Origin: an uncultured Winogradskyella sp.
GTDB taxonomy: Bacteria; Bacteroidota; Bacteroidia; Flavobacteriales; Flavobacteriaceae
Reading direction: 5' to 3'
Assembly (NCBI RefSeq): GCF_947498345.1
Contig: NZ_CANMJY010000005.1
Span: 62,001 to 126,000 of the forward strand
Length of the DNA stretch: 64,000 bases
Part shown: positions 1 to 64,000 of the stretch, piece after piece
How positions within the stretch are numbered: the first letter of the stretch is position 1
Layout: every line of letters starts with the position of its first letter
Translations under genes and position numbers: made by a program
The notes under the pieces: generated by a model
Seen by the model: the letters and a program-made list of their open reading frames with translations, nothing else
What the model was told of the DNA's origin: nothing
Database searches by the model: none

Positions 1-78
1 CAAAATCGCAAGAGCATTTTTATCACCAGCTTTGTAAGCATTTACTAATTTTTCATCTATGCTATAATCCGTTTTCAA
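1..78 (-). CDS. RNA polymerase sigma-70 (ECF-like) factor, N-terminal fragment cut by window edge
   Basis: Only the first 26 codons are visible; the gene runs off the left edge. Reading leftward from 78, directly after the stop codon of the SRPBCC gene and in the same frame, the sequence encodes (L/M)KTDYSIDEKLVNAYKAGD followed by KNALAIL. The pattern LV-x-x-Y-x-x-GD-x-x-AL-x-x-L is typical of the start of sigma-70 region 2 in ECF-type sigma factors of this family. The start would be TTG at 76-78, with no ATG in frame nearby; a TTG start following a stop codon suggests translational coupling to the SRPBCC gene. The function call rests on a short stretch, so it is tentative. Confidence 0.5.
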   Translation of the reverse strand, partial: MKTDYSIDEKLVNAYKAGDKNALAIL

Positions 79-588
79 TTATGCATGTTTTTTAGTTTGA
101 AATGATTGTCTCTTGTATGCCTCTCTCAAAAACCTAACCCAAGGATTATACTTAGATACTTTCGCTTGCGTTGTAAAATGATTTTCAACCTTATCGAAAG
201 CCTCTTCAATTAAAGCATCATGAAGCCAACGTATTACAAAAACCCATAAAAGAGAAGCTTTAAAGGTTGTTTTTGTATTAATCTTATGAGTTATCTCAGT
301 GCAAGAATCATTAATAGTATTAATTCGTAACTCATGTGTACCATTAAAGCCTTTAGGTTTAGTGAATTGAAACTTTATATATTCACCTTCAATAAATTGA
401 ACTATTGTATAACGTATTCTACCATGACCTCCTTTGCTACCTATATTAAGTCCATCTTTGAATCGTATAGCTGGCCAATTTTCATAAGGCCAAACTAAAT
501 CATCTTTACTAGTCAAAGTTTTAAATATCTGGGACACCTTTTCTTTAGGTTGATAGATTGTTCTTTTATGAATATTAATCACTCTCAT
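79..588 (-). CDS. SRPBCC-fold (START/Bet v1-like) family protein
   Basis: A 169-residue soluble protein without signal peptide or membrane segment. Early residues (KRTIYQPKEKVSQIFKTL) and the middle (YTIVQFIEGEYIKFQF, then ELRI and EITHKI strands) follow the curved beta-sheet plus long C-terminal helix of the SRPBCC superfamily, which binds hydrophobic ligands in a central cavity. No specific ligand or reaction can be read from the sequence. It ends directly before the sigma factor gene on the same strand, so the two are probably co-transcribed. Its promoter should lie in the 145-bp gap shared with rlmD, which is transcribed the other way. Confidence 0.6.
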   Translation of the reverse strand: MRVINIHKRTIYQPKEKVSQIFKTLTSKDDLVWPYENWPAIRFKDGLNIGSKGGHGRIRYTIVQFIEGEYIKFQFTKPKGFNGTHELRINTINDSCTEITHKINTKTTFKASLLWVFVIRWLHDALIEEAFDKVENHFTTQAKVSKYNPWVRFLREAYKRQSFQTKKHA

Positions 589-707
589 ATTATAAAGACG
601 GAGAAGTGTTGAAAAGGTTCAAATTATTTCTCACAAAAGGGAAAATTTTATTAATTACTTCTATAAAGATAACCCCAAATATATCTGCTAAATTTAGGCT
701 ATCTATA

Positions 708-715
708 TATATTTG
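708..715 (+). promoter_or_regulatory. Probable -7 element of the rlmD promoter
   Basis: TATATTTG matches the Bacteroidota sigma-A -7 consensus TAnnTTTG exactly and lies 18 bp before the rlmD start codon. The -33 element (TTG/TTTG) is not clear upstream, so the call rests on the -7 match and position. Confidence 0.45.
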
Positions 716-733
716 CACTCTAATTTGCAATAG

Positions 734-2185
734 ATGCCACGAAGAGAGCGCAACAAGTTTGTTAAACGCGGACAAATCATTGAGATTTTAATCGAAGATT
801 ATGCCTTTGGAGGCAAAGGTATTGGTCGTATTCGTAATGAGCATGGTGAATTTGTTGTTTTTGTTCCCAATACACTTCCTGGTCAAACGGTAAAAGCTCA
901 GGTAAAAAAATCGAGTAAAAAATATGCGGAATGCAAATTACTTGATGTTTTAAAACCTTCGGAAGATGAAGTTGAAGTCTCTTACCAAGATATTCCTGGT
1001 GCACCTTATATTCAATTACCAATAGAAAAACAGCATCTATATAAAAAGCAAAGTACATTAGAGCTCTTTAAACGTATTGGTAAAGTCGCAGATGTAGAAG
1101 CTAAATTTGATGAATTTGTAAAATCTCCTAACACTTTCCATTATCGTAATAAAATGGAATATGGTTTTTCAGCTATTGGTTATGATTCTGTACAAAAAAC
1201 AGATGTTGACGAATTTACGTTAGGATTTAAAAGACGAGGGCTATGGTGGTGTGGTGAAAACCTAAACAAAGACTCAGGATTATTTGATGCAGAATTAGAG
1301 AATCGCTTAAAAGCCATAAGACAATATTGCGAAGCAACTGGTCTGGCACCTTGGCATGGGCCAAAAAAGGAAGGTTTTTTTAGATATTTTGTGGTACGTA
1401 AATCTTATAAGACTAATAAACTATTATTCAATTTAGTAACCACATCTTATGACTTACCAAAATTTGATTTAGATGAATTTGCAAATTATTTGGTTAAGTT
1501 ATTTGGAGATAGAGTCGCTGGATTGCTTCATACTATTAATGACGAAGTTGGTGATCGCACTATAGCTACCACCGGAAGTATTAATCTTGTTTATGGTGAA
1601 GATAAAATTGTTGAGGAATTATTAGGATTAAGTTTTGAAATTAGCATGAAAAGTTTTTTTCAAACCAATCCTAAATGTGCAGAAAAATTATATTCTAAAG
1701 TCGTAGACTACGCTATAGAAAATAAAGAAGCTGTAGATAATACTGTTGTTTTGGATTTGTTTTGCGGTACTGGTACAATAGGACAAATCTTAGCTAGTAA
1801 AGCTAATAACACTAAAATTGTAGGTGTTGATATTGTAGCTTCTGCTATTGAGGATGCTAAAGAAAATGCTAAACGCAACCATATAAAAGGTTTGCAATTT
1901 TATGCTGCTGATGTGGGTAAATTTTTAAACGAGCACCCAGAGTATACTCACAAAATAAGAACCATTATTTTAGATCCAGCAAGAGCTGGTATAGCTCCCA
2001 AAACCCTTAAAAAAATAATAAACCTTAACGCAGAACGTTTGGTTTATGTATCTTGTAATCCTGCTACGCAAGCTAGAGATACAGAGCATTTAATGCAAGT
2101 AGGATATGAAATAAAAAAGTTAAGTTTAGTAGATCAATTTCCACATACAGCGCATATCGAAACTGTAGTTTTGTTTGAGAAATAA
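734..2185 (+). CDS. rlmD: 23S rRNA (uracil(1939)-C(5))-methyltransferase RlmD
   Basis: S-adenosylmethionine-dependent enzyme that methylates C5 of U1939 in 23S rRNA. The 483-residue length fits the TrmA/RumA family. An N-terminal TRAM RNA-binding domain (about residues 8-65, with AFGGKGIGR) precedes the methyltransferase core. SAM motif I is DLFCGTGTIG, a later motif is DPARAG, and the catalytic Cys lies in VSCNPATQARD, with the downstream Glu near the C-terminus (HIETVVLFEK). The iron-sulfur cysteine set of E. coli RlmD is not evident in the TRAM-to-core linker, as in many Bacteroidota homologues. The start ATG at 734 gives the expected basic N-terminus. It heads a three-gene run with the DUF6452 and DUF6048 genes. 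Confidence 0.93.
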   Translation: MPRRERNKFVKRGQIIEILIEDYAFGGKGIGRIRNEHGEFVVFVPNTLPGQTVKAQVKKSSKKYAECKLLDVLKPSEDEVEVSYQDIPGAPYIQLPIEKQHLYKKQSTLELFKRIGKVADVEAKFDEFVKSPNTFHYRNKMEYGFSAIGYDSVQKTDVDEFTLGFKRRGLWWCGENLNKDSGLFDAELENRLKAIRQYCEATGLAPWHGPKKEGFFRYFVVRKSYKTNKLLFNLVTTSYDLPKFDLDEFANYLVKLFGDRVAGLLHTINDEVGDRTIATTGSINLVYGEDKIVEELLGLSFEISMKSFFQTNPKCAEKLYSKVVDYAIENKEAVDNTVVLDLFCGTGTIGQILASKANNTKIVGVDIVASAIEDAKENAKRNHIKGLQFYAADVGKFLNEHPEYTHKIRTIILDPARAGIAPKTLKKIINLNAERLVYVSCNPATQARDTEHLMQVGYEIKKLSLVDQFPHTAHIETVVLFEK

Positions 2186-2188
2186 CAC

Positions 2189-2767
2189 ATGAAAAAATTA
2201 AATATATTCATTTTAGTAGTAGCTACTATCATAATAGGTTGCGAACGCGACGATATTTGTGCAGAGAGTACTTCTACTACGCCACGACTTATCATTGAAT
2301 TTTATGATGCAGACAGTCCTGATGACTTAAAAAATGTACCTAGATTATCTGCATATGGTGAAGATTTATTTATTGATGAAAGTGGGGTTTTTACTCCTCC
2401 GACTGAGGTGTCTGATGCTATCGTGGAGTATGATAATAATTTTTTATTTAATGTAAACAGTAACAACATTGGTTTACCGTTGTTAATTGGCAATGAAAAT
2501 GAACTTACTACAACCCGTTTTGTATTAGAAAAAGACACCAATTTGCGCATAGATGATGATGATTCTGAGACATCTAATATAGACATCATTGAAATTTCAT
2601 ATTTGCCACAATTTGAATATGTCTCGAGAGCCTGTGGGTATAAAAGCATTTTTACCGAGTTAGATATAATTATAGATAGTGATGGCGATGATTGGATTAA
2701 TGATATAGAAATAGACGTAGTAAGTATAGAAAATGAAAACACAGTACATGTTCGCATCTTCCATTAG
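2189..2767 (+). CDS. DUF6452-type lipoprotein
   Basis: A 192-residue protein beginning MKKLNIFILVVATIIIGCERDD: a short hydrophobic signal with a lipobox ending at Cys18, so it is predicted to be lipidated and exported. The rest is acidic and beta-rich with no catalytic motif that I recognise. In Flavobacteriaceae this family sits between rlmD and a DUF6048 gene, exactly as here: the gap to rlmD is 3 bp and it overlaps the next gene by 35 bp. Function is unknown; the tight linkage suggests an envelope role shared with the DUF6048 protein. Confidence 0.75.
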   Translation: MKKLNIFILVVATIIIGCERDDICAESTSTTPRLIIEFYDADSPDDLKNVPRLSAYGEDLFIDESGVFTPPTEVSDAIVEYDNNFLFNVNSNNIGLPLLIGNENELTTTRFVLEKDTNLRIDDDDSETSNIDIIEISYLPQFEYVSRACGYKSIFTELDIIIDSDGDDWINDIEIDVVSIENENTVHVRIFH

Positions 2768-3488
2768 AGTTATTGTCGTTATGTTATTGTTATCTACAAT
2801 GGCATTTGCGCAAGAAGAAAAGAAAACCGTGAAGGATACGTTGGTCTATAAGCAAAAATATGGATTGCGTTTGGGTGCGGATTTAAGCAAAATAGCACGT
2901 ACGTTTTTAGACGATAATTATACAGGCTTTGAAATTATGGGTGATTATCGTCTCACTAAAAAAATCTATTTGGCTGGTGAGATTGGCAATGAAGAACGCA
3001 CTATAGATAATGATGTCTTAAATAATACCACTAAAGGAAGCTATTTTAAAGGTGGTATTGACCTTAATTTTTACAAAAATTGGCTGGATATGGAAAATAT
3101 GATCTATGTTGGTTTTAGGGTTGGTGCAAGTACCTTTAGCCAAACGTTGAACAGTTACGATATCTACAATGTAAATAACCAATATTGGAACCAGCAATTC
3201 TCAGTAGAAGAAGGTACCGAATTTGATGGTTTAACAGCAATTTGGGGAGAAATATTAATAGGCATTAAAGCAGAACTATTTAATAATTTATTTGCAGGTA
3301 TAAATACGCAACTTAAGTTTTTAGTCTCAGAAACTGCTCCAAACAATTTCGAGAACCTCTATATTCCTGGGTTTAATAGAACGTACGACAGTGGTAGTTT
3401 TGGTGTAGGTTTTGGATTTAATGTATCTTATCTAGTCCCTATCTTTAAAAAAGATAAAGTAGTGGTTCAGGAAAAAGAAGCTGAATAA
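2733..3488 (+). CDS. DUF6048 outer-membrane-type beta-barrel protein
   Basis: A 251-residue exported protein with a signal peptide ending near TMAFAQ (about residue 27). The body has alternating beta-strands (YGLRLGADLSK, FEIMGDYRLTKKIYLAGEIG, FGVGFGFNVSYLVPIF) as in small outer-membrane beta-barrels. The ATG at 2733 overlaps the preceding gene by 35 bp; an ATG at 2748 is an alternative that shortens the signal peptide by five residues. It is translationally coupled to the DUF6452 lipoprotein, and the pair may form an outer-membrane unit. No enzymatic function is visible. Confidence 0.75.
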   Translation: MKTQYMFASSIRVIVVMLLLSTMAFAQEEKKTVKDTLVYKQKYGLRLGADLSKIARTFLDDNYTGFEIMGDYRLTKKIYLAGEIGNEERTIDNDVLNNTTKGSYFKGGIDLNFYKNWLDMENMIYVGFRVGASTFSQTLNSYDIYNVNNQYWNQQFSVEEGTEFDGLTAIWGEILIGIKAELFNNLFAGINTQLKFLVSETAPNNFENLYIPGFNRTYDSGSFGVGFGFNVSYLVPIFKKDKVVVQEKEAE

Positions 3489-3496
3489 ATTAGATT

Positions 3497-4213
3497 TCAA
3501 ATAACCCCTTTTTCTCTTATCCTCTTCATAAAATTGTCTTTCATACGCTTACTTATTATAAGTTTATGGTTTTCAATTTTAATTTGGTTTCCATCTATTT
3601 CCCTAATGTGATTTAAATTAACAATATGAGATCTATGAATACGAATAAAATTTTCGTCAGGTAAAAGGGTTTCCATAAATGCTGTAGTTTGCAAAGCCAG
3701 AATTATATCTTCACTAGTATAAATCTTTACATATTCGCCATAACTCTCTGTAAATAATATATCATCAAAATTGACTTTCACCATTTTACGATTCGTTTTC
3801 ACAAAGATGTATTGACTTTGGGAATCTATACTCTCTCCACTACTATTATTAAATTTAATTAGCCCCTTAGCTTTATCTATAGCTTGATAAAATCGTTGAA
3901 AAGAGAAAGGTTTTACCAAATAATCCACTACATCAAGATTATAACTCTCCAAAGCATATTCTGAATAAGCTGTAGTAAAAATGGTAACAAGATTATCTTT
4001 AAGCATTTTTTGAAGATCAATACCTGTAAGGTCATCCATTTGAATATCACTTAATAAAATATCTACATGTTCATTATCTATAATAGATTTTGCTTCAAGT
4101 ACATTACTAGCTTTACCTATAACTTTGAGTGATTCAATTTTATTGCAGTACGATTCTAGAAGCACTCGTGCTGGTTCTTCATCATCTAATATTAATACAT
4201 TTAATAATTCCAT
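3497..4213 (-). CDS. LytTR-type DNA-binding response regulator
   Basis: A 238-residue two-component response regulator. Residues 1-120 form a receiver domain with acidic pocket LILDDEE, phosphoacceptor Asp56 (LLSDIQM), the Thr/Ser switch in TIFTTAYSE and Lys in YLVKPF. Residues about 135-238 form a LytTR DNA-binding domain (YIFVKTNRKMVKVNFDDILF...IRIHRSHIVNLNHI). It follows the LytS-type kinase gene by 17 bp on the same strand and is its cognate partner. LytTR regulators bind direct repeats of about 9-10 bp; none were identified here, although a composite palindrome lies upstream of the kinase gene. Confidence 0.9.
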   Translation of the reverse strand: MELLNVLILDDEEPARVLLESYCNKIESLKVIGKASNVLEAKSIIDNEHVDILLSDIQMDDLTGIDLQKMLKDNLVTIFTTAYSEYALESYNLDVVDYLVKPFSFQRFYQAIDKAKGLIKFNNSSGESIDSQSQYIFVKTNRKMVKVNFDDILFTESYGEYVKIYTSEDIILALQTTAFMETLLPDENFIRIHRSHIVNLNHIREIDGNQIKIENHKLIISKRMKDNFMKRIREKGVI

Positions 4214-4230
4214 TTAACGATTATGAATAT

Positions 4231-5259
4231 TTATCCTTTACGCATTAAAGGGATTTCTAATTGCAAGTGGTAAACATTATTTTTAATATCTTCTTCCATA
4301 AAATAATCATTTTCATACAAAAGCTCTAATCGCTTTGTAATATTTTCTAACCCCATACCTCCATATTTTAATGTTGTACTATTAGATTTTTTCTTTATTG
4401 AATTTGATATAGAAAACACTAACTTATTGTCTTTTAAAACTGATGCCACAATCTTTATAAAACCGCTTCTGTTACTCACAGTATCTGAATGCTTGCATGC
4501 ATTTTCAACCAAGTTTATCAAAATCAATGGAGCCACTAAATGAAACCCTTTATTAGATTGATAATTAAATATAATATTATTTTGAGTTGAGTTTTTCATG
4601 CGATGGATTTCCAGCAAGTTCTCTATAGCTTCAATTTCTTTATTCAATTCTACAGTGGCGTTATTACAATCATAAACCATAAAACGCAAAATTCCTGAGA
4701 GTTTCTCCAACATAGGCGCTGTTTTTTCATTCCCGGTTTGAGCATAAGAATAGATGTTGTTCAATGTGTTAAATAAAAAATGAGGGTTAATTTGCGAGCG
4801 TAAAAAATTAAGTTCAGCCCTCAGTTTCTCTAGTTTAAGTTCATCTTCTTTTTCTCGCTTTAAATACCAATTGTGCACAAAATAAAACATACTCGATATA
4901 ATAATAAACAATGAAAGCTGAAGAACATTAAATATAATAGAATCCCAAAAACTATGTGTTATAGGATAATCAAAAGGTAAATTATTATCAAGAACAGCAA
5001 AGGTAAAACCAACAATAAGAATGGTAAGTATTGTAAATATCAAATACCAAAAATAATTCTTATCAACTAGTAAAGGCAATAATTTAAAATAGTGAAAATA
5101 TACAATAGTAGCGATAGCCATTACATTGCTTAAACTAAATGCAAAAGAAGTCCAAAACCCAATAGCACTAGCATCAAACACAATTGTAGAGCTTAAATAA
5201 ATAAGCCATAGAGCAACTTGAGCTATAATACTGTATTTTTTGAAGTGTTTAATTGCCAA
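4231..5259 (-). CDS. LytS-type sensor histidine kinase (His_kinase family, PF06580-like)
   Basis: A 342-residue membrane kinase. Four hydrophobic segments (about residues 13-29, 36-57, 70-90 and 107-128) form a small membrane sensor without a large periplasmic loop. A coiled linker leads to the phosphoacceptor motif FLRSQINPHFLFNTLNNIY, with His160 as the likely phosphorylated residue. A degenerate HATPase domain follows (NLVENACKHS, then GGMGLENITKRLELLY). Kinases of this type work with LytTR regulators, and the partner gene follows directly. The signal is not evident. Confidence 0.88.
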   Translation of the reverse strand: MAIKHFKKYSIIAQVALWLIYLSSTIVFDASAIGFWTSFAFSLSNVMAIATIVYFHYFKLLPLLVDKNYFWYLIFTILTILIVGFTFAVLDNNLPFDYPITHSFWDSIIFNVLQLSLFIIISSMFYFVHNWYLKREKEDELKLEKLRAELNFLRSQINPHFLFNTLNNIYSYAQTGNEKTAPMLEKLSGILRFMVYDCNNATVELNKEIEAIENLLEIHRMKNSTQNNIIFNYQSNKGFHLVAPLILINLVENACKHSDTVSNRSGFIKIVASVLKDNKLVFSISNSIKKKSNSTTLKYGGMGLENITKRLELLYENDYFMEEDIKNNVYHLQLEIPLMRKG

Positions 5260-5281
5260 ATCTTTTCAATATATTCCATTA

Positions 5282-5349
5282 CAAGTTTATATATTTTTAT
5301 TTAACTCAGACAAGAAATCTTATAAGTGATATCACTTATCCGATAAGTG
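5282..5349 (-). promoter_or_regulatory. Promoter of the LytS/LytR operon with overlapping palindromic operators
   Basis: A -7-like octamer TAAACTTG (minus strand, 5282-5289) lies 23 bp before the kinase start. Upstream are two overlapping dyads sharing one arm: ATAAGTGAT/ATCACTTAT at 5322-5339 (18 bp, perfect) and CACTTATC-C-GATAAGTG at 5333-5349 (17 bp, perfect about one centre base). Three copies of the half-site CACTTAT therefore face alternately. This is the layout of a composite operator for a dimeric regulator. It could serve the kinase operon or the divergent amine oxidase gene. The binding protein is unknown. Confidence 0.55.
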
Positions 5350-5447
5350 TAACAATTAATTCTATTTTTAGTAATTAAAAAATGAGTATAAACGTTTGTA
5401 CCATAATAGTATACCACTAATAGAATTAAAATTACCTCTTATTGAAT

Positions 5448-5482
5448 TTTGTAGTATAATATATATCTTCATAATATTTTTG
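5448..5482 (+). promoter_or_regulatory. Probable promoter of the amine oxidase gene
   Basis: TTTG at 5448-5451 and TATTTTTG at 5475-5482, a full match to TAnnTTTG, are separated by 23 bp, within the range reported for Flavobacterium promoters. The -7 element lies 17 bp before the start codon at 5500. Confidence 0.45.
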
Positions 5483-5499
5483 GATAAAATAATAGCATC

Positions 5500-6690
5500 A
5501 TGGAAAGAAATGAGTTTTTAAAATTATGTGGATTATTAGGTATTTCATTGCCTTTTCAGTCAATGATGGCATCATGCAGTAGTTCTGACGGCAATCCAAA
5601 TTCTGGAAATAACATACCTGAATCTGTGATTATAATTGGTGCAGGTGCAGCAGGTATGGCTGCAGGTCATCTATTAGCTCAACGAAATATAGATTTTCAA
5701 ATTTTAGAGGCCTCTTCTACTTATGGAGGTAGGATGAAGCAAAATACAAGCTTCGCCAATTTCCCAATTCCTTTAGGTGCAGAATGGCTTCATGTCCAAC
5801 CCTCAGTATTTTCAGAAATCGTTAATGATGACTCTATACAAATAAGTACAACAACTGTTGGGTATGATCAAAATACAGATTTTGGAATTTTAGCTAGTAA
5901 TGGACAACAAATATCGCTTTCTGATATTGGCTTTACGATTGATAGAAAGTTTGTTAATTCTACTTGGTTTGATTTTTTTGAAACTTATATTCTGCCAAGT
6001 GTAGAATCAAAAATTATTTATAATAGCCCAATAAATTCAATTGATTATTCTGGTAATCAAGTTATGGTAACTGATACTAATGGCCAAACATATAACGCTA
6101 GTAAGGTAATAGTAACAATACCAGTAAAAATTTTGCAAAACGGGTCTGTAAATTTTACACCCTCCTTATCTAATAACAAGCAACAGGCAATAAATGATGT
6201 AACGGTTTGGAATGGTTGCAAGGCATTTGTTGAGTTTACTAATAAGTTCTATCCAACCTTTATTGCTTATATAACTACACCCGAAACAGCTGGACAAAAA
6301 TTATATTATGATGCGTCGTATGGACAAAATACTATGCAAAATATTTTGGGACTATTTGCTGTTGGGACAGAAGCAGACACCTATAATAATCTCAGCTCAG
6401 ATAATAATTTAAGAGATTTTATATTAAATGAGTTAGATGATGTATTTGGTAGTAATATTGCATCTTCTAGTTATATAAGGCATACGTTTCAGAATTGGAA
6501 TAGTGAGCCTTATGCTAATGGTGCCTATATTTTTGATTATGAAAATTCTAATCGTATAAATAGATTAGGACAATCAGTAAACAATAAACTATTTTTTGCA
6601 GGAGACGCCTATACTACAGGTAATGATTGGAGTAGCGTACATGCAGCAGCAAGATCCGCTAAAAGAGCTGTAGAAGAAATACTAAGCTAA
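5500..6690 (+). CDS. Flavin-containing amine oxidase family lipoprotein
   Basis: A 396-residue FAD-dependent oxidoreductase. The N-terminus (MERNEFLKLCGLLG...MMASCSSS) carries a hydrophobic stretch and a lipobox-like MASC with Cys26, so the enzyme is probably exported and membrane-anchored. The Rossmann FAD site reads IIIGAGAAGMAAGHLL, with the adenine-binding acidic residue in LEASSTYGGRM. The C-terminal flavin motif LFFAGDAYTTGNDWSSVHAAARSAKRA is the amine-oxidase/monoamine-oxidase type. At 396 residues it is shorter than typical 450-residue members. The substrate (amine, amino acid or other) cannot be read. It lacks the twin arginines of true Tat signals despite a similar N-terminus. Confidence 0.85.
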   Translation: MERNEFLKLCGLLGISLPFQSMMASCSSSDGNPNSGNNIPESVIIIGAGAAGMAAGHLLAQRNIDFQILEASSTYGGRMKQNTSFANFPIPLGAEWLHVQPSVFSEIVNDDSIQISTTTVGYDQNTDFGILASNGQQISLSDIGFTIDRKFVNSTWFDFFETYILPSVESKIIYNSPINSIDYSGNQVMVTDTNGQTYNASKVIVTIPVKILQNGSVNFTPSLSNNKQQAINDVTVWNGCKAFVEFTNKFYPTFIAYITTPETAGQKLYYDASYGQNTMQNILGLFAVGTEADTYNNLSSDNNLRDFILNELDDVFGSNIASSSYIRHTFQNWNSEPYANGAYIFDYENSNRINRLGQSVNNKLFFAGDAYTTGNDWSSVHAAARSAKRAVEEILS

Positions 6691-6734
6691 TTTTCAAAAA
6701 AAACCTTATCTTTTCTTTATCAAAACCATTGTTT

Positions 6735-7259
6735 ATGGATAAAGAAGCTATTGTAGATTTAATTGAAGTCAAACATTCTGAATTGATTCACTGGCTAAAG
6801 CAACAACCTGAAGAATCCTGGACTGAAGGTCCTAAAGGAAAATGGACACAAGGACAACAAGTTCTGCATTTATTACAAAGTATAAAACCACTGAATAATG
6901 CCTTGAGTATGCCTAAATTTTTATTGCGCTATAAGTTTGGCAAAGCTAACAGACCCGTCAGAAACTTTAATACTATCGTAAAACGTTACCAAGAACGTTT
7001 AGAAGATGCTAAAGGAAAAACCTATAAAGGTTCTCAAAATATGAAAGTTCCTACTTTAAAGGAAAAACAATACATACTTAACAGACTACAAACCGAGAAT
7101 AAAAAACTACAATACAAGACCAAAAAAATAAGTAACAAGAATCTTGATACATTAATACTGCCACATCCCTTAATGGGTAAAATGCCAGTTAGAGAAATTA
7201 TTATGTGGACGGCTTATCATGTAGAGCATCATACTGAGACTTTAAAATCTAAATATTAA
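6735..7259 (+). CDS. DinB-superfamily protein (first copy)
   Basis: A four-helix-bundle protein of 174 residues from ATG at 6735 (MDKEAIVDLIEVK). A TTG two codons earlier also starts the frame but is less likely. DinB-like metal ligands are visible: the His in QQVLHLLQS and the C-terminal cluster in YHVEHHTETL. Family members bind a divalent metal, and some are thiol transferases using bacillithiol or similar thiols. The gene follows the amine oxidase by 44 bp, and the TPR gene starts four bases after it, so the three may form one transcript. A second DinB protein is encoded at 16223-16750. Confidence 0.75.
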   Translation: MDKEAIVDLIEVKHSELIHWLKQQPEESWTEGPKGKWTQGQQVLHLLQSIKPLNNALSMPKFLLRYKFGKANRPVRNFNTIVKRYQERLEDAKGKTYKGSQNMKVPTLKEKQYILNRLQTENKKLQYKTKKISNKNLDTLILPHPLMGKMPVREIIMWTAYHVEHHTETLKSKY

Positions 7260-7262
7260 GGA

Positions 7263-7961
7263 TTGAAAAAATATCTAATTGGTTTATATACAGCAGTAAT
7301 CCTCATAAATTGTGATAACACAACAGTTGAAGAATATTATAACAGAGCAATTGAATTTGAAAAAATTGAGGATTATGAAACTGCAATCAGAAACTTGAAT
7401 AAAGCAATTGAAAAAGATAAATTTTGCAGATCTGCTTTGCTAAATCGAGGATATTATAAATCAAAGATAGGTGATGACCTTGGAGGCATTGAAGACTATA
7501 AAAAAATTCTTGAATTTGATTCAAATAATACCTTAGCCCTTTTTAATATGGCCACAAGCTACAGCAATTTAGAGAATACTGATTTAGCATTATTTTTTTA
7601 CTCTAAAGCCCTGAAAACTAAAGGTGCTCTTAATTGTAATGCCAACTCAAGAGGATATATGCTATTTAATACAAAGTTTGATACAAAGAGATTTGATAGC
7701 GATATGGAATTCACTATGCCAAAATGTGAAATTTATTTTGATAGAGGTTTAGAATATTATTGGCTAGAGGATTATAACAATGCCATTTCTGATTTTCAAA
7801 AATCCTTAAATTCAAACAATCAGATAATAGATTGTTATTTTTTAATTGGAGAATCTAACTTAGCAAAAAATGACACGATAAATGCTTGTATTAATTACAA
7901 AGAGGCTAGTATACTTGGACTTAATGCAGCAAGTGAAGCCTTGAATATTTTGTGTAAATAA
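7263..7961 (+). CDS. TPR-repeat lipoprotein
   Basis: A 232-residue protein with a probable lipoprotein signal (KKYLIGLYTAVILINC, Cys about residue 17) followed by tetratricopeptide repeats: YYNRAIEFEKIEDYETAIRN, ALLNRGYYKSKIGDDLGGIE, ALFNMATSYSNLENTDLALF, and a later pair in the C-terminal half. TPRs form a protein-binding scaffold. The start is TTG at 7263, three bases after the preceding stop; no ATG fits the signal peptide. It converges on purC with only a 4-bp gap, so read-through between the strands is possible. Confidence 0.72.
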   Translation: MKKYLIGLYTAVILINCDNTTVEEYYNRAIEFEKIEDYETAIRNLNKAIEKDKFCRSALLNRGYYKSKIGDDLGGIEDYKKILEFDSNNTLALFNMATSYSNLENTDLALFFYSKALKTKGALNCNANSRGYMLFNTKFDTKRFDSDMEFTMPKCEIYFDRGLEYYWLEDYNNAISDFQKSLNSNNQIIDCYFLIGESNLAKNDTINACINYKEASILGLNAASEALNILCK

Positions 7962-7965
7962 AAGT

Positions 7966-8913
7966 TTACTTTAAATACTCTAAAACATTAGCCTCTATCC
8001 TACCCTGAATATCCGAAAGGTCTGCTTTTACAAAAGTTTCGCCAGTAATATTTTCATAAAGCTCTATGTAACGCTCACTTACAGATTCAATATAATCATC
8101 ACTCATAAAAGGCACAGTCTGCCCTTCTAAACCTTGAAATCCATTAGAGATTAACCATTGACGTACAAACTCTTTTGATAACTGTTTTTGTGGCTCTTCA
8201 TTGTCTTGGCGTTCTTGGTAACCATCTGCATAGAAATAACGTGAAGAATCTGGTGTATGAATCTCATCAATCAGTACAATTTTACCATCTTTAGTTTTAC
8301 CAAATTCGTATTTAGTATCAACTAAAATCAACCCTCTACTGGCAGCTATTTCTGTTCCTCGCTGAAACAATTTTCTAGTATAATCCTCGAGGACAACATA
8401 ATCCTCTTCAGAAACAATACCACGCTTTAGAATAGCTTCTCTAGAGATATCTTCATCGTGATCACCTTTTTCAGCTTTTGTTGCTGGTGTAATAATAGGC
8501 TCAGGAAATTTGTCATTTTCCTTCATACCTTCAGGCATAGATACACCACAGAGCAATCGTTTACCCGCTTTATACTCACGTGCTGCATGCCCAGACATAT
8601 AACCTCTAATCACCATTTCTACTTTAAAAGGTTCGCAAAGATGACCAACAGCCACATTAGGATCTGGAGTAGCAACTAACCAATTAGGCACTATGTCTTC
8701 GGTATCTTTCATCATTTTAGTAGCTATCTGATTTAGGATTTGTCCTTTATAAGGAATTCCTTTAGGCATTACCACATCAAAAGCACTTAATCTATCCGTT
8801 GCAACCATAACCAGTTGCTCATCACTGATATTATACACCTCCCTTACCTTACCTTTGTATACGCTTTTTTGGTTTGGGAAATGAAAGTTGGTATCGATTA
8901 TTGTATTACTCAT
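7966..8913 (-). CDS. purC: Phosphoribosylaminoimidazolesuccinocarboxamide synthase (SAICAR synthetase)
   Basis: ATP-dependent ligase of purine biosynthesis that joins CAIR and aspartate to give SAICAR. The 315-residue protein shows the family's N-terminal YKGKVREVY nucleotide-binding loop, [28 protein letters not shown] and the [15 protein letters not shown] signature. Length fits the longer, eukaryote/Bacteroidota-type PurC rather than the 237-residue E. coli form. It lies 2 bp downstream of phoH on the same strand, a conserved flavobacterial pairing, and probably depends on the phoH promoter. Confidence 0.95.
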
Positions 8914-8915
8914 GT

Positions 8916-9869
8916 CTAATCTCTATTCTCTATACTCTTGTATGCAGAAATTACTTTCTTAACTAATTTATGACGAATTACATCTTTATCATCTAGATAG
9001 ATCATCCCAATACCATCTATATTTTTTAGTACTAATAATGCCTCCTTTAAACCAGAAATGGTACGACGTGGCAAATCTACCTGACCAGGATCACCCGTTA
9101 ATAAGAATTTTGCATTCTTACCCATACGTGTTAAAAACATTTTCATTTGTGCATGTGTTGTGTTTTGCCCTTCATCTAAGATAACAAAAGCATTATCTAA
9201 AGTTCTACCACGCATAAAAGCTAATGGTGCAATTTGAATCACACCTTTTTCAATATAACTTTCTAATTTCTCATGCGGAATCATATCCCGTAATGCATCA
9301 TAAAGTGGTTGCATGTAAGGATCTAGCTTTTCTTTTAAGTCACCAGGTAAAAATCCAAGATTTTCACCTGCTTCTACAGCAGGTCTTGTAAGTATAATAC
9401 GTTTTACCTCTTTACGCTTTAACGCTTGTACAGCTAAAGCTACTCCTGTATAGGTTTTACCAGTACCAGCAGGCCCTATTGCAAACACCATATCGTTTTT
9501 TCGCATACTCTCAACCAGTTTACGTTGATTTGCTGTTTGCGCTTTTATTAATTTACCACCTACACCATGTACTATGACTTCACCACTTTTAGCAGAGGTT
9601 GTATAATCATCACTGCTATTGCTCGTTAGTACACGTTCGATAACATTTTCATCTAACTTATTGTACTTGCCAAAATGTTTCATTAGCATCATAATTCTGG
9701 TATCAAACTCTTCAAGTAAATCTTCATCTCCATAAGCCTTAATTTTATTACCTCGGGCTACAATTTTAAGTTTTGGAAAATATTTTTTTAGAAGTTCAAT
9801 ATTGGCATTTTGTGCTCCGAAGAATTCTTTTGGAGTAATTTCTTCGAGTTCTAGAATAAGTTCGTTCAA
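8916..9869 (-). CDS. PhoH family ATPase / RNA-associated protein
   Basis: A 317-residue PhoH-like P-loop protein. An N-terminal segment ([23 protein letters not shown]) resembles the KH-like domain of PhoH-family proteins. The ATPase core has Walker [12 protein letters not shown] (about residues 132-142) and Walker [10 protein letters not shown] (about 228-236). PhoH/YbeZ proteins are linked to RNA metabolism and ribosome maturation through YbeY, though the precise reaction is not settled. It is upstream of purC in a two-gene operon, with a divergent promoter region at 9910-9933. Confidence 0.9.
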
Positions 9870-9909
9870 AAGGCTACTAAATTTAGTGTGTTAATCTGTT
9901 TTCTTTTAT

Positions 9910-9933
9910 TAGTTTTGTGTACACACAAATCTA
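9910..9933. promoter_or_regulatory. Overlapping divergent -7 elements for phoH-purC and the SAM-hydrolase-like gene
   Basis: On the plus strand TAGTTTTG (9910-9917) matches TAnnTTTG and points to the gene at 9980. On the minus strand TAGATTTG (plus-strand 9926-9933) matches the same consensus and points to phoH. Between them lies the 8-bp palindrome GTGTACAC (9917-9924). The two promoters would cross, so polymerase at one should hinder the other. Clear -33 elements were not identified. Confidence 0.45.
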
Positions 9934-9979
9934 GCAATTTTACAACCTCAATTCTAAAAAAAATATCAACAATCAATCC

Positions 9980-10816
9980 ATGGCAATAATCACTTTAACG
10001 ACTGATTTTGGAGAAAAAGATCACTTTGCTGGTGCCATAAAAGGAGCAATTTATAGCGAATTGTCTGATATTAGAATTGTAGATGTATCGCATTCTGTGT
10101 CTCCTTTTAATATTTCTGAAGCTGCATATATTATATTAAATGCCTACAGTAGTTTTCCTAAAGGAACAATTCATATCATAGGAATTGATTCTGAGTTAAG
10201 CCCTGAAAATAAGCACATTGCAATTAAATTAGATGACCATTACTTTATATGTGCAAATAATGGAATCATGAGCATGATTTGTGCAGAAATTGCCCCTGAG
10301 AAAATTGTAGAGATCAATATTCATGATAAAATTGAAACCAGCTTTCCGGTTTTAGATGTCTTTGTAAAAGTAGCTTGTCATATTGCTCGTGGCGGAACTC
10401 TTGAAATTATTGGAAAAGTTATTAACACCATTAAGCCGATTAAAAATTTAATTCCTTTTGTTAACGACGAAAAAAATCAAATAATCGGTAGTGTTATTTA
10501 CATTGATAATTATGGTAATGTAGTTACCAATATTAAGCAAAAGTTTTTTGAGGATATTCAAAAAACCAGAGCTTATGAAATATCGGCACGTAATCATAAG
10601 TTCAGAAAAATTTATAGTAAATACAGTGATATTGTGAATTTTGAAATCGAAGAATCTAAACGAAATGACGAAGGCAAAGGATTGGTCGTTATTAATTCGT
10701 CTGGGTATTTAGAAATAGCAGTCTACAAAAGTAATTGCAGTACAGTGGGTAGTGCCTCTACTTTAATGGGATTAAAGACCATGGATACTGTTACAGTTAA
10801 CTTTTTAAAATCATAA
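9980..10816 (+). CDS. SAM hydroxide adenosyltransferase-like (DUF62 / chlorinase-fluorinase superfamily) protein
   Basis: A 278-residue two-domain protein. The N-terminus (IITLTTDFGEKDHFAGAIKGAI) and the beta-barrel-like C-terminus (IDNYGNVVTNI) match the DUF62 family, which cleaves S-adenosylmethionine with water to adenosine and methionine. Known hydrolases use an Asp-Arg-His triad. Here the Asp is present (GID70), but the Arg position in the usual DPGVGxxR loop reads SELSPENK, and the usual FHGRD segment reads FPVLD. The triad is therefore not conserved and the activity may differ. It is followed by an ABM-fold gene and gldF with 3- and 7-bp gaps. Confidence 0.75.
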   Translation: MAIITLTTDFGEKDHFAGAIKGAIYSELSDIRIVDVSHSVSPFNISEAAYIILNAYSSFPKGTIHIIGIDSELSPENKHIAIKLDDHYFICANNGIMSMICAEIAPEKIVEINIHDKIETSFPVLDVFVKVACHIARGGTLEIIGKVINTIKPIKNLIPFVNDEKNQIIGSVIYIDNYGNVVTNIKQKFFEDIQKTRAYEISARNHKFRKIYSKYSDIVNFEIEESKRNDEGKGLVVINSSGYLEIAVYKSNCSTVGSASTLMGLKTMDTVTVNFLKS

Positions 10817-10819
10817 GCT

Positions 10820-11116
10820 TTGTTAGTAAGAATTGTAAAAATGAGTTTTGAACCTTCTGGGATTGAAGAATTCCTGACTAATTTTGAACGCAACAAAGAA
10901 AAGATTAGAAATTTTGAAGGCTGTAATTTTTTAGAATTATATCGCGATCAGAACAATACCAGCATCTTTTTTACGTATAGTTATTGGAACTCAGAAGACG
11001 ATTTAAATAATTACAGACATTCAGAATTGTTTAAAGGGGTTTGGGCTAATACTAAGCCTTTATTTAACGAAAAACCTGAAGCTTGGAGTGTAGAGAAGTT
11101 AGAAAGTTTAAAATAG
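10820..11116 (+). CDS. Antibiotic biosynthesis monooxygenase (ABM) fold protein
   Basis: A 98-residue ferredoxin-like alpha-beta protein: LVRIVKMSFEP, EEFLTNFERNKEKI, FEGCNFLELYRD and the Tyr-Trp strand TYSYWNSEDDL are typical of ABM/quinol-monooxygenase-like dimers. These small proteins bind hydrophobic substrates or heme, and the substrate here is not known. The start is TTG at 10820, which keeps the conserved first beta-strand; the ATG at 10841 would delete it. The gene sits between the SAM-hydrolase-like gene and gldF, apparently in one operon. Confidence 0.78.
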   Translation: MLVRIVKMSFEPSGIEEFLTNFERNKEKIRNFEGCNFLELYRDQNNTSIFFTYSYWNSEDDLNNYRHSELFKGVWANTKPLFNEKPEAWSVEKLESLK

Positions 11117-11123
11117 TTTACTA

Positions 11124-11843
11124 ATGTTAGCAATCTTAAAAAAAGAAATAAACACCTTCTTTGCCTCACTAATAGGCTACTTGGTCATTGGTGTATTTTT
11201 AGTACTAAATGGTTTATTTCTTTGGATCTTTAAAGGTGAATTTAATATTCTTAATAATGGTGAAGCTAGCCTATCGTCTTTCTTTTTATTAGCACCTTGG
11301 ATCCTTATTTTTTTGGTGCCAGCTGTAACCATGCGAAGCTTTAGTGATGAGAAAAAACAAGGCACATTAGAACTATTGGTAACGAAACCTATTTCTCACT
11401 TTCAGGTTGTTTTAGGAAAATATTTTGGCGCCTTTGTTTTGATTCTTCTGGCTTTGATTCCAACCTTATTATATGTATATACAATCTATCAATTAGGAAA
11501 CCCAGAAGGTAACCTAGATATAGGAAGTACCATCGGTTCGTATTTTGGGCTCTTATTTTTAATTGCAGCTTACACATCGATAGGTGTGTTTGCTTCTACT
11601 CTGTCCGACAATCAAATTGTAGCATTTATTATTGCCGTTTTTATATGTTTCTTTTTTTACTTTGGCTTCGAAGGGCTTTCTAATTATAATGTATTTGGTA
11701 ACTTAGTATATATGGAAAATTTGGGTATGTCAGCCCATTACAATAGTATGAGTCGTGGTGTCATAGATACAAGGGATTTGATCTATTTTATTAGTATCTC
11801 TTTGGCGTTTTTAATATTCACAAAGCTTAGAATTCAAAAATAG
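11124..11843 (+). CDS. gldF: Gliding-motility-associated ABC transporter permease GldF
   Basis: A 239-residue membrane permease with six hydrophobic segments (about residues 15-35, 54-72, 96-120, 135-160, 167-187 and 217-235) of the ABC-2 type. The segment MRSFSDEKKQGTLELLVTKP is the characteristic cytoplasmic loop of this family. GldF works with GldG and the ATPase GldA in an ABC complex needed for gliding in Flavobacterium johnsoniae. gldA is not in this window. An unrelated small gene separates gldF from gldG. Confidence 0.93.
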   Translation: MLAILKKEINTFFASLIGYLVIGVFLVLNGLFLWIFKGEFNILNNGEASLSSFFLLAPWILIFLVPAVTMRSFSDEKKQGTLELLVTKPISHFQVVLGKYFGAFVLILLALIPTLLYVYTIYQLGNPEGNLDIGSTIGSYFGLLFLIAAYTSIGVFASTLSDNQIVAFIIAVFICFFFYFGFEGLSNYNVFGNLVYMENLGMSAHYNSMSRGVIDTRDLIYFISISLAFLIFTKLRIQK

Positions 11844-11848
11844 TAGTT

Positions 11849-12346
11849 ATGGTTATTACCCCTTATTTAATCATTTTTATGCTAGTAGTTTTTGCACTAC
11901 TCTTTTTGTTTTTGAATACTGTAGATAAACGTAAATGGTTATCAGCATTAATAAGTATAATACTAACACCATTTGTGTATTTCTACATGTTTTACCCATT
12001 TGTAAATATTGTGAGTAATTATCATCATCAAAAATATTTTAATAGTGAAGCCTGGGTTGAAAAACCTGCTTTGCGTTATGAAATGATCGACAACACAATT
12101 GAGTCGGACACCCTTATTGGTCTTTCAAAACAAAAGATCAAAAACCTGTTAGGTAAACATGAATGGTTATCGTGGAATAACACTAAAAAGGATTTTGACT
12201 CCAATAAATGGAATTATGGCTTGGGCATTGAGCCAGGTGCTTTTAATGACAAAAAAGAATGTGTGGAAATTACATTTGAAAAAGACATTGTTGCAACCTT
12301 AACACACTATCAAGAAGAAATTACATACGAGAATGAAAAAGAATAA
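11849..12346 (+). CDS. Membrane-anchored hypothetical protein inserted between gldF and gldG
   Basis: A 165-residue protein with two N-terminal hydrophobic segments (about residues 5-24 and 32-54), then a soluble C-terminal part. The pattern LIGLSKQKIKNLLGKHE ... WNYGLG ... VEITFEKDIVATL resembles the BamE/SmpA-like fold (helix-LLG, then beta-strands). Similarity is by eye only. It starts 5 bp after gldF and overlaps gldG by 14 bp, so it is translated as part of the gliding operon. In the classic arrangement gldF and gldG are adjacent, so this gene may be a lineage-specific addition. Confidence 0.6.
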   Translation: MVITPYLIIFMLVVFALLFLFLNTVDKRKWLSALISIILTPFVYFYMFYPFVNIVSNYHHQKYFNSEAWVEKPALRYEMIDNTIESDTLIGLSKQKIKNLLGKHEWLSWNNTKKDFDSNKWNYGLGIEPGAFNDKKECVEITFEKDIVATLTHYQEEITYENEKE

Positions 12347-13994
12347 AACACTTATTTACATACTCGCTATTATAATTGGGCTTGTTATCATTAATGCCGT
12401 TTCGAGTATGCTCTATGGTCGTTTTGATTTAACCAAAGATAAACGTTACACGCTTTCAGAAGCTTCAAAACAATTGATTACTAGTATAGACTCTCCTTTA
12501 ATTATTGATGTGTTCTTAGAAGGTGATTTTCCCTCGGAATTTCGTTTACTTCAAACAGAAGTACGACAGATTACTGAAGAATTTCAGTTAGAAACTAATA
12601 ACATTAAGATTAATTATATCAATCCAACTGAAGATGAAGCCACCAGAGAACAAATTATTGAACAGCTTACTAAATCGGGTTTAGAGCCTTATGTAAATAC
12701 AGATAACAGCACAGGTAAGGTTACTCAAGAACTTATCTTTCCGTGGGCTTATGCAAGTTATAAAGACAAAAGGGTTAAAATTCCACTTTTAAAAAGAAGC
12801 ATTACTCAAGGTCTACAAGAGCAAATCAATAACTCTGTACAATCTTTAGAGTATGCCTTTGCTGATGGGTTTAGTAAATTGATTAAGCCCAAACAAAAGA
12901 AAATAGCTATTTTAAAAGGTAATGGGGAATTAAATGATATTTATATTGCGGATTTTCTAAAAACCATACAACCTTATTACAATCTGGCGCAATTCACTTT
13001 AGATAGTGTAGCCACTAATCCTCAAGGCACTTTAGACAATCTAAAAGCTTATGATTTAATTGTAGCTGCAAAGCCAAGCGAAGCATTTTCTGAAGAAGAA
13101 AAATTAGTATTAGATCAGTTTACCATGAATGGAGGAAAAAGTTTATGGTTAACAGAATCTGTAATTATGGATAAGGATAGTCTATACAATGGTGGTACTG
13201 CTGTTTCTATAATGCGCGATTTAAATCTGAATGATTTTTTCTTCAAATACGGTATTAGAGTAAATCCCAGCTTAGTAAAAGATTTGTATTCTGCGCCAAT
13301 TATGTTAGCTATTGGCGAGGGTAGTCAAGCACAATTACAACCTGTGCAATGGCAATATTCTCCATTGGCTACATCTAACCAAAACCACCCAGTAACAAAA
13401 AATCTTGAGTTAGTAAAATACGATTTTGCAAGCCCTATTGACACTTTAAAAAACGATATTGATAAAATAATCTTATTGCAAAGCTCATCACGCTCTAAAT
13501 TAGAAGGTGCACCTGCCCAAATTTCTTTAGCAGATGTCACCAAGATACCTAATGAAGCAACTTATATTGCGGGCTCGCAAAATTTAGCAGTGCTTTTAGA
13601 AGGTGAATTTGCTTCTGTTTATGACAAACGTATACTACCATTTAAAATAAGGAACTTTAAATCTAAAGGTAAACCTACAAAAATGGTCGTTATTTCTGAT
13701 GGAGATGTTGTAAAGAACGATGTGCGAAGAAATAGACCTTTAGAACTTGGTGTTGATTATAGAGGTTTTGAATATGGTAACAAGGAATTTCTCTTAAACA
13801 CTATCAATTACCTCTTGGACGATACAGGACTTATAAACATTAGAGCCAAAGAAATTAATATTGCCTATCTAGATTCGGACAAGGTTAAAGACAATAAAGG
13901 TAAATGGCAACTCATAAACATTGCCTTCCCCCTATTGTTTTTGGCTTTATTTGGGTTTATTTTCAACTACTTCAGAAAGAAAAAATATACCTAG
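12333..13994 (+). CDS. gldG: Gliding-motility-associated ABC transporter component GldG
   Basis: A 553-residue protein with an N-terminal membrane helix (about residues 5-25), a large periplasmic ABC_transp_aux-type region, and a C-terminal helix (about 525-545, IAFPLLFLALFGFIFNYF). Hallmarks include YGRFDLTKDKRYTLSEASKQLI near the start and the central KKIAILKGNGE and GGKSLWLTESV stretches. It partners GldF in the gliding ABC complex. The start overlaps the preceding gene by 14 bp. dnaN follows after an 89-bp gap with its own promoter. Confidence 0.93.
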   Translation: MKKNKTLIYILAIIIGLVIINAVSSMLYGRFDLTKDKRYTLSEASKQLITSIDSPLIIDVFLEGDFPSEFRLLQTEVRQITEEFQLETNNIKINYINPTEDEATREQIIEQLTKSGLEPYVNTDNSTGKVTQELIFPWAYASYKDKRVKIPLLKRSITQGLQEQINNSVQSLEYAFADGFSKLIKPKQKKIAILKGNGELNDIYIADFLKTIQPYYNLAQFTLDSVATNPQGTLDNLKAYDLIVAAKPSEAFSEEEKLVLDQFTMNGGKSLWLTESVIMDKDSLYNGGTAVSIMRDLNLNDFFFKYGIRVNPSLVKDLYSAPIMLAIGEGSQAQLQPVQWQYSPLATSNQNHPVTKNLELVKYDFASPIDTLKNDIDKIILLQSSSRSKLEGAPAQISLADVTKIPNEATYIAGSQNLAVLLEGEFASVYDKRILPFKIRNFKSKGKPTKMVVISDGDVVKNDVRRNRPLELGVDYRGFEYGNKEFLLNTINYLLDDTGLINIRAKEINIAYLDSDKVKDNKGKWQLINIAFPLLFLALFGFIFNYFRKKKYT

Positions 13995-14008
13995 AATTTG
14001 TTAATAAG

Positions 14009-14044
14009 TTTGTTTTATAAAACCCTTACATTGAGATATATTTG
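14009..14044 (+). promoter_or_regulatory. Probable dnaN promoter
   Basis: TTTG at 14009-14012 and TATATTTG at 14037-14044, a full match to TAnnTTTG, have a 24-bp spacer. The -7 element lies 39 bp before the dnaN start codon. Confidence 0.5.
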
Positions 14045-14083
14045 TAAGACGAATTAAAACGTAATAAACTATATATATTTAGC

Positions 14084-15202
14084 ATGAAATTTATTGTTTC
14101 AAGTACTTATTTATTAAAGCAACTTCAGGTATTAGGAGGTGTTATCAATAACAGTAATACATTACCTATTTTAGATAATTTTTTATTTGAATTAAGTCAA
14201 TCAAAATTAACCGTTTCTGCAAGTGACTTAGAGACTACAATGTCTTCAACGATTGATGTAGAAAGTGATTCTGAAGGCAGTATTGCTTTACCAGCACGTT
14301 TATTATTAGATACTTTAAAAACATTTCCAGAACAGCCACTAACTTTTGTTGTTGAGGATAACAACACCGTAGAGATTAGTTCTAATCATGGTAAATATGC
14401 CTTAGCTTATGCTGATGGTGCTGAGTTTCCTAATGCTGTTTCGGTTGAAGATGCCAGTAAAACAACCATCATGGGAGATATATTAGCTACAGCTATAAGT
14501 AAAACCATTTTTGCTGCTGGTAATGATGATTTAAGACCTGTAATGAGTGGTGTGTTCTTTCAATTTTCTCAAGACAACTTAACCTTTGTTGCTACAGATG
14601 CCCACAAATTAGTTAAGTACACAAGAGCTGACGTAAGCGCTACAGAGTCTGCAGAATTTATTATGCCTAAGAAACCATTAAATTTACTTAAAGGTATTTT
14701 GGCAGGAAGTGATGATGATGTTTTAGTTGAATACAATGAGTCTAATGCAAAATTTACATTTGACAATTCTGTTTTAGTTTGTAGATTAATTGATGGTAAG
14801 TATCCTAACTATGAAGCGGTTATTCCTAAAGAGAATCCGAATAAATTAGTTATTGCCAGAACACAGTTTTTAAACTCTGTGCGACGTGTTAGTATTTTCT
14901 CTAACAAAACGACACATCAAATTCGTTTAAAAATTGCAGGTGCAGAATTAAACATATCTGCAGAAGATATCGATTACAGCAATAAGGCAGAAGAACGTTT
15001 AACTTGCGATTATCAAGGAGACGATATGCAAATTGGTTTTAACTCACGTTTCTTAACTGAAATGATAAACAATTTAAACTCTGATGACGTACAGTTAGAA
15101 ATGAGCTTACCAAATAGAGCAGGTATTTTAACTCCAATTGATGGATTAGATGAAGGTGAGCACGTAACTATGCTTGTAATGCCTGTGATGTTGAATAATT
15201 AG
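14084..15202 (+). CDS. dnaN: DNA polymerase III subunit beta (sliding clamp)
   Basis: A 372-residue sliding clamp with three repeated clamp domains (about residues 1-120, 128-250 and 251-372). N-terminal MKFIVSSTYLLKQL, central NDDLRPVMSGVFFQF with the following ATDAHKL, and C-terminal VTMLVMPVMLNN are diagnostic. The dimer encircles DNA and tethers polymerase and other clamp-binding proteins; the C-terminal MPVML strand lines the hydrophobic partner-binding cleft. It has its own promoter and is closed by a strong hairpin terminator at 15229-15255. Confidence 0.97.
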   Translation: MKFIVSSTYLLKQLQVLGGVINNSNTLPILDNFLFELSQSKLTVSASDLETTMSSTIDVESDSEGSIALPARLLLDTLKTFPEQPLTFVVEDNNTVEISSNHGKYALAYADGAEFPNAVSVEDASKTTIMGDILATAISKTIFAAGNDDLRPVMSGVFFQFSQDNLTFVATDAHKLVKYTRADVSATESAEFIMPKKPLNLLKGILAGSDDDVLVEYNESNAKFTFDNSVLVCRLIDGKYPNYEAVIPKENPNKLVIARTQFLNSVRRVSIFSNKTTHQIRLKIAGAELNISAEDIDYSNKAEERLTCDYQGDDMQIGFNSRFLTEMINNLNSDDVQLEMSLPNRAGILTPIDGLDEGEHVTMLVMPVMLNN

Positions 15203-15228
15203 AATATTATAAAAACCATATTAAATAA

Positions 15229-15255
15229 AAAAGGCTCACCAATGGTGAGCCTTTT
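15229..15255. terminator. Bidirectional intrinsic terminator between dnaN and the DUF4870 gene
   Basis: Perfect 12-bp stem AAAAGGCTCACC / GGTGAGCCTTTT with a 3-base loop. The A-run on the left and T-run on the right give a U-tract in both directions, fitting the convergent genes on either side. Confidence 0.9.
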
Positions 15256-15274
15256 AATTCCATTTCTTTAATAA

Positions 15275-15637
15275 CTAACTAACAAAATTAAGAGATAATG
15301 GATAGCTAGGTAATTCTCCATTACTAGCTTTAATGGCGTTTATAATTGGCATTACAAATGCCAAGATTCCTATTAGTATAAGTAGCAATATACCTAATCC
15401 AAATACTATAATTAAAGGAATACTTAATATACAATATACTATTATACTTAACTGAAAATTCAAAATCGATTTACCGTGAGCATCCATACCATCTACTTTA
15501 TCTTTTTGTGTTGCCCAAATAATTAATGGTACTATTAGACCACCAAAACCAGTAACATAAGTTAGTAATTGTGCCAAATGCGTAATCATCAATAATTGAT
15601 TGTCTGTACGCTTCAGTGTATGATAATTTGATTCCAT
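15275..15637 (-). CDS. DUF4870 / Tic20-like small membrane protein
   Basis: From ATG at 15637 the protein is 120 residues (MESNYHTLKRTDNQLLMITHLAQ). An upstream in-frame ATG at 15670 adds a lysine-rich 11-residue stretch that does not look like the family. Three hydrophobic segments surround the DUF4870 pattern: HLAQLLTYVTGFGGLIVPLIIW, then DAHGKSILNFQLSIIVY, then a glycine-leucine-rich C-terminal pair. The family is widespread and its function is unknown. It converges on dnaN across the shared terminator. Confidence 0.85.
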   Translation of the reverse strand: MESNYHTLKRTDNQLLMITHLAQLLTYVTGFGGLIVPLIIWATQKDKVDGMDAHGKSILNFQLSIIVYCILSIPLIIVFGLGILLLILIGILAFVMPIINAIKASNGELPSYPLSLNFVS

Positions 15638-15736
15638 GATTATTTTTTGTTTACACTTAATGTGACGCAAATTGTTTAAAAATGTTACAAAAGCGTAAAA
15701 ATATTTTTGTAATCCTAAAAAGGATAAATAAGCGAC

Positions 15737-15886
15737 TTAATCTTCTTGTATATCGTCCCTCTTTTTACCGCTTGCCATAAAATTAACAAGCACACCAATT
15801 AAAATTATACATACCAAGGCAAACACACCAATCATTATTACACCCATTGACCAATCATAAACTAATGCTATTAAATTACTAATCAT
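15737..15886 (-). CDS. Small single-pass membrane protein (49 residues)
   Basis: An intact 49-codon frame from ATG at 15884-15886 to TAA at 15737-15739. The translation has a short N-terminus (MISNLIALVYDWSMGV), a hydrophobic helix (IMIGVFALVCIILIGVLVNF, about residues 17-36) and a charged cytoplasmic tail (MASGKKRDDIQED). Hydrophobic core plus charged tail is not expected by chance in this AT-rich gap, so it is probably a real gene missed by length cut-offs. Function unknown. It lies upstream of the DUF4870 gene on the same strand. Confidence 0.6.
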   Translation of the reverse strand: MISNLIALVYDWSMGVIMIGVFALVCIILIGVLVNFMASGKKRDDIQED

Positions 15887-16222
15887 TATATCTATATTTA
15901 ATTTCTAACCGTAAAATTACAATAAGGATTACTTTAGAAATATGATAAATATCAGATTAAGAAAAAATAAAAGTGTTGATTAGTGCTGGTACTTTAAGCG
16001 ACGGTTAAGGGAAAATCGTTAATAACTCTTAGTTTTATCAAAGTTATACGTAAAGCTCAAAAATCCTCTTTGAGTTAAAATATTCATAAATAACTCTCCT
16101 GATTTTAAAAATCGAGAGAAAAACAAGTAAGGTTTCTAATACATTTCAAAAAATATTTAAACAGAAAGCATCATTATAAATATATTTTGATGTATTTTTT
16201 ACAAGCTACTAAAACTAATATT
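15887..16222. other. Intergenic region, divergent small membrane gene / DinB gene
   Basis: AT-rich, with no coding frame that looks real. It must hold the divergent promoters for the 49-residue membrane protein and the second DinB gene. It contains a weak interrupted hairpin around 16094-16117 (CTCTC ... GAGAG with inner GATTTT/AAAATC), of unclear role. No Crp/Fnr-type box was seen. Confidence 0.4.
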
Positions 16223-16750
16223 ATGCAACAGATAAAATGGTTTGAAAGAAAATTTGATTTTTCATTCCAACAAAATATTTTTCCTTCAATTATTGAACGG
16301 CTTAATGGAACCCTCATAAGATTAAAAACAAAAACTGAAAAGACTTCACCAAAATTATTGAGCATCAAACCAGATGATAAATGGTCTATAAAAGAAAATA
16401 TAGGACACTTAACTGATTTAGAGCCTTTGTGGCACGAGCGTCTTAATGATATATTAGAAAACAAACAATATCTAAGACCCGCTGATTTAGAAAACCGAAA
16501 AACAGATTTCGCCCAACATAACGAAAAAGACATTGATAGTTTACTTTTAGAGTTTCAAAAATTGCGGGAAATAACATTAGATAAATTATCTCATTTAACA
16601 GAAGAAGACATATACAAAACCTCATTACATCCAAGACTGGAAAAACCAATGCGAATAATGGACTTGTTCTTATTTGTAGCAGAACATGATGATCATCATT
16701 TGGCTAGAATAAGCGAAATAAAAACTACCTACAACAATGCAAATAGCTAA
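16223..16750 (+). CDS. DinB-superfamily protein (second copy)
   Basis: A four-helix-bundle protein of about 175 residues from ATG at 16223 (MQQIKWFERKFDFSFQQ). An earlier in-frame ATG at 16187 adds 12 residues that do not fit. DinB metal ligands are visible in KENIGHLTDLEPLWHERL and in the C-terminal VAEHDDHHLARISEI. This motif set (first His, then a C-terminal HxxxH-like cluster) is the DinB_2 type, often annotated as putative metal-dependent hydrolase or thiol transferase. It stands alone between intergenic regions. It is only distantly like the copy at 6735. Confidence 0.8.
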   Translation: MQQIKWFERKFDFSFQQNIFPSIIERLNGTLIRLKTKTEKTSPKLLSIKPDDKWSIKENIGHLTDLEPLWHERLNDILENKQYLRPADLENRKTDFAQHNEKDIDSLLLEFQKLREITLDKLSHLTEEDIYKTSLHPRLEKPMRIMDLFLFVAEHDDHHLARISEIKTTYNNANS

Positions 16751-17131
16751 TTGAATCAGATTCATTGCTAATACCTGTACGATATATACCCTCTTCATAA
16801 CGCCACTCATATCTATCGACTGTTCCTCTTTATAACATAGTTACTGAAGTACACTTTCACCTATATTCTATCCTCCTTAATATTAGCAGAAATAGCTAAT
16901 AAAACTTCGGCTATTTCTGCAAAATTATATGATAAATCTTGATTGTTTTGAGTCTTAAAGCCTCCTAATTGAACGGTAAAAAACCCTTATAATAAGCTGT
17001 AAACTAAGCATATTGCTTTCTTTTTTGAAGCTAAATGCTCTGTGAAAAGATACATGTAGAGCTTATTTTAGTAATCGAAATTTTAAGTCAAAATTTCTTA
17101 AGCTATAATAACCAAAAACGTAACTAGTATC
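16751..17131. other. Intergenic region before the Rhs gene, with a hairpin
   Basis: No coding frame. It holds a perfect 11-bp inverted repeat GCAGAAATAGC / GCTATTTCTGC (16886-16896 and 16910-16920) with a 13-base loop ending in CTTCG, and a short palindrome TGAATC-A-GATTCA (16752-16764) just after the DinB stop. The hairpin lacks a clean T-tract, so it may be an mRNA structure rather than a terminator. No convincing promoter was found for the Rhs gene. Confidence 0.45.
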
Positions 17132-20100
17132 ATGAAACAAACCATCAGATTTATCGTAGCAATGGTGTTTATCCATATTAATATGGTTACCGCACAACAA
17201 GACAATTCAGAATTTACCTTACCAGAAATTACACGCCCTTCACCTACAGTGGCTCAACTCATGAAATTTGAAGAGGTAGATGTCAGTTATTACACTGGGC
17301 AACCCAATATTAACATTCCTTTATTTAGTAAAAATATTCATGGTCTCAATTATAACTTAGCCCTACAATACCAGGTAAGCGGTATTCGTGTAGATGAGCA
17401 GTCGGGTTGGGTTGGTAAAGGTTGGGCTTTAGAAACGGGAGGGGTTATCTCACGATCTGTAGTTGGCTTGCCAGATAACATCGACATCGCTAATGAGTTT
17501 TTAGGTTCCGATTATAATGGATTCCATGACCATCAATCGTATTCGCAAAACAGTTATGATCTGCATAACTTTCTTTTTAATGCTCAACACGCCAACCAGC
17601 AGCGTTTCGATTATCAGCGGGATGTCTATCAGTTCAATTTCTTCGGGCATACGGGACGTTTTGTCTTCATCAAAGATGGTGGTGTCTTAAAGCCAAAGAT
17701 TATTGGTGATGATTCAAAATTGAAAATCACTGCAACATATGTAACGGGAAATTTATACTACCCAGATGTGATTAGTAAGTTTGAAGTTACGGATACTAAT
17801 GGTTTTGTGTATACTTTTGATGTGGTAGAAGAAACAGAAAAGATAGCCTATTCGGTAGCAGTTCCTCAAGCAGGAAGCGGAGGTATATCACCAAACATAT
17901 CTGAAGATTGGCGCTGGTATAGATCTGCATGGAAGCTCAGCAAAGTAGAAACACACAACAGACTACCAATTTTATCAATCAGTTACACACCTATTACTGA
18001 GACTCCATCTTACCCTGGAAGCCTAGTAACCAATTATGTCCCTGCTCTAAATTCTATTACTGGAAACACCACACAATGTACGCAATCAAAACGTAATGCA
18101 TTGCTACCACGCTCAATATCATCATCATCATCTGTAGAAATCAAATCACAGAAGGTTAACGAGATTGTTTTTAATGATGGTGTTAAGCTCATGTTCGGTC
18201 TTAGGACAACAGGGCATCCAGAATATGATGGTGCCGTACTTGGTAGCCTAAGCATATTTGACCCTACAGACATATCGTCCACAAATACCTTTAGTTTTAC
18301 ATATAATAACTATATGGAGAATGCAAAAGATTTGTTGTTTTTGGAGGAAATCAAAAAGAACAACTCAACAACACATAAATATACTCTAGAATATATTAAT
18401 GAAGAAGACCTATCCGCCTATGATCAAAACATAAGTGATGACTTCGGATACTATAATAGTGGTAATGAACAGACAGCACATCTTGATGTAACTTCAGGAG
18501 CTTTGGAAAGTATTACCTATCCTACTGGAGGTCATCGTAAGTTTAACTGGGAAAGTAACACCTATAGTTTTAAAGGTGACCGTTTATTAACACATGAAGA
18601 AATTAAAGCAAATCCTGATAACTATGTAATTAATCAAATAGCACCAACACATGTAACTTCTACTAATAATGTTCCCAGCACACATTTAGGCTCTCCTTTT
18701 TCAGTCAATGGAGACGATTATGATGTCAATGTAAAATGTCACATCATAAGTGGGCAAATATATATAGAACCTTACCACTTTATAGTTGAATATGGTCTTA
18801 ATGGTTCAAATACTGTTTCTGGCTCTTTCCCTGTTACAAGTGCAACCACCACAAGTGCTCCAGATGGTATAAGCTTTCCTTTAGCTACTGGTTCGTACTG
18901 GTTTCGTATAAATAGAAGCCCTTTTTCAAGCCCATTACCTCCATTTGAGAATGACTATTCTAATTATAATGTTGAAATTAGATTGACCATAACTTCAAAA
19001 AACTTAAAAAAAGGAAAACTTCATTGGTTTTTGCATGGTGGAGGGCCAAGAATATCAAGCATAGAAGCCGTAGAAGATGGTAATACAAAAACTAAAACCA
19101 GATATAATTATGCTTTAGAGACAGATATTTTATCTCCACCAATGATATTACTTGACCATTATTACTCAAGCGGTTCTTTTGATGGTGATGCTAATCTAAT
19201 CAGAGAATATGAAAAAAGGGTAAGACCAATATATAATATTTCAGGGACACCAAACGACCCAGTACTTTATCAAGTTAAAGAATATCAAAATACTTTGGCA
19301 GCTCAGATGACTCAAGGTAATTTTATAGGCTATAAAACTGTAGCTGCACATAAACAGGATGTTAACAATTCGACACAATTGTTTTATGGAGAAGTAACAA
19401 GCAATCGACCAGTAACCAAGTATATCTTTGATTCACCATTAGATACTCCGACTTTTCCAGAAAACTACGATTATCCTTTTGACCCAATAAAGGACACCGA
19501 CTATAAACGTGGTAACTTAACAACGCAACTGGTATACAATGATAATAACCAGCTCATCCAAAAAACAGAGAACACTTATAATTACCAACAACCTGGAGCC
19601 AATATTGAAAATAATGTGGCTCAGACCTTATATTTTTCGGTGGATGACAATATTCTGGCTAATAATCTACATGCCCAGATAAAAAGGACACTGTACGACA
19701 ATTATGACGACTATCTTAACAATGATGCCTCAGCAGATGTAAGGTTACAGTATGAGTACCAATGTAGTGGACTCCTCTCTTCATACTTATCAAGTCTGGC
19801 AACCAATTATCCAAACTCAATGGCAACGGTATCTCCACTCACTATAGGCGTAGCAAATTATATGGATGAATTTTACTATAAGGTGCTCCTCACTGAGACC
19901 GAAACCACAAATTATTATTATGAAGATACCCAAGATACCAGTGGTGAAGCTGTAGAGATTCGCCAAGCCTACAGCTATGTCCCTGAAAACTATCAGGTCA
20001 GTGAAAAAAACATTTATTATAAGGAAAAAGGGGTAGATGAACATTACCAAACCAAGTATTATTATCCAGTATCTCCAGGAGGCTATGGTGTAGGAAGTGC

Positions 20101-23100
20101 TCTTACTTTGACATCGCAAAATAAAATTGATGCGATTATAGCTACCGAACAGTTTAAAAATAGTGATCGCATGTTTACAACCGTAAACCGATATGCCACG
20201 TTTGATGTTGGAAATCCAGGTATTTCGAGTGACGATTTAATACAGATTGAAAAAATACAATCCCTCAAAGGGGAAGGCAATCCACCAAATGACGGATCTC
20301 CATGGACCATTTTGGTAGATATGGAAGACCGAATCGTTTTTGAAGATTATGATGATTATGGTAACCCCTTAGAAGTTCGTAAAGCTGATGGTACGTCAAT
20401 CAGTTATATTTGGGGTTATAATCGTACTCTACCTTTGGCTAAGGTTGTTAATGCCAGCCGAAGTGATATAGATGGCCTTTTAGGTGGCGATTTCCATGCA
20501 GGGACAGGTGCACTAACAGGATTAGAGATTGATGATCTTAAAACAGGATTGCTTAATGCTCACATCAGTATTTATGATTATAGCCTTATCAATGGCATTA
20601 CAAAAGAGATTGATGTTAGGGGTTATACAATGAATTATGAATATGATGATTTTAACCGATTAGAGTATATCAAAGATCAGGATGGGTATTTACTCAATAA
20701 ATATGAATATATACTTGGTTCACCAAGCCATGTAAAAACTACAGCTTATCAGGTAGAGACCACTGATGGTGTTGTCAAAGCTGAATCTTTAGCACCGTTA
20801 CAAGATGATGATAAGATTGAAAGTATTACATACCTTGACGGTTTAGGGCGTGCCGAACAAAGTATAATTAAGCAGGCTGGAGGCAACAGACAAGATATCA
20901 TTACTCCTGTGGTATACGATGGTTATGGACGACAAGCTCAGGAGTATCTACCTTATGCTAATGCTTCTCAGGCCTTCGGAACGGCTAACCTAAACTTTAG
21001 AACCATGAGTACCTTACTCGGTGATCTGGAGTTATACTATGCCAATAAATATTCTGACGATCAAATTAGCACGAACACTATTAATGCCTATTCGGAGCAG
21101 CATTTTGAAACCTCACCGCTCAATCGTGTGTTAGAACAAGCTGCTCCAGGAAATGATTGGCTACTAAATACCAGTGCCGATACCGACCATACTATAAAGC
21201 TCGATTATCAGGCAAATTCATTCAACTCAGGTAATCCAACAGATCCTACCAAGGACAATGTACTACGCTTTACTGTAAGCTTTAATGGTGGTAATACCAT
21301 AGATCCTGTTTTGGGGTTCGATAACAATTACAGTTCAAATGAACTACATAAAACCATCACTAAAGACGAAAACTGGCAACCAGGACAAACCCTAGCACAG
21401 TTATATACTACCGAAGAATTTAAAGATGCTTTAGGACGTGTGGTACTTAAACGCACCTTCAGTGAAGACAATAGTGCTTTAATAACACACGATACCTATT
21501 ATGCATATGATGATTTTGGAAATTTAACCTATGTATTGCCACCAAAGGTTAGTGATAGCGGTACACTTCCTACAAGTACTGAACTCGATCAGTTATGCTA
21601 CCAATACCGTTATGATCAGCGTAACCGACTTATTGAAAAGAAAATTCCAGGCAAAGGTTGGGAATACATCGTCTATGACAAATTAGATCGACCAGTGCTC
21701 ACTCAGGATGCCAAATTAAGAATAAGCAAGCAATGGCTTTTTACCAAGTATGATGCTTTTGACCGTGTCGCATTTACTGGCCTTCACAGTTACAACCTTT
21801 CCAGAAATGACCTGCAAGGCGTATTGGACGGAGAAACCGTAATGCATGAAGTAAGGTCTAATAGAGGGATTACTATTGACGGCAAACGTATTTATTATAA
21901 AAATGTAGCTTATCCTACCAGTGATATCTATGAATTACATATTGTTAACTACTATGATGACTATATTTGGGATACGCTTAATAATTATGGAGCGTCGTAT
22001 GAAATGGATTTGTCCTTAGGACTTAGTCAATTGGATAATGTTATCAGTAAAGTAGCAAGCGGTAGTTGGAATGCTGGATTTACCAGTGCTAAAACCATAG
22101 CCAGCGATGGTTATATTCAATGGAAAGTAACACAATCAGATAAACGTGTCATGGTAGGTTTGTCTGAAACCACTTCTACACAGGGTAATGGTTATGTTAG
22201 TATCGATTATGCCATATATACAGGAAGTGGCACAGATTCCAGAGTCTTTGTCTATGAAAAAGGTGTATTTCAAAATATTGCCGTTACCAACTTTGTACCT
22301 GGCGATATATTTAAGGTTGAGCGTATTGGTAATACTATTTATTATAAACACAACAATGAGGTATTTCACATATCGGCTGTAACCACCACAGAAACCTTAA
22401 TAGGAGATAGTTCGTTTTTAGACACAACTACAGCCATAGAAGACGTACATATTGGCTTTTCTGGTTGCGGGCAAAACTATGCGCAAGATGTTACTGGATT
22501 GCCTACAGGATCTAAGATACGTACTTTAGAAACGACCGATTGGACACATAACGAAACCTATTATGATGTTAAAGGTCGACCTGTAACTACAGCTTCCAAA
22601 AACGAATACCTTGAAAAGAGTGATATCGTTACCAGTTTGTTGGACTTTAATGGTAAGGTCATTAAAACCTTTAGCTCACATATAGATGATGCAGGCGGTA
22701 AAAGCGCAGTACCCGTAAATACCTTAGATAAGTTTACTTATGACCATACTGGGAGAATGCTTCGACAAACACAAATTATAAATGATAACCATGAAGAGCT
22801 CATCCTTAATCATTTTTATGATGAAGTAGGTCAATTGCACAAGAAAAGTGTTGGTGGTCCATTAGTTACAGATACAGATTATGTTAATGTTTCTGCCGGG
22901 ATCACCCTCATAGATAATACGATAGAAAAAACCACAGCTAATGGTTGGAACGAAGGTTTATCTACACTACAATCCATTATTGGAGATGGCTATGTGGAGT
23001 TTACTCCCGTAACCACATATAAATCCTATATGGTAGGGCTTAATTATAATGATCCTAATACCCATTATAACAATATAGACTATACGATTTATGTATTATG

Positions 23101-25642
23101 GAATGGTAGCGTAAAGATCTATGAGAATGGCTCAGACAAAGGCATCAAAAGTCTATCGGCGCCTGGTGATGTATTTAGAGTTGAGCGTCGTGGTACGGTA
23201 GTACGCTACTATAAAAACGGAGAGCCTTTTTACACCTCTGAAGCTGAAGCCACTACTGCACCACTCTATGGTGATATTTCATTGCATCACCAAAACAGTA
23301 AGATCAAAGACTTTAGATTGGTTAACCTTAACAATCCTTTACAAGATGTAGATTACACTTACAACATCCGTGGGTGGCTAAAAACCATTAATGATCTTAA
23401 TAGTTTAGGTAATGACCTCTTTGGATTTCAACTCAATTACAACACTACAGAACTTGGACAAAATAATACAACGCTGTTTAATGGTAACATCAGTGAAACC
23501 TTATGGAACACGCAAAGTGTAGATGCCGCAACCTTAGAACAGGAAATTAAACGTGGTTATGCTTACAGTTATGATGCCCTAAACCGTATAACGGATGCTA
23601 ACTTTATTAAGGACTCTGGAGTCAACCATAATAACCAATACGATCTCACCGATGTGAGTTATGATAGAAACGGAAATATCCTTACCTTAAGACGCAGTGG
23701 TCACAACGGCCTCTCACCTGTATCTAATATGGATAATCTGCTCTATCAATATCAAGGCAATCAATTGACCAATGTTGAAGAAAATGGAGATAATAATCTG
23801 GGCTTCACTCAAGTGACTACACAGACTACAGATTATGCATATGATGTTAATGGTAATATGACCGAGGATAAAAATAAAGCGATCACATCCATAGAGTATA
23901 ACCATTTAAATCTACCTGTAAAAGTGGTGTTTCATAACTTGCAAGCAAGACGCATAGAATATACCTACGATGCTACGGGAGTAAAGCAAGATAAAAAAGT
24001 GTACAATACACATACGCCGCTTACCATCACCTCTTATGCTGGTAACTTTATATACGAATATATAGATAATATATCGCAGCCAGGCACTGGTGATAATGTT
24101 CTCAAAATGTTTTCGCACCCGGAAGGTTATGTCGATGTGAGTGAAGAAATTGGTGATACTGGCCCTCCGTTTTATTTCCCAACCAGCACACAGGTCTATG
24201 ATTATGTATATAACTACAAGGACCATTTAGGAAATATAAGGCTCAACTATGCAAAAGATGAAGTGGCTTCTACTCTAGCTGATGATGATTTTACCACTAA
24301 TACCTCCGATTGGTCCTCTAATGGTTCTAGCGTGGTTATAAATAATAACAACTCAAAACTTAATGTAAGTATTACCCCAAGATGGAACAGTACAAGTAAG
24401 TACAGAGATGTAATTCCTGGAGTCCCTGTACATATAGAATTTGATTTTGAAAAAGGCGATATGGATGTTACGGTATTCTTTGTTAAAGAGCGTATCAATG
24501 GGGTTTGGGAAAGCAATGCCGACAGAGATCGCTATGTATTACAAGATGGCCATTTTGAAGCAGATCTAAGTTTTACGGGCGACCATATACGTTTGTATTT
24601 TGAAAAAGGCACAGGTAGTGATGATGGTGTAAGCACCACCTGCCATGTCGATAACTTTAGAGTCTTCCAAAACCGTCTCGAGATCATTGAGGAGAATAAT
24701 TACTATCCTTTTGGTTTAAAGCACAAAGGGTACAATAATGTTGTGAATGCTAATGTTAATAGTGTAGCACAGAAGTACAAGTACAATGGAAAGGAACTTA
24801 ACAATGAATTAGGTTTAGACTGGTACGATTATGGTGCTAGAAACTATGATGCAAGTTTGGGTCGCTGGATGAACCTTGACCCTCTTGCGGAACAAATGCG
24901 TAGACACTCACCATATAATTATGCATTTAATAATCCTTTACGATTCATTGATCCTGATGGGATGGCACCTGACGATGTTATTATTACGGGAACTGAAAGT
25001 CTAAAAGCATTTGATGAATTACAAGCATCTGTACAAGGCCAATTAACCTTGTCACAAGATGCAAATGGTAAAGTGACATATACAATAAATCAAGATCAAA
25101 ACGGAAATAATGTTGCTTTAAATAGTGATACGCAACAATTGGTTGATGCAATTGACGATGGAAGCATTACCGTGAATATTGATGCACAAAATGATAATTA
25201 TAATTCTGATAACTCTTTAAGAGTTGGTGGTAGTTTTATGGGAAATACTGTAACTCAAGATGCACAGGGTAATAATACTGTTACAGCTAATCAGGAGATA
25301 AACCCTAATGTTCTAGAAAATTTTAGCGATGCTAATGGCAATCCAGGTGCTGATACACTTCATGAAGTAACTGAAGCTTATCAAGGAGCAAAAATATCTC
25401 AAGCTTCAGGGGTTTCATCACCCAATGCTGGACAGCCAGGTAGCGTTTATCCAACTGCTCATCAAGCTGCAACCCCTCCAAGTGGAGTAATTACTGAGCA
25501 TGTAGTTTATGAAAATTCTAATGGTGGTCCTGGTATAACTATGCCTATACAACGAATTGGTGGCAACCCAGTTTTTTCAGGGACAGTATATAGTTTACAA
25601 TGGAAATCAAATAATAGAACTATTCAAACTCAACGTTTTTAA
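17132..25642 (+). CDS. Giant secreted Rhs/YD-repeat protein with variable C-terminal domain (candidate polymorphic toxin)
   Basis: A 2836-residue protein with a Sec signal peptide (cut near TAQQ, residue 22). The N-terminal third begins with the shell-like RPSPTVAQLMKFEEVDVSYYTGQPNINIPLF and VDEQSGWVGKGWALETGG. YD repeats follow (YDDFNRLEYIKDQDGYLL), and a DUF6443-like part lies around YLDGLGRAEQSI. Two related beta-sandwich inserts lie at about residues 1635-1778 and 1928-2066, and a third carbohydrate-binding-like insert at about 2380-2515. The Rhs-associated core reads KYNGKELNNELGLDWYDYGARNYD ... GRWMNLDPLAEQ ... NNPLRFIDPDGM, ending near residue 2613. The remaining 220 residues are unlike the core: low-complexity Asn/Gln-rich, then ADTLHEVTEAYQGA and later YPTAHQAATPP, possibly a metal site. 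Rhs shells enclose and release such C-terminal toxins. No T9SS tail was seen. Confidence 0.85.
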   Translation: MKQTIRFIVAMVFIHINMVTAQQDNSEFTLPEITRPSPTVAQLMKFEEVDVSYYTGQPNINIPLFSKNIHGLNYNLALQYQVSGIRVDEQSGWVGKGWALETGGVISRSVVGLPDNIDIANEFLGSDYNGFHDHQSYSQNSYDLHNFLFNAQHANQQRFDYQRDVYQFNFFGHTGRFVFIKDGGVLKPKIIGDDSKLKITATYVTGNLYYPDVISKFEVTDTNGFVYTFDVVEETEKIAYSVAVPQAGSGGISPNISEDWRWYRSAWKLSKVETHNRLPILSISYTPITETPSYPGSLVTNYVPALNSITGNTTQCTQSKRNALLPRSISSSSSVEIKSQKVNEIVFNDGVKLMFGLRTTGHPEYDGAVLGSLSIFDPTDISSTNTFSFTYNNYMENAKDLLFLEEIKKNNSTTHKYTLEYINEEDLSAYDQNISDDFGYYNSGNEQTAHLDVTSGALESITYPTGGHRKFNWESNTYSFKGDRLLTHEEIKANPDNYVINQIAPTHVTSTNNVPSTHLGSPFSVNGDDYDVNVKCHIISGQIYIEPYHFIVEYGLNGSNTVSGSFPVTSATTTSAPDGISFPLATGSYWFRINRSPFSSPLPPFENDYSNYNVEIRLTITSKNLKKGKLHWFLHGGGPRISSIEAVEDGNTKTKTRYNYALETDILSPPMILLDHYYSSGSFDGDANLIREYEKRVRPIYNISGTPNDPVLYQVKEYQNTLAAQMTQGNFIGYKTVAAHKQDVNNSTQLFYGEVTSNRPVTKYIFDSPLDTPTFPENYDYPFDPIKDTDYKRGNLTTQLVYNDNNQLIQKTENTYNYQQPGANIENNVAQTLYFSVDDNILANNLHAQIKRTLYDNYDDYLNNDASADVRLQYEYQCSGLLSSYLSSLATNYPNSMATVSPLTIGVANYMDEFYYKVLLTETETTNYYYEDTQDTSGEAVEIRQAYSYVPENYQVSEKNIYYKEKGVDEHYQTKYYYPVSPGGYGVGSALTLTSQNKIDAIIATEQFKNSDRMFTTVNRYATFDVGNPGISSDDLIQIEKIQSLKGEGNPPNDGSPWTILVDMEDRIVFEDYDDYGNPLEVRKADGTSISYIWGYNRTLPLAKVVNASRSDIDGLLGGDFHAGTGALTGLEIDDLKTGLLNAHISIYDYSLINGITKEIDVRGYTMNYEYDDFNRLEYIKDQDGYLLNKYEYILGSPSHVKTTAYQVETTDGVVKAESLAPLQDDDKIESITYLDGLGRAEQSIIKQAGGNRQDIITPVVYDGYGRQAQEYLPYANASQAFGTANLNFRTMSTLLGDLELYYANKYSDDQISTNTINAYSEQHFETSPLNRVLEQAAPGNDWLLNTSADTDHTIKLDYQANSFNSGNPTDPTKDNVLRFTVSFNGGNTIDPVLGFDNNYSSNELHKTITKDENWQPGQTLAQLYTTEEFKDALGRVVLKRTFSEDNSALITHDTYYAYDDFGNLTYVLPPKVSDSGTLPTSTELDQLCYQYRYDQRNRLIEKKIPGKGWEYIVYDKLDRPVLTQDAKLRISKQWLFTKYDAFDRVAFTGLHSYNLSRNDLQGVLDGETVMHEVRSNRGITIDGKRIYYKNVAYPTSDIYELHIVNYYDDYIWDTLNNYGASYEMDLSLGLSQLDNVISKVASGSWNAGFTSAKTIASDGYIQWKVTQSDKRVMVGLSETTSTQGNGYVSIDYAIYTGSGTDSRVFVYEKGVFQNIAVTNFVPGDIFKVERIGNTIYYKHNNEVFHISAVTTTETLIGDSSFLDTTTAIEDVHIGFSGCGQNYAQDVTGLPTGSKIRTLETTDWTHNETYYDVKGRPVTTASKNEYLEKSDIVTSLLDFNGKVIKTFSSHIDDAGGKSAVPVNTLDKFTYDHTGRMLRQTQIINDNHEELILNHFYDEVGQLHKKSVGGPLVTDTDYVNVSAGITLIDNTIEKTTANGWNEGLSTLQSIIGDGYVEFTPVTTYKSYMVGLNYNDPNTHYNNIDYTIYVLWNGSVKIYENGSDKGIKSLSAPGDVFRVERRGTVVRYYKNGEPFYTSEAEATTAPLYGDISLHHQNSKIKDFRLVNLNNPLQDVDYTYNIRGWLKTINDLNSLGNDLFGFQLNYNTTELGQNNTTLFNGNISETLWNTQSVDAATLEQEIKRGYAYSYDALNRITDANFIKDSGVNHNNQYDLTDVSYDRNGNILTLRRSGHNGLSPVSNMDNLLYQYQGNQLTNVEENGDNNLGFTQVTTQTTDYAYDVNGNMTEDKNKAITSIEYNHLNLPVKVVFHNLQARRIEYTYDATGVKQDKKVYNTHTPLTITSYAGNFIYEYIDNISQPGTGDNVLKMFSHPEGYVDVSEEIGDTGPPFYFPTSTQVYDYVYNYKDHLGNIRLNYAKDEVASTLADDDFTTNTSDWSSNGSSVVINNNNSKLNVSITPRWNSTSKYRDVIPGVPVHIEFDFEKGDMDVTVFFVKERINGVWESNADRDRYVLQDGHFEADLSFTGDHIRLYFEKGTGSDDGVSTTCHVDNFRVFQNRLEIIEENNYYPFGLKHKGYNNVVNANVNSVAQKYKYNGKELNNELGLDWYDYGARNYDASLGRWMNLDPLAEQMRRHSPYNYAFNNPLRFIDPDGMAPDDVIITGTESLKAFDELQASVQGQLTLSQDANGKVTYTINQDQNGNNVALNSDTQQLVDAIDDGSITVNIDAQNDNYNSDNSLRVGGSFMGNTVTQDAQGNNTVTANQEINPNVLENFSDANGNPGADTLHEVTEAYQGAKISQASGVSSPNAGQPGSVYPTAHQAATPPSGVITEHVVYENSNGGPGITMPIQRIGGNPVFSGTVYSLQWKSNNRTIQTQRF

Positions 25643-25668
25643 TAATAAAGAGCATGATTACATTTAAA

Positions 25669-26145
25669 ATGAAATATTTTCTAACTTTAATCTTATTTGT
25701 TTTTCTAGCAAGTTGTTATGTAAAAAGAAAAACAAATACTCAAACAAAGAATACAATATTTAATAAAAATGAGAAAATAGAAAGTATCTATGGAAGAGTA
25801 ATTTCAATTGAATCAACTAAAAAAAACAATAAGATTACTGTTAAGGATACTATTTATAAAAGAAAGCACTTAGTTTTATCTGTTTTGAATAATAAAAACC
25901 CAAGTGGAAATACGATTAAAATTAATAAGGAATACAACTTTAAAGTAGTCAAACTCACGCATACAAAAACTTCTAGTGATACACTAGAAATTAATGGAAA
26001 AAAGGTTGTTATGATGCCTAACCATGCTATCGTAGATTGCATCAATTATAATGATGAAACATTTTGTAATGAGGCAAATACTGATATATACAAGGCAATT
26101 AACCTTAATGGTTTAGTGATTTATGACAACGGTACAGAATGGTAG
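25669..26145 (+). CDS. Small lipoprotein downstream of the Rhs gene, candidate immunity protein
   Basis: From ATG at 25669 the product has 158 residues and a clear lipoprotein signal (MKYFLTLILFVFLASC, Cys16). An ATG at 25654 adds five residues. The mature part is basic and beta-rich (IYGRVISIESTKKNNKITV ... EYNFKVVKLTH), without a family I recognise. It starts 26 bp after the Rhs stop on the same strand. Genes in this position commonly encode immunity proteins for Rhs C-terminal toxins, and lipidation would suit a periplasmic target, but this is inference from position only. Confidence 0.55.
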   Translation: MKYFLTLILFVFLASCYVKRKTNTQTKNTIFNKNEKIESIYGRVISIESTKKNNKITVKDTIYKRKHLVLSVLNNKNPSGNTIKINKEYNFKVVKLTHTKTSSDTLEINGKKVVMMPNHAIVDCINYNDETFCNEANTDIYKAINLNGLVIYDNGTEW

Positions 26146-26247
26146 TGTTCTAAATTAGGATATGACTTAGGTAAATATAAACCACAGCGAAAGTTGGGTA
26201 GTGTTCCAAACGGGAGCTTTTGCAAATTAGTAAATGCTACCCATTAA
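26146..26247 (+). other. In-frame coding-like tail after the lipoprotein stop codon
   Basis: Directly after the TAG at 26143-26145 the same frame stays open for 33 codons to TAA at 26245-26247, reading CSKLGYDLGKYKPQRKLGSV and then PNGSFCKLVNATH. It has no start codon of its own. It may be the remnant of a displaced Rhs toxin tip or chance; I cannot assign it. Confidence 0.25.
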
Positions 26248-26268
26248 TAATTTCCAATTTATAAATTC

Positions 26269-26294
26269 AACAGGCTCTTAAAAAAGAGCCTGTT
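26269..26294 (+). terminator. Intrinsic terminator after the Rhs locus
   Basis: Perfect 11-bp stem AACAGGCTCTT / AAGAGCCTGTT with an AAAA loop, followed by CTTATTCTTA. It closes the Rhs-lipoprotein transcript; the convergent YciI gene ends at 26442. Confidence 0.75.
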
Positions 26295-26441
26295 CTTATT
26301 CTTAGAAATGGTGAACGTTTCTTAAACCATATAGAATATGGGGTATATGTTCTGTGGTGTTTCAAATGGGCTCCGATATATAAATCTATAAATATCCCCT
26401 CGCCTATTCTTATAAAACATAGAAAATGCTACATACAACTA

Positions 26442-26771
26442 CTATTCCTTAAGATTATCGAAATAATGTATTCCCATTGAAAATGGTAAAACAAGCGATT
26501 GTTGAATATGTGCTTTTATAGCGGGATCTTTACCAAATATTTGTTTTGCAGCATCCAATGAAGATGCTTTAATCACTGCAATACCAAAGAGGTTTTTATG
26601 GTTAGGCTGTAGTAATGTTCTGCCTGCAAATATTAAAACACCTTCTTCACCTAAAGTCTTTAAAAATGTACCATGAGCTTCTATGATTTGCTGTGTGTCA
26701 TCAGTCCAGTTGTTAATAGTCTTGTACCTGTCGGTTAAGGTTAAATAGTTAATGAATAAATTAGTTTCCAT
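26442..26771 (-). CDS. YciI-like domain protein
   Basis: From ATG at 26771 (METNLFINYLTLTDRYK) the protein has 109 residues; a longer frame from 26810 reaches far into the upstream gene and is unlikely. The pattern EAHGTFLKTLGEEGVLIFAGRTL ... FGIAVIKASSLDAAKQIFGKDPAI is the YciI/DGPF-like ferredoxin-fold family, dimeric proteins of mostly unknown function, some acting as dehydrochlorinase-like enzymes. It overlaps the end of the propeller gene upstream by 11 bp, so the two are co-translated. Confidence 0.8.
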   Translation of the reverse strand: METNLFINYLTLTDRYKTINNWTDDTQQIIEAHGTFLKTLGEEGVLIFAGRTLLQPNHKNLFGIAVIKASSLDAAKQIFGKDPAIKAHIQQSLVLPFSMGIHYFDNLKE

Positions 26772-27684
26772 AGAGTTCTGAAGGTTTAATAACTTGAAAT
26801 CCTTTATCAAAACCCATCCATAATGTTTGGTTTACATCTTCGATGATCGTGTGCACCACATTGCATTTTAATATTGAATTTTCTGCGTTGAATTGTTTCC
26901 AGGTTTGTTGAGCATACACAAAAACACCATGACCTTCTGTGGCAAATACAACCGACTCATCTTGAGATTCCAATTGTGGAATCAAAGCAAATCCTTTTTC
27001 GATAATTGTAAATGTGTGTGTGTTTATATTTAGCAAAATTGCTCCTGTAGAGGTACCAATCCATAGGTTTCCGTTTTTGAGTTTTAAGAGCTTTCTGCAG
27101 TTTACTCCTTCTAAAAAATAATGCCATTTGCCTTTATCATCAACCATATTTAATCCGCCTTTTCTGGTGGCAAACCAAAACTGCCCTAATGTATCTTTCT
27201 TAGCATCATGAACCACCTGATGTTTTAATCCGTTTGTAGCATTAAACTTTTTTATGCCCTTTTCGGAAATACAATCGGTACCTCTATTTCCTGAAAAGCA
27301 AATGGTATCATCATCTGCTTTTGATATTGAAAAAATAACACTACTGCTTACACCATCATGTTCGGTTAAAATGTTTACTGCATCGTTCTTAAATTTCATA
27401 ACACCTCTTGCAGAAAACCAAATACTACCATCTTCGTCTTCTAAAGCTGAAATAAACCCTGATAATACTGATGTATTAGTGCTAATCATTTTTTGAAGCT
27501 GACCATCTTTTAATCTATAAATACCATCAGACTTGGTACTTAACCAAATGTTATGTTTACTGTCTTCAAAAAGACTTCTAATTTCTTTTGCGTGGATGCT
27601 ATCCATTGATTGATTAACAAACTGAACATTTTGTGACAACACAAATGGACTTATCAATAAACAGATGATGATTAGTGATTTCAT
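26761..27684 (-). CDS. Secreted two-component-regulator-type beta-propeller protein
   Basis: A 307-residue exported protein (signal cut near VLSQ, residue 18) made of Reg_prop-type repeats: IRSLFEDSKHNIWLSTKSDGIYRL, ISALEDEDGSIWFSARG, DAKKDTLGQFWFATRKGGLN, KLKNGNLWIGTSTGAILL and VHTIIEDVNQTLWMGFDKGF. Such blades form the sensor propellers of hybrid two-component systems, but here there is no kinase, only the propeller. It probably acts as a periplasmic or surface binding protein. The YciI gene overlaps its 3' end. Confidence 0.78.
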   Translation of the reverse strand: MKSLIIICLLISPFVLSQNVQFVNQSMDSIHAKEIRSLFEDSKHNIWLSTKSDGIYRLKDGQLQKMISTNTSVLSGFISALEDEDGSIWFSARGVMKFKNDAVNILTEHDGVSSSVIFSISKADDDTICFSGNRGTDCISEKGIKKFNATNGLKHQVVHDAKKDTLGQFWFATRKGGLNMVDDKGKWHYFLEGVNCRKLLKLKNGNLWIGTSTGAILLNINTHTFTIIEKGFALIPQLESQDESVVFATEGHGVFVYAQQTWKQFNAENSILKCNVVHTIIEDVNQTLWMGFDKGFQVIKPSELYGN

Positions 27685-27832
27685 GATATATAGTTTTATA
27701 ACGAAAACTAAATGTAAAAAAAAGTAATATTTTTTATGACTGAATTTTCAACACTAACTTATAAACGAACACTAATTTGCAGTAAGCGAAGTTAAAAAAA
27801 CTATAAAAGTGTTGCATAAAACAGTCTTAATC

Positions 27833-28693
27833 TCAATTTGAAGGTACCCATTCTGGTTCACCATGATAAGCTTCTACTGTAGTAATTTGTTCTTCATTTT
27901 TACCATCAATGTTTATAGTATAAAGATGGTGCTTCCCATTTCGCTTAGCATGAAACACTATTTTTTTTCCATCTGGGGACACATCAATTTCTTGATAAAA
28001 ATTAATATCGCTTGTTATTTGATTTATATTTTTTGTGTTGATATTTACTGAAAAAATATCATTGCGCTCATTATCCCTTTCATCAGAATAATGATATGTG
28101 TAAACAATTGTTTTAGAATCTGGCATCCAACTAGTATATTTTTCACTTTTCTCAGAGTTGGTCAATCTATGTGTCGATTTGGTATCTATGTGATATACGT
28201 ATAGTTCATTATTACCTTCTCTGTCAGAAATAAAACTGAAAGATTTGCCATCTGGTGACCAATCTGGCCGACCATTGTATGACGGATTAGATATAAGAAG
28301 CTTATTAGTTTCCGCATTCAAATCAAAAACACCTATATACCTGTTGTTATTGTCCTTGAGTGTGTAGAGCACTTTTGTAGCATCTGGAGAAAGTATAAAC
28401 TCTTCCATTTTCTTCGTATCCAATTTCTTTGAAATACCACTCCTATCAACGGCCTTAATAGAAAACTTTTTTAACGTATCATTAGAATTGTATATAATGG
28501 CGTTAAGTTTCTCGTTCCATTTTGGTGACCAGTCCCAGCCTTTATTTGAGGTAAGTTGTTTTTTATTCTCTCCATTTTGATCAATGATGAAAATATCAAA
28601 GTTACCAGATTGATTAGATAAATACACAATGCTATTTTGACCATAAAAAATTGCACTTATAAATAAAAATGCTACAAGTTTGAAGTATTTCAT
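27833..28693 (-). CDS. TolB-like (PD40/WD40-type) beta-propeller protein, exported
   Basis: A 286-residue protein with a signal peptide (cut near FYGQ, residue 19) and TolB-like PD40 repeats: IVYLSNQSGNFDIFIIDQNGENKKQLTS, FILSPDATKVLYTLKDNNNRYI, RPDWSPDGKSFSFISDREGNNELYVY, TSWMPDSKTIVYTY and DVSPDGKKIVFHAKRNGKHHLYTI. The SPDGK-phi-x-F blade signature is clear. It is not TolB itself, since the N-terminal domain is missing, but a family member common in Bacteroidota envelopes. A 148-bp gap separates it from the Reg_prop gene. Confidence 0.82.
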   Translation of the reverse strand: MKYFKLVAFLFISAIFYGQNSIVYLSNQSGNFDIFIIDQNGENKKQLTSNKGWDWSPKWNEKLNAIIYNSNDTLKKFSIKAVDRSGISKKLDTKKMEEFILSPDATKVLYTLKDNNNRYIGVFDLNAETNKLLISNPSYNGRPDWSPDGKSFSFISDREGNNELYVYHIDTKSTHRLTNSEKSEKYTSWMPDSKTIVYTYHYSDERDNERNDIFSVNINTKNINQITSDINFYQEIDVSPDGKKIVFHAKRNGKHHLYTINIDGKNEEQITTVEAYHGEPEWVPSN

Positions 28694-28929
28694 ATTTGAT
28701 ATCTTAATAGTTTAACATGATACATTGAAAATAGCTATTATTTATCAAAAAGAATTAAGTTGAATTGTCTCAATTTATAAGCTGATATAAAAAAACACTA
28801 ATTCTACCTATAAACGTTTTATTGTACGGTAAAACGAAATCATTTAATAATAATTTCAATACATAATATATCTATATTTATAACTCATAGGAAGCAACTT
28901 TAATTTAACTATGAAAAAATGTTATATGT

Positions 28930-30054
28930 ATGGCTAGCGTTGACCTTTATAATTTATTAATTCTTTTTGCAGCTTTTAGTTGCTTTAATCTTGGGTTGTA
29001 CTACATTGTAAAATCTGTTAAAAATAAATCGAGGGGTTATATGGCCATAGGAACCTTTTTATTTTCAGTTTGCCTATTGTTTTCATATTACGAACTCTCA
29101 AACTTATTTATAAAATACCCTCAATTAATGTGGATTAATGGTCCTCTTTTATTCACAATAGGGCCATTTTTCTATTTACATGTAAAACGTAAAGTTACAT
29201 GGAAAGAAATAATACACTTTATTCCTTTTATAATTGTATTTATCTGGATTTTGCCTTTCTATATAAAATCCCCATCTGAAAAGTTAGACATTATAAAAAG
29301 TATTTATGTTTCTGGACAAAGGCCAGAAACTGAGATCATGCAATACTTATATGTTTTTCACATTGGCATCTATTGTTTGCTAGGCTATTTTATTTTAAAA
29401 AGAAAATCAGTCTTGTTTAGCTCATATGACTCAGATGACACCCAACACAAACTTAACAAAAGATCGCTAAACCTTTATTTACTGATTTCCATTATCTCAC
29501 TTATTAGCTTTTTGATTTGTCTAATTGCTCACTTTTATGGTGTTTATTATGGCTTAGTTGATAAGTTCACCATCTCATTATTAGTTTTATTGGTTCTTTT
29601 ACTTCAAGTATACTTTACATTCAAGGGGTATGATGAGAAGCTCGAAATTGAATTTGATAGTTTGCCTAAACAAAAACTGAATAACAATCACGTATTAAAG
29701 ACGGAAGAGTTTAAAAATTTGATGCTAGATTTAAATGAATTGATGGAAACCAAAAAACTTTATAGAAATCCTAACTTAAAAATAATCTCTGTGGCTGAAG
29801 AACTGAATGTTTCTATGCATCAACTATCTGCAGCAATAAATCAACAAAATGGTAATAATTTTTTTGACTACATCAATAAACTTAGAATAGAGGAATTGAA
29901 GACCACCCTTCTTGATGGCAGTAAAAAGAACCTTACTCTATTTGCAATCGCACGTGAATCGGGCTTTAAAAGTAATAGTTCTTTTTACAGGGTTTTCAAA
30001 AAATATGTTGGAGATACTCCTAAGCAATTTATTAAAAAAAATAAAACAACTTAA
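28930..30054 (+). CDS. Seven-transmembrane AraC-family transcriptional regulator
   Basis: A 374-residue regulator with seven hydrophobic helices (about residues 8-28, 37-57, 65-85, 93-112, 136-156, 180-205 and 213-232) followed by a cytoplasmic AraC-type HTH_18 domain (about 270-370; AEELNVSMHQLSAAINQQNG, then IARESGFKSNSSFYRVFKKYVGDTPKQF). This membrane-embedded type is frequent in Bacteroidota and probably senses a membrane or periplasmic signal. Its target is unknown. It is divergent from the TolB-like gene, separated by 236 bp. Confidence 0.85.
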   Translation: MASVDLYNLLILFAAFSCFNLGLYYIVKSVKNKSRGYMAIGTFLFSVCLLFSYYELSNLFIKYPQLMWINGPLLFTIGPFFYLHVKRKVTWKEIIHFIPFIIVFIWILPFYIKSPSEKLDIIKSIYVSGQRPETEIMQYLYVFHIGIYCLLGYFILKRKSVLFSSYDSDDTQHKLNKRSLNLYLLISIISLISFLICLIAHFYGVYYGLVDKFTISLLVLLVLLLQVYFTFKGYDEKLEIEFDSLPKQKLNNNHVLKTEEFKNLMLDLNELMETKKLYRNPNLKIISVAEELNVSMHQLSAAINQQNGNNFFDYINKLRIEELKTTLLDGSKKNLTLFAIARESGFKSNSSFYRVFKKYVGDTPKQFIKKNKTT

Positions 30055-30369
30055 CAGGGTTTATTTTGTTTTATAACTTGAAAAAACCTCACAAGTAGTC
30101 TACATTATTCTGTTGAAATAATTATTACCATTACCCAAAATATTAAAGCTCTCAATTTAATTGGTTGACTTTTTTATTCAAAAATAAAGTGCATTAGCAA
30201 CAAAACATCTTAGTGCTTAAATTTAAAAAGCAGAAATCAATATAAGATTCATTAAAAGGCTAGATTTTATACCAATTCCTAAGTTAGGACTCAACTGCCT
30301 CAAACTTTTCAATAAAAAAATTGAAACATTCCTAGGTTTGTACATGTTATACTTTAATTATTTAGAAAT
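30055..30369. other. Intergenic region before the FG-GAP/ASPIC gene
   Basis: AT-rich with no coding frame. It contains one short hairpin TTTCAAT / ATTGAAA (30307-30326) around an A6 loop and a TTTG at 30337-30340 that may be a -33 element, but no good -7 partner was found. No Crp/Fnr-type box was seen. Confidence 0.4.
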
Positions 30370-31917
30370 ATGAAAATCAAATCGAAAGCATATATCATTT
30401 GTACAATTGCTACTATCTCAATATATCAAATAGACGCGCAAAAATTTAAAGAAGTAAAAAACTCATCTATATCGGAGATAAACATAGAAGATTTTTGGAC
30501 AGGAGCTGCATGGATCGATATTGATCAAGATGATGATCTTGATTTGTTTATTGTAAATAGAATGCCTGGTAGACAGAAAAAATTCAACAAACTTTATGTA
30601 AATGAAAATGGGGTTTTAAAGAGAGAATTAAATTCTCCTCTTGTATCAGATGAAGGCTACTGGTTTAGCGTAACCTCAGGTGATTATAACCGAGATGGCT
30701 TAGTAGATATATATGTAGCTGGGTATCATGGTGCTCTATACAAAAATTTAGGTGACGGAAAGTTTGAAAGAATAAACAATGGAGTATTCGCAGATTCAAC
30801 ACTCTCTGGGATCTGTGCTGGATTTGGAGACTTTAACAATGATGGTGATTTGGATTTGTTAGTCACAAGACCTAATTGGCTAGAAGCGGCTACGTGGCAT
30901 GGCAAACCAACATCACCTCATTTGCTAATCAATCAAGGTGCTCCTAATTATGACTTTGAAAAAATTGAGACAACAGATATTAGCATCCCTGAAAAGGACA
31001 CTTACATGCACCCTACGTTATTTGACTTAGACGATGACAATGATTTGGATATATTTATAGGCATGGGCAGTGGTAAATCAAAAGTAGATTTAATGTACAA
31101 AAACACATTCTCCCAGAATGGAGAAATTGGTTTTAAAAGGTGGTTAGATATAGAAATCGCTAAGGCTCTTGTTGAAGGCAACCAATGGAGTTTTCATGAT
31201 ATTGATAATGATGGAGACTGGGATGCTCATATCACTAATTGGGCCACCGTAGTAGATGGGAAAAACCAACCGAGTCCAAACTTTTTATATAGGAACGATG
31301 GAGGCAAGTTTAAAAAAGTGAAAAACCAACCTATTGTAACAGATTCGGATATGACTACAACTTCTTTATGGGGAGATTTTGATAATGATGCAGATATTGA
31401 TGCCATAATGGTAAGCGATTCAACATATACATTACGGTATTATCAAAATGATGGTAAAGGAAACTTCACTAGAAAACAGGCTGGTGAATTAGGGAATATT
31501 GACAAACATCAAAGTGGAGGAACTGTTGGAGATTATGATAATGATGGCGATCTAGACTTGTTTGTTCCTGGGCCAGGAAAACATAGTTCTCTCTTAAAAA
31601 ATAACTTGTCCAACAAATATAATTGGATAAAGCTAAAATTAATAGGCAGCGATTCTAACACTAGCGCTATTGGTGCCAAAATTTGGTTAACCATAAAGCT
31701 AAAAGATGAAAGCATAACGCAAAGAAGAGTTGTGACTTCCTCAGACACCTTTTTTGGACACAATACTTTGGTTCAACATTTTGGACTAAATAGTGCAAAA
31801 AAAGTTAAAGAATTAAAAGTAAAATGGCCATCAGGACGATTGGAAACCTTCTTAAAGGTTTCGATTAATGAGTTAAACTCTATAAAAGAAGGCAGCGGAA
31901 ATCCATTGATAGATTAA
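30370..31917 (+). CDS. Exported FG-GAP/VCBS repeat protein with ASPIC/UnbV domain (CRTAC1-like)
   Basis: A 515-residue protein with a signal peptide (cut near IDAQ, residue 23). It carries repeated calcium-binding Asp-rich motifs: DIDQDDDLDLFIV, DYNRDGLVDIYVA, DFNNDGDLDLLVT, DLDDDNDLDIFIG, DIDNDGDWDAHI, DFDNDADIDAIMV and DYDNDGDLDLFV. This makes an integrin-like beta-propeller of about seven blades. The C-terminus (RRVVTSSDTFFGHNTLVQHFGL ... KVKWPSGRLETF) is the ASPIC/UnbV domain of CRTAC1-type proteins. Function in bacteria is mostly unknown; an extracellular adhesive or binding role is plausible. It has no same-strand neighbour nearby. Confidence 0.85.
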   Translation: MKIKSKAYIICTIATISIYQIDAQKFKEVKNSSISEINIEDFWTGAAWIDIDQDDDLDLFIVNRMPGRQKKFNKLYVNENGVLKRELNSPLVSDEGYWFSVTSGDYNRDGLVDIYVAGYHGALYKNLGDGKFERINNGVFADSTLSGICAGFGDFNNDGDLDLLVTRPNWLEAATWHGKPTSPHLLINQGAPNYDFEKIETTDISIPEKDTYMHPTLFDLDDDNDLDIFIGMGSGKSKVDLMYKNTFSQNGEIGFKRWLDIEIAKALVEGNQWSFHDIDNDGDWDAHITNWATVVDGKNQPSPNFLYRNDGGKFKKVKNQPIVTDSDMTTTSLWGDFDNDADIDAIMVSDSTYTLRYYQNDGKGNFTRKQAGELGNIDKHQSGGTVGDYDNDGDLDLFVPGPGKHSSLLKNNLSNKYNWIKLKLIGSDSNTSAIGAKIWLTIKLKDESITQRRVVTSSDTFFGHNTLVQHFGLNSAKKVKELKVKWPSGRLETFLKVSINELNSIKEGSGNPLID

Positions 31918-32148
31918 TTTTTCGGTATACTAAGACTTTATACATGCATTATTATATCTAGCAAATTTACTTTTTATAGCTTGAAAGCTGTTAATTCATA
32001 TCTAACTCAAAATAGGATACAGTTACTTCCCGTTACAGAAAATAATATTATAGAGCTCTTAAGACATAAAACTCTATAAATACAAACTTGGTACAATTAA
32101 AGTTAACAGGTCAAGGAAAACAAAAGTTAGATCTTGTGAATTATAAGA

Positions 32149-32191
32149 TGAGCAATGTCATTTCATGGCTTTTGTAGAATAGATAGATTTA
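32149..32191 (+). promoter_or_regulatory. Crp/Fnr-type box plus -7 element, D-lactate dehydrogenase promoter
   Basis: Dyad TGAGCAATGTCA (32149-32160, followed by TT) and -7 TAGATTTA (32184-32191), start-to-start 35 bp. Expected transcription start is about 32198, leaving an 18-base leader before ATG 32216. The left half-site TGAG is the weakest of the set. Confidence 0.7.
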
Positions 32192-32215
32192 CAATATCTA
32201 ATAATATATAAAGCC

Positions 32216-33214
32216 ATGAAAATACTAGTCTACAGTTCTAAAAATTTTGAAATCCCCTATATAGAAGAAGCTAACCGTAAGAAACACCAACTAACTTTTA
32301 CAAAAGAAGTTTTATCTTCTAAAACTGCAATAAAAGCTATAGGTTATGATGCCGTATCTATTTTTTCGGCTGATGAGGCCTGCTTTATAACTATTGAAAA
32401 ACTCAAAGAGTTTGGTGTAAAATATATCACTCTCCGCTCAGCAGGGTATGATAATGTTAATCTAAGAGCTGCTTTAAGATCAGATATTAGAGTCGCTAAT
32501 GTTCCTGAGTATTCCCCTAATACAATAGCAGAACACGCCGTGGCTTTATTACTAGCTTTGAATAGAAAATTGATAGAATCTAATGATCGTATAAATCGCT
32601 ACAACTTTAACCTGGATCATTTAATTGGGTTTGATTTAAACAAAAAAACCGTAGGCATTATTGGTACTGGTAGAATCGGAACAGTGATGAGTAAAATAAT
32701 GCATGGTTTTGGTTGCAAACTTCTCGGTTATGATATTGAACATAATGCAGAATTGGTAAAAAACTATGGTATGACTTATGCTTCACTGAATGACCTATGT
32801 GCTGAGTCTGATATAATTTCATTACATGTTCCATTAAATACAGAAACTCATGAGCTTATTAATAAAGATTTGATTGATAAAATGAAAGATGGAATGATCC
32901 TTATTAATACTGCAAGAGGTTCTATTATAAATACCAAAGCCGTTATTGAAGGGTTAAAAAATGGAAAAATAAGTGCTTTAGGAATTGATGTCTATGAAAA
33001 TGAAAAAGGAATTTTCTTTAAAGACCATTCAAGAGACATACCAAAAGACAATAACTTAATGATTTTAAATGCAATGCCCAATGTTCTTATAACTGGTCAC
33101 CATGCATTTCTAACGGATGAAGCCTTAACAAATATAGCTGAAACAACCATAATTAACCTAGATAGTTGGGCTTCTGGAAAAGAAAGTGAAAATGAACTTA
33201 CAGAAATAAACTAA
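32216..33214 (+). CDS. ldhA: D-lactate dehydrogenase (D-2-hydroxyacid dehydrogenase family)
   Basis: NAD-dependent enzyme expected to reduce pyruvate to D-lactate, regenerating NAD+ when respiration is limited. The 332-residue protein has the NAD-binding GTGRIG (about residues 150-155, VGIIGTGRIGTVMSKI), catalytic Arg234 in NTARG, catalytic Glu in DVYENEKG (Glu263) and catalytic His in GHHAFLT (His295 or His296). The FFKDHSR segment after DVYENEKG is typical of the fermentative LdhA group rather than of glycerate dehydrogenases. A Crp/Fnr-type box lies upstream, matching a role under oxygen limitation. Confidence 0.87.
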   Translation: MKILVYSSKNFEIPYIEEANRKKHQLTFTKEVLSSKTAIKAIGYDAVSIFSADEACFITIEKLKEFGVKYITLRSAGYDNVNLRAALRSDIRVANVPEYSPNTIAEHAVALLLALNRKLIESNDRINRYNFNLDHLIGFDLNKKTVGIIGTGRIGTVMSKIMHGFGCKLLGYDIEHNAELVKNYGMTYASLNDLCAESDIISLHVPLNTETHELINKDLIDKMKDGMILINTARGSIINTKAVIEGLKNGKISALGIDVYENEKGIFFKDHSRDIPKDNNLMILNAMPNVLITGHHAFLTDEALTNIAETTIINLDSWASGKESENELTEIN

Positions 33215-33260
33215 AATCATAATTACCTGAATTTAAACAATATAATCATGTATATATAAG

Positions 33261-33303
33261 TGATGATTATCATTTTTAACGGCTATAAAATCTCATACTT
33301 TTG
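33261..33303 (+). promoter_or_regulatory. Crp/Fnr-type box plus -7 element, Mla-like operon promoter
   Basis: Dyad TGATGATTATCA (33261-33272, followed by TT) and a full-consensus -7 TACTTTTG (33296-33303), start-to-start 35 bp. The predicted transcription start, about 33310, lies after the upstream ATG at 33305, so translation must begin at 33323. Confidence 0.8.
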
Positions 33304-33322
33304 AATGAGTTCATCATGTATA

Positions 33323-34105
33323 ATGTTAGTCTTAACAAACATAAAAACGCAATTAAAATCCTTTTTATTAGAGATAGGTGAACTATCATATTTTACATCC
33401 AGATTTTTTAAGGAAGCTTTTAAACGTCCCTTTGAAATAAAAGAGCTATTACGCCAATGTTATTTAATGGGCAACCGTTCATTACTATTAGTAGGCGTTA
33501 CAGGTTTTATTATTGGATTGGTACTCACCTTACAAACTAGACCAACACTAATAGAGTTTGGCGCAGTATCCTGGATGCCGTCTATGGTTGGTATTTCTAT
33601 AGTAAGAGAAATAGGACCAATAATTACTGCCTTAGTTTGTGCTGGTAAAATTGGTTCGGGTATAGGTGCAGAATTAGGTTCTATGCGTGTTACTGAGCAA
33701 ATTGATGCTATGGAAGTATCTGGAACTAATCCGTTTAAATATCTGGTGGTAACACGTGTTTTGGCAACAACCTTAATGCTACCCTTACTTGTTATTATTG
33801 GTGATGCTATTGCATTGTATGGCTCTTTTCTGGTAGAAAATTTAAAAGGGAATGTTTCTTTTACTTTATTCTTTAATCAAGTATTTAACTCTCTAGAGTT
33901 TGGTGACATAATCCCGGCAACCATTAAATCCTTTTTCTTTGGATTTGCTATAGGTATTGTCGGATGCTTTAAAGGGTATTATTGTAAAAAAGGAACAGCT
34001 GGTGTCGGTAAAGCTGCAAATACAGCTGTGGTCTTTACATCTTTACTTCTTTTTATTATTGATTTTATTGCCGTTTTTGTTACTGATATTTTTTATGATT
34101 TATGA
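33323..34105 (+). CDS. MlaE-family ABC transporter permease
   Basis: Inner-membrane permease of an MCE/Mla-type phospholipid transporter. From ATG at 33323 it has 260 residues (MLVLTNIKTQLKSFLLEIGEL); the ATG at 33305 would lie upstream of the predicted transcription start. MlaE hallmarks: VTGFIIGLVLTLQTRPTLIEFGA, REIGPIITALVCAGKIGSGIGAELGSMRVTEQIDAMEVSGTNPFKYLVVTRVLA and five to six hydrophobic helices. It overlaps the ATPase gene by 4 bp and is the first gene of a three-gene operon behind a Crp/Fnr-type box. Confidence 0.9.
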   Translation: MLVLTNIKTQLKSFLLEIGELSYFTSRFFKEAFKRPFEIKELLRQCYLMGNRSLLLVGVTGFIIGLVLTLQTRPTLIEFGAVSWMPSMVGISIVREIGPIITALVCAGKIGSGIGAELGSMRVTEQIDAMEVSGTNPFKYLVVTRVLATTLMLPLLVIIGDAIALYGSFLVENLKGNVSFTLFFNQVFNSLEFGDIIPATIKSFFFGFAIGIVGCFKGYYCKKGTAGVGKAANTAVVFTSLLLFIIDFIAVFVTDIFYDL

Positions 34106-34884
34106 AAGATGAACAACATATAGTGACCCATTTTAAGAATATGAAACAACAACCTGTTGTTCTTCAAATTAAAGATTTATATAAGAGCTTTGGCAATAAT
34201 CATGTGCTTAATGGGTTCAACATGATCTTGCATAAAGGTGAAAATTTGGTCATTATGGGAAAATCGGGCTCTGGAAAATCAGTAATGATAAAATGTTTGG
34301 TTGGTTTAATGGAAGCTGATAAAGGTATAATTACTGTAATGGGTAATGACATTACGACCTTAAATCAAGAAAGCTTAGATATTCTTAGAGCAGATATCGG
34401 ATTTTTGTTTCAAGGTAGTGCTCTATACGATTCTATGACCGTAAGAGAAAATTTAGAGTTTCCTTTAAGACGTCATACCAAAAAATTTGACAAAGACATT
34501 GATACTGAAAAGCTTGTTGTAGAAGCCTTGGGAAATGTTGGGCTAGCAGATGCCATAGATTTAATGCCTTCTGAACTTTCGGGTGGTATGAAACGTCGTG
34601 TAGCATTAGCACGCACATTGATATTAAAGCCTAAAATTATTTTGTACGACGAACCAACAAGTGGTTTAGACCCAATTACAGCTAAGGAAATCATCATCTT
34701 AATGAAAGATATTCAAACAAAATACAATACTTCATCACTTATTATTACACACGATGTGGATTGCGCAAGAGTAATTTCGGATAGAATGATATTACTTATA
34801 GACGGGATAGATTACGCTGTTGGTACTTATAAAGAACTATCAGCATCAGATGACCCAAAAATTAAAGCATTTTTTAAACATTAA
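34102..34884 (+). CDS. MlaF-type ABC transporter ATP-binding protein
   Basis: ATPase of the MCE/Mla-like lipid transporter, 260 residues. Walker A GKSGSGKSV, Q-loop in FLFQGSALYDSMTV, signature LSGGMKRRVALARTL, Walker B KIILYDEPTSGLDP and switch His in LIITHDVDCAR. The LSGGMKRR signature and the FQGSALYDSMTV stretch mark the MlaF/Ttg2A branch. ATG overlaps the permease stop by 4 bp. An N-terminal extension of 13-14 residues precedes the usual start; Met15 (34144) is an alternative start. Confidence 0.92.
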   Translation: MKDEQHIVTHFKNMKQQPVVLQIKDLYKSFGNNHVLNGFNMILHKGENLVIMGKSGSGKSVMIKCLVGLMEADKGIITVMGNDITTLNQESLDILRADIGFLFQGSALYDSMTVRENLEFPLRRHTKKFDKDIDTEKLVVEALGNVGLADAIDLMPSELSGGMKRRVALARTLILKPKIILYDEPTSGLDPITAKEIIILMKDIQTKYNTSSLIITHDVDCARVISDRMILLIDGIDYAVGTYKELSASDDPKIKAFFKH

Positions 34885-34886
34885 TT

Positions 34887-35885
34887 ATGAAGAATACAAA
34901 CTCACAAAAAATTCGTTTAGGACTCTTTGTTATTATAAGTACTATTCTATTTATAGTGGCTGTTTACCTCATTGGTCAGCGTCAAGATATGTTTAGAAAA
35001 ACATTTACTATAAGTTCTTATTTTCAAAATGCAAATGGTCTACAAAAAGGAAATAACGTACGCTACTCTGGTATTGATATAGGAACGGTTAAGGATATTA
35101 CCATGATAAATGATTCTACTATAAAAATAGATATGAAGATTGATGAGAAGATAATCACTCATATTAAAAAAGATGCTATAGCTACAATAGGCTCTGATGG
35201 TTTGGTTGGTAATATGATAGTAAATATTGTACCTGGTAAAGGTATTGAAGGCCCAATAAGTAATGGAGATATTATTGAATCTTTCAGTAAGATTGGGGCT
35301 GATGATATATTAAGTACTTTAAGTGTGAGCTCAGAAAATGCTGCAATTTTAACCTCAGATTTACTAAAAATAACAACAGCCATGTTAGAAGGAGACGGAA
35401 CCGTTGGTTTGTTATTAAATGATACTATTATGGCACAAGACCTTAAACAATCTGTAAATAACTTGAAAATGGCAAGTCGAGGTGCTACTAATACAATTAA
35501 TGAATTAAATACCATTATTTCATCAATCAAATCAAACGACGATACTGTTCTAGGGATGATCTTAAACGATACTATTTCTGGAAGTCAATTAAAAACCGTT
35601 GTAAGTAATTTAGAAGCTTCCAGTAATGAAATTGATAGCGTTTTAAATAATATAAATAAAGTCGTTAACGAATTTGCTACAAGTGATGGGGCATACAACT
35701 ATATTGTTAACGACACCTCTTTGGTTAATAGTCTAAAATCTACATTAAAAAACATTAATGAAGGAACTGATAAATTTAATCAGAATATGGAAGCTTTAAA
35801 ACACAATTTTTTAACGCGTGGCTATTTTAGAAAATTGGAACGTCAAGAAAAGAAAGAAGCAAAAAAGACTGAAAAAACAAACTGA
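34887..35885 (+). CDS. MlaD-family (MCE domain) substrate-binding protein
   Basis: Membrane-anchored MCE protein of the same transporter, 332 residues. One N-terminal helix (IRLGLFVIISTILFIVAVYLIG, about residues 9-30), then an MCE domain (about 38-115; FQNANGLQKGNNVRYSGIDIGTVKDI), then long amphipathic helical repeats with VGLLLNDTIMAQDLKQSVNNL and LGMILNDTISGSQLKTVVSNL, and a Lys/Glu-rich tail. MCE rings shuttle phospholipids between inner and outer membranes. Two bp after the ATPase gene; ends in a convergent hairpin. Confidence 0.9.
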   Translation: MKNTNSQKIRLGLFVIISTILFIVAVYLIGQRQDMFRKTFTISSYFQNANGLQKGNNVRYSGIDIGTVKDITMINDSTIKIDMKIDEKIITHIKKDAIATIGSDGLVGNMIVNIVPGKGIEGPISNGDIIESFSKIGADDILSTLSVSSENAAILTSDLLKITTAMLEGDGTVGLLLNDTIMAQDLKQSVNNLKMASRGATNTINELNTIISSIKSNDDTVLGMILNDTISGSQLKTVVSNLEASSNEIDSVLNNINKVVNEFATSDGAYNYIVNDTSLVNSLKSTLKNINEGTDKFNQNMEALKHNFLTRGYFRKLERQEKKEAKKTEKTN

Positions 35886-35918
35886 GCAACCTAAATAATA
35901 ATTTGTGCTGCTCAGTTT
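35879..35918. terminator. Hairpin between convergent Mla-like and GerW operons
   Basis: A 10-bp perfect stem AAACTGAGCA / TGCTCAGTTT with a 20-base loop. The left arm includes the stop codon of the MCE gene. A T-run follows on the plus strand. Likely acts as the terminator for the lipid-transport operon. Confidence 0.6.
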
Positions 35919-35947
35919 TGAAATTCAGATTTTAATTATTACAATTT

Positions 35948-36316
35948 CTAGTTCGCCATAGCTTCTTTATTTTTATTTGCTGCTAGCTTTTCAATTAAGT
36001 CTGGTACTTTTTCAAAAGCAGCAGATAATCCGTGAGCTTTACCAGCTTCAATAAAAGAAATTTCGTCTTCTCTAGTTACTAAAAATCCAAGAGGTTCTAT
36101 ACCAACTCCAGCCCCTGCACCTATGCCTTCACCTTTTTTGCCTTTAGATTCAGAACCTTCTCCTCCACCAGAACCAAATCCCATGCCTACCTTAATAACA
36201 GGCACACATTTAAATTCGCCTAGTTGAAATTCTTCGCCAATAACTGTTTTCGCATTGGCTTCGGCTTTCATAAAATCTGTGATTTTCCCTAATAATTCTT
36301 CTAAATGTAATTCCAT
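35948..36316 (-). CDS. GerW/YtfJ-family protein
   Basis: A 122-residue protein of the GerW family (named for spore germination in Bacillus, where it partners YtfI). N-terminal helix LEELLGKITDFMKAEANAKTVIGE, then strands with VPVIKVGMGFGSGGG and a Gly-rich linker, then AGVGIEPLGFLVTREDEI. Flavobacteria do not sporulate, so the role is probably broader envelope physiology. It lies 13 bp after a DUF2953-like membrane gene on the same strand, matching the ytfI-ytfJ pairing of Firmicutes. Confidence 0.8.
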   Translation of the reverse strand: MELHLEELLGKITDFMKAEANAKTVIGEEFQLGEFKCVPVIKVGMGFGSGGGEGSESKGKKGEGIGAGAGVGIEPLGFLVTREDEISFIEAGKAHGLSAAFEKVPDLIEKLAANKNKEAMAN

Positions 36317-36329
36317 AATTTATAGTTTT

Positions 36330-36809
36330 TTAAAAATTAATAAATGATTTAATTATGCGTATGGGTCTATTTTCAATAGTTATTTGTAATGTGTTTTGTC
36401 CTGTAAAGTTGATATTGTAACCGCCTTTGTAATAGTTTAAAAAGGCAAAAAACGGATACAGTTTTGCATTGGTAATACAGTTGCCTGTATCTAGGTTTAA
36501 ATAGAACTGCTTTACTTTAAAGGACTTTATAATTTTTAAGCCAATTCTAAAATCCATGGATTTTTTTGGTTTTTTACTTTGTTTAGGGGATAACCTTACT
36601 CTAAATGGATAAAAGTTGAAGTTTAAAAAAAACGCTCTAAGTTTTATTTTTAATATTTCTTTTTCGTCATATACTATACTCGCTTTAGCTAAGCCTTTTA
36701 ACTGTATATAATACTTACCGCTTATTGTATCTATAACTATAATAATTGGCATCAATAAGAGATAGATAACAAATGATACAAAAAGCACAATAAATATAGT
36801 TAATAACAT
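36330..36809 (-). CDS. DUF2953-like membrane protein (YtfI-type partner of GerW)
   Basis: A 159-residue protein with one N-terminal hydrophobic region (LTIFIVLFVSFVIYLLLMPIIIVIDTI) and a beta-rich basic remainder (YYIQLKGLAKASIVY, FRIGLKIIKSFKVKQFYLNLDTG), resembling DUF2953. Its gene precedes the GerW gene, just as ytfI precedes ytfJ in Bacillus. Similarity is by pattern only. It is the first gene behind a Crp/Fnr-type promoter. Confidence 0.6.
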   Translation of the reverse strand: MLLTIFIVLFVSFVIYLLLMPIIIVIDTISGKYYIQLKGLAKASIVYDEKEILKIKLRAFFLNFNFYPFRVRLSPKQSKKPKKSMDFRIGLKIIKSFKVKQFYLNLDTGNCITNAKLYPFFAFLNYYKGGYNINFTGQNTLQITIENRPIRIIKSFINF

Positions 36810-36825
36810 GACTTAATGTTTTCCT

Positions 36826-36868
36826 CAAAGGAACATAAAGTAGAGCTGTAGCACAATGATATTCATCA
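36826..36868 (-). promoter_or_regulatory. Crp/Fnr-type box plus -7 element, DUF2953-GerW promoter
   Basis: On the minus strand, dyad TGATGAATATCA (36868 to 36857, followed by TT) and -7 TTCCTTTG (36833 to 36826), start-to-start 35 bp. Expected start near 36819 leaves a leader of about 10 bases before the ATG. Confidence 0.7.
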
Positions 36869-36906
36869 CTTTAAAGTCAATTCTATACTATTTCACAGCT
36901 TATAAA

Positions 36907-37278
36907 TTAAGTATAAACTGATGGGATATCCCACACTTCCTTAATTTTACCTTCTACAATACGCCAGACAACGACGACTTCAGTGTTAATATGCTGGTCT
37001 TCGATAACAAGCGTATTTTGAGTATGCACAACAACAAGTTCATTTCCAACAGGTGATATAGAAATTGGATTAACCTTAAAAGTACCTCTGGTTAATACTG
37101 CCATTTTTTTGAAGAACTCCTCAAAACCCTTTATACCTATATAGTCTCCTTGAAAATCAGGTAGTAACGGATTAAAATAATGGAAGACTGCATCTTTAGC
37201 TATGATATTAGAATTAGCTGTAATATTAGCTGGGTCAAATTGTTTTAAAATTGAGATGTTTGGGTGTACATTTTTCAT
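36907..37278 (-). CDS. SnoaL-like / NTF2-fold protein
   Basis: A 123-residue cone-barrel protein: KDAVFHYFNPLLPDFQGDYIGIKGFEEFF, FKVNPISISPVGNELVVVHTQNTLVIEDQ and a C-terminal VVVVWRIVEGKIKEVWDIP are the SnoaL/NTF2 pattern. Such small proteins bind polyketide-like or other hydrophobic ligands, or act as isomerases. No catalytic residue can be assigned. Third gene of the PPOX-GNAT-SnoaL operon, 14 bp after the GNAT gene. Confidence 0.78.
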   Translation of the reverse strand: MKNVHPNISILKQFDPANITANSNIIAKDAVFHYFNPLLPDFQGDYIGIKGFEEFFKKMAVLTRGTFKVNPISISPVGNELVVVHTQNTLVIEDQHINTEVVVVWRIVEGKIKEVWDIPSVYT

Positions 37279-37292
37279 AAAGAGAAATTTGT

Positions 37293-38069
37293 TTACCTAG
37301 CTCTCCTTTTTAACTCCTTTTTCAATATATTTTTAAATCGGGTAGCACTTATATAGTGATCTTCTATAAGTTTACCATTGTGCAACAAACTAAAAACCCC
37401 AAAGCCAGATGGTGCTTTTTTAGCTTCTTCTGCAGTATCTATCTTGGTTAAATTTAAGTCAATACCAAAATCCATCGCCGTATTTAAAAGATCATAAGCT
37501 GATTTTTCGTGCCAGGGGCATTGATCTGCATAAACTAAATGCCAACCTTGATAATGTTTTTGCTGCATGGTCCAATCTAAAAGTTTAGGATTTTCTGAGT
37601 TCTCATTCCATTTTTTTGTTAATAGCTCAAATCTTCCTCTCTTATCAATTTCTTTAAAACCATTTTTTTCAAAAAGGCGTTTGTCAGCAATCCAAGAGCC
37701 TTTGCTGGTCATTACACACAAGCCATCCATCCCTTTAGTTTTTGCTTCTTTTTCTGCTTCACTAATTAATTGAGAACCATAACCTAATTCCCTATCTTTT
37801 TTTGAATAAACAACTATGCAATGGATAAACATAAAGTTGCTGACATCTATAGGTCGCCACGCATCTTTTGCTGGTATATATTCAATAAAACCTATCATTT
37901 TATCAACTTCGTCCTTTAGTATTTTGAGTCTCAACCCTACTTTGTATCTTTTCTCAAACCACTTGCGCTTACTATCAAAGCCTGGGTTTTTAATATCCTT
38001 AATACAAAAAAGCGTTTCTTCAGTTACATTTTTTGGTGTAACATTGGTAATTTTTAGTGTCTCCATCAT
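37293..38069 (-). CDS. GNAT N-acetyltransferase with C-terminal YoaP-like domain
   Basis: A 258-residue fusion. Residues about 60-150 are a GNAT fold with acetyl-CoA site VVYSKKDRELGYGSQLISEAEKEAK and the following FEKNGFKEID. Residues about 175-258 (HYQGWHLVYADQCPWHEKSAYDLLNTAMDFGI ... FGVFSLLHNGKLIEDHYISATRFKNIL) match the YoaP-type thioredoxin-like domain, with a single Cys in place of a CxxC pair. Acceptor substrate unknown. Starts 2 bp after the PPOX gene. ATG at 38069 is followed by a second ATG; either start gives the same protein within one residue. Confidence 0.82.
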   Translation of the reverse strand: MMETLKITNVTPKNVTEETLFCIKDIKNPGFDSKRKWFEKRYKVGLRLKILKDEVDKMIGFIEYIPAKDAWRPIDVSNFMFIHCIVVYSKKDRELGYGSQLISEAEKEAKTKGMDGLCVMTSKGSWIADKRLFEKNGFKEIDKRGRFELLTKKWNENSENPKLLDWTMQQKHYQGWHLVYADQCPWHEKSAYDLLNTAMDFGIDLNLTKIDTAEEAKKAPSGFGVFSLLHNGKLIEDHYISATRFKNILKKELKRRAR

Positions 38070-38071
38070 AA

Positions 38072-38527
38072 TTAGGTTTTCCTCATTCTTCCTGTGACTT
38101 CTTCAACCTTAATTACAAAAATAACTGGCAGATCATCTTTATATATCTTGCTCGAAAATTCACTAATAAAATCTAATTTTCTATGTTCCTTATTGATAAT
38201 TAAGTCTTTTACACCAAGTGAAAATTCATGAAGTTTAGCTTTAGCTTCACTTCCTTTAATTTCAGTAAAACGCCCATGAACTAATATTGATATCCAGTCA
38301 TTAACAGAATCTACTTCAGAAACATTAAGACACACATTTATGTTTTTGCGCATAGCCATAACCTTATGACCTTCTGCAGAATAGCCAATAATCTCATCGT
38401 TTTCTTTATTAAAGTAATAAGTTATTGGCGCTATAAAAGGTCTATTCCTATAGATATAAGACAGGTTACCAATATAGTTAGATTGTAATATGTTTAAGCT
38501 TTCTGTTTCACTTAGACTTCTAATCAT
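38072..38527 (-). CDS. Pyridoxamine 5'-phosphate oxidase (PPOX)-fold flavin-binding protein
   Basis: A 151-residue split-barrel protein. ETESLNILQSNYIGNLSYIYRNRPFIAPITYYF, GYSAEGHKVMAMRKNINVCLNVSEVD and WISILVHGRFTEI are the FMN- or heme-binding split-barrel pattern of the PPOX_2/flavin-nucleotide-binding type. Members bind FMN, F420 or heme and are often stress-linked. First gene behind a Crp/Fnr-type promoter and 2 bp from the GNAT gene. Confidence 0.85.
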   Translation of the reverse strand: MIRSLSETESLNILQSNYIGNLSYIYRNRPFIAPITYYFNKENDEIIGYSAEGHKVMAMRKNINVCLNVSEVDSVNDWISILVHGRFTEIKGSEAKAKLHEFSLGVKDLIINKEHRKLDFISEFSSKIYKDDLPVIFVIKVEEVTGRMRKT

Positions 38528-38549
38528 GACTCTAGGTATAATATTAAAA

Positions 38550-38592
38550 CGAAGCTATTAATAAAGTATTGAGAAAACTATGATTTCAATCA
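38550..38592 (-). promoter_or_regulatory. Crp/Fnr-type box plus -7 element, PPOX-GNAT-SnoaL promoter
   Basis: On the minus strand, dyad TGATTGAAATCA (38592 to 38581) and -7 TAGCTTCG (38557 to 38550), start-to-start 35 bp. Expected start near 38543 leaves about 16 bases before the ATG. Confidence 0.75.
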
Positions 38593-38609
38593 GTTAAGCA
38601 AAATTGATT

Positions 38610-39192
38610 CTATTGCTGTTTTTTTCTATTTCTATATATCCAATAGATTCCTTTAACATCTGACACCCAGTTTTTGTGCATAAAAATCAGTATAATTTCC
38701 TCTGCGGTTTCTAAAAATCCTACACCAATCATAATATAGAACAGTAAATACTCAGGGTTTATAAATAAGGCCCATAAAATGAAAACACTTTGCAAAACTG
38801 CTGATGCTTTGGCTAAATAAGTGTGAAATGCTGTAGCCTTTCCATATTTTAAATAGGCAATTAGCATTTGTATAATATATGGCATAAAGGCTATAATGAT
38901 TAAAACAAGATTGGTTGTTATGAAATCTGTTTCAAAACGAAATAAACCTATTAATCCAACTGTAAATGTAATTTGGTCACCAATAGAATCCAGTTGAGAA
39001 CCTCTTGAACTTGTAATATTGAGTTTTCTTGCCAAATAGCCGTCAATGGCATCTGTAGTATAACTCACAAACAACAAAATGGCAAAAGATTAATTGTTGA
39101 TTCGACCATATAAGTACCAATAAAACTGGAGATGCCAATATACGATAAAACGAAAACCAGTCGGCAATATTAAAATTCTTAAAGGTTAACAT
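38610..39192 (-). pseudogene. CDP-alcohol phosphatidyltransferase, frameshifted
   Basis: Translation from ATG at 39192 gives MLTFKNFNIADWFSFYRILA and then SPVLLVLIWSNQQLI, a normal N-terminus. It then shifts frame at an AAAA run (39084-39087; CTTTTGCC on the coding strand). The frame from there (MLFVSYTTDAIDGYLARKLN ...) carries the complete catalytic motif D-xx-DG-xx-AR-(8)-G-xxx-D-xxx-D. Removing one T restores a continuous protein of about 193 residues with several membrane helices, typical of PgsA-like enzymes that make phospholipid head-group precursors. It is either a one-base inactivation, phase variation at the homopolymer, or a sequencing error. It lies 30 bp downstream of the cytochrome c gene on the same strand. 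Confidence 0.8.
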
Positions 39193-39222
39193 TACTCATC
39201 AGCTTAATATATAATCTAATAC

Positions 39223-39678
39223 TTAATTCCCAGACATTCTACCTTTTTGCTTGTAATGTGCTTCGAACCAATCTGGTTGTTCAATGGTATTATCATAGAT
39301 GTAGTCTGCTATTAGTTTAATATCTTCTTTTTTGTAATAAGCTTTTGGCATTATACCAAAACGCCTCACAGCACCATACATCTTTGCGTCAGCCTTATTA
39401 GGGTTTTCTACCCATGATTGCATGCTTTTTATAAATTCATCTTTACTGATTTTATCATTAATGTAATGTTTTTTTATTGCAATCATTGGTGGTGCAATTC
39501 TATTGCTGTGCTCTGTAGTTGGATTATGGCAAGCATAACATTGATTTTCCATTAGTTTTTTTCCTGGATGTACAGTATAAACATCCTCTGTTTCGTTTTG
39601 TGTAATGTCTGTCAACTTGTTTGCATTATTACAACTATAAACAAATAGTACAACGACAAAAAATATTAAATTTTTCAT
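39223..39678 (-). CDS. Lipoprotein cytochrome c (mono-heme)
   Basis: A 151-residue c-type cytochrome with lipoprotein signal (VLFVYSC, Cys16) and one heme site CYACH (Cys47, Cys50, His51) preceded by KKLMENQ. IMP in FGIMPKAYY may supply the axial Met. Expected to carry electrons in the periplasm, attached to a membrane. Its gene has its own Crp/Fnr-type promoter and is followed by the frameshifted phosphatidyltransferase. Confidence 0.88.
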   Translation of the reverse strand: MKNLIFFVVVLFVYSCNNANKLTDITQNETEDVYTVHPGKKLMENQCYACHNPTTEHSNRIAPPMIAIKKHYINDKISKDEFIKSMQSWVENPNKADAKMYGAVRRFGIMPKAYYKKEDIKLIADYIYDNTIEQPDWFEAHYKQKGRMSGN

Positions 39679-39702
39679 GATTAAATACTTTAAAGTTAAA
39701 TG

Positions 39703-39745
39703 TGAATGTATTTATTAACAGTAAATATCACAATGACTTTTATCA
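39703..39745 (-). promoter_or_regulatory. Crp/Fnr-type box plus -7 element, cytochrome c promoter
   Basis: On the minus strand, dyad TGATAAAAGTCA (39745 to 39734, followed by TT) and -7 TACATTCA (39710 to 39703), start-to-start 35 bp. Expected start near 39696, about 18 bases before the ATG. The -7 keeps the key TA and TT. Confidence 0.7.
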
Positions 39746-39771
39746 GTAAAAGAAATTACTAATAAAGATTT

Positions 39772-40446
39772 TTAAACTAAAATTTTGCCATCTCCCATTT
39801 GAATAATTCGATCCGTTTTACTCGCAAAATCTTTATCATGCGTTACTATAAGCAATGACAAACCTTGTTCTTCACTAAGTTCTTTAAAAATATTGAAAAC
39901 ATTTTCTGCATTATGGCTATCTAAATTCCCTGTAGGTTCATCTCCCATGATTATTGAAGGGTTATTTATTAATGCTCGTGCAATAGCCACACGTTGCTTT
40001 TCACCACCAGAAACGCGAGATGCTCTTTTTTTCGATAGATGGTCTATATGCAACATTTTCAATTTTTGCATAGCGTCATATTCAATCTCCTGCAATGACT
40101 TTTCTGCCAGTTTTTTGGCAGGAAGCATTACATTTTCTAAGACCGAAAACTCCGAAAGTAAGTAATGAAACTGAAATACAAACCCAATATGCTTATTTCT
40201 TAGATAAGATAGATATTGCCTATCTCGTCCAGTAATAAGTTCGTTGTTAAGATACAACTCGCCATCATAATCTGTATCCATAGTTGATAGAATGTATAGC
40301 AAGGTAGATTTTCCACAACCAGACTTACCCATAATAGAAGTAAATTCACCTTGTTTTACATTAAAGCAGATATCCTTTAAAACATGAAACAACACAGGTT
40401 TCTTAAAATATTTGTTTATATATTTTGCTTCTAAAACTACGCTCAT
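39772..40446 (-). CDS. LolD/MacB/DevA-type ABC transporter ATP-binding protein
   Basis: A 224-residue ATPase: Walker A GKSGCGKST, Q-loop region VFQFHYLLSEFSVLENVMLP, signature VSGGEKQRVAIARALI, Walker B IIMGDEPTGNLD and switch His in LLIVTHDKDFA. The GKSGCGKSTLLYILSTMD and NLD wording are those of MacB/LolD-type ATPases, which power FtsX-like permeases rather than import. Last gene of the HlyD-FtsX-ATPase group, 1 bp after the permease gene. Substrate unknown. Confidence 0.9.
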   Translation of the reverse strand: MSVVLEAKYINKYFKKPVLFHVLKDICFNVKQGEFTSIMGKSGCGKSTLLYILSTMDTDYDGELYLNNELITGRDRQYLSYLRNKHIGFVFQFHYLLSEFSVLENVMLPAKKLAEKSLQEIEYDAMQKLKMLHIDHLSKKRASRVSGGEKQRVAIARALINNPSIIMGDEPTGNLDSHNAENVFNIFKELSEEQGLSLLIVTHDKDFASKTDRIIQMGDGKILV

Positions 40447-40447
40447 A

Positions 40448-41710
40448 TTATTGTCCCCTTATAATCCTTACCGGATCAATTTTTTTAGCTTTTTTTGACG
40501 GTAAATACCCTGCAAGAAATGTTGAAAACATAGCAAATGAAAATCCTATAACAAAAAATAAAGGATTCATGTTTATAGGGTAAGTTTCAACTGTTGGCAA
40601 TGCTTCCGTTTGAAATGGAACTGTACCAATTAAACTTGCCAAACCAAAACCAATAAGCAAACCTAAAATACCTCCAACAAAGCCAATAATCATGGCTTGA
40701 CTCATAAATATCAGCTGTACATCACGACCAGAAAACCCCGTAGCTTTTAGTATGGCGATATCATTCATTTTTTCATAAATAAGCATATTTAAAATGTTAT
40801 ATATACCAAATCCTGCTACGATTAAAAGTGTTATAGAAACCGCATAAGTAATTAGGTTTCGAATGGTTGTACCTGTTTCAAACTGTGCGTTGGCGGTTTT
40901 AATGTCAATCGCTTTAAGATTGAATTGTTGCTCAATGTTTTTGGCTAAAGGAACAGCATGCTCTATATCGTGAAGTTTTACATTAATATCTGTAATATAA
41001 TTGTTGGCTTTACCTAATATACGTTGTACTGTTTTAATATTAGCAAAGCTTTGAATATCATCTAAATCTGCAATACCACTTTGGTAAAAACCTACAATTT
41101 TTAAAGGAAAATTGCCACCATTTATAGGGCTTACAGAAACACGATCCCCAATTTTTAAAGCCATCTTGTTTGCAATACCTATCCCTAACAAAATACTATT
41201 ATCGGTATTGTATAGATCTTCAGCAGAGCCTTCTACAATGTAATCTCCCATATTAAATAGGCGAGCTTCATCAATGGGATTAATACCCGTAAGATTACCT
41301 CCTAATTCTATGGAGCCTGCTATATAAAATATTTGGGTTTTTATCTGAGGTAAAGCTCCACGAACATTGCTATTAGAGTTTAAATAATCAATAATAGGTA
41401 TGGCGTTATGGATTTTTTTTTGGCTTAATTTTGGTTTTATAGAATGTACAATATTGAAGCTGTTTTCGAGATTATTAAATACAGATACGGGCTGAATCTT
41501 TGAAGGTTCTATCTCGTTGTAAATATGAACATGAGGCGTTTGATTTAAAATTAAATCATCTAACATTCCATTTAGACCAGTCATAAAACATACTAAAGTA
41601 ATGTAAGATCCTATTCCAAAAGTGACCCCTAATGAGGCTATTGCCGTTTGCTTAATTTTGGTGAGCAAATGGGTTTTGGCAATATGCAATATAACTTTCC
41701 AATTGATCAT
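40448..41710 (-). CDS. FtsX/MacB/DevC-type ABC transporter permease
   Basis: A 420-residue permease with one N-terminal transmembrane helix, a large periplasmic MacB-PCD-like domain (about residues 45-280), and three C-terminal helices (about 290-315, 340-365 and 380-405). EKMNDIAILKATGFSGRDVQLIF is the FtsX-domain signature. It overlaps the HlyD gene by 4 bp and is 1 bp from the ATPase gene, forming a DevBCA-like tripartite efflux unit. Confidence 0.9.
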   Translation of the reverse strand: MINWKVILHIAKTHLLTKIKQTAIASLGVTFGIGSYITLVCFMTGLNGMLDDLILNQTPHVHIYNEIEPSKIQPVSVFNNLENSFNIVHSIKPKLSQKKIHNAIPIIDYLNSNSNVRGALPQIKTQIFYIAGSIELGGNLTGINPIDEARLFNMGDYIVEGSAEDLYNTDNSILLGIGIANKMALKIGDRVSVSPINGGNFPLKIVGFYQSGIADLDDIQSFANIKTVQRILGKANNYITDINVKLHDIEHAVPLAKNIEQQFNLKAIDIKTANAQFETGTTIRNLITYAVSITLLIVAGFGIYNILNMLIYEKMNDIAILKATGFSGRDVQLIFMSQAMIIGFVGGILGLLIGFGLASLIGTVPFQTEALPTVETYPINMNPLFFVIGFSFAMFSTFLAGYLPSKKAKKIDPVRIIRGQ

Positions 41711-42789
41711 CTTTTTGGTTTATATATATAAGTATCTTTTGTAAGTCCAGAAAGGACTTCTACATACTCCATGTTTTGTAGACCTGTAGTTATTATTATT
41801 TCCCCATTGTCTGTTTTTACTTTATCAGAATCTATTATATAAGCCTTTGGTATGGTTAATACTTTTTTCTTTTTAGTGATAACAATATTGGCTTCGCCAG
41901 AAAGCCCAGGATATAAGATTTTTGGAGGGGTTTTAAAAATAGCCTCTACTTTAAAGGTTTGATTTTGTTTGTCTTTGTCGGGATATATTTTAGATATTTT
42001 TCCTTTAAATGTTTTACCGCTATAGGCATCCAAGGTAATTAAAACCTCTTGATTGTTATTAACTCTAACAATATCAACCTCGTCCACTAATAATTCAATA
42101 ACAAAATTTATAGAACTGCCTATTGAAGCTAACGGCTCTATTGTAGTGACAATTTCTCCAGGTTCTTTGTATATAGCATAGATCTTACCTTTAATTTTAC
42201 TTTTAACTGTAAAATCTTTAGTGTTAATTAGTGAAGACTGGTAATTATTCTGAGCTTGTTTTAAAGCTGTTCTAAGTTCTTGTTCAGTTCTTTGATACTT
42301 ATTTTGAAGTTGATTTAGTGTACTTTGGGATAATTCGAAGCTTAGTTTTTTGGAATCGTACTCGGCTTTAGAACCTATATTTTGGTTCCATAAATTTGCT
42401 TGTCTATAATAGTTAATCGAATCATTTTTGAATTTTAGCTTTGTTGCGTTAATCTCATCTTTTATACTATTTAAAACTGTACCATTACCATAATAATTTT
42501 GTTTTGCCAATTCAAAAGAAAGTTTTGAATTGTATGTATTTAACTTTGGAGCATTGTTAATAATTTGAAAAAGTGCTTGGTTCTTTCTCACCAATTCTCC
42601 TTCTTCTGTTAGGGTGTTGTCTAGAATACCAGAAACCGAAGCGTATACTTGATATAAACTATCTGGTTGTACAGTTGCTGATGCGTATACAGATTCTATT
42701 AATTCTTGTTCTTTAGGTAGAGTTTTTTCAGAATAATTTGTACACGAAAGGCAACATACTAATACTAAGATTAATTTGGTCAGCCGCAT
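41707..42789 (-). CDS. HlyD/DevB-type periplasmic adaptor lipoprotein
   Basis: A 360-residue membrane-fusion protein with lipoprotein signal (ILVLVCCLSC, Cys about 16). A biotinyl-lipoyl-like half (VSGILDNTLTEEGELVRKNQALFQI), a long coiled-coil hairpin (about residues 85-195) and the second half (KIYAIYKEPGEIVTTIEPLASIG) follow, then beta-barrel domains. It bridges the ABC permease to an outer-membrane channel. No TolC-like gene lies in this window. 11 bp after the WG protein gene. Confidence 0.88.
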   Translation of the reverse strand: MRLTKLILVLVCCLSCTNYSEKTLPKEQELIESVYASATVQPDSLYQVYASVSGILDNTLTEEGELVRKNQALFQIINNAPKLNTYNSKLSFELAKQNYYGNGTVLNSIKDEINATKLKFKNDSINYYRQANLWNQNIGSKAEYDSKKLSFELSQSTLNQLQNKYQRTEQELRTALKQAQNNYQSSLINTKDFTVKSKIKGKIYAIYKEPGEIVTTIEPLASIGSSINFVIELLVDEVDIVRVNNNQEVLITLDAYSGKTFKGKISKIYPDKDKQNQTFKVEAIFKTPPKILYPGLSGEANIVITKKKKVLTIPKAYIIDSDKVKTDNGEIIITTGLQNMEYVEVLSGLTKDTYIYKPKR

Positions 42790-42800
42790 ATATCTTGAAT

Positions 42801-43409
42801 TTATACTTTCTTAATTGACCAGCTATTATCCTTGTTTTGAGTAGCAACAAGCTTTTCTGATATAAATTTTGTTTTAATCTTTGGCGGCTTCCTCATATAA
42901 TCTTTAGATAAGGTAATATGAGTTGGCTTATCTGATAAGTAATGTATAATTTCCCCATCTATATTTATGGCAGATTCTGTATAGCTATAATCAACAATCT
43001 TTTTATCTAAAATGTCGTTTCTACCGAGAATGTTTTTATGAAGTTCTAGTATTATTGCTAAGCCATTGTTAAAATTCGTAGCATTTAAATATTGTGGTTC
43101 AATAATCGTTTTCCCTGATTTATCTATATACCCAAAATAAGATATACCTTCTTCTATCTTTACAATTATACATCTACCAGAATTGAAGATTGGATAGCTA
43201 TTATCATTAAAAACAGTTAATACCAGATCATCTCTATAATCAATAACCATGTCACCATTTTCATTTATAAAAGCCCATTTCCCACCTTTTTGTATAGCAG
43301 AAAGCCCATCATTAAAAGGTGAAATAAAATCGATATCATCAAGTTCCTGTGATGTTGTAATCATAGGTATTACAGTAAGAAACACTAAAAAAACTATTAA
43401 CTTTTTCAT
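42801..43409 (-). CDS. Exported WG-repeat protein
   Basis: A 202-residue protein with a signal peptide (about residues 1-20) and WG beta-hairpin repeats: FNDGLSAIQKGGKWAFINENGDMVIDY and YFGYIDKSGKTIIEPQYLNATNFNNGLAII. WG repeats make small exported repeat proteins, often of unknown role, in Bacteroidota. It is the first gene of the exporter operon, behind a Crp/Fnr-type promoter. Confidence 0.78.
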   Translation of the reverse strand: MKKLIVFLVFLTVIPMITTSQELDDIDFISPFNDGLSAIQKGGKWAFINENGDMVIDYRDDLVLTVFNDNSYPIFNSGRCIIVKIEEGISYFGYIDKSGKTIIEPQYLNATNFNNGLAIILELHKNILGRNDILDKKIVDYSYTESAINIDGEIIHYLSDKPTHITLSKDYMRKPPKIKTKFISEKLVATQNKDNSWSIKKV

Positions 43410-43436
43410 AATATAGAGCTTTAATCATTAGTAAGG

Positions 43437-43479
43437 TAAATCTAACGCCAAAGCAGATTTTATAAAATGATATTGGTCA
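43437..43479 (-). promoter_or_regulatory. Crp/Fnr-type box plus -7 element, WG protein-exporter promoter
   Basis: On the minus strand, dyad TGACCAATATCA (43479 to 43468, followed by TT) and -7 TAGATTTA (43444 to 43437), start-to-start 35 bp. Leader about 21 bases to the ATG at 43409. The same 12-mer occurs at 48616 and 56805. Confidence 0.82.
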
Positions 43480-43557
43480 ATTATAAATGCCTAAAAACCT
43501 GTTAAAACAAGCTATATAGAATTTATTATTGCATTAGGGCAAATTTTATGATGATGC

Positions 43558-43920
43558 TTACTTAAATTCTAAGCTCAATTTAGCCATATAGGTTAACTCC
43601 GATTTATTAATGCCAGCAAATGCATAGGCAATTTTATTAGCGGTCTTTAATATTAGGGATTTTAATTCTTCAGTGAAGTATTTTGGATTATGTTGCAAGT
43701 ATGCTATAAATTTATTGAAGCATAATTCTGAGAGAGCATTTTGTTTTTGCAATGCGTTAAATGTATTTCGTATAAGCAAAATATTGGTATCATCTATATG
43801 TTGCCAATTCCGTTCTAAAACTTCAGTTAACGTAACATATTCTTCAAAGGAAAGTTTTTTATCTGCTTTTGCTATGGCATAAAATAGATGAGCAATATGC
43901 TCTAGTAATTCGTCTGTCAT
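43558..43920 (-). CDS. TerB-like helical protein
   Basis: A 120-residue all-helical protein. LLEHIAHLFYAIAKADKKLSFEEYVTL has the acidic, EF-hand-like metal loop typical of TerB-family proteins (AIAKADKxLSxxE). Later helices are amphipathic. TerB proteins are linked to tellurite and stress responses, mechanism unclear. Single gene, divergent from the LOV histidine kinase, with its own box promoter. Confidence 0.7.
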   Translation of the reverse strand: MTDELLEHIAHLFYAIAKADKKLSFEEYVTLTEVLERNWQHIDDTNILLIRNTFNALQKQNALSELCFNKFIAYLQHNPKYFTEELKSLILKTANKIAYAFAGINKSELTYMAKLSLEFK

Positions 43921-43955
43921 CTTTAAAAGTAAAAGTCTAAAAAGTTAATACTTAT

Positions 43956-43998
43956 CTAAAGTATTTAAATGAATAAATTTAAAGAATGATATTGATCA
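43956..43998 (-). promoter_or_regulatory. Crp/Fnr-type box plus -7 element, TerB-like gene promoter
   Basis: On the minus strand, dyad TGATCAATATCA (43998 to 43987, followed by TT) and -7 TACTTTAG (43963 to 43956), start-to-start 35 bp. It overlaps by six bases the box serving the divergent kinase gene (43993-44004). Confidence 0.8.
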
Positions 43999-44035
43999 TA
44001 ATCATAAATTAATCAATACAAATTTTGTATATTTA
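43993..44035 (+). promoter_or_regulatory. Crp/Fnr-type box plus -7 element, LOV histidine kinase promoter
   Basis: Dyad TGATCATAATCA (43993-44004) and -7 TATATTTA (44028-44035), start-to-start 35 bp. Expected start near 44042, about 19 bases before ATG 44061. The kinase-regulator operon would thus be under its own control if its regulator is the box-binding protein. Confidence 0.8.
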
Positions 44036-44060
44036 ATAGAATACTTTACTTCTACCCACC

Positions 44061-45941
44061 ATGATTAGACAAGATCAGGAAATATTCAATATTCTACTAG
44101 AAACCGTTTCTGAAGCCGTTATAATTATCGACGAGAAGCAGCACATTATGGAAATAAATAATGTCGCTGAGCAAGTGTTTGGTTACGATAAAAGTGAAAT
44201 AAAAGGGAGACCTATAGATATCCTCATACCATCAAATTATCACGAAACACATAAAAAATATGCAGAAAACTTTATAGATAAACACAAGCGTCGTAAAATG
44301 GGCAGAACTACAGACCTCTATGGTCTTAAAAAGTCTGGAGATATTATTCCTGTCGAGGTAGAACTTAACCCTTTTAAAATATATAACAAAACTTATGTAA
44401 TGGCATTGGTCAAAGATATGTCAAAACAAAAGGAAAGCGAATTTGACTTTATGCTACGGAGTAAAGCTTTAGAGTCTGCAAGTAATGGAATATTAATAAC
44501 GGATGCTCTAAAGCCAGATAATCCCATAATATATTACAATAAGGCGTTTACCGAGCTTACTGGATATACTGATGAAGATATCCTCAATAAAAACTGTAGA
44601 TTTCTACAAGGTAATGATAGGGATCAAAAAGTATTAAATAAGCTAAGAACTGCTATAAAAAAAGGAGAAAGTTGCTTGGTTACTTTAAGAAACTATAAAA
44701 AAGATGGTAGCTTATTTTGGAATGATTTATACATAACACCAATAACAAATAAAAGAGGAATAGTTACCAATTACATAGGTATACAGAACGACGTCACAGA
44801 GCGTGTAAGAGCTGAAGAAGAACGCAACCATTTAGCAACAATTTTTAATGAATCTTTAAATGAAATTTATGTTTTTGATGCCAATACTTTAAAGTTCATA
44901 AATGTAAATAGAGGTGCTAAAAAAAATCTTGGTTACTCAATCGAAGAACTAAAAACAATGACTCCTTTAGATTTAAAGGTTGCGTATAACAAAACTCAGT
45001 TTAATGAATTGTATATAAAACCATTATTAAATAATGCAGAAAAACGATTAGAGTTTGAGACCAAACATCAACGAAAAGATGGATCCACTTACCCTGTATA
45101 TGTCCACTTACAATTATCTAACTTAGACGAAAGACAAGTTTTTGTCGCCATAATCTTAGATATAACTGAGCAGAAAGAATATACCTCTAAATTAGAAAGA
45201 GAAGTTGATGAAAGAACAGAGCAATTGCAAATCGCATTAAGCAAAGAAAAAGAACTAAATGAACTAAAAACAAAGTTTTTATCTTTGGTATCACATGAGT
45301 TTAAAACACCTTTAAGCGGTATTTCAACATCTGCAATGCTGTTAGAAAAATACAAACTAACAGAAGAACAGTCTAAAAGAGATAGACATTTAAATATTAT
45401 TAAAGATAAAGTCCATTACCTCAACACAATTTTGAATGATTTTTTGTCTATTGAAAGATTAGAGTCTGGTACTTTCAACTATAAATATTCTAGTTTTAAA
45501 TTAAGTAAAGTAATTAATGAGGTTGTTTATAATGCTAATATGCTACTTAAAGAAGGACAACGTATTAATTACCCTGATAATATAGATGATATCATTATGC
45601 ATCAAGATGAGAGAATTATAGAGTTGATACTATCTAACATAATTCAAAATGCCGTGAAATATTCAGGTGAAAATTCTGAAATTGATATTCGTATAAATCA
45701 GGATAAAGTGTTTACTGTTTTTGAAATTGAAGATCAAGGTATCGGAATACCTAAAGAGGATATAGAAAATGTTTTTACACGATATTATAGAGCAGAAAAT
45801 GTATTAAACATGCAAGGCACTGGTATAGGTTTAAATATTGTAAAAACACATTTAGAAAATTTAGGCGGTCATATAACTTTAAAAAGCCAGGAACATAAAG
45901 GTACATTGGTTATGCTCAAAATTCCAAATAACAAGATCTAA
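44061..45941 (+). CDS. LOV-domain hybrid-PAS sensor histidine kinase
   Basis: A 626-residue soluble kinase with three PAS domains. PAS1 (about residues 5-120) ends DMSK. PAS2 (about 132-250) is a LOV domain: ILNKNCRFLQGND carries the conserved flavin-binding NCRFLQ with photoactive-type Cys179, and flavin ligands Asn178, Gln183, Asn211 (RNYKKDG), Asn221 (FWNDL) and Gln242 (GIQND) are all present. PAS3 covers about 256-375, then a coiled coil, a HisKA domain with His412 (SLVSHEFKTPLSG) and a HATPase (QNAVKYS, EDQGIGIP, GTGIGLNIV). No membrane segment. LOV kinases respond to blue light through a Cys-FMN adduct and can also sense flavin redox state. The stop overlaps the regulator's ATG by one base. 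Confidence 0.88.
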   Translation: MIRQDQEIFNILLETVSEAVIIIDEKQHIMEINNVAEQVFGYDKSEIKGRPIDILIPSNYHETHKKYAENFIDKHKRRKMGRTTDLYGLKKSGDIIPVEVELNPFKIYNKTYVMALVKDMSKQKESEFDFMLRSKALESASNGILITDALKPDNPIIYYNKAFTELTGYTDEDILNKNCRFLQGNDRDQKVLNKLRTAIKKGESCLVTLRNYKKDGSLFWNDLYITPITNKRGIVTNYIGIQNDVTERVRAEEERNHLATIFNESLNEIYVFDANTLKFINVNRGAKKNLGYSIEELKTMTPLDLKVAYNKTQFNELYIKPLLNNAEKRLEFETKHQRKDGSTYPVYVHLQLSNLDERQVFVAIILDITEQKEYTSKLEREVDERTEQLQIALSKEKELNELKTKFLSLVSHEFKTPLSGISTSAMLLEKYKLTEEQSKRDRHLNIIKDKVHYLNTILNDFLSIERLESGTFNYKYSSFKLSKVINEVVYNANMLLKEGQRINYPDNIDDIIMHQDERIIELILSNIIQNAVKYSGENSEIDIRINQDKVFTVFEIEDQGIGIPKEDIENVFTRYYRAENVLNMQGTGIGLNIVKTHLENLGGHITLKSQEHKGTLVMLKIPNNKI

Positions 45942-46990
45942 TGACTAAAGTTTTACTTATAGAAGATGATACCGTGTTAAGGGAAAATACTGCAGAGCTA
46001 TTGGAACTCTCAGACTTCAACGTGATAACTTCCCCAAACGGAAAAATAGGGCTAAAAGATGCAAAAAAGCATTTACCAGATGTCATTGTTTGCGATATTA
46101 TGATGCCAGAATTAGATGGTTATCAAGTATTAAATCGCTTATCTAAACACAATAAGACTAAACACATTCCTTTTATTTTTCTTTCTGCAAAAACAGAACA
46201 CAGCGATGTTAGAAAAGGTATGAATCTAGGTGCAGACGACTACATTACTAAGCCTTTTACTGAAGGCGAATTAATAAGTGCTATAAAGAGTAGATTAGCC
46301 AAAGCCAGTATTTTAAAAGAGCAAGGCCAAGATAACGTTAATAACTATTTGGAAGAAGATGAATTATGCTCATTAAATGATTTGAAAAACTTTTTCGATG
46401 ATTATGGAGAGGAGTTTAGATTTAATAAAGAAGATATTATCTACAGAGAGGGTGAGCATTCTAATTTTATATACCTCATTACAGAAGGTGCTGTAAAATG
46501 CCATAAATTAGATACCCAAGGAAAGGAATTGGCTACCGGATTGTATAAAGAAGATGATCTGTTTGGCTATACATCTTTTACGCACAACCTGCCACATAGA
46601 GAAACGGCAAAAGCTATAAAGAATACTAAACTTGTTGGTATTTCAATTATACAGCTCACCAAAATATTAAATGACAATCATAAGGTGGTAATTGCACTAA
46701 TAGATCTTTTAACGGATAACATATCAAACTTTAAAGAACAGCTTTTAGAAATGGCCTATAGCTCTGTAAATAAAAGAACTGCCAATACCATTATACAATT
46801 TGCAGAAAAAATTAACCGCAAACCCGATGACCCTATTAAGATATCTAGAAATGATCTAGCTAGTGTGGCTGGTATAGCAACAGAAACTTTCATTAGAACA
46901 TTAACTAATTTTAAGAATAAAGGAATTGTTAAATCTGAAGGTAGAAATATAGTTGTACTAGATTTAGAAGCTCTAAAACAAATTAATTAG
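45941..46990 (+). CDS. Response regulator fused to Crp/Fnr-type cNMP-HTH output domain
   Basis: A 349-residue protein. Receiver domain at about 1-118 with IEDD (9-10), phosphoacceptor Asp52 (VCDIMMP), Ser/Thr in FLSAKTE and Lys in ITKPF. A cNMP-binding-type beta-roll follows at about 150-260 (EDIIYREGEHSNFIYLITEGAVKCHKL), then a Crp-type winged HTH at about 280-345 (ISRNDLASVAGIATETFIRTL). The recognition helix keeps the Glu315 and Arg319 that correspond to CRP Glu181/Arg185 and FNR Glu209/Arg213, which read TGA half-sites. The cysteines of the FNR iron-sulfur cluster are absent, so oxygen is not sensed that way. Predicted output of the LOV kinase and candidate binder of the 13 boxes. Confidence 0.88.
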   Translation: MTKVLLIEDDTVLRENTAELLELSDFNVITSPNGKIGLKDAKKHLPDVIVCDIMMPELDGYQVLNRLSKHNKTKHIPFIFLSAKTEHSDVRKGMNLGADDYITKPFTEGELISAIKSRLAKASILKEQGQDNVNNYLEEDELCSLNDLKNFFDDYGEEFRFNKEDIIYREGEHSNFIYLITEGAVKCHKLDTQGKELATGLYKEDDLFGYTSFTHNLPHRETAKAIKNTKLVGISIIQLTKILNDNHKVVIALIDLLTDNISNFKEQLLEMAYSSVNKRTANTIIQFAEKINRKPDDPIKISRNDLASVAGIATETFIRTLTNFKNKGIVKSEGRNIVVLDLEALKQIN

Positions 46991-47006
46991 AAAATCTACG
47001 TTTAAA

Positions 47007-47049
47007 TGACTCTAGTCATTTTAGAAACTTTATTTAACCTATACATTTG
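47007..47049 (+). promoter_or_regulatory. Crp/Fnr-type box plus -7 element, first universal stress protein promoter
   Basis: Dyad TGACTCTAGTCA (47007-47018) within AATGACT-CT-AGTCATT, and a full-consensus -7 TACATTTG (47042-47049), start-to-start 35 bp. About 15 bases of leader before ATG 47071. Confidence 0.85.
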
Positions 47050-47070
47050 ATACATTAAATATATTGTATC

Positions 47071-47922
47071 ATGAAAAATGTATTACTTCCCACAGATTTT
47101 TCAGATAATTCTTGGAATGCCATCAAATATGCCATCAACTTTTTTAAAGACACTCCGTGCAACTTTTATGTATTACATGTCAATAAATTAAATTACCACT
47201 TTACAGAAGAAGTAGCACTATATATTGATCATAATCATATAGAAGAGGTGTATACAAAACCTGCAAAGAAAAAATTACGCCTCATCTTAAAACGTATATC
47301 AAAACTATTTCCCAATCATAAAAATCAAAAATTCTATACACTTACGGACTATAATTTTTTTATAGAATCTATACGAAAAACAGTAAACGAAAAACATATC
47401 GATTTTATAGTGATGGGTACTAAAGGAGCTACAGGATTAGAGCGAATCATTTTAGGTACTAATACTGCTGATGTCATTACAAAAGTAAAATGTAATACTC
47501 TAGCAATACCCGAAAACGCTGAATTTAAACCACCTAATGAAATTGCATTCCCAACAGATTACTCATTAACACATAATCTTCAAATTTTAGAACCAATTGT
47601 AGATATTTTAGAGCAATTTAATGCTTCATTAAAAATATTACACATAGCCAAAACTGATAGCTCTTTAAGTGACGAGCAACAAAAAAATAAAGAGCTCTTA
47701 GAAGACTATTTTAGTAATCATTCTTATAGTTTTCATTACTTAACAAACAGAAAAGTAGAAGATGCTATTCAATGTTTTGTAGAGAGTAGAGATATAAATA
47801 TAATATGTATGGTAGCAAAGAATCTTAACTACTTTCAACAAATCTTATTTCATACCCGAGTAGAAAAAATTAGTTACCACACTGATAGACCATTTTTAGT
47901 TTTACACGAAAAAAACGAGTAG
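47071..47922 (+). CDS. Universal stress protein, tandem two-domain type (copy 1)
   Basis: A 283-residue protein of two USP domains. The first (LLPTDFSDNSWNAIKYAINF ... IVMGTKGATGLERIILGTNT) has the ATP-binding loop G-xx-G-(9)-GT. The second starts at about residue 145 (IAFPTDYSLTHNLQILEPIVD) and lacks that loop. USP proteins bind ATP and help cells survive starvation, hypoxia and other stress. First gene behind a box promoter; a small membrane gene follows after 4 bp. Confidence 0.9.
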   Translation: MKNVLLPTDFSDNSWNAIKYAINFFKDTPCNFYVLHVNKLNYHFTEEVALYIDHNHIEEVYTKPAKKKLRLILKRISKLFPNHKNQKFYTLTDYNFFIESIRKTVNEKHIDFIVMGTKGATGLERIILGTNTADVITKVKCNTLAIPENAEFKPPNEIAFPTDYSLTHNLQILEPIVDILEQFNASLKILHIAKTDSSLSDEQQKNKELLEDYFSNHSYSFHYLTNRKVEDAIQCFVESRDINIICMVAKNLNYFQQILFHTRVEKISYHTDRPFLVLHEKNE

Positions 47923-47926
47923 TATT

Positions 47927-48313
47927 ATGGAAAATTCTTTAGTATTTGCAAAATTTTGGGGTTGGTATCTCATCATTTTCTTTTTTGTACTTAGTATTAA
48001 CCCTAAACGAATCAGACAAATATTTGATGATTTACAAGATGAGAAATTTTTAATTTTAAGCTCATTTATGGCAATAATGGTTGGCCTAATTAACATTATG
48101 TTTCATAATGTTTGGGAGCTCAACTATAAATTGATAATTACACTTATTGGTTGGACATCACTTTTTGTAGGTTTGGCACTTTTTGTTTTCCCAAAACCAA
48201 CAGTAACTTGGTTAAGAATCACCAATATTAAATTTGTTCAGGTCATATATACACTACTCTTTTTAATAGGCCTGTTTTTACTAAACATAGTATATGGGCT
48301 TATTCCTTATTAA
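47927..48313 (+). CDS. Four-helix membrane protein, unknown function
   Basis: A 128-residue protein with four hydrophobic segments (about residues 8-23, 44-62, 68-88 and 103-124). The loop NPKRIRQIFDDLQDEKFLILSS between the first two is the recognisable part. It is tightly linked (4 bp) to the first universal stress gene, so it is part of the same box-controlled transcript. No family recognised. Confidence 0.6.
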   Translation: MENSLVFAKFWGWYLIIFFFVLSINPKRIRQIFDDLQDEKFLILSSFMAIMVGLINIMFHNVWELNYKLIITLIGWTSLFVGLALFVFPKPTVTWLRITNIKFVQVIYTLLFLIGLFLLNIVYGLIPY

Positions 48314-48368
48314 ATATTGAGAAAATCAAATCTCAATTAGACTTTTGATATAACAATAATCCTAAAAC

Positions 48369-48411
48369 TGATTTTTATCATTCAAATATTAGTATTTAAA
48401 ACTTAAATTTA
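48369..48411 (+). promoter_or_regulatory. Crp/Fnr-type box plus -7 element, promoter of candidate small RNA
   Basis: Dyad TGATTTTTATCA (48369-48380, followed by TT) and -7 TAAATTTA (48404-48411), start-to-start 35 bp. The expected start is about 48418. No protein gene begins within the 10-33 bases at which all twelve other box promoters have a start codon. Confidence 0.75.
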
Positions 48412-48417
48412 AGACTA

Positions 48418-48582
48418 TGTTGAGGGGTCTATTTTATAGACAATACATTAAAAATTATAATGTTGCTCTGAGCACTTTCAGTTTTCTTGAGGTAAAAAAA
48501 GACATCTTTAAACTGCAACAAAGCATATAATAACATTTAATGTAAGGAAACAGGGAGTAAAAACTTCCTGTTTCTGTTTTTT
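48418..48582 (+). ncRNA. Candidate box-controlled small RNA, about 165 nt
   Basis: Defined by the box promoter at 48369-48411 and the intrinsic terminator at 48547-48582. Near the predicted 5' end is a perfect hairpin GTCTAT-TTT-ATAGAC (48427-48441), then a small TGCT-CTG-AGCA element. The only ORF (37 codons, ATG at 48417) would start at or one base before the expected transcript start and lacks leader or family resemblance, so non-coding is preferred. The layout resembles FnrS of E. coli, an FNR-activated sRNA that represses aerobic genes, but there is no sequence similarity claim. Ends are predictions from the pattern only. Confidence 0.6.
48547..48582 (+). terminator. Intrinsic terminator of the candidate small RNA
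   Basis: Stem GAAACAGGGAG / CTTCCTGTTTC (48547-48557 and 48564-48574; 11 pairs with one G-U) and a 6-base loop, followed directly by TGTTTTTT. It lies over 230 bp past the preceding protein gene, so it serves the short transcript rather than that operon. Confidence 0.8.
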
Positions 48583-48615
48583 ATAAGCGAAACACGCTCT
48601 TGTATTCTAATTGTC

Positions 48616-48658
48616 TGACCAATATCATTGATAGAATTTATCGAACGTGATATTTTAG
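48616..48658 (+). promoter_or_regulatory. Crp/Fnr-type box plus -7 element, second universal stress gene promoter
   Basis: Dyad TGACCAATATCA (48616-48627, followed by TT) and -7 TATTTTAG (48651-48658), start-to-start 35 bp. Predicted start near 48665 rules out the upstream ATG at 48628 and supports translation from 48682. Confidence 0.82.
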
Positions 48659-48681
48659 ATATTCTATTAAAAATAAGAGTT

Positions 48682-49530
48682 ATGAGAAAAGTATTAGTAC
48701 CTACTGATTTTTCGGACAATGCTATGAATGCTCTAAAGTATGCCGTAGAGCTATTTAAATACGACAAGAGTATCTTTTTTATTATGCATGCCTATCAAGA
48801 CGAAGTATATGCAGATAAATCCTTACGGTCTAGAGAAACTCTAGACGAGGTTACCAAAATTATAGCCAATAGAGCTCAAATAAAATTAGAGAGTATTTTA
48901 AAAGAACTGCAAACCATTTCACCAAACCCAAGACATAAATATAATATTATATGCTCTAACAATATGCTTGTCGATGAAGCAGTTAAAATTGTTGATGAAG
49001 AAAATATAGACATCATCATAATGGGTACGCGTGGTAAGACCAACGACAGAAATTTAGCTTTCGGTAGCCATACATTACAAGTATTAAAATATGTGCAATG
49101 TCCAGTTTTGGCCATTCCAGAAAATTATGTTGGTATTCAACCAAGACATATATTGTTTCCAACAAATTATTTAATTCCATACAAAAGAAGAGAACTCAAA
49201 CTTCTATGCGAATTAGCTGCACCATATAGAGCAGTTATAGATATGCTGTACATTTCAAAATTCGATAAGCTATCCCTGCGGCAAAAAGACAACCAAAGCT
49301 TTATAAAATCTGAATTATCTAAAAATCAATTGAATTTTAAGACGGTCAGCGATAAGAATATAACAAATGCAATTTATACTTATATAAAAGAAAACAATGT
49401 AGATATGCTGGTAATGGTAAACACCAGACAATCATTTTTAGAGAGTTTATTGTTCCAATCAACTATAGACAAAATGAGCCTATATGTAGATATTCCATTC
49501 TTGGCTTTGCAAAATATTAGACGTAGTTAA
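48682..49530 (+). CDS. Universal stress protein, tandem two-domain type (copy 2)
   Basis: From ATG at 48682 (MRKVLVPTDFSDNAMNALKYAVELF) the protein has 282 residues. An upstream in-frame ATG at 48628 overlaps the box and predicted promoter, so it is rejected. ATP loop MGTRGKTNDRNLAFGSHT is intact in the first domain; the second domain (ILFPTNYLIPYKRREL) lacks it. First of a two-gene unit with copy 3. Confidence 0.9.
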   Translation: MRKVLVPTDFSDNAMNALKYAVELFKYDKSIFFIMHAYQDEVYADKSLRSRETLDEVTKIIANRAQIKLESILKELQTISPNPRHKYNIICSNNMLVDEAVKIVDEENIDIIIMGTRGKTNDRNLAFGSHTLQVLKYVQCPVLAIPENYVGIQPRHILFPTNYLIPYKRRELKLLCELAAPYRAVIDMLYISKFDKLSLRQKDNQSFIKSELSKNQLNFKTVSDKNITNAIYTYIKENNVDMLVMVNTRQSFLESLLFQSTIDKMSLYVDIPFLALQNIRRS

Positions 49531-49550
49531 TAATTAAAAACCTAACTATT

Positions 49551-50393
49551 ATGAAAAAAGTACTCTTGCCAACTGATTTTTCTGATAATTCATGGAATGC
49601 CATAAAGTATGCACTTCAACTTTATAAAAACGAAGCATGTCATTTTACAATACTGCATACCTATACACCTATAATTTATCAGGTTGAATTTATGCAGTCT
49701 AGTACACCTCAGTTTCAGGTCATAGAAGCCGTTAAGGTAACATTAAAGCAAAAATTAGACAAAATCTATGACAAAATAAAAGCTAATTTTGATAACCCTA
49801 AGCATCAATTTGTAAAACGTTTATCTTTTAATACACTTACAGTAGATATTGATGAATTATGCAGTAAGAAAAAGATAGATATCGCAATAATGGGTACCAA
49901 AGGCGCATCGGGTGTAAAAGAAGTTTTGTTCGGATCTAACACGATGCATGTAATCAAAAACTCGAAATGCCCGGTTCTGGCTATTCCGAGTGGTTTTAAT
50001 TTTGAAACACCTCACGACCTTTTATTTCCTTCGGATTACGAAGTAGCCTTCAAAAAAAATCATATTGAGCCTATAATAGACATTGCGAATTTATATAATA
50101 TACGTATAAATATATTGCATGTTAACTACGGAGAACAACTGACTAAAGTTAAAGAGCAAAATCGAAATATACTTGAAGCATACTTTAAAGATCACACACA
50201 TTTGTTTCATAATATAAAGAACGAAAATGTTCCAGAGGCTATAGACAAGTTTCAGCATAAGACACGCATCAATTTATTGGTAATGCTAAATAATAAACGT
50301 TCGTTTTTCGAAAATTTATTCTTTAAATCAAACCTAAATCAAATAGGTTTTCATTTAAATGTCCCGTTTCTGGTAATCCCCTCAAAACTATAG
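49551..50393 (+). CDS. Universal stress protein, tandem two-domain type (copy 3)
   Basis: A 280-residue protein (MKKVLLPTDFSDNSWNAIKYALQLY). First domain with ATP loop MGTKGASGVKEVLFGSNT; second (LLFPSDYEVAFKKNHIEPIID) without it. Starts 20 bp after copy 2 with no box of its own, so it is co-transcribed. Sequence similarity along the array suggests tandem duplication. Confidence 0.9.
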   Translation: MKKVLLPTDFSDNSWNAIKYALQLYKNEACHFTILHTYTPIIYQVEFMQSSTPQFQVIEAVKVTLKQKLDKIYDKIKANFDNPKHQFVKRLSFNTLTVDIDELCSKKKIDIAIMGTKGASGVKEVLFGSNTMHVIKNSKCPVLAIPSGFNFETPHDLLFPSDYEVAFKKNHIEPIIDIANLYNIRINILHVNYGEQLTKVKEQNRNILEAYFKDHTHLFHNIKNENVPEAIDKFQHKTRINLLVMLNNKRSFFENLFFKSNLNQIGFHLNVPFLVIPSKL

Positions 50394-50401
50394 ATCTATA
50401 C

Positions 50402-50444
50402 TGATTAATATCATTTCATACACTAAAAGTTAGCAGTAAATTTC
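50402..50444 (+). promoter_or_regulatory. Crp/Fnr-type box plus -7 element, promoter of the USP4-to-MBL operon
   Basis: Dyad TGATTAATATCA (50402-50413, followed by TT) and -7 TAAATTTC (50437-50444), start-to-start 35 bp. Predicted start near 50451, about 17 bases before ATG 50468. Small gaps suggest it may drive six genes to 56781. Confidence 0.8.
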
Positions 50445-50467
50445 TAGAGTAATTAAAGTTTTTAGCG

Positions 50468-51304
50468 ATGAGAAAAAATATACTATTACCAACAGATTTT
50501 TCAGATAATGCTTGGTGTGCTACCGTATATGCATTAAAACTCTACGCAGAAGAAGAATGTAATTTTTACTTTTTGCATTCTAGTAAAATGAAGGCATCAG
50601 CAATGTCAAATATTTCAAATAAATTATTGGATGTAATGGCAAATCAAGCTAAAAGTGATTTGTTAGAATTAAAAAAAATGGCAGAAACCTCTGATGCTAA
50701 TGCTAATCATAATTTTGATATTATATTAAGTATACATACTCTGGGGGATGCCATAGAAAAGGCTATAAAAAAACATAACATAGACCTTATTATAATGGGC
50801 ACTAAAGGAGCAACTGGTGCAAAAGGAATTTTCTTTGGGAGTAATACGGTAAAAATGATTAAGCATATAAAGTCTTGCCCAATCTTACTGATCCCTCACG
50901 AATTTGATTTTGAAGAACCTAAGCAAATTGCATTTCCTACAGATTTTAATAGGTTCTATGGAGAGGAACTAATACCATTAAAACAATTAGCTAGTTTATA
51001 TAATTCTAAAATTAGGGTATTACATATTAATGAAGAAGAAAGTCTAAGTCATATACAAGATTATAATTTGGCAATGTTAAAAGCCTACTTAGAAAATTAT
51101 CCACATTCCTTTCACTGGATGCCAGATTACACAAAAAAAACAAATGCTATAATCGATTTTATCGAAGAACTCAATATCAACATACTAGTAATGGTTAATT
51201 ATAAGCACAGTTTTATTGAAAGTATAATTAATGAGCCAGTCATAAAAAGAATAGGTTTCCATGCAACTGTTCCGTTTTTCGTAATTCCTTCAGTCGATGA
51301 ATAG
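50468..51304 (+). CDS. Universal stress protein, tandem two-domain type (copy 4)
   Basis: A 278-residue protein (MRKNILLPTDFSDNAWCATVYALKLY). ATP loop MGTKGATGAKGIFFGSNT in the first domain; second domain begins IAFPTDFNRFYGEELIPLKQ. First gene behind its own box promoter; copy 5 follows 43 bp later. Confidence 0.9.
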   Translation: MRKNILLPTDFSDNAWCATVYALKLYAEEECNFYFLHSSKMKASAMSNISNKLLDVMANQAKSDLLELKKMAETSDANANHNFDIILSIHTLGDAIEKAIKKHNIDLIIMGTKGATGAKGIFFGSNTVKMIKHIKSCPILLIPHEFDFEEPKQIAFPTDFNRFYGEELIPLKQLASLYNSKIRVLHINEEESLSHIQDYNLAMLKAYLENYPHSFHWMPDYTKKTNAIIDFIEELNINILVMVNYKHSFIESIINEPVIKRIGFHATVPFFVIPSVDE

Positions 51305-51347
51305 GTATTTAAAGAGTTAAGTATCACCATACAGAAAATATAATATT

Positions 51348-52202
51348 ATGAGACATAAAATTTTACTGCCAACAGATTTTTCAGATAACGCTTGGCATGC
51401 TATTAATTATGCCACAGAGTTATATAAGGGACAAGAAACAGATTTTTACATACTAAACGTCTTTTCAGCTACGAGCAATCTAATAGAAAGTTTCATAAAC
51501 TTAGAACCAGGAAGTGAGCTATACGAAACTAAAAAATGGGATTCAGAAAACGGACTAGCTAAAGTTTTAGAAAAACTCATACTACGCGAAAAGAGTGATA
51601 GAAAACATCGATTTAAGACTATTTCAATGTTTAATAATACCATTGAAGCTATAAAACTGGTAGTTGATAAAAAGGATATTGAACTAATAATTATGGGTAC
51701 TAAGGGTGAAACATATTCAAGATCGACAGCTTTTGGCAGTACAGCAATTTATGTTATGGAAAAGGTACGTAATTGTCCAGTGATTGTAGTGCCTAACAAA
51801 GCTGAAATAAGATTACCAAAAGAAATAGTATTCCCTACTGGTTTTAAGACTTATTACAAAAGAAGAGAACTTAAACATCTTACCGATATCGCTAAAAAAA
51901 GTGATGCCGAGATTGTAGTATTACATGTTAAAGAATCAGATAAGTTAAGCGAAACAAAAAAGGAAAACAAAGCACTATTAGAAGAAATTTTACAAGACAC
52001 CAAATACAAATTTCATATGCTTTCGCATAATGCGGTAATAACTGCAATAAACATTTTTGTAGAAAGTAGAAATAGCGATATGGTGGCCTTTATAAATAGA
52101 AAGCACACTTTTTTCGGAAGCATTCTTACCAATCCAATGGTAAAGGAAATATCCTTTCATTTAAATGTGCCAATACTAGCAATGCACGACTTAAAAAATT
52201 AA
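51348..52202 (+). CDS. Universal stress protein, tandem two-domain type (copy 5)
   Basis: A 284-residue protein (MRHKILLPTDFSDNAWHAINYATELY). ATP loop MGTKGETYSRSTAFGSTA in the first domain; second domain begins IVFPTGFKTYYKRRELKHL, closest to copy 2, which shares the YKRREL stretch. No box upstream, so probably read from the copy 4 promoter. The 135-residue gene follows 11 bp later. Confidence 0.9.
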   Translation: MRHKILLPTDFSDNAWHAINYATELYKGQETDFYILNVFSATSNLIESFINLEPGSELYETKKWDSENGLAKVLEKLILREKSDRKHRFKTISMFNNTIEAIKLVVDKKDIELIIMGTKGETYSRSTAFGSTAIYVMEKVRNCPVIVVPNKAEIRLPKEIVFPTGFKTYYKRRELKHLTDIAKKSDAEIVVLHVKESDKLSETKKENKALLEEILQDTKYKFHMLSHNAVITAINIFVESRNSDMVAFINRKHTFFGSILTNPMVKEISFHLNVPILAMHDLKN

Positions 52203-52213
52203 AATCTATCGTT

Positions 52214-52621
52214 ATGAAACATACAGGAGTCTGGATAGACAAAGACAAAGCACATATAGTACATCTGGAAAAAGATGGTGAAACCTTTACAACCATAAAA
52301 TCTAACATAGAGCCTTATAAAGTAAAAGGCGGAACTGGACAGAGGTTTAAAAGCGGACCGCAAGATATTATAAAAGATAGTAAATATCTAGAGCGCGAAA
52401 AACATCAATTCAAACAATACTTTAAAGACATCGTATTGAAAATAAAAAATACTGATGCATTGGTCATTTTTGGACCTGCAGGCACAAATCAAAAATTTAA
52501 TAAAGAACTGAACGATAACTACAGCTCATTGGTATCTAAAGTAAAAGATGTCATAAAAGCGGATAGTATGACTGACAAACAAATAAAAGCTTGGGTAAGA
52601 GATTACTTTGAGTTGAATTGA
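52214..52621 (+). CDS. Small cytosolic protein of the host-attachment/eRF1-like type, unknown function
   Basis: A 135-residue protein without signal peptide: TGVWIDKDKAHIVHLEKDGE, then LVIFGPAGTNQKFNKEL and a C-terminal ADSMTDKQIKAWVRDYF. The alternation of a first beta-strand with a later FGPAG loop recalls the middle domain of eRF1/Pelota-like (baeRF) proteins, by pattern only. It is embedded between universal stress genes and the FAD enzyme in one operon. Family members appear next to USP and Hsp20 genes in relatives, to my knowledge, but the function is unknown. Confidence 0.55.
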   Translation: MKHTGVWIDKDKAHIVHLEKDGETFTTIKSNIEPYKVKGGTGQRFKSGPQDIIKDSKYLEREKHQFKQYFKDIVLKIKNTDALVIFGPAGTNQKFNKELNDNYSSLVSKVKDVIKADSMTDKQIKAWVRDYFELN

Positions 52622-52678
52622 TTGCTCTATAATTCTACAAGTTGGTTGTGCATAATGTAAAAATAAAAAAATAGAGAG

Positions 52679-54511
52679 ATGAAATACAATACAGTAATTA
52701 TAGGTGGAGGCTTGGCCGGATTAACCGCCGGAGCAACGCTCTCAAAATTTGGAAAGAAAGTTCTTTTATTAGAACAACACCATAAACCTGGTGGTTGCGC
52801 AACAACATTTAAACGTGGAGATTTTGTCATTGAAGTCGGCTTACACGAAATGAGTGGACTAACTGAAAATGGTTCGATCACGCAAATTTTTAAAATGCTT
52901 GAGGTGGATAAGCATGTTCAGTTTGAAAAAGTCCCTGAGTTCTACGGAGTAGTTTCTAATAAAGAAGATTTTGTGATGCCACATGGATACGATGCAGCTA
53001 CAAAAGCACTTATCGACAAATATCCTGAAGACGAAAAAGGGATCAAACGTTTTATGAAGTTAATTGCAGGAACTCGTAAGGAAGCCATCAATCTACCACG
53101 TTCACCATTAAAACGAAAGTTGATTTATCCACTAATGCCGTTACTTTATCCTAATCTTGTAGAGGCTACTAAACATACCGTTGGCTCTTGGCTAGATAAG
53201 TACATCACTAATAAAAATGCAAAATTAGATCTCATAGCACATATTGTTTATTGGGGAGATGATCCTTATACACTATCCATGTTTTACTTTGCTGTACCAT
53301 TTTCAGGCTTTATTGAAAATGGTGGTCACTTTATAAAAGGTGGATCACAACTACTTTCAAATTATCTTGCTTCCTACATACAAAAAAAAGGAGGTAGTGT
53401 GCTTTTAGGTAAAAAAGCAGAAAAAATCATTACCAATAATGGTAAAGCAACAGGAGTTACATTCCGTGATAGTTTTAATGAGAATTCTAAACCTACTACC
53501 ATTTTATGTGATAATGTTATAGCCAATTGTGCCATTCCTTTGGTGCCAGAAATGCTTGAAGAACCCTATGCATCTGAGCTTCATCAAAAAATTAACTCAA
53601 AAACCAATTCATGCTCACTGCTATGTATGTACATCGGTTTTAATACAGATGTAGAAAAGTTTGGTGTAAAATACTACTCAAATGTTTTTCAGGGAGACAT
53701 ATCTACCATAAAGGATATTAAAAATAACCATCATGGAGATTGGTCTAAACGCAGATTCATTTTTGTAGACTATAACAAGGTAGATTCGGGACTAGCACCA
53801 ACTAACAAATCTGAAGGTGTAATTTGCGCTGTAGATTATATCGAAGATTGGAAGAACTTAAAACAAGAAGACTATAAGGCAAAAAAAGAAGAAGTAGCAC
53901 AAGTCTTATTGCAGCGATTAGAAAAACAGTATCCAGGAATAAGAAATAGCATAGAGTACTACGAAGTATCGACATCTAAAACCATTAAACGCTATACCTC
54001 AAATCCTAGTGGGTCTGTTTATGGTTACGCCCAAATTAAAACCCAAATAGCAAGTAAGCGATTTAGAAACAATTTCTTAATTCCTAACCTGTATTTTGCA
54101 TCTGCCTGGGCTTTTCCAGGTGGTGGTTTTGAAGGTTCAATTCAAGGAGGGTTCCTTGCAGCTTTGCAAATGAATAAAGATAAAATTTGGTCAGAATGTG
54201 ATAATCAAAAGTATATTGACAATAGGATTGTTCAGCTCAAAGAACGTAAAACAATAGATGATAATACTCTCGAATTATCCTTTTCAAAACCAGTTGATTT
54301 TGAACGCCAAAACGGTGAGCATGCCATTCTTGAACTTATAAACCCAAAATTAACAGAGCTAGATTTACCTTATCGCTGGCTTTTGATAAACTCTAATGGT
54401 GAGGGTAACAATTTAAGGTTTCAAATTAAACTAGATGATAGTAGTTTTTCTAAAAGTTGTGAGCTTATTGATATCGATGATGAAGCTATCATATATGGAC
54501 CTTTAGCTTAG
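52679..54511 (+). CDS. FAD-dependent oxidoreductase (phytoene desaturase/retinol saturase-like) with C-terminal extension
   Basis: A 610-residue flavoprotein. Rossmann FAD site VIIGGGLAGLTAGATLSKFGKKVLLLEQ, then KPGGCATTFKRGDFVIEVGLHEMSG and the C-terminal FAD motif YFASAWAFPGGGFEGSIQGG. This is the CrtI/CrtO-like superfamily, which acts on polyenes such as carotenoids. The last 85-90 residues (RIVQLKERKTIDDNTLELSFSKPVDFERQNGEHAILELINP) lie beyond the usual end and resemble the beta-barrel start of ferredoxin-NADP reductase-type domains, including a GxxA(I/V)L-like flavin loop. Substrate unknown. 57 bp after the 135-residue gene. Confidence 0.82.
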   Translation: MKYNTVIIGGGLAGLTAGATLSKFGKKVLLLEQHHKPGGCATTFKRGDFVIEVGLHEMSGLTENGSITQIFKMLEVDKHVQFEKVPEFYGVVSNKEDFVMPHGYDAATKALIDKYPEDEKGIKRFMKLIAGTRKEAINLPRSPLKRKLIYPLMPLLYPNLVEATKHTVGSWLDKYITNKNAKLDLIAHIVYWGDDPYTLSMFYFAVPFSGFIENGGHFIKGGSQLLSNYLASYIQKKGGSVLLGKKAEKIITNNGKATGVTFRDSFNENSKPTTILCDNVIANCAIPLVPEMLEEPYASELHQKINSKTNSCSLLCMYIGFNTDVEKFGVKYYSNVFQGDISTIKDIKNNHHGDWSKRRFIFVDYNKVDSGLAPTNKSEGVICAVDYIEDWKNLKQEDYKAKKEEVAQVLLQRLEKQYPGIRNSIEYYEVSTSKTIKRYTSNPSGSVYGYAQIKTQIASKRFRNNFLIPNLYFASAWAFPGGGFEGSIQGGFLAALQMNKDKIWSECDNQKYIDNRIVQLKERKTIDDNTLELSFSKPVDFERQNGEHAILELINPKLTELDLPYRWLLINSNGEGNNLRFQIKLDDSSFSKSCELIDIDDEAIIYGPLA

Positions 54512-54553
54512 TTGAGAGCAAAGCTTGTTTTAGCAGCTTTTAAATTAACTGTA

Positions 54554-55396
54554 ATGGAAAGTAAAAACATAGATATTACTAAATCTTCTGGTGAACGTGT
54601 TAAGTTTTCACTAGATAAATTACGTGCATCTTTAAAACGAACTGGTGCTGGAGAAACAACTGTAAGTCAAATTATAGATAAGGTAAGGGATGAATTATAC
54701 CAAGGAATATCTACTAAGGAGATTTACAATAGAGCTTTCGCTTTACTAAAAAAAAAGCAACGTTATTATGCTTCAAAATATAAATTAAAAAAAGCCATTT
54801 ACGAGCTTGGCCCTACAGGTTTTCCTTTTGAACGTTTTATTGGAGCTGTTTTAAAATATTCGGGTTACGATATAGAAATTGGTAAAATCTTACAAGGTAA
54901 ATGTGTAACACACGAAATAGATGTCGTTGCACATAAAGGCAATGAAACAGCTATAATTGAGTGTAAGTTTCATGGTGAACAAGGCATTAAATGCAATGTA
55001 AAGGTCCCACTATATATTAATTCTCGATATGAGGACGTAAAGGCATATTGGAATACCAACCTCAAAAACGACACGAAGCTTACAAACGGATGGGTCGTTA
55101 CAAATACAAGATTTACCGAAGATGCTATGCAATACAGTAAATGTTGTGGCCTCAATTTATTAAGTTGGGATTATCCCGAAGATAATGCATTAAAAGATAG
55201 AATAGATCGTCTTGGTCTATATCCGATTACGGTTTCCACCTTATTATCAGCGAGAGAGAAGCAGTTTTTACTAAGTCGCAATGTAGTGTTATGCAGAGAA
55301 CTGCTTCATGATAAATTTTATTTAGATCACCTTGGTGTTTCGGAAACCAGAAAGGATAAGATTTTAGATGAAATAGCACAATTATGCAATCTATAA
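54554..55396 (+). CDS. ATP-cone domain fused to Mrr-type restriction endonuclease-like domain
   Basis: From ATG at 54554 (MESKNIDITKSSGERVKFSLDKL) the protein has 280 residues; a TTG start at 54512 is unlikely. Residues about 5-90 are an ATP-cone nucleotide-binding domain, as in NrdR and ribonucleotide reductases. Residues about 95-200 form a Mrr-cat/restriction endonuclease-like fold: HEIDVVAHKGNETAIIECKFH supplies the D-(9+)-E-x-K nuclease residues. The C-terminal 80 residues are helical. The combination suggests a nuclease gated by ATP/dATP level. It overlaps the start region of the MBL gene. Confidence 0.78.
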   Translation: MESKNIDITKSSGERVKFSLDKLRASLKRTGAGETTVSQIIDKVRDELYQGISTKEIYNRAFALLKKKQRYYASKYKLKKAIYELGPTGFPFERFIGAVLKYSGYDIEIGKILQGKCVTHEIDVVAHKGNETAIIECKFHGEQGIKCNVKVPLYINSRYEDVKAYWNTNLKNDTKLTNGWVVTNTRFTEDAMQYSKCCGLNLLSWDYPEDNALKDRIDRLGLYPITVSTLLSAREKQFLLSRNVVLCRELLHDKFYLDHLGVSETRKDKILDEIAQLCNL

Positions 55397-55407
55397 GCAA
55401 ACTGACT

Positions 55408-56781
55408 ATGGAAAATTTTGTAAGAGTTAATTTCTTAGGTGCTTCTGGTGTTGTTACAGGCTCAAAGTTTCTTATAGAAACCTCAGAACAAAACATAATG
55501 ATAGACTGCGGAATGTTTCAAGGGCTTAAAGAACTAAGAGAACTCAATTGGAACGATCTTCCTATTAAAGTGAATACTATAGATGTTGTACTACTAACGC
55601 ATGGTCATTTAGACCATGTCGGTTACTTACCGAGACTTTTTAAACAAGGTTTTAAAGGCAGAATTATAGGGACTGCCCCTACTCTAGCCATAGCAGAAAT
55701 CATCTTAAGGGATAGTGCTAAAATACACGAAGAAGAAGCGGAAAAAGCCAATAAAGAAAAGTATACCAAACACAGACCTGCTTTACCTTTTTTCACAATT
55801 AAAGAAGCTGAAGAAACTATAAAGTTATTCCATGTAGATATCGATAATAAGTGGATACATTTGTCAGAACATATATCCTATCGGTTTCAATATAACGGCC
55901 ACATTATCGGAGCTACTTTTATAGAGCTAGATATTAATGGGAAGCGCTTTGTTTTTTCGGGAGATATTGGTAGAATAAATGATTATCTGCTTAATGACCC
56001 TAAACGCCCTGAGTGGGCAGATTTTTTGTTTATAGAAAGTACCTATGGAAATAAGTTGCATCCAAAGGAAGATATAGAAGAGGTTTTAACAGCAATCATC
56101 AATGAAACAATTCATAAAAAAGGCAATTTAATTATTCCAAGTTTTGCGGTTGAACGGCTACAAACCTTGATGTATATTTTATGGCAATTGTATAAAAAGC
56201 GAAAAATCCCAAACATCCCCATTTTTATAGATAGTCCAATGGGAAACAATGTTTTAGAGGTCTTTAAACACTTTTCTAAATGGCATAAATTATCAATCGA
56301 AGATTATTATGCCATGTGCAATCACGTTAACATTGTACAATCCTACAGTGAGACTTGGAAAACGATAGACGACAGACGGTCTAAAATTGTCATAGCTGGT
56401 AGCGGAATGGTAACAGGTGGTCGTGTATTAACATACCTTCAACAGCTTATTGATGAGCCTTCTACAACTGTATTATTAGTTGGGTATCAGGCAGAAGGTA
56501 CAAGAGGTAGACAATTACAAGATGGTGTACATGAAATTCGATTCTTCGGGAAATATTATCCTGTTAAAGCTACTGTAAAAAATATTGAAAGTCTATCAGC
56601 ACATGCCGATCAGGAGGATTTAATCAACTGGATGAGTACTATTAAAAACATACCCGAATGTGTGTATTTAATTCATGGAGAACCTACAACATTAGATACT
56701 TTTAGGGTAAAGATTGAAGATGTTTACGGTTGGAATGTTAAGATTCCTAAACTGGCAGACGTTGAAAAATTAATTGTTTAA
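55408..56781 (+). CDS. Metallo-beta-lactamase/beta-CASP RNase-like protein
   Basis: From ATG at 55408 (MENFVRVNFLGASGVVTGSKFLI) the protein has 457 residues; the ATG at 55384 overlaps the upstream gene and adds eight residues. Metal motif LTHGHLDHVGYLPRL and later FSGDIG; beta-CASP features include ESTYGN, SFAVERLQTLMYIL and SPMG; then GSGMVTGGRVLTYLQ and the RMMBL motif SLSAHADQEDLINWM. Such enzymes process or degrade RNA. It ends the long operon started at USP4. Confidence 0.9.
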   Translation: MENFVRVNFLGASGVVTGSKFLIETSEQNIMIDCGMFQGLKELRELNWNDLPIKVNTIDVVLLTHGHLDHVGYLPRLFKQGFKGRIIGTAPTLAIAEIILRDSAKIHEEEAEKANKEKYTKHRPALPFFTIKEAEETIKLFHVDIDNKWIHLSEHISYRFQYNGHIIGATFIELDINGKRFVFSGDIGRINDYLLNDPKRPEWADFLFIESTYGNKLHPKEDIEEVLTAIINETIHKKGNLIIPSFAVERLQTLMYILWQLYKKRKIPNIPIFIDSPMGNNVLEVFKHFSKWHKLSIEDYYAMCNHVNIVQSYSETWKTIDDRRSKIVIAGSGMVTGGRVLTYLQQLIDEPSTTVLLVGYQAEGTRGRQLQDGVHEIRFFGKYYPVKATVKNIESLSAHADQEDLINWMSTIKNIPECVYLIHGEPTTLDTFRVKIEDVYGWNVKIPKLADVEKLIV

Positions 56782-56804
56782 GACTAAAAAATCTTCATGG
56801 TAAC

Positions 56805-56847
56805 TGACCAATATCATTTCAAAAATTACATAGGCTCATTAAATTAA
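56805..56847 (+). promoter_or_regulatory. Crp/Fnr-type box plus -7 element, hsp20 promoter
   Basis: Dyad TGACCAATATCA (56805-56816, followed by TT) and -7 TAAATTAA (56840-56847, weak at its 3' half), start-to-start 35 bp. Leader about 33 bases to ATG 56887. Confidence 0.75.
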
Positions 56848-56886
56848 CAACATTAAAATTTAAGTTTAACAATAAAATTTAGAGCT

Positions 56887-57339
56887 ATGTCACTAATTAA
56901 ATTTAATAACAGAAGACGTTTGTTTTCTTCGTGGACAAATGAAAGCTTAAAAAGCTTTTTAAGCAGCGACGATTTCTTTAACAATGACTTTTTTGAAGAA
57001 GATAGCTTAATGCCAGCTATGAACGTTAAAGAACACGATAATGATTTTGAAATAGAATTTGCAGCTCTAGGGTTTTCAAAAAAGGATTTTGAAATTACCT
57101 TAGACGATAATATTCTTAACGTATGTGGTGAGAAAAAGCATGAAGCAGAAGAAAAAGAAGAAGATTATACGCGTAGAGAGTTTAGCTATAATTCATTTAA
57201 AAGATCATTAACCTTACCTAAATCTGTAAATACAGATCAAGATGTTAAGGCGACGTACAAAGATGGCATTCTTAAAGTAAATCTTCATAAAAAGGAAGAA
57301 GCAAAAGAACAACCTAAAAAGGTTATTGAGGTTGTCTAA
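56887..57339 (+). CDS. Hsp20/alpha-crystallin family small heat shock protein
   Basis: A 150-residue ATP-independent holdase. Alpha-crystallin domain at about residues 42-135: MPAMNVKEHDNDFEIEFAALGFSKKDFEITLDDNILNVCGEKK ends the first half; SYNSFKRSLTLPKSVNTDQ and ATYKDGILKVNLHKKEE complete it. The C-terminal Ile/Val-x-Ile/Val tail reads KKVIEVV. Controlled by its own box promoter; followed by a hairpin terminator. Confidence 0.93.
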   Translation: MSLIKFNNRRRLFSSWTNESLKSFLSSDDFFNNDFFEEDSLMPAMNVKEHDNDFEIEFAALGFSKKDFEITLDDNILNVCGEKKHEAEEKEEDYTRREFSYNSFKRSLTLPKSVNTDQDVKATYKDGILKVNLHKKEEAKEQPKKVIEVV

Positions 57340-57353
57340 AAATCCCCGTAACT

Positions 57354-57387
57354 AAAGCAGAGCGTATCATTTTACGCTCTGCTTTTT
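57354..57387 (+). terminator. Intrinsic terminator after hsp20, 13 bp before the next start codon
   Basis: Perfect 13-bp stem AAAGCAGAGCGTA / TACGCTCTGCTTT (57354-57366 and 57373-57385) with loop TCATTT, then TT. The following gene starts at 57401, so it depends on read-through or on an unseen promoter. Confidence 0.8.
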
Positions 57388-57400
57388 AATCTACTTTATC

Positions 57401-57850
57401 ATGAAAACAATACACACTAATGCAAAGCATACCGAATGGTTAAGTGCAGATGATATGCACGATTCCTCTAAAAAATGGCTATCAGAATTAGAATTCTGTA
57501 AAAAAGAGCAGCTGTTTTTTGAAGACTTAATACGGTCTTATACACTTCAGATTTTAAATAATAATCATTTTGAAGAAAGTAAAAGACTCATTGACAAGCT
57601 TACCATAATAGTGAAGCAAACACAGACTCTAATCAATGCCGTAAAGTCTCATGAAAAAGAGTTATCAATTATGGTTGATGGCATAGATCAAATTGAAGAA
57701 GAAAATGCTTATAGAAAAGAACATCGTAATTTAATTGAACTCATAGGTGAGTTTAAAAAGCGTTATCAGAATATAAAAACAAAGCTTTTTAACCTTATAA
57801 AAAAGGTAATGAAAGAGCGTAAACAAAAACATCTTATTGATAAGAAATAA
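57401..57850 (+). CDS. Helical coiled-coil protein, unknown function
   Basis: A 149-residue protein, almost wholly helical: KHTEWLSADDMHDSSKKWLSELEFCKKEQLFFEDLI, then long heptad-like stretches to a basic Lys-rich C-terminus. No signal peptide and no family recognised. Its start follows the hsp20 terminator closely, which suggests attenuated expression. The lipoprotein gene follows after 11 bp. Confidence 0.6.
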   Translation: MKTIHTNAKHTEWLSADDMHDSSKKWLSELEFCKKEQLFFEDLIRSYTLQILNNNHFEESKRLIDKLTIIVKQTQTLINAVKSHEKELSIMVDGIDQIEEENAYRKEHRNLIELIGEFKKRYQNIKTKLFNLIKKVMKERKQKHLIDKK

Positions 57851-57861
57851 TGTAATATATA

Positions 57862-58512
57862 ATGAAATATACAGCCCTTTTATTTTTAGTTTTTCTTTGT
57901 TATGGTTGTACGACAACACAATTGGTAGATACTTGGAAAAATCCAGATATAGATACCTATGCGCCAACTAAAGTTTTTGTAGTTGGCTTAACTAAAAACA
58001 TTGTTGCGCGACAAAAATTTGAAAATAAGCTTAAGCAAGAACTTCAAATGCGAGGTGCTGAAGTTTATACAAGCATAGCGGTATTAGAATCTTCTTTTAG
58101 AACCTACAGATTAACTGAAGAAGAGCTAAATACCTTAGAGAGCAATCTTATCGCTGATGGTTACGATACCATCATTTTTTCTAAAGTGATAGGTGTAGAA
58201 GACAAGATAGCTTATACGAAAAACTTTGATGTCTATGATGAAACCTTTGTGAGGTTTAAAGAAGATTACTTAAGGTATCAAGATATATTTTATAATCCTG
58301 ATTATTATGAGGAATATACTATCTATCATGCTGAAACCTCTATGTATTGTATCTGCCCAACAAAAGATAAGGAACTTTTATGGAAAGGCTATATAGATAT
58401 TGTAGATCCACAAAACATTGATAAAACTGTAAATGATTATGTAAAATTAATCATTGCGACTTTAGAACAACAACAACTAGTTAATCCTATGACTTTAAAT
58501 TCAGATATATAA
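57862..58512 (+). CDS. Lipoprotein, unknown function
   Basis: A 216-residue protein with lipoprotein signal (LLFLVFLCYGC, Cys16). Mature part alpha-beta with a VFVVGLTKNIVARQKFENKLKQEL segment and ...YDTIIFSKVIGVED and ELLWKGYIDIVDP strands, resembling the DUF4136-like lipoprotein pattern, by eye only. 11 bp after the coiled-coil gene; last gene of the stress island. Confidence 0.6.
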   Translation: MKYTALLFLVFLCYGCTTTQLVDTWKNPDIDTYAPTKVFVVGLTKNIVARQKFENKLKQELQMRGAEVYTSIAVLESSFRTYRLTEEELNTLESNLIADGYDTIIFSKVIGVEDKIAYTKNFDVYDETFVRFKEDYLRYQDIFYNPDYYEEYTIYHAETSMYCICPTKDKELLWKGYIDIVDPQNIDKTVNDYVKLIIATLEQQQLVNPMTLNSDI

Positions 58513-58822
58513 AGTACTAATTCCCTATTCATAGGCATTTCAAGAAAAATGGTACTGGTTCGGAACAACTATTTTAAACTATTTACCGATACAGAAAGTA
58601 AAAATACAGATTATAATCTGCATAGTAAATAGTGTTATAGATCCCTTACAAATTTCTACCTAAATACAACTACTCTTTTCTCCTATTTGACGGGGCTTAA
58701 GAGCAGTTTATCATTTGAAAGAAAATAACTAGCACTTATATCAAAAAACACTTACTATCTGCTCTATATTAATCTATGGCTTATGAGGGTAGTCAATACT
58801 ATTATTAAAAAAACTAAGAATC
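58513..58822. other. Convergent intergenic region with nested inverted repeats
   Basis: No coding frame. A 9-bp outer repeat ACTATTTAC / GTAAATAGT (58578-58586 and 58625-58633) encloses a perfect 14-bp palindrome CAGATTATAATCTG (58607-58620). The region separates the stress island from the subtilase locus, both genes converging on it. Could be termination structure or a protein-binding site. Confidence 0.45.
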
Positions 58823-59773
58823 TTAAACTGTTTTAAATTGGTGTATATGGGTAAGAGACATATATGCATCAACTAAACCATGACCTAAGAGCCCAATATA
58901 TTCTTGATTGTATTTATCAATAGATTTACAATTATTTTCAAGTAAAGCTCTAACTTCAATATTAGAGAGACAGGTATTCTTTGACCATATTAGAGCAGAA
59001 ACACCTGACACATAAGCCGCTGCCATAGAGGTGCCATCATTAAATTTATATCCATTATTAATATGTGTGGAAAAAATATGAACACCAGGAGCTACAACAT
59101 CAACAGTTTTTCCATAGTTTGAAAACTGTCCTTTTTTACCATTTTGATCAATTGCCGCAACGCTAATAACTTCTGGGTAAGCAGCAGGATAAAATAGACT
59201 CTCATCAATATTGCTATTCTCATTTCCAGCTCCACTTATAACTAATAAGTTTTTATCTATTGCATTACAAATAGCATCATGAACATGCTTACAATGCGCG
59301 CTCATTTTCCAACTGCAATTAATAATATAATTCCTTTCTGGGTCATTAATAGCGCAATGGGTAATATAGTTTATAGCCTCGGCTCTGAGTAATGAATCTT
59401 CTTTCCACAAATCTACTCTAACAGGAAGTAAAAGTATTTGTGGTGCAACACCTATCATTCCTTTTTTGTTTCCTGCTGCTGCAATAATTCCAGCTATATG
59501 AGTTCCATGTGCTCCCCGATCTTCAGATATAGAATCTTCTCCTAAAAAATCTCGAGCCTTATCTTTAGAAACCATGATATTAGAAATCAAATCTGGATGG
59601 TTATAATCCACACCACTATCAATAATAGCAACAACTACATTCTTATTCCCTCGAGTTATTTCCCAGGCTGGTAAGATATTTATATCAATACCATTAGTAC
59701 CAACACTACCAGCTACAGATTGCCCTGTGTTAGATAAACCCCACATTTTATTGAAATCAGGATTTTTTTGCAT
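58823..59773 (-). CDS. S8 family (subtilisin-like) serine peptidase without signal peptide
   Basis: A 316-residue subtilase catalytic domain. Asp in VAIIDSGVDYNHPDL, His in RGAHGTHIAGIIAAAG, and Ser in FNDGTSMAAAYVSGVSALI are all present; the oxyanion Asn is in SGAGNEN. N-terminal PDFNKMWGLSNTGQ resembles the start of mature subtilases rather than a propeptide, so it seems made without one. ATG overlaps the stop of the giant vWA gene by one base (TAATG), so it is translationally coupled. Likely acts on, or together with, that protein. Confidence 0.85.
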   Translation of the reverse strand: MQKNPDFNKMWGLSNTGQSVAGSVGTNGIDINILPAWEITRGNKNVVVAIIDSGVDYNHPDLISNIMVSKDKARDFLGEDSISEDRGAHGTHIAGIIAAAGNKKGMIGVAPQILLLPVRVDLWKEDSLLRAEAINYITHCAINDPERNYIINCSWKMSAHCKHVHDAICNAIDKNLLVISGAGNENSNIDESLFYPAAYPEVISVAAIDQNGKKGQFSNYGKTVDVVAPGVHIFSTHINNGYKFNDGTSMAAAYVSGVSALIWSKNTCLSNIEVRALLENNCKSIDKYNQEYIGLLGHGLVDAYMSLTHIHQFKTV

Positions 59774-62700
59774 TAGGTAATCATTGCATCTTTAAGCCAT
59801 TGATTTAAATGCCAACCGCTTGGTATCCCAACATCATCTTGAAATATTTTTATAATATCACTAAACGGAGGTTTATGAGACTGACCAGCTGCTCCTCGAC
59901 CAGGAATTCTACCTGAAAAAATGATACCATAATGTTGGTTATTTCTTTTGGCAAATTCATAGGTGTCTTTTGCCTGAGCAAACATGTGTTTATAAGGGAA
60001 ACTGTTTCTTAACCAAGCCAAACGTGAAGCATCTGACCATTCATGAAAATTTCTAGGAATATTTCCAAAAGAATAGTGTTTTGCTTCTACCAACCTCTCA
60101 ACAAGCTGAGGGCCTGAAGGTGTATTAGCGAGGTCTTTAATAACAAGGTCAGGTATTCGACGTCGATGTTTTCCTACTCGTATAGCCCTTTCAAATTGCA
60201 CGACTGTTGCTGGAGCGATTATTGAAGAAGCAAATTCTAGCTGAGCACGACTACCTCTTAGTTTGCGATAACCAGATCCTAAATCAACAATAGCCTGATC
60301 CATGCCTTTACCAGTTCCTGCTAAATGAGGGAAACGCTCATAAACTCTATTAAATGTGGCCAAAGTATCATTTAAAAAAGTAGTTGAATTAATAGGACCT
60401 TGAAAATATTGAGGATAACGTCTACTATAAGCACTTAAAGATTCCGCAGAATGTATAATACGCTGTAATCTATGTAATGAATCCCCTTTTCCTCTAACTT
60501 CATCTAATACTTTATGCATTCTTAGTAATGCTTTGGCTGAGTCATCAGGTATAGTTTTATTAAGTTTCCCTAGCATACCAAATACGTCATTTATTGATTT
60601 TTCTGGGAAAGACGTTAATAAACCACGAACTGCATTTATATTACCTCCAGACCTTTTAACCACTTGAGCAACACCAATAATGGCTTCATCGGTAAATTTT
60701 ACTGTACTAATATAGCCAACCATTTTGATAATTTTATCACCAACGATTGGATCAATTTTGTGTAATCTATTTGTTGTACTAGCTAGGTCCTCAATAATCT
60801 TTACATAATCCGATATGGCAATTACCTGTCCTAAAGTGTTTCCATAACCGTTAGGTTGTCTGTTCATTACAAAACGGATATAATCCATTAAATCATCCGA
60901 ATTTTTCAATAACCATCGCGGAAGTACCGGATCAATAATATGAAGCACTTTACATACTCCTTTAACAATTGCAACACCTACATTTCCAAGTATACCTAAC
61001 GGACCTCCAAATTGAGCAAGGTCGGCGGCAAGACCAAGCGTAGAAAGAATTATCATCCATGACTCTGGTTCTTCATCATGAACAAAAAGATTCCACCCGG
61101 CTACAATTAGATCTTTGGCATCCCAACCCGGAATAAATATAGAAGCTGCTATATCAGCAACAATTTTAGCAACGTTTGTTGGGTCAATTCCAAACGAGTT
61201 CGCAGGCATAGGTACGCCGTTCTGATCATAACGTGTTCCTTGCCTTAACAGATCATTAAAACTCGGAATATCTATTGGAGGCGCCACTTCATAACCAGGA
61301 ATATCCATACCTCCTGCTCTTCGCGTAAAGAAATTTTGCATTGCTAGTTCTTTTCGAGCATCAAGAACTAGTAATTTAAACTTTAAGGGTTTGGATGCAT
61401 ATGGATTATGAGCGGAAAGGTTCTGTCTACGGTTAGTAAAGAACATTCTATTTCCGTCGAAAGAGTGCGAACGCGTTTCTAAAGTACTTAGTTGCGGAAT
61501 AAATGCTGCAGGGAGATCTCCAGAGTCAAGCGCTTCTGCCATTGGGCCATAAAATACATTTACTTCGAGAAGTTGATCGGCATTAATAGATGAATTTTGC
61601 CGCACAAAAACAAATCCACTCACTTGACCGTTAGTGTCTGTTGTTCCAAAAGCTGGATTAAACACTAATTCGTTATTTTCTGATACGCAATGAATTTTCT
61701 GTCCAGAAATAGGATTTCCCTGACCATCTTCTAAAGTTACTTTAAATTCTGGCAAACCACTTAAATGAGGTCCGCTTGCAGTACCCCAAGTTGGCACCCT
61801 ATCTATTTCAAAATCTAAATAATACTCACTAGGAGTTACCAATACTGAATCTGCATGTATAATCGATTCTACAAAATTAGCATCAACAGCATGTATGCGA
61901 ACAGTATGAGGCTGATTATTTTGCAAGCCACCAATCTCATATAAATTACCACTTACAGGACTAATATTAGAACGTCGATAAGACGGACTCGTTGATCGGT
62001 AAAAAATATGATATCCCGATTGAGTTAAAGGGCCTGGATGTGATTCCCAATAGGCTAACGCACTTTTATTCCCAGGGAAAACCAAAAGTTTTTTGTTAAT
62101 ACTTATTGCAAAAGGAACCCCAAAAGAAAACGCATTAGTACTTTGCCCTTTTACTCTTACAATAACTGGCCCACTAGTTGCTCCTTCTGGTACATGCGTA
62201 ATTATAGTAGAAGCATCAGCTGAAATAACAATAGCAGGAACACCATTAAATGTAACCAAAATATCCGACAGAATATTTGTAAACCCAGCACCCACAATAG
62301 TTACCTCTGCTCCTTTAATTGCTTGCGGAGGGTTTATACTATCAATTTTTGGAGGGGAATCTACAAATACTCGAGCTCTATCGGCAAGTCCACCTGACAC
62401 ACAAATAATTGTTGTATTACCCGAACCTCTTGATGCTACCTGACCGGAAGTATTAACTATAGCCACATTAGGGTTTGTTGTTTCCCATAAGTCGGCCGTA
62501 TCTGAAACATCAATCACTCTACCATCCCGAAAGGTTCCATAAGCATTAAACTTTTTCACACCACCACTACCCAAAGATGCATGTTCTAAGGAATGACCCT
62601 GCGGTTGTATTTCTAAGCGAGCTGGGTCGTTTCTAGCAAGATTCAAAATCTCCTGAAATACATCATTAAGTCCAGTTGGGTCAATAACATTTTGATATCT

Positions 62701-64000
62701 ACTATTGGTTTGAGATGCTAAAGTTTGTAAATGATTTCCTATACCCTGAGGTCCGATAAACACAAAATAAACACGGATATTTGGAAAATGATGAAGAATG
62801 ATATTTCGAGTATTATCCAGTTTTTGAGATAACGTTTGCCCAGTATTATCGTCTTGACCATCAGCAAGAACAAGAACAGCTCCAGTAGATCCTGGATTAC
62901 TTTGAAGTTCAGTGTCAGTTAGGCTTATCCCACCTAATATGCCGTCGAACAATTGCGTGCCTCCTCCTGTTGTTAAATTTCGAACATGATCAATAATAGT
63001 ACTTTTGTCTTGATTAAAAGCATGTGCAACAACAGTGTTACTAAATTCGACCATAGCAACTCGATCTTCAGGAAACAACGATGACGACGACAATAATGCT
63101 TCAGCGGCCTCCTTAGCATGTTGTAGTGCAGTCTTACCACTATATACTGTATCCATGCTACCGCTTTTATCTATAACTAATGCTATAGATACCTTAGGTA
63201 TTCTAACTCTTACATGAGCCGTATCCTGCTGGTTCTGAGGGTGTATATAACCAATATTTGTTAGCCCTTCACCTCTTGCAAAAATAATTCCACCTCCTGC
63301 AATGGGTTGAAATAGTGTAGCCACAGACGAATTACTAGTAGTCCAAGTTCCTAAATGCGATTCATCTCTTGTCTCATTATTACTATAGGTTCCTATTACT
63401 GTTAATTTAGTAGTGCCTTGAATTGTGCGTAACTCAGATTGATTTGGCCAAATCCTAACATAGTTCAGTGTTGCAATATTAAGATAAAGTGAGTTACTAG
63501 TGTTTCCTCCTACAGTTACAGTAACCGAACCTGTAGTTGCTTGATCTGGTACAATTACTGTTATTAACCTTCTATCTGGATTAACGCTAAGGGCAATTGT
63601 TGACACTCCGTTAAATGTAATTCGATTATCTATATTATTTCTAGAAAACCCTGTACCAGTTAATGTAACAATAGCTCCTGGAATAACATTGTCTGGACCA
63701 ATGGCATTTATATGTAGCTGCTCAGGATCATAAATAGCGGTAAATGTTGCATCTCCTTTATTTCCAAGTCTATCTACTGTTTCAATTACAAACTGATTTT
63801 CGCCCAAAGCTAAAGGATTTCCAAACGCTAATACAGTTCCATTTGTATTTTGAACAGGTTTACCATTAATAAAAACATCTGCATCTGGTTTTGTGATTTG
63901 TGCACCAATATCTAGTAAAGGTCCATTCGATACAAAACGGCCTGCCATTAAGGGAGGGAAAAGAACCGAGACAAGTGCAGGCATTATATCTTTGGTAATT
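59773..64000 (-). CDS. Giant Ig-like/vWA protein with PD-(D/E)xK nuclease-like C-terminus, 5' end beyond window
   Basis: Over 1400 residues visible; the frame stays open to 64000, so the true start lies outside. Numbered from Met at 63984: TIG/IPT domain about 95-170 (PGAIVTLTGTGFSRNNI), Big_2 about 172-262, vWA about 266-450 with MIDAS DKSGS, second Big_2 about 455-545, second TIG about 548-628 (KGAEVTIVGAGFTN), FN3 about 632-720, invasin-like Ig about 735-830, and a helical region about 880-1230. The end (about 1245-1403) reads LEFASSIIAPATVVQ, then RRRIPDLVIKD ... ERLVEAKHYSF: the PD-(x)n-E-x-K signature of a restriction-endonuclease-like toxin or repair fold. Looks like a polymorphic-toxin-style architecture. 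Confidence 0.75.
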   Translation of the reverse strand, partial: ITKDIMPALVSVLFPPLMAGRFVSNGPLLDIGAQITKPDADVFINGKPVQNTNGTVLAFGNPLALGENQFVIETVDRLGNKGDATFTAIYDPEQLHINAIGPDNVIPGAIVTLTGTGFSRNNIDNRITFNGVSTIALSVNPDRRLITVIVPDQATTGSVTVTVGGNTSNSLYLNIATLNYVRIWPNQSELRTIQGTTKLTVIGTYSNNETRDESHLGTWTTSNSSVATLFQPIAGGGIIFARGEGLTNIGYIHPQNQQDTAHVRVRIPKVSIALVIDKSGSMDTVYSGKTALQHAKEAAEALLSSSSLFPEDRVAMVEFSNTVVAHAFNQDKSTIIDHVRNLTTGGGTQLFDGILGGISLTDTELQSNPGSTGAVLVLADGQDDNTGQTLSQKLDNTRNIILHHFPNIRVYFVFIGPQGIGNHLQTLASQTNSRYQNVIDPTGLNDVFQEILNLARNDPARLEIQPQGHSLEHASLGSGGVKKFNAYGTFRDGRVIDVSDTADLWETTNPNVAIVNTSGQVASRGSGNTTIICVSGGLADRARVFVDSPPKIDSINPPQAIKGAEVTIVGAGFTNILSDILVTFNGVPAIVISADASTIITHVPEGATSGPVIVRVKGQSTNAFSFGVPFAISINKKLLVFPGNKSALAYWESHPGPLTQSGYHIFYRSTSPSYRRSNISPVSGNLYEIGGLQNNQPHTVRIHAVDANFVESIIHADSVLVTPSEYYLDFEIDRVPTWGTASGPHLSGLPEFKVTLEDGQGNPISGQKIHCVSENNELVFNPAFGTTDTNGQVSGFVFVRQNSSINADQLLEVNVFYGPMAEALDSGDLPAAFIPQLSTLETRSHSFDGNRMFFTNRRQNLSAHNPYASKPLKFKLLVLDARKELAMQNFFTRRAGGMDIPGYEVAPPIDIPSFNDLLRQGTRYDQNGVPMPANSFGIDPTNVAKIVADIAASIFIPGWDAKDLIVAGWNLFVHDEEPESWMIILSTLGLAADLAQFGGPLGILGNVGVAIVKGVCKVLHIIDPVLPRWLLKNSDDLMDYIRFVMNRQPNGYGNTLGQVIAISDYVKIIEDLASTTNRLHKIDPIVGDKIIKMVGYISTVKFTDEAIIGVAQVVKRSGGNINAVRGLLTSFPEKSINDVFGMLGKLNKTIPDDSAKALLRMHKVLDEVRGKGDSLHRLQRIIHSAESLSAYSRRYPQYFQGPINSTTFLNDTLATFNRVYERFPHLAGTGKGMDQAIVDLGSGYRKLRGSRAQLEFASSIIAPATVVQFERAIRVGKHRRRIPDLVIKDLANTPSGPQLVERLVEAKHYSFGNIPRNFHEWSDASRLAWLRNSFPYKHMFAQAKDTYEFAKRNNQHYGIIFSGRIPGRGAAGQSHKPPFSDIIKIFQDDVGIPSGWHLNQWLKDAMIT

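Follow-up and report, generated by a model that had tools for sequence, protein, structure and literature searches.

Our analysis of a 64,000-nucleotide stretch of DNA from an uncultured Winogradskyella sp. (the window) supports the presence of a Crp/Fnr-type class II regulon, clustered and with a single promoter spacing, in the island at positions 32149 to 56847, activation and transcription starts being predicted. The explanation that best joins our data, and that we consider probable from the sequences, is that 13 class II promoters are co-activated by a response regulator-Crp fusion encoded within the island, that they constitute a low-oxygen-type regulon, and that a LOV domain provides the main input in the lineage of the window. 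Transcription activation is poorly mapped in Bacteroidota, and a predicted activator can now be put forward together with its box, one promoter geometry and the genes that it would control in much of a large family. In addition, orthologous kinases with and without LOV on the same regulon within one genus amount to a natural experiment in sensor signal change. Among the titles and abstract openings listed by our searches of the open-licence literature we found no description of such a regulator in Bacteroidota, nor of a natural haem-to-LOV replacement.

Dyads and promoter geometry

All 13 Crp/Fnr-type dyads listed in the original prediction were found, each at its position and on its strand (Table 1). 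The proposed form TGAY-N4-RTCA holds except that the dyad at 32149 starts with TGAG, and the -7-like element said to begin 35 bp further on in every case has TT at +39/+40 in 13/13 sites and TA at +35/+36 in 12/13, 36868(-) reading TT. The count of 13 separate boxes needs one correction, as 43993(+) and 43998(-) are overlapping dyads of a single divergent promoter.

Table 1. Predicted features of the window, with matrix scores of the sites and supporting details
Feature	Position	Strand	Details
Promoter of D-2-hydroxyacid dehydrogenase (32216-33214), class II Crp-type	32149..32191	+	dyad, TAGATTTA at +35; score 16.1; start codon 20 nt past predicted start
Promoter of MlaE/MlaF/MlaD-like lipid transport operon (33323-35885), names assigned from reading the sequences	33261..33303	+	score 26.6; start codon 15 nt downstream
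Promoter of hypothetical 159-aa protein and YtfJ-like gene (36809-35948)	36826..36868	-	score 16.4; -7 box TTCCTTTG, the sole one of 13 without TA
Promoter of pyridoxamine-oxidase-like, GNAT-YoaP and SnoaL genes (38527-36907)	38550..38592	-	score 23.1; Pfam
Promoter of cytochrome c protein (39678-39223)	39703..39745	-	score 22.2; PF00034
Promoter of WG-repeat protein and exporter genes behind (43409-39772)	43437..43479	-	score 27.0
Promoter of TerB-like protein (43920-43558)	43956..43998	-	score 24.2
Divergent promoter of histidine kinase-regulator operon	43993..44035	+	score 15.3; dyad overlaps that of 43998(-); start codon 21 nt downstream
Sensor histidine kinase, PAS(haem-type)-LOV-PAS-HisKA-HATPase	44061..45941	+	Pfam; LOV by PDB matches; PAS1 best matches DosP/FixL
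Response regulator-Crp fusion, REC-cNMP_binding-HTH_Crp_2, predicted activator	45941-46990	+	PF00072, PF00027, PF13545
Promoter of universal stress protein 1 (47071-47922)	47007..47049	+	score 25.7
Promoter of predicted small RNA	48369..48411	+	score 26.3; no long ORF downstream
Predicted small RNA, ~170 nt, ends approximate	48416..48590	+	terminator hairpin 48547-48574
Promoter of universal stress proteins 2-3 (48682-50393)	48616..48658	+	score 23.7
Promoter of universal stress proteins 4-5, perhaps later genes (50468 onward)	50402..50444	+	score 27.1
Promoter of Hsp20 (56887-57339), perhaps later genes	56805..56847	+	score 26.6
Site outside island, before 49-aa membrane ORF (15886 down)	15912..15954	-	score 29.4; start codon 21 nt downstream

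Of the 12 island TGAYN4RTCATT sites on the two strands, picked without looking at the -7 box, 9 carry TAnnTT at +35; the other 79 offsets average 0.29 such cases and never exceed 2 (binomial probability times 80 offsets, 5e-11). The exact composite of dyad and -7 box occurs 9 times in the island, compared with a mean of 0.013 and a maximum of 1 in 300 dinucleotide shuffles. A matrix built solely from relatives picks out precisely the 13 sites within the island, against 0.22 matches per shuffled island. In the stretches around the regulator gene in 40 relatives, TAnnTT lies at exactly +35 from 130 of 177 TGAYN4RTCATT sites (other offsets: mean 2.4, maximum 9). When the trailing TT is dropped from the dyad in relatives, 238/607 sites have the element at +35; one further offset, +12, the six bases immediately past the dyad, also stands out, with 41/607, the next highest count being 16. 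Coincidence, or a base-composition effect of AT-rich intergenic DNA in a window of 33% G+C, is an extremely improbable source of a spacing that was originally spotted by eye, since neither shuffles nor the reversed pattern, other offsets or background stretches reproduce it, which rules out chance at the sequence level and upholds the initial judgement that such identity was very unlikely to be accidental.

The dyad centre, first placed at about -42 as in class II activation, is predicted at -41.5, a class II position, because the -7 box position published for a flavobacterium (-12 to -5, in the available portion of PMC9723704) can be applied to the fixed 35-bp spacing. If transcription is taken to begin 47 nt from the first base of the dyad, 12/13 sites have the start codon of their target ORF 12-35 nt past that point, the exception being 48369. 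The article just cited concerns oxygen limitation in F. psychrophilum, and its main text contains no word starting with Crp, Fnr or palindrom.

The remark that similar boxes were not noticed outside the island proved only roughly right: the window holds a strong site at 15954(-) and the genome others, six matrix matches scoring at least 12 being found in a 400-kb genome sample, three of which score 18-26 and lie ahead of ORFs. Over the 3.81-Mb genome the exact composite is counted 13 times, and 9 of these copies lie in the island; the reversed pattern, as a control, is counted once.

Target genes and a predicted small RNA

The suggestion that the targets fit energy or oxygen stress is supported by gene content both here and in relatives, where targets include CcoS and a hibernation factor (Pfam was run on 9 representatives of 61 unlabelled target genes). 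Behind the 239 sites of relatives, a Usp1-like gene was found 39 times, a TerB-like gene 24 times and Hsp20 13 times. The transcript predicted downstream of 48369 has a conserved hairpin, with changes on both sides in 5/12 pairs, and the fold of 48416-48598 has a z of -3.5; an Rfam search of 31000-59000 gave no match. This conserved small RNA probably belongs to the regulon.

The response regulator-Crp fusion as predicted activator

The regulator was not named in the original prediction; the fusion gene sits within the island. Its product matches PF00072 (7e-29), PF00027 (2e-14) and PF13545 (3e-13), and the presence of both a cNMP-binding fold and a Crp-type helix-turn-helix places it in the Crp/Fnr family. 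Receiver residues D9, D10, D52, S82 and K104, which include the phospho-acceptor Asp and the Lys, are unchanged across 15 sequences, as are E315, I318 and R319 of the recognition helix. In Crp/Fnr proteins a Glu/Arg pair in this helix matches TGA half-sites; the fusion has E315 and R319, and the island boxes carry TGA/TCA half-sites, for which the dyads of relatives had been chosen. The cysteines of the fusion are 51, 143 and 187 only, so that it lacks the N-terminal cysteines that would carry an FNR-type [4Fe-4S] centre, and where CRP proper has the cAMP-binding cassette GE...RSA the fusion reads GYTSF...RETA. We propose that the kinase encoded upstream would phosphorylate Asp52 in the receiver domain, that the activated dimer would bind TGAY-N4-RTCA with the promoter-proximal half-site standing in for the -33 element, and that the fusion would thereby recruit sigma-A RNA polymerase as a class II activator does. 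Autoregulation appears weak, as 3/239 sites of relatives lie ahead of the histidine kinase or regulator.

Sites and regulator occur together. Across 149 family genomes there are 12.5 sites per genome with the fusion and 3.0 without, that is, 824 matches in 66 regulator-positive genomes (the window's own, with 13 matches, counted among them) versus 245 in 83 negative ones (p 3e-18; reversed control 44 versus 59, p 0.68). Within the genus, 605 matches fall in 38 genomes with the kinase, again including the window's own, versus 50 in 22 without (p 5e-10; control p 0.29). The kinase gene adjoins the regulator gene in 40/40 relatives, and sites lie within the 20-kb stretch around the regulator in 39/40; six regulator-positive genomes carry merely 2-4 sites. 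A contig scan for named relatives with two receiver-domain peptides yielded 14 useful loci of 80 (L044-L057), one of which, L048, has no matching kinase beside the regulator; the other 66 were dropped as partial query matches, mostly to the receiver.

Regulator-negative family genomes still hold 0.96 sites per Mb versus 0.23 in the control, and six of them carry 7-24 sites. Four of these six encode an orthologue of an FNR-like protein encoded on contig C12 of the window's genome, which has Cys 4, 7 and 29 plus four more cysteines and a recognition helix, ATESAIR, nearly identical to that of the fusion. The remaining sites and this helix would fit the FNR-like protein being the main owner of the boxes, with the fusion as mere co-regulator, but we judge this unlikely: genomes with the FNR-like protein alone average 3.5 matches, against 9.9 with the fusion alone, 14.6 with both and 1.9 with neither, the sites group around the fusion gene, and the three outside sites of the 400-kb sample scoring 18-26 read TCATA whereas 11/13 island sites read TCATT. 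Sole ownership by the FNR-like protein was likewise found unlikely from this two-factor count.

Input to the sensor kinase

The LOV domain of the kinase did not figure in the original prediction. The best PDB matches of this region (residues 134-276) include blue-light receptors, e.g. 4gcz (3e-35), and it contains NCRFLQ with the photoactive Cys (ncrflq in the alignment). The first PAS domain, PAS1, is closest to the haem sensors DosP and FixL. Haem-PAS sensors have a proximal His and a distal, O2-contacting Arg; the window kinase keeps the former (His64) and has Thr in place of the latter, thus departing from the FixL/DosP pattern. The distal Arg is kept in 0/11 LOV kinases versus 33/43 LOV-less ones, a count that left out the second ORF of the split L129 kinase; those 33 have both residues, and Arg is missing in 10/43. 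Of the LOV-less kinases of the genus, 7/15 were read. On the tree, from which L162 was left out and in which the separate L129 PAS1 row was merged with its second ORF, LOV changed three times, twice on well-supported branches, and the arginine 12 times; the arginine was therefore also lost without LOV, and the LOV changes are too small in number for a sign test.

In most relatives the first PAS of the kinase resembles a haem oxygen sensor, whereas in the lineage of the window a LOV domain has been inserted and the O2-contacting arginine of PAS1 has been lost, so that the main input here is likely to be blue light (or the redox state of the flavin). The pattern has the appearance of a natural exchange of a haem sensor for a flavin one, and the analogy with YF1 suggests a kinase that would be active in the dark. 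In its boldest form, for which we put the chances somewhat below even, flavobacteria would about three times have turned a FixL/DosP-type O2 kinase into a blue-light LOV kinase by LOV insertion and haem-pocket decay, a low-oxygen dormancy regulon with its own small RNA now being dark-driven in a natural counterpart of YF1.

It is possible, though rather doubtful, that the kinase is still an O2 or redox sensor, with haem held by His64 and the LOV flavin reading redox rather than light. Besides the window kinase, 20/22 LOV kinases of the genus keep His64, DosP is still the nearest match of the window PAS1, the LOV of one relative (L130) has no photoactive Cys, and USP and Hsp20 targets persist in LOV lineages, the counts giving no clear target difference between LOV and LOV-less lineages. 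However, the photoactive Cys is kept in all 22 of the other genus LOV kinases that were read and in 9/10 of those in the family set, and the distal arginine is almost always absent where LOV is present.

Comparison with known systems

The island probably corresponds, in Bacteroidota, to the FixLJ-FixK/lxa and DosR regulons for survival at low oxygen, the functions of FixJ and FixK apparently being combined in one protein. Like FixL-FixJ-FixK of rhizobia and Burkholderia, it combines a PAS kinase and a response regulator with what is predicted to be a Crp-family activator of genes for low oxygen, with a haem-PAS in the LOV-less relatives of the kinase; it differs in uniting receiver and Crp output and in a window kinase that has LOV and lacks the distal arginine. 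Class II promoters of FNR and CRP in E. coli have a TGA-N6-TCA dyad centred near -41.5, as is predicted here, whereas the fusion has a receiver and no FNR-type cysteine cluster, and the -7 box is TAnnTTTG rather than TATAAT. DosR of Mycobacterium tuberculosis shares with the island its USPs and two-component control, but has a NarL-type output domain where ours is Crp-type. According to the available part of PMC6127331, the DosR regulon comprises 48 hypoxia-induced genes, 10 USPs among them, and the lxa locus of Burkholderia cenocepacia groups six USPs, a heat shock protein, a cytochrome c, an MBL-superfamily protein and a dehydrogenase in one chromosomal cluster, for which a FixK homologue is suggested in the discussion. 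The island clusters the same kinds of gene, USP, Hsp20 and MBL-type genes included, their joint control being predicted from the boxes; lxa belongs to another phylum and regulator architecture, and that part of the article does not mention a fixed-spacing promoter set. In Myxococcus xanthus, NmpRSTU likewise places an oxygen-utilisation regulon under two-component control, but with a protoglobin sensor and an NtrC-like regulator (PMC11841059, available part). In the synthetic kinase YF1 (PDB 4gcz), as presented in the accessible text of PMC6798134, LOV governs a FixL-like kinase with the dark-on logic that we predict here; the window kinase is natural, its LOV having been added next to a degenerate haem-PAS and not in its place.

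Composite sites in the island and in relatives

All 13 Crp/Fnr-type dyads (TGAY-N4-RTCA) of the original prediction were found at their positions in the island (32149..56847). The accompanying claim of a fixed 35-bp pairing with a -7-like element is borne out: counted from the dyad start, TT is present at +39/+40 in 13/13 sites and TA at +35/+36 in 12. Two sites are exceptional, 36868 on the minus strand (TTCCTTTG) and 32149, which begins with TGAG. TAnnTT lies at +35 in 9/12 island TGAYN4RTCATT sites and in 0/5 such sites from 400 kb elsewhere in the same genome. A count over the 3.81-Mb genome gave 13 copies of the exact composite, TGAYNNNNRTCAWT-N21-TANNTT, nine of them in the island, and a single copy of its reversed pattern, used as a control; 300 dinucleotide-shuffled islands held on average 0.013 composites versus the nine real ones, in agreement with the earlier view that this spacing is very unlikely to arise by chance. 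Among the four composites beyond the island, two are enclosed by long opposite-strand frames (one read as gyrase-like), one has a downstream frame on the opposite strand only, and the fourth (L012), where a long frame begins, is plausible as a genuine site.

The spacing also held in 40 family genomes: in their 20-kb stretches around the regulator gene (L124-L163), 130 of 177 TGAYN4RTCATT sites carry TAnnTT exactly at +35, other offsets averaging 2.4 with a maximum of 9. For dyads taken without the trailing TT, +35 accounts for 238/607; TAnnTT directly after the dyad (+12) follows with 41/607, well over all remaining offsets, the next of which reaches 16. A logo of 237 sites, picked by dyad plus TAnnTT, reads (C/A)TGAT-N4-ATCA-T-(T/A)-(T/G)-T, then TAnnTTT(A/G). 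Its trailing T-rich part is non-palindromic and, with the first base of the TA taken as -12, covers -35 to -32; it therefore resembles promoter sequence rather than a binding site. In F. psychrophilum, mapped transcription starts put TAnnTTTG between -12 and -5, the median leader being 24 nt long (PMC9723704); on that basis the dyad centre would lie at -41.5. The start codon of the target ORF follows the start thus predicted for transcription by 12-35 nt at 12/13 island sites.

A matrix trained on 239 relative sites only (cut-off score at least 10) recovered 13/13 reported sites and nothing else in the island, one further site in the rest of the window, nine in 400 kb of genome background and an average of 0.22 in 100 shuffled islands. 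Background sites L166, L173 and L182 precede genes read from sequence as CBS-domain-like, TonB-like and lipoprotein genes; they carry TCATA where 11/13 island sites carry TCATT, and perhaps belong to a different Crp-family protein. At the divergent TerB-like/kinase promoter two dyads overlap; transcription one way may preclude transcription the other way.

Features in the window and in related loci
Feature	Coordinates	Strand	Remarks
Regulator (fusion)	45941-46990		Receiver domain, cNMP-binding fold, Crp-type HTH
Predicted small RNA	48416-48590	+	Box promoter 48369, covarying terminator hairpin
FNR-like protein	L214:377-1054	-	CESC N-terminus, ATESAIR helix; own genome
Divergent promoter	43987-44004		TerB-like/kinase; two dyads sharing six bases (TGATCA)
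Strong composite beyond island	15912-15954	-	Score 29.4; 21-nt leader, then 49-aa membrane ORF
Very large predicted protein	17132-25642	+	2836 aa, beyond island
Very large predicted protein	59773-63984	-	1403 aa, beyond island
Split kinase of a relative	L129:7580-9459		Two adjacent ORFs: PAS1 alone, LOV-PAS-kinase

Candidate regulators

Going by the names of the nearest regulator homologues, the source organism is probably a Winogradskyella. An alignment of 15 members of the regulator family shows no variation at the receiver residues D9, D10, D52, S82 and K104 or at E315, I318 and R319 of the recognition helix. The regulator is present (E <=1e-60) in 66/149 family genomes, the window's own counted, which hold 824 composite sites versus 245 in the other 83 (3.50 versus 0.96 per Mb; p 3e-18, kinship ignored); the reversed control gave 44 versus 59. 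Site counts fall to 2-4 in six of the regulator-positive genomes. The kinase gene adjoins that of the regulator in 40/40 relatives. Within the genus, 38/60 genomes carry the kinase (E <=1e-100) and hold 605 sites versus 50 in the other 22 (p 5e-10, kinship ignored; control p 0.29). A relative of the universal stress protein Usp1 occurs in 38/38 kinase-positive genomes (E <=2.9e-92); of the 22 kinase-negative ones, 10 gave no match, another 10 distant matches only (1e-33 to 2e-54), and the remaining two, G189 and G195, closer matches.

The rival is an FNR-like protein encoded on contig C12 of the window's genome, with a recognition helix almost identical to that of the fusion and relatives (E <=1e-40) in 91/149 family genomes. 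Kinship ignored, genomes average 14.6 sites with both proteins (36), 9.9 with the fusion only (30), 3.5 with the FNR-like protein only (55) and 1.9 with neither (28). A looser search found a full-length fusion in 0/6 motif-rich fusion-negative genomes (7-24 sites; four are 73-84% complete), four of which encode the FNR-like protein. On these counts the fusion is the best candidate for regulator of the boxes, part of which the FNR-like protein probably recognises as well. The fusion would be phosphorylated, bind the boxes and activate the promoters.

Targets and a predicted small RNA

Predicted window targets comprise a D-2-hydroxyacid dehydrogenase, Mla-like transport, cytochrome c, an exporter operon, TerB-like protein, universal stress proteins and Hsp20. 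Downstream of the 239 relative sites are universal stress proteins (89), TerB-like (24) and Hsp20 (13) genes; 25 lack a downstream ORF, and 61 lie ahead of genes that have no relative in the window. The latter, assigned by Pfam from one representative each, include hibernation-factor-like proteins (8 loci), DnaJ (4), FixS/CcoS (4), a radical-SAM protein (2; HemN-like as read from sequence) and, as single cases, a Cu-oxidase/cytochrome c (read as NirK-like), ribonucleotide reductase and a PEP-synthase-like enzyme. This set points to low oxygen and dormancy.

Site 48369 has no long ORF downstream, and a terminator-like hairpin lies 131-159 nt past its predicted start. In 9/40 relatives a box, 141-204 nt and an AACAGG...CCTGTT hairpin follow Usp1 or a small gene after it; the hairpin pattern matches 32 times over both strands of the 40 stretches and not at all in 400 kb of own-genome background. 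In 11 aligned sequences (window, the nine relatives, L163) 5/12 pairs changed on both sides versus 1.3 in shuffles (1/500 as high). The candidate had no match in Rfam. The regulon thus probably carries a small RNA of its own; alternatively, the promoter may serve a 37-aa ORF at 48417.

The sensor kinase

Searched against the PDB, a profile built from 17 LOV-less PAS1 domains matched haem oxygen sensors best (DosP 6e-24, FixL 1e-21 and below), then the multi-sensor kinase 10jx (4e-17), the best LOV chain reaching 5e-9; window PAS1 alone gave DosP first (2e-16), FixL from 6e-9 and LOV from 3e-5. Behind PAS1 the window kinase carries an inserted LOV domain with NCRFLQ (best match 8c05, 2e-37; named blue-light receptors from 3e-35, 4gcz), as do the kinases of 10/40 relatives. 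Arginine occupies the position of DosP R97/FixL R220 in 33/43 LOV-less versus 0/11 LOV kinases (Fisher 4e-6, kinship ignored); in the genus, in 7/7 LOV-less kinases read, out of 15, and in 1/22 LOV kinases besides the window's. The photoactive cysteine is retained in 22/22 of these and in 9/10 family LOV relatives; in L130 it is replaced (NHNIKFLQ), which makes this LOV kinase naturally cysteine-less. On a quick tree of 82 kinase domains, LOV must have changed three times, twice on starred branches, and the arginine 12 times; where neighbours differ in LOV, the arginine sits on the LOV-less side, in pairs so few that the comparison cannot reach significance. The signal would be low oxygen or light.

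Comparison with known systems

The regulon is probably a variant of the FixLJ-K/DosR kind, and its predicted small RNA would be comparable in role to FnrS. In pointing to low oxygen and dormancy, its targets are similar to those of the lxa locus (PMC6127331). The obvious engineered parallel to the window kinase with its LOV domain is YF1, a FixL kinase given a LOV domain and active in the dark (PMC6798134).
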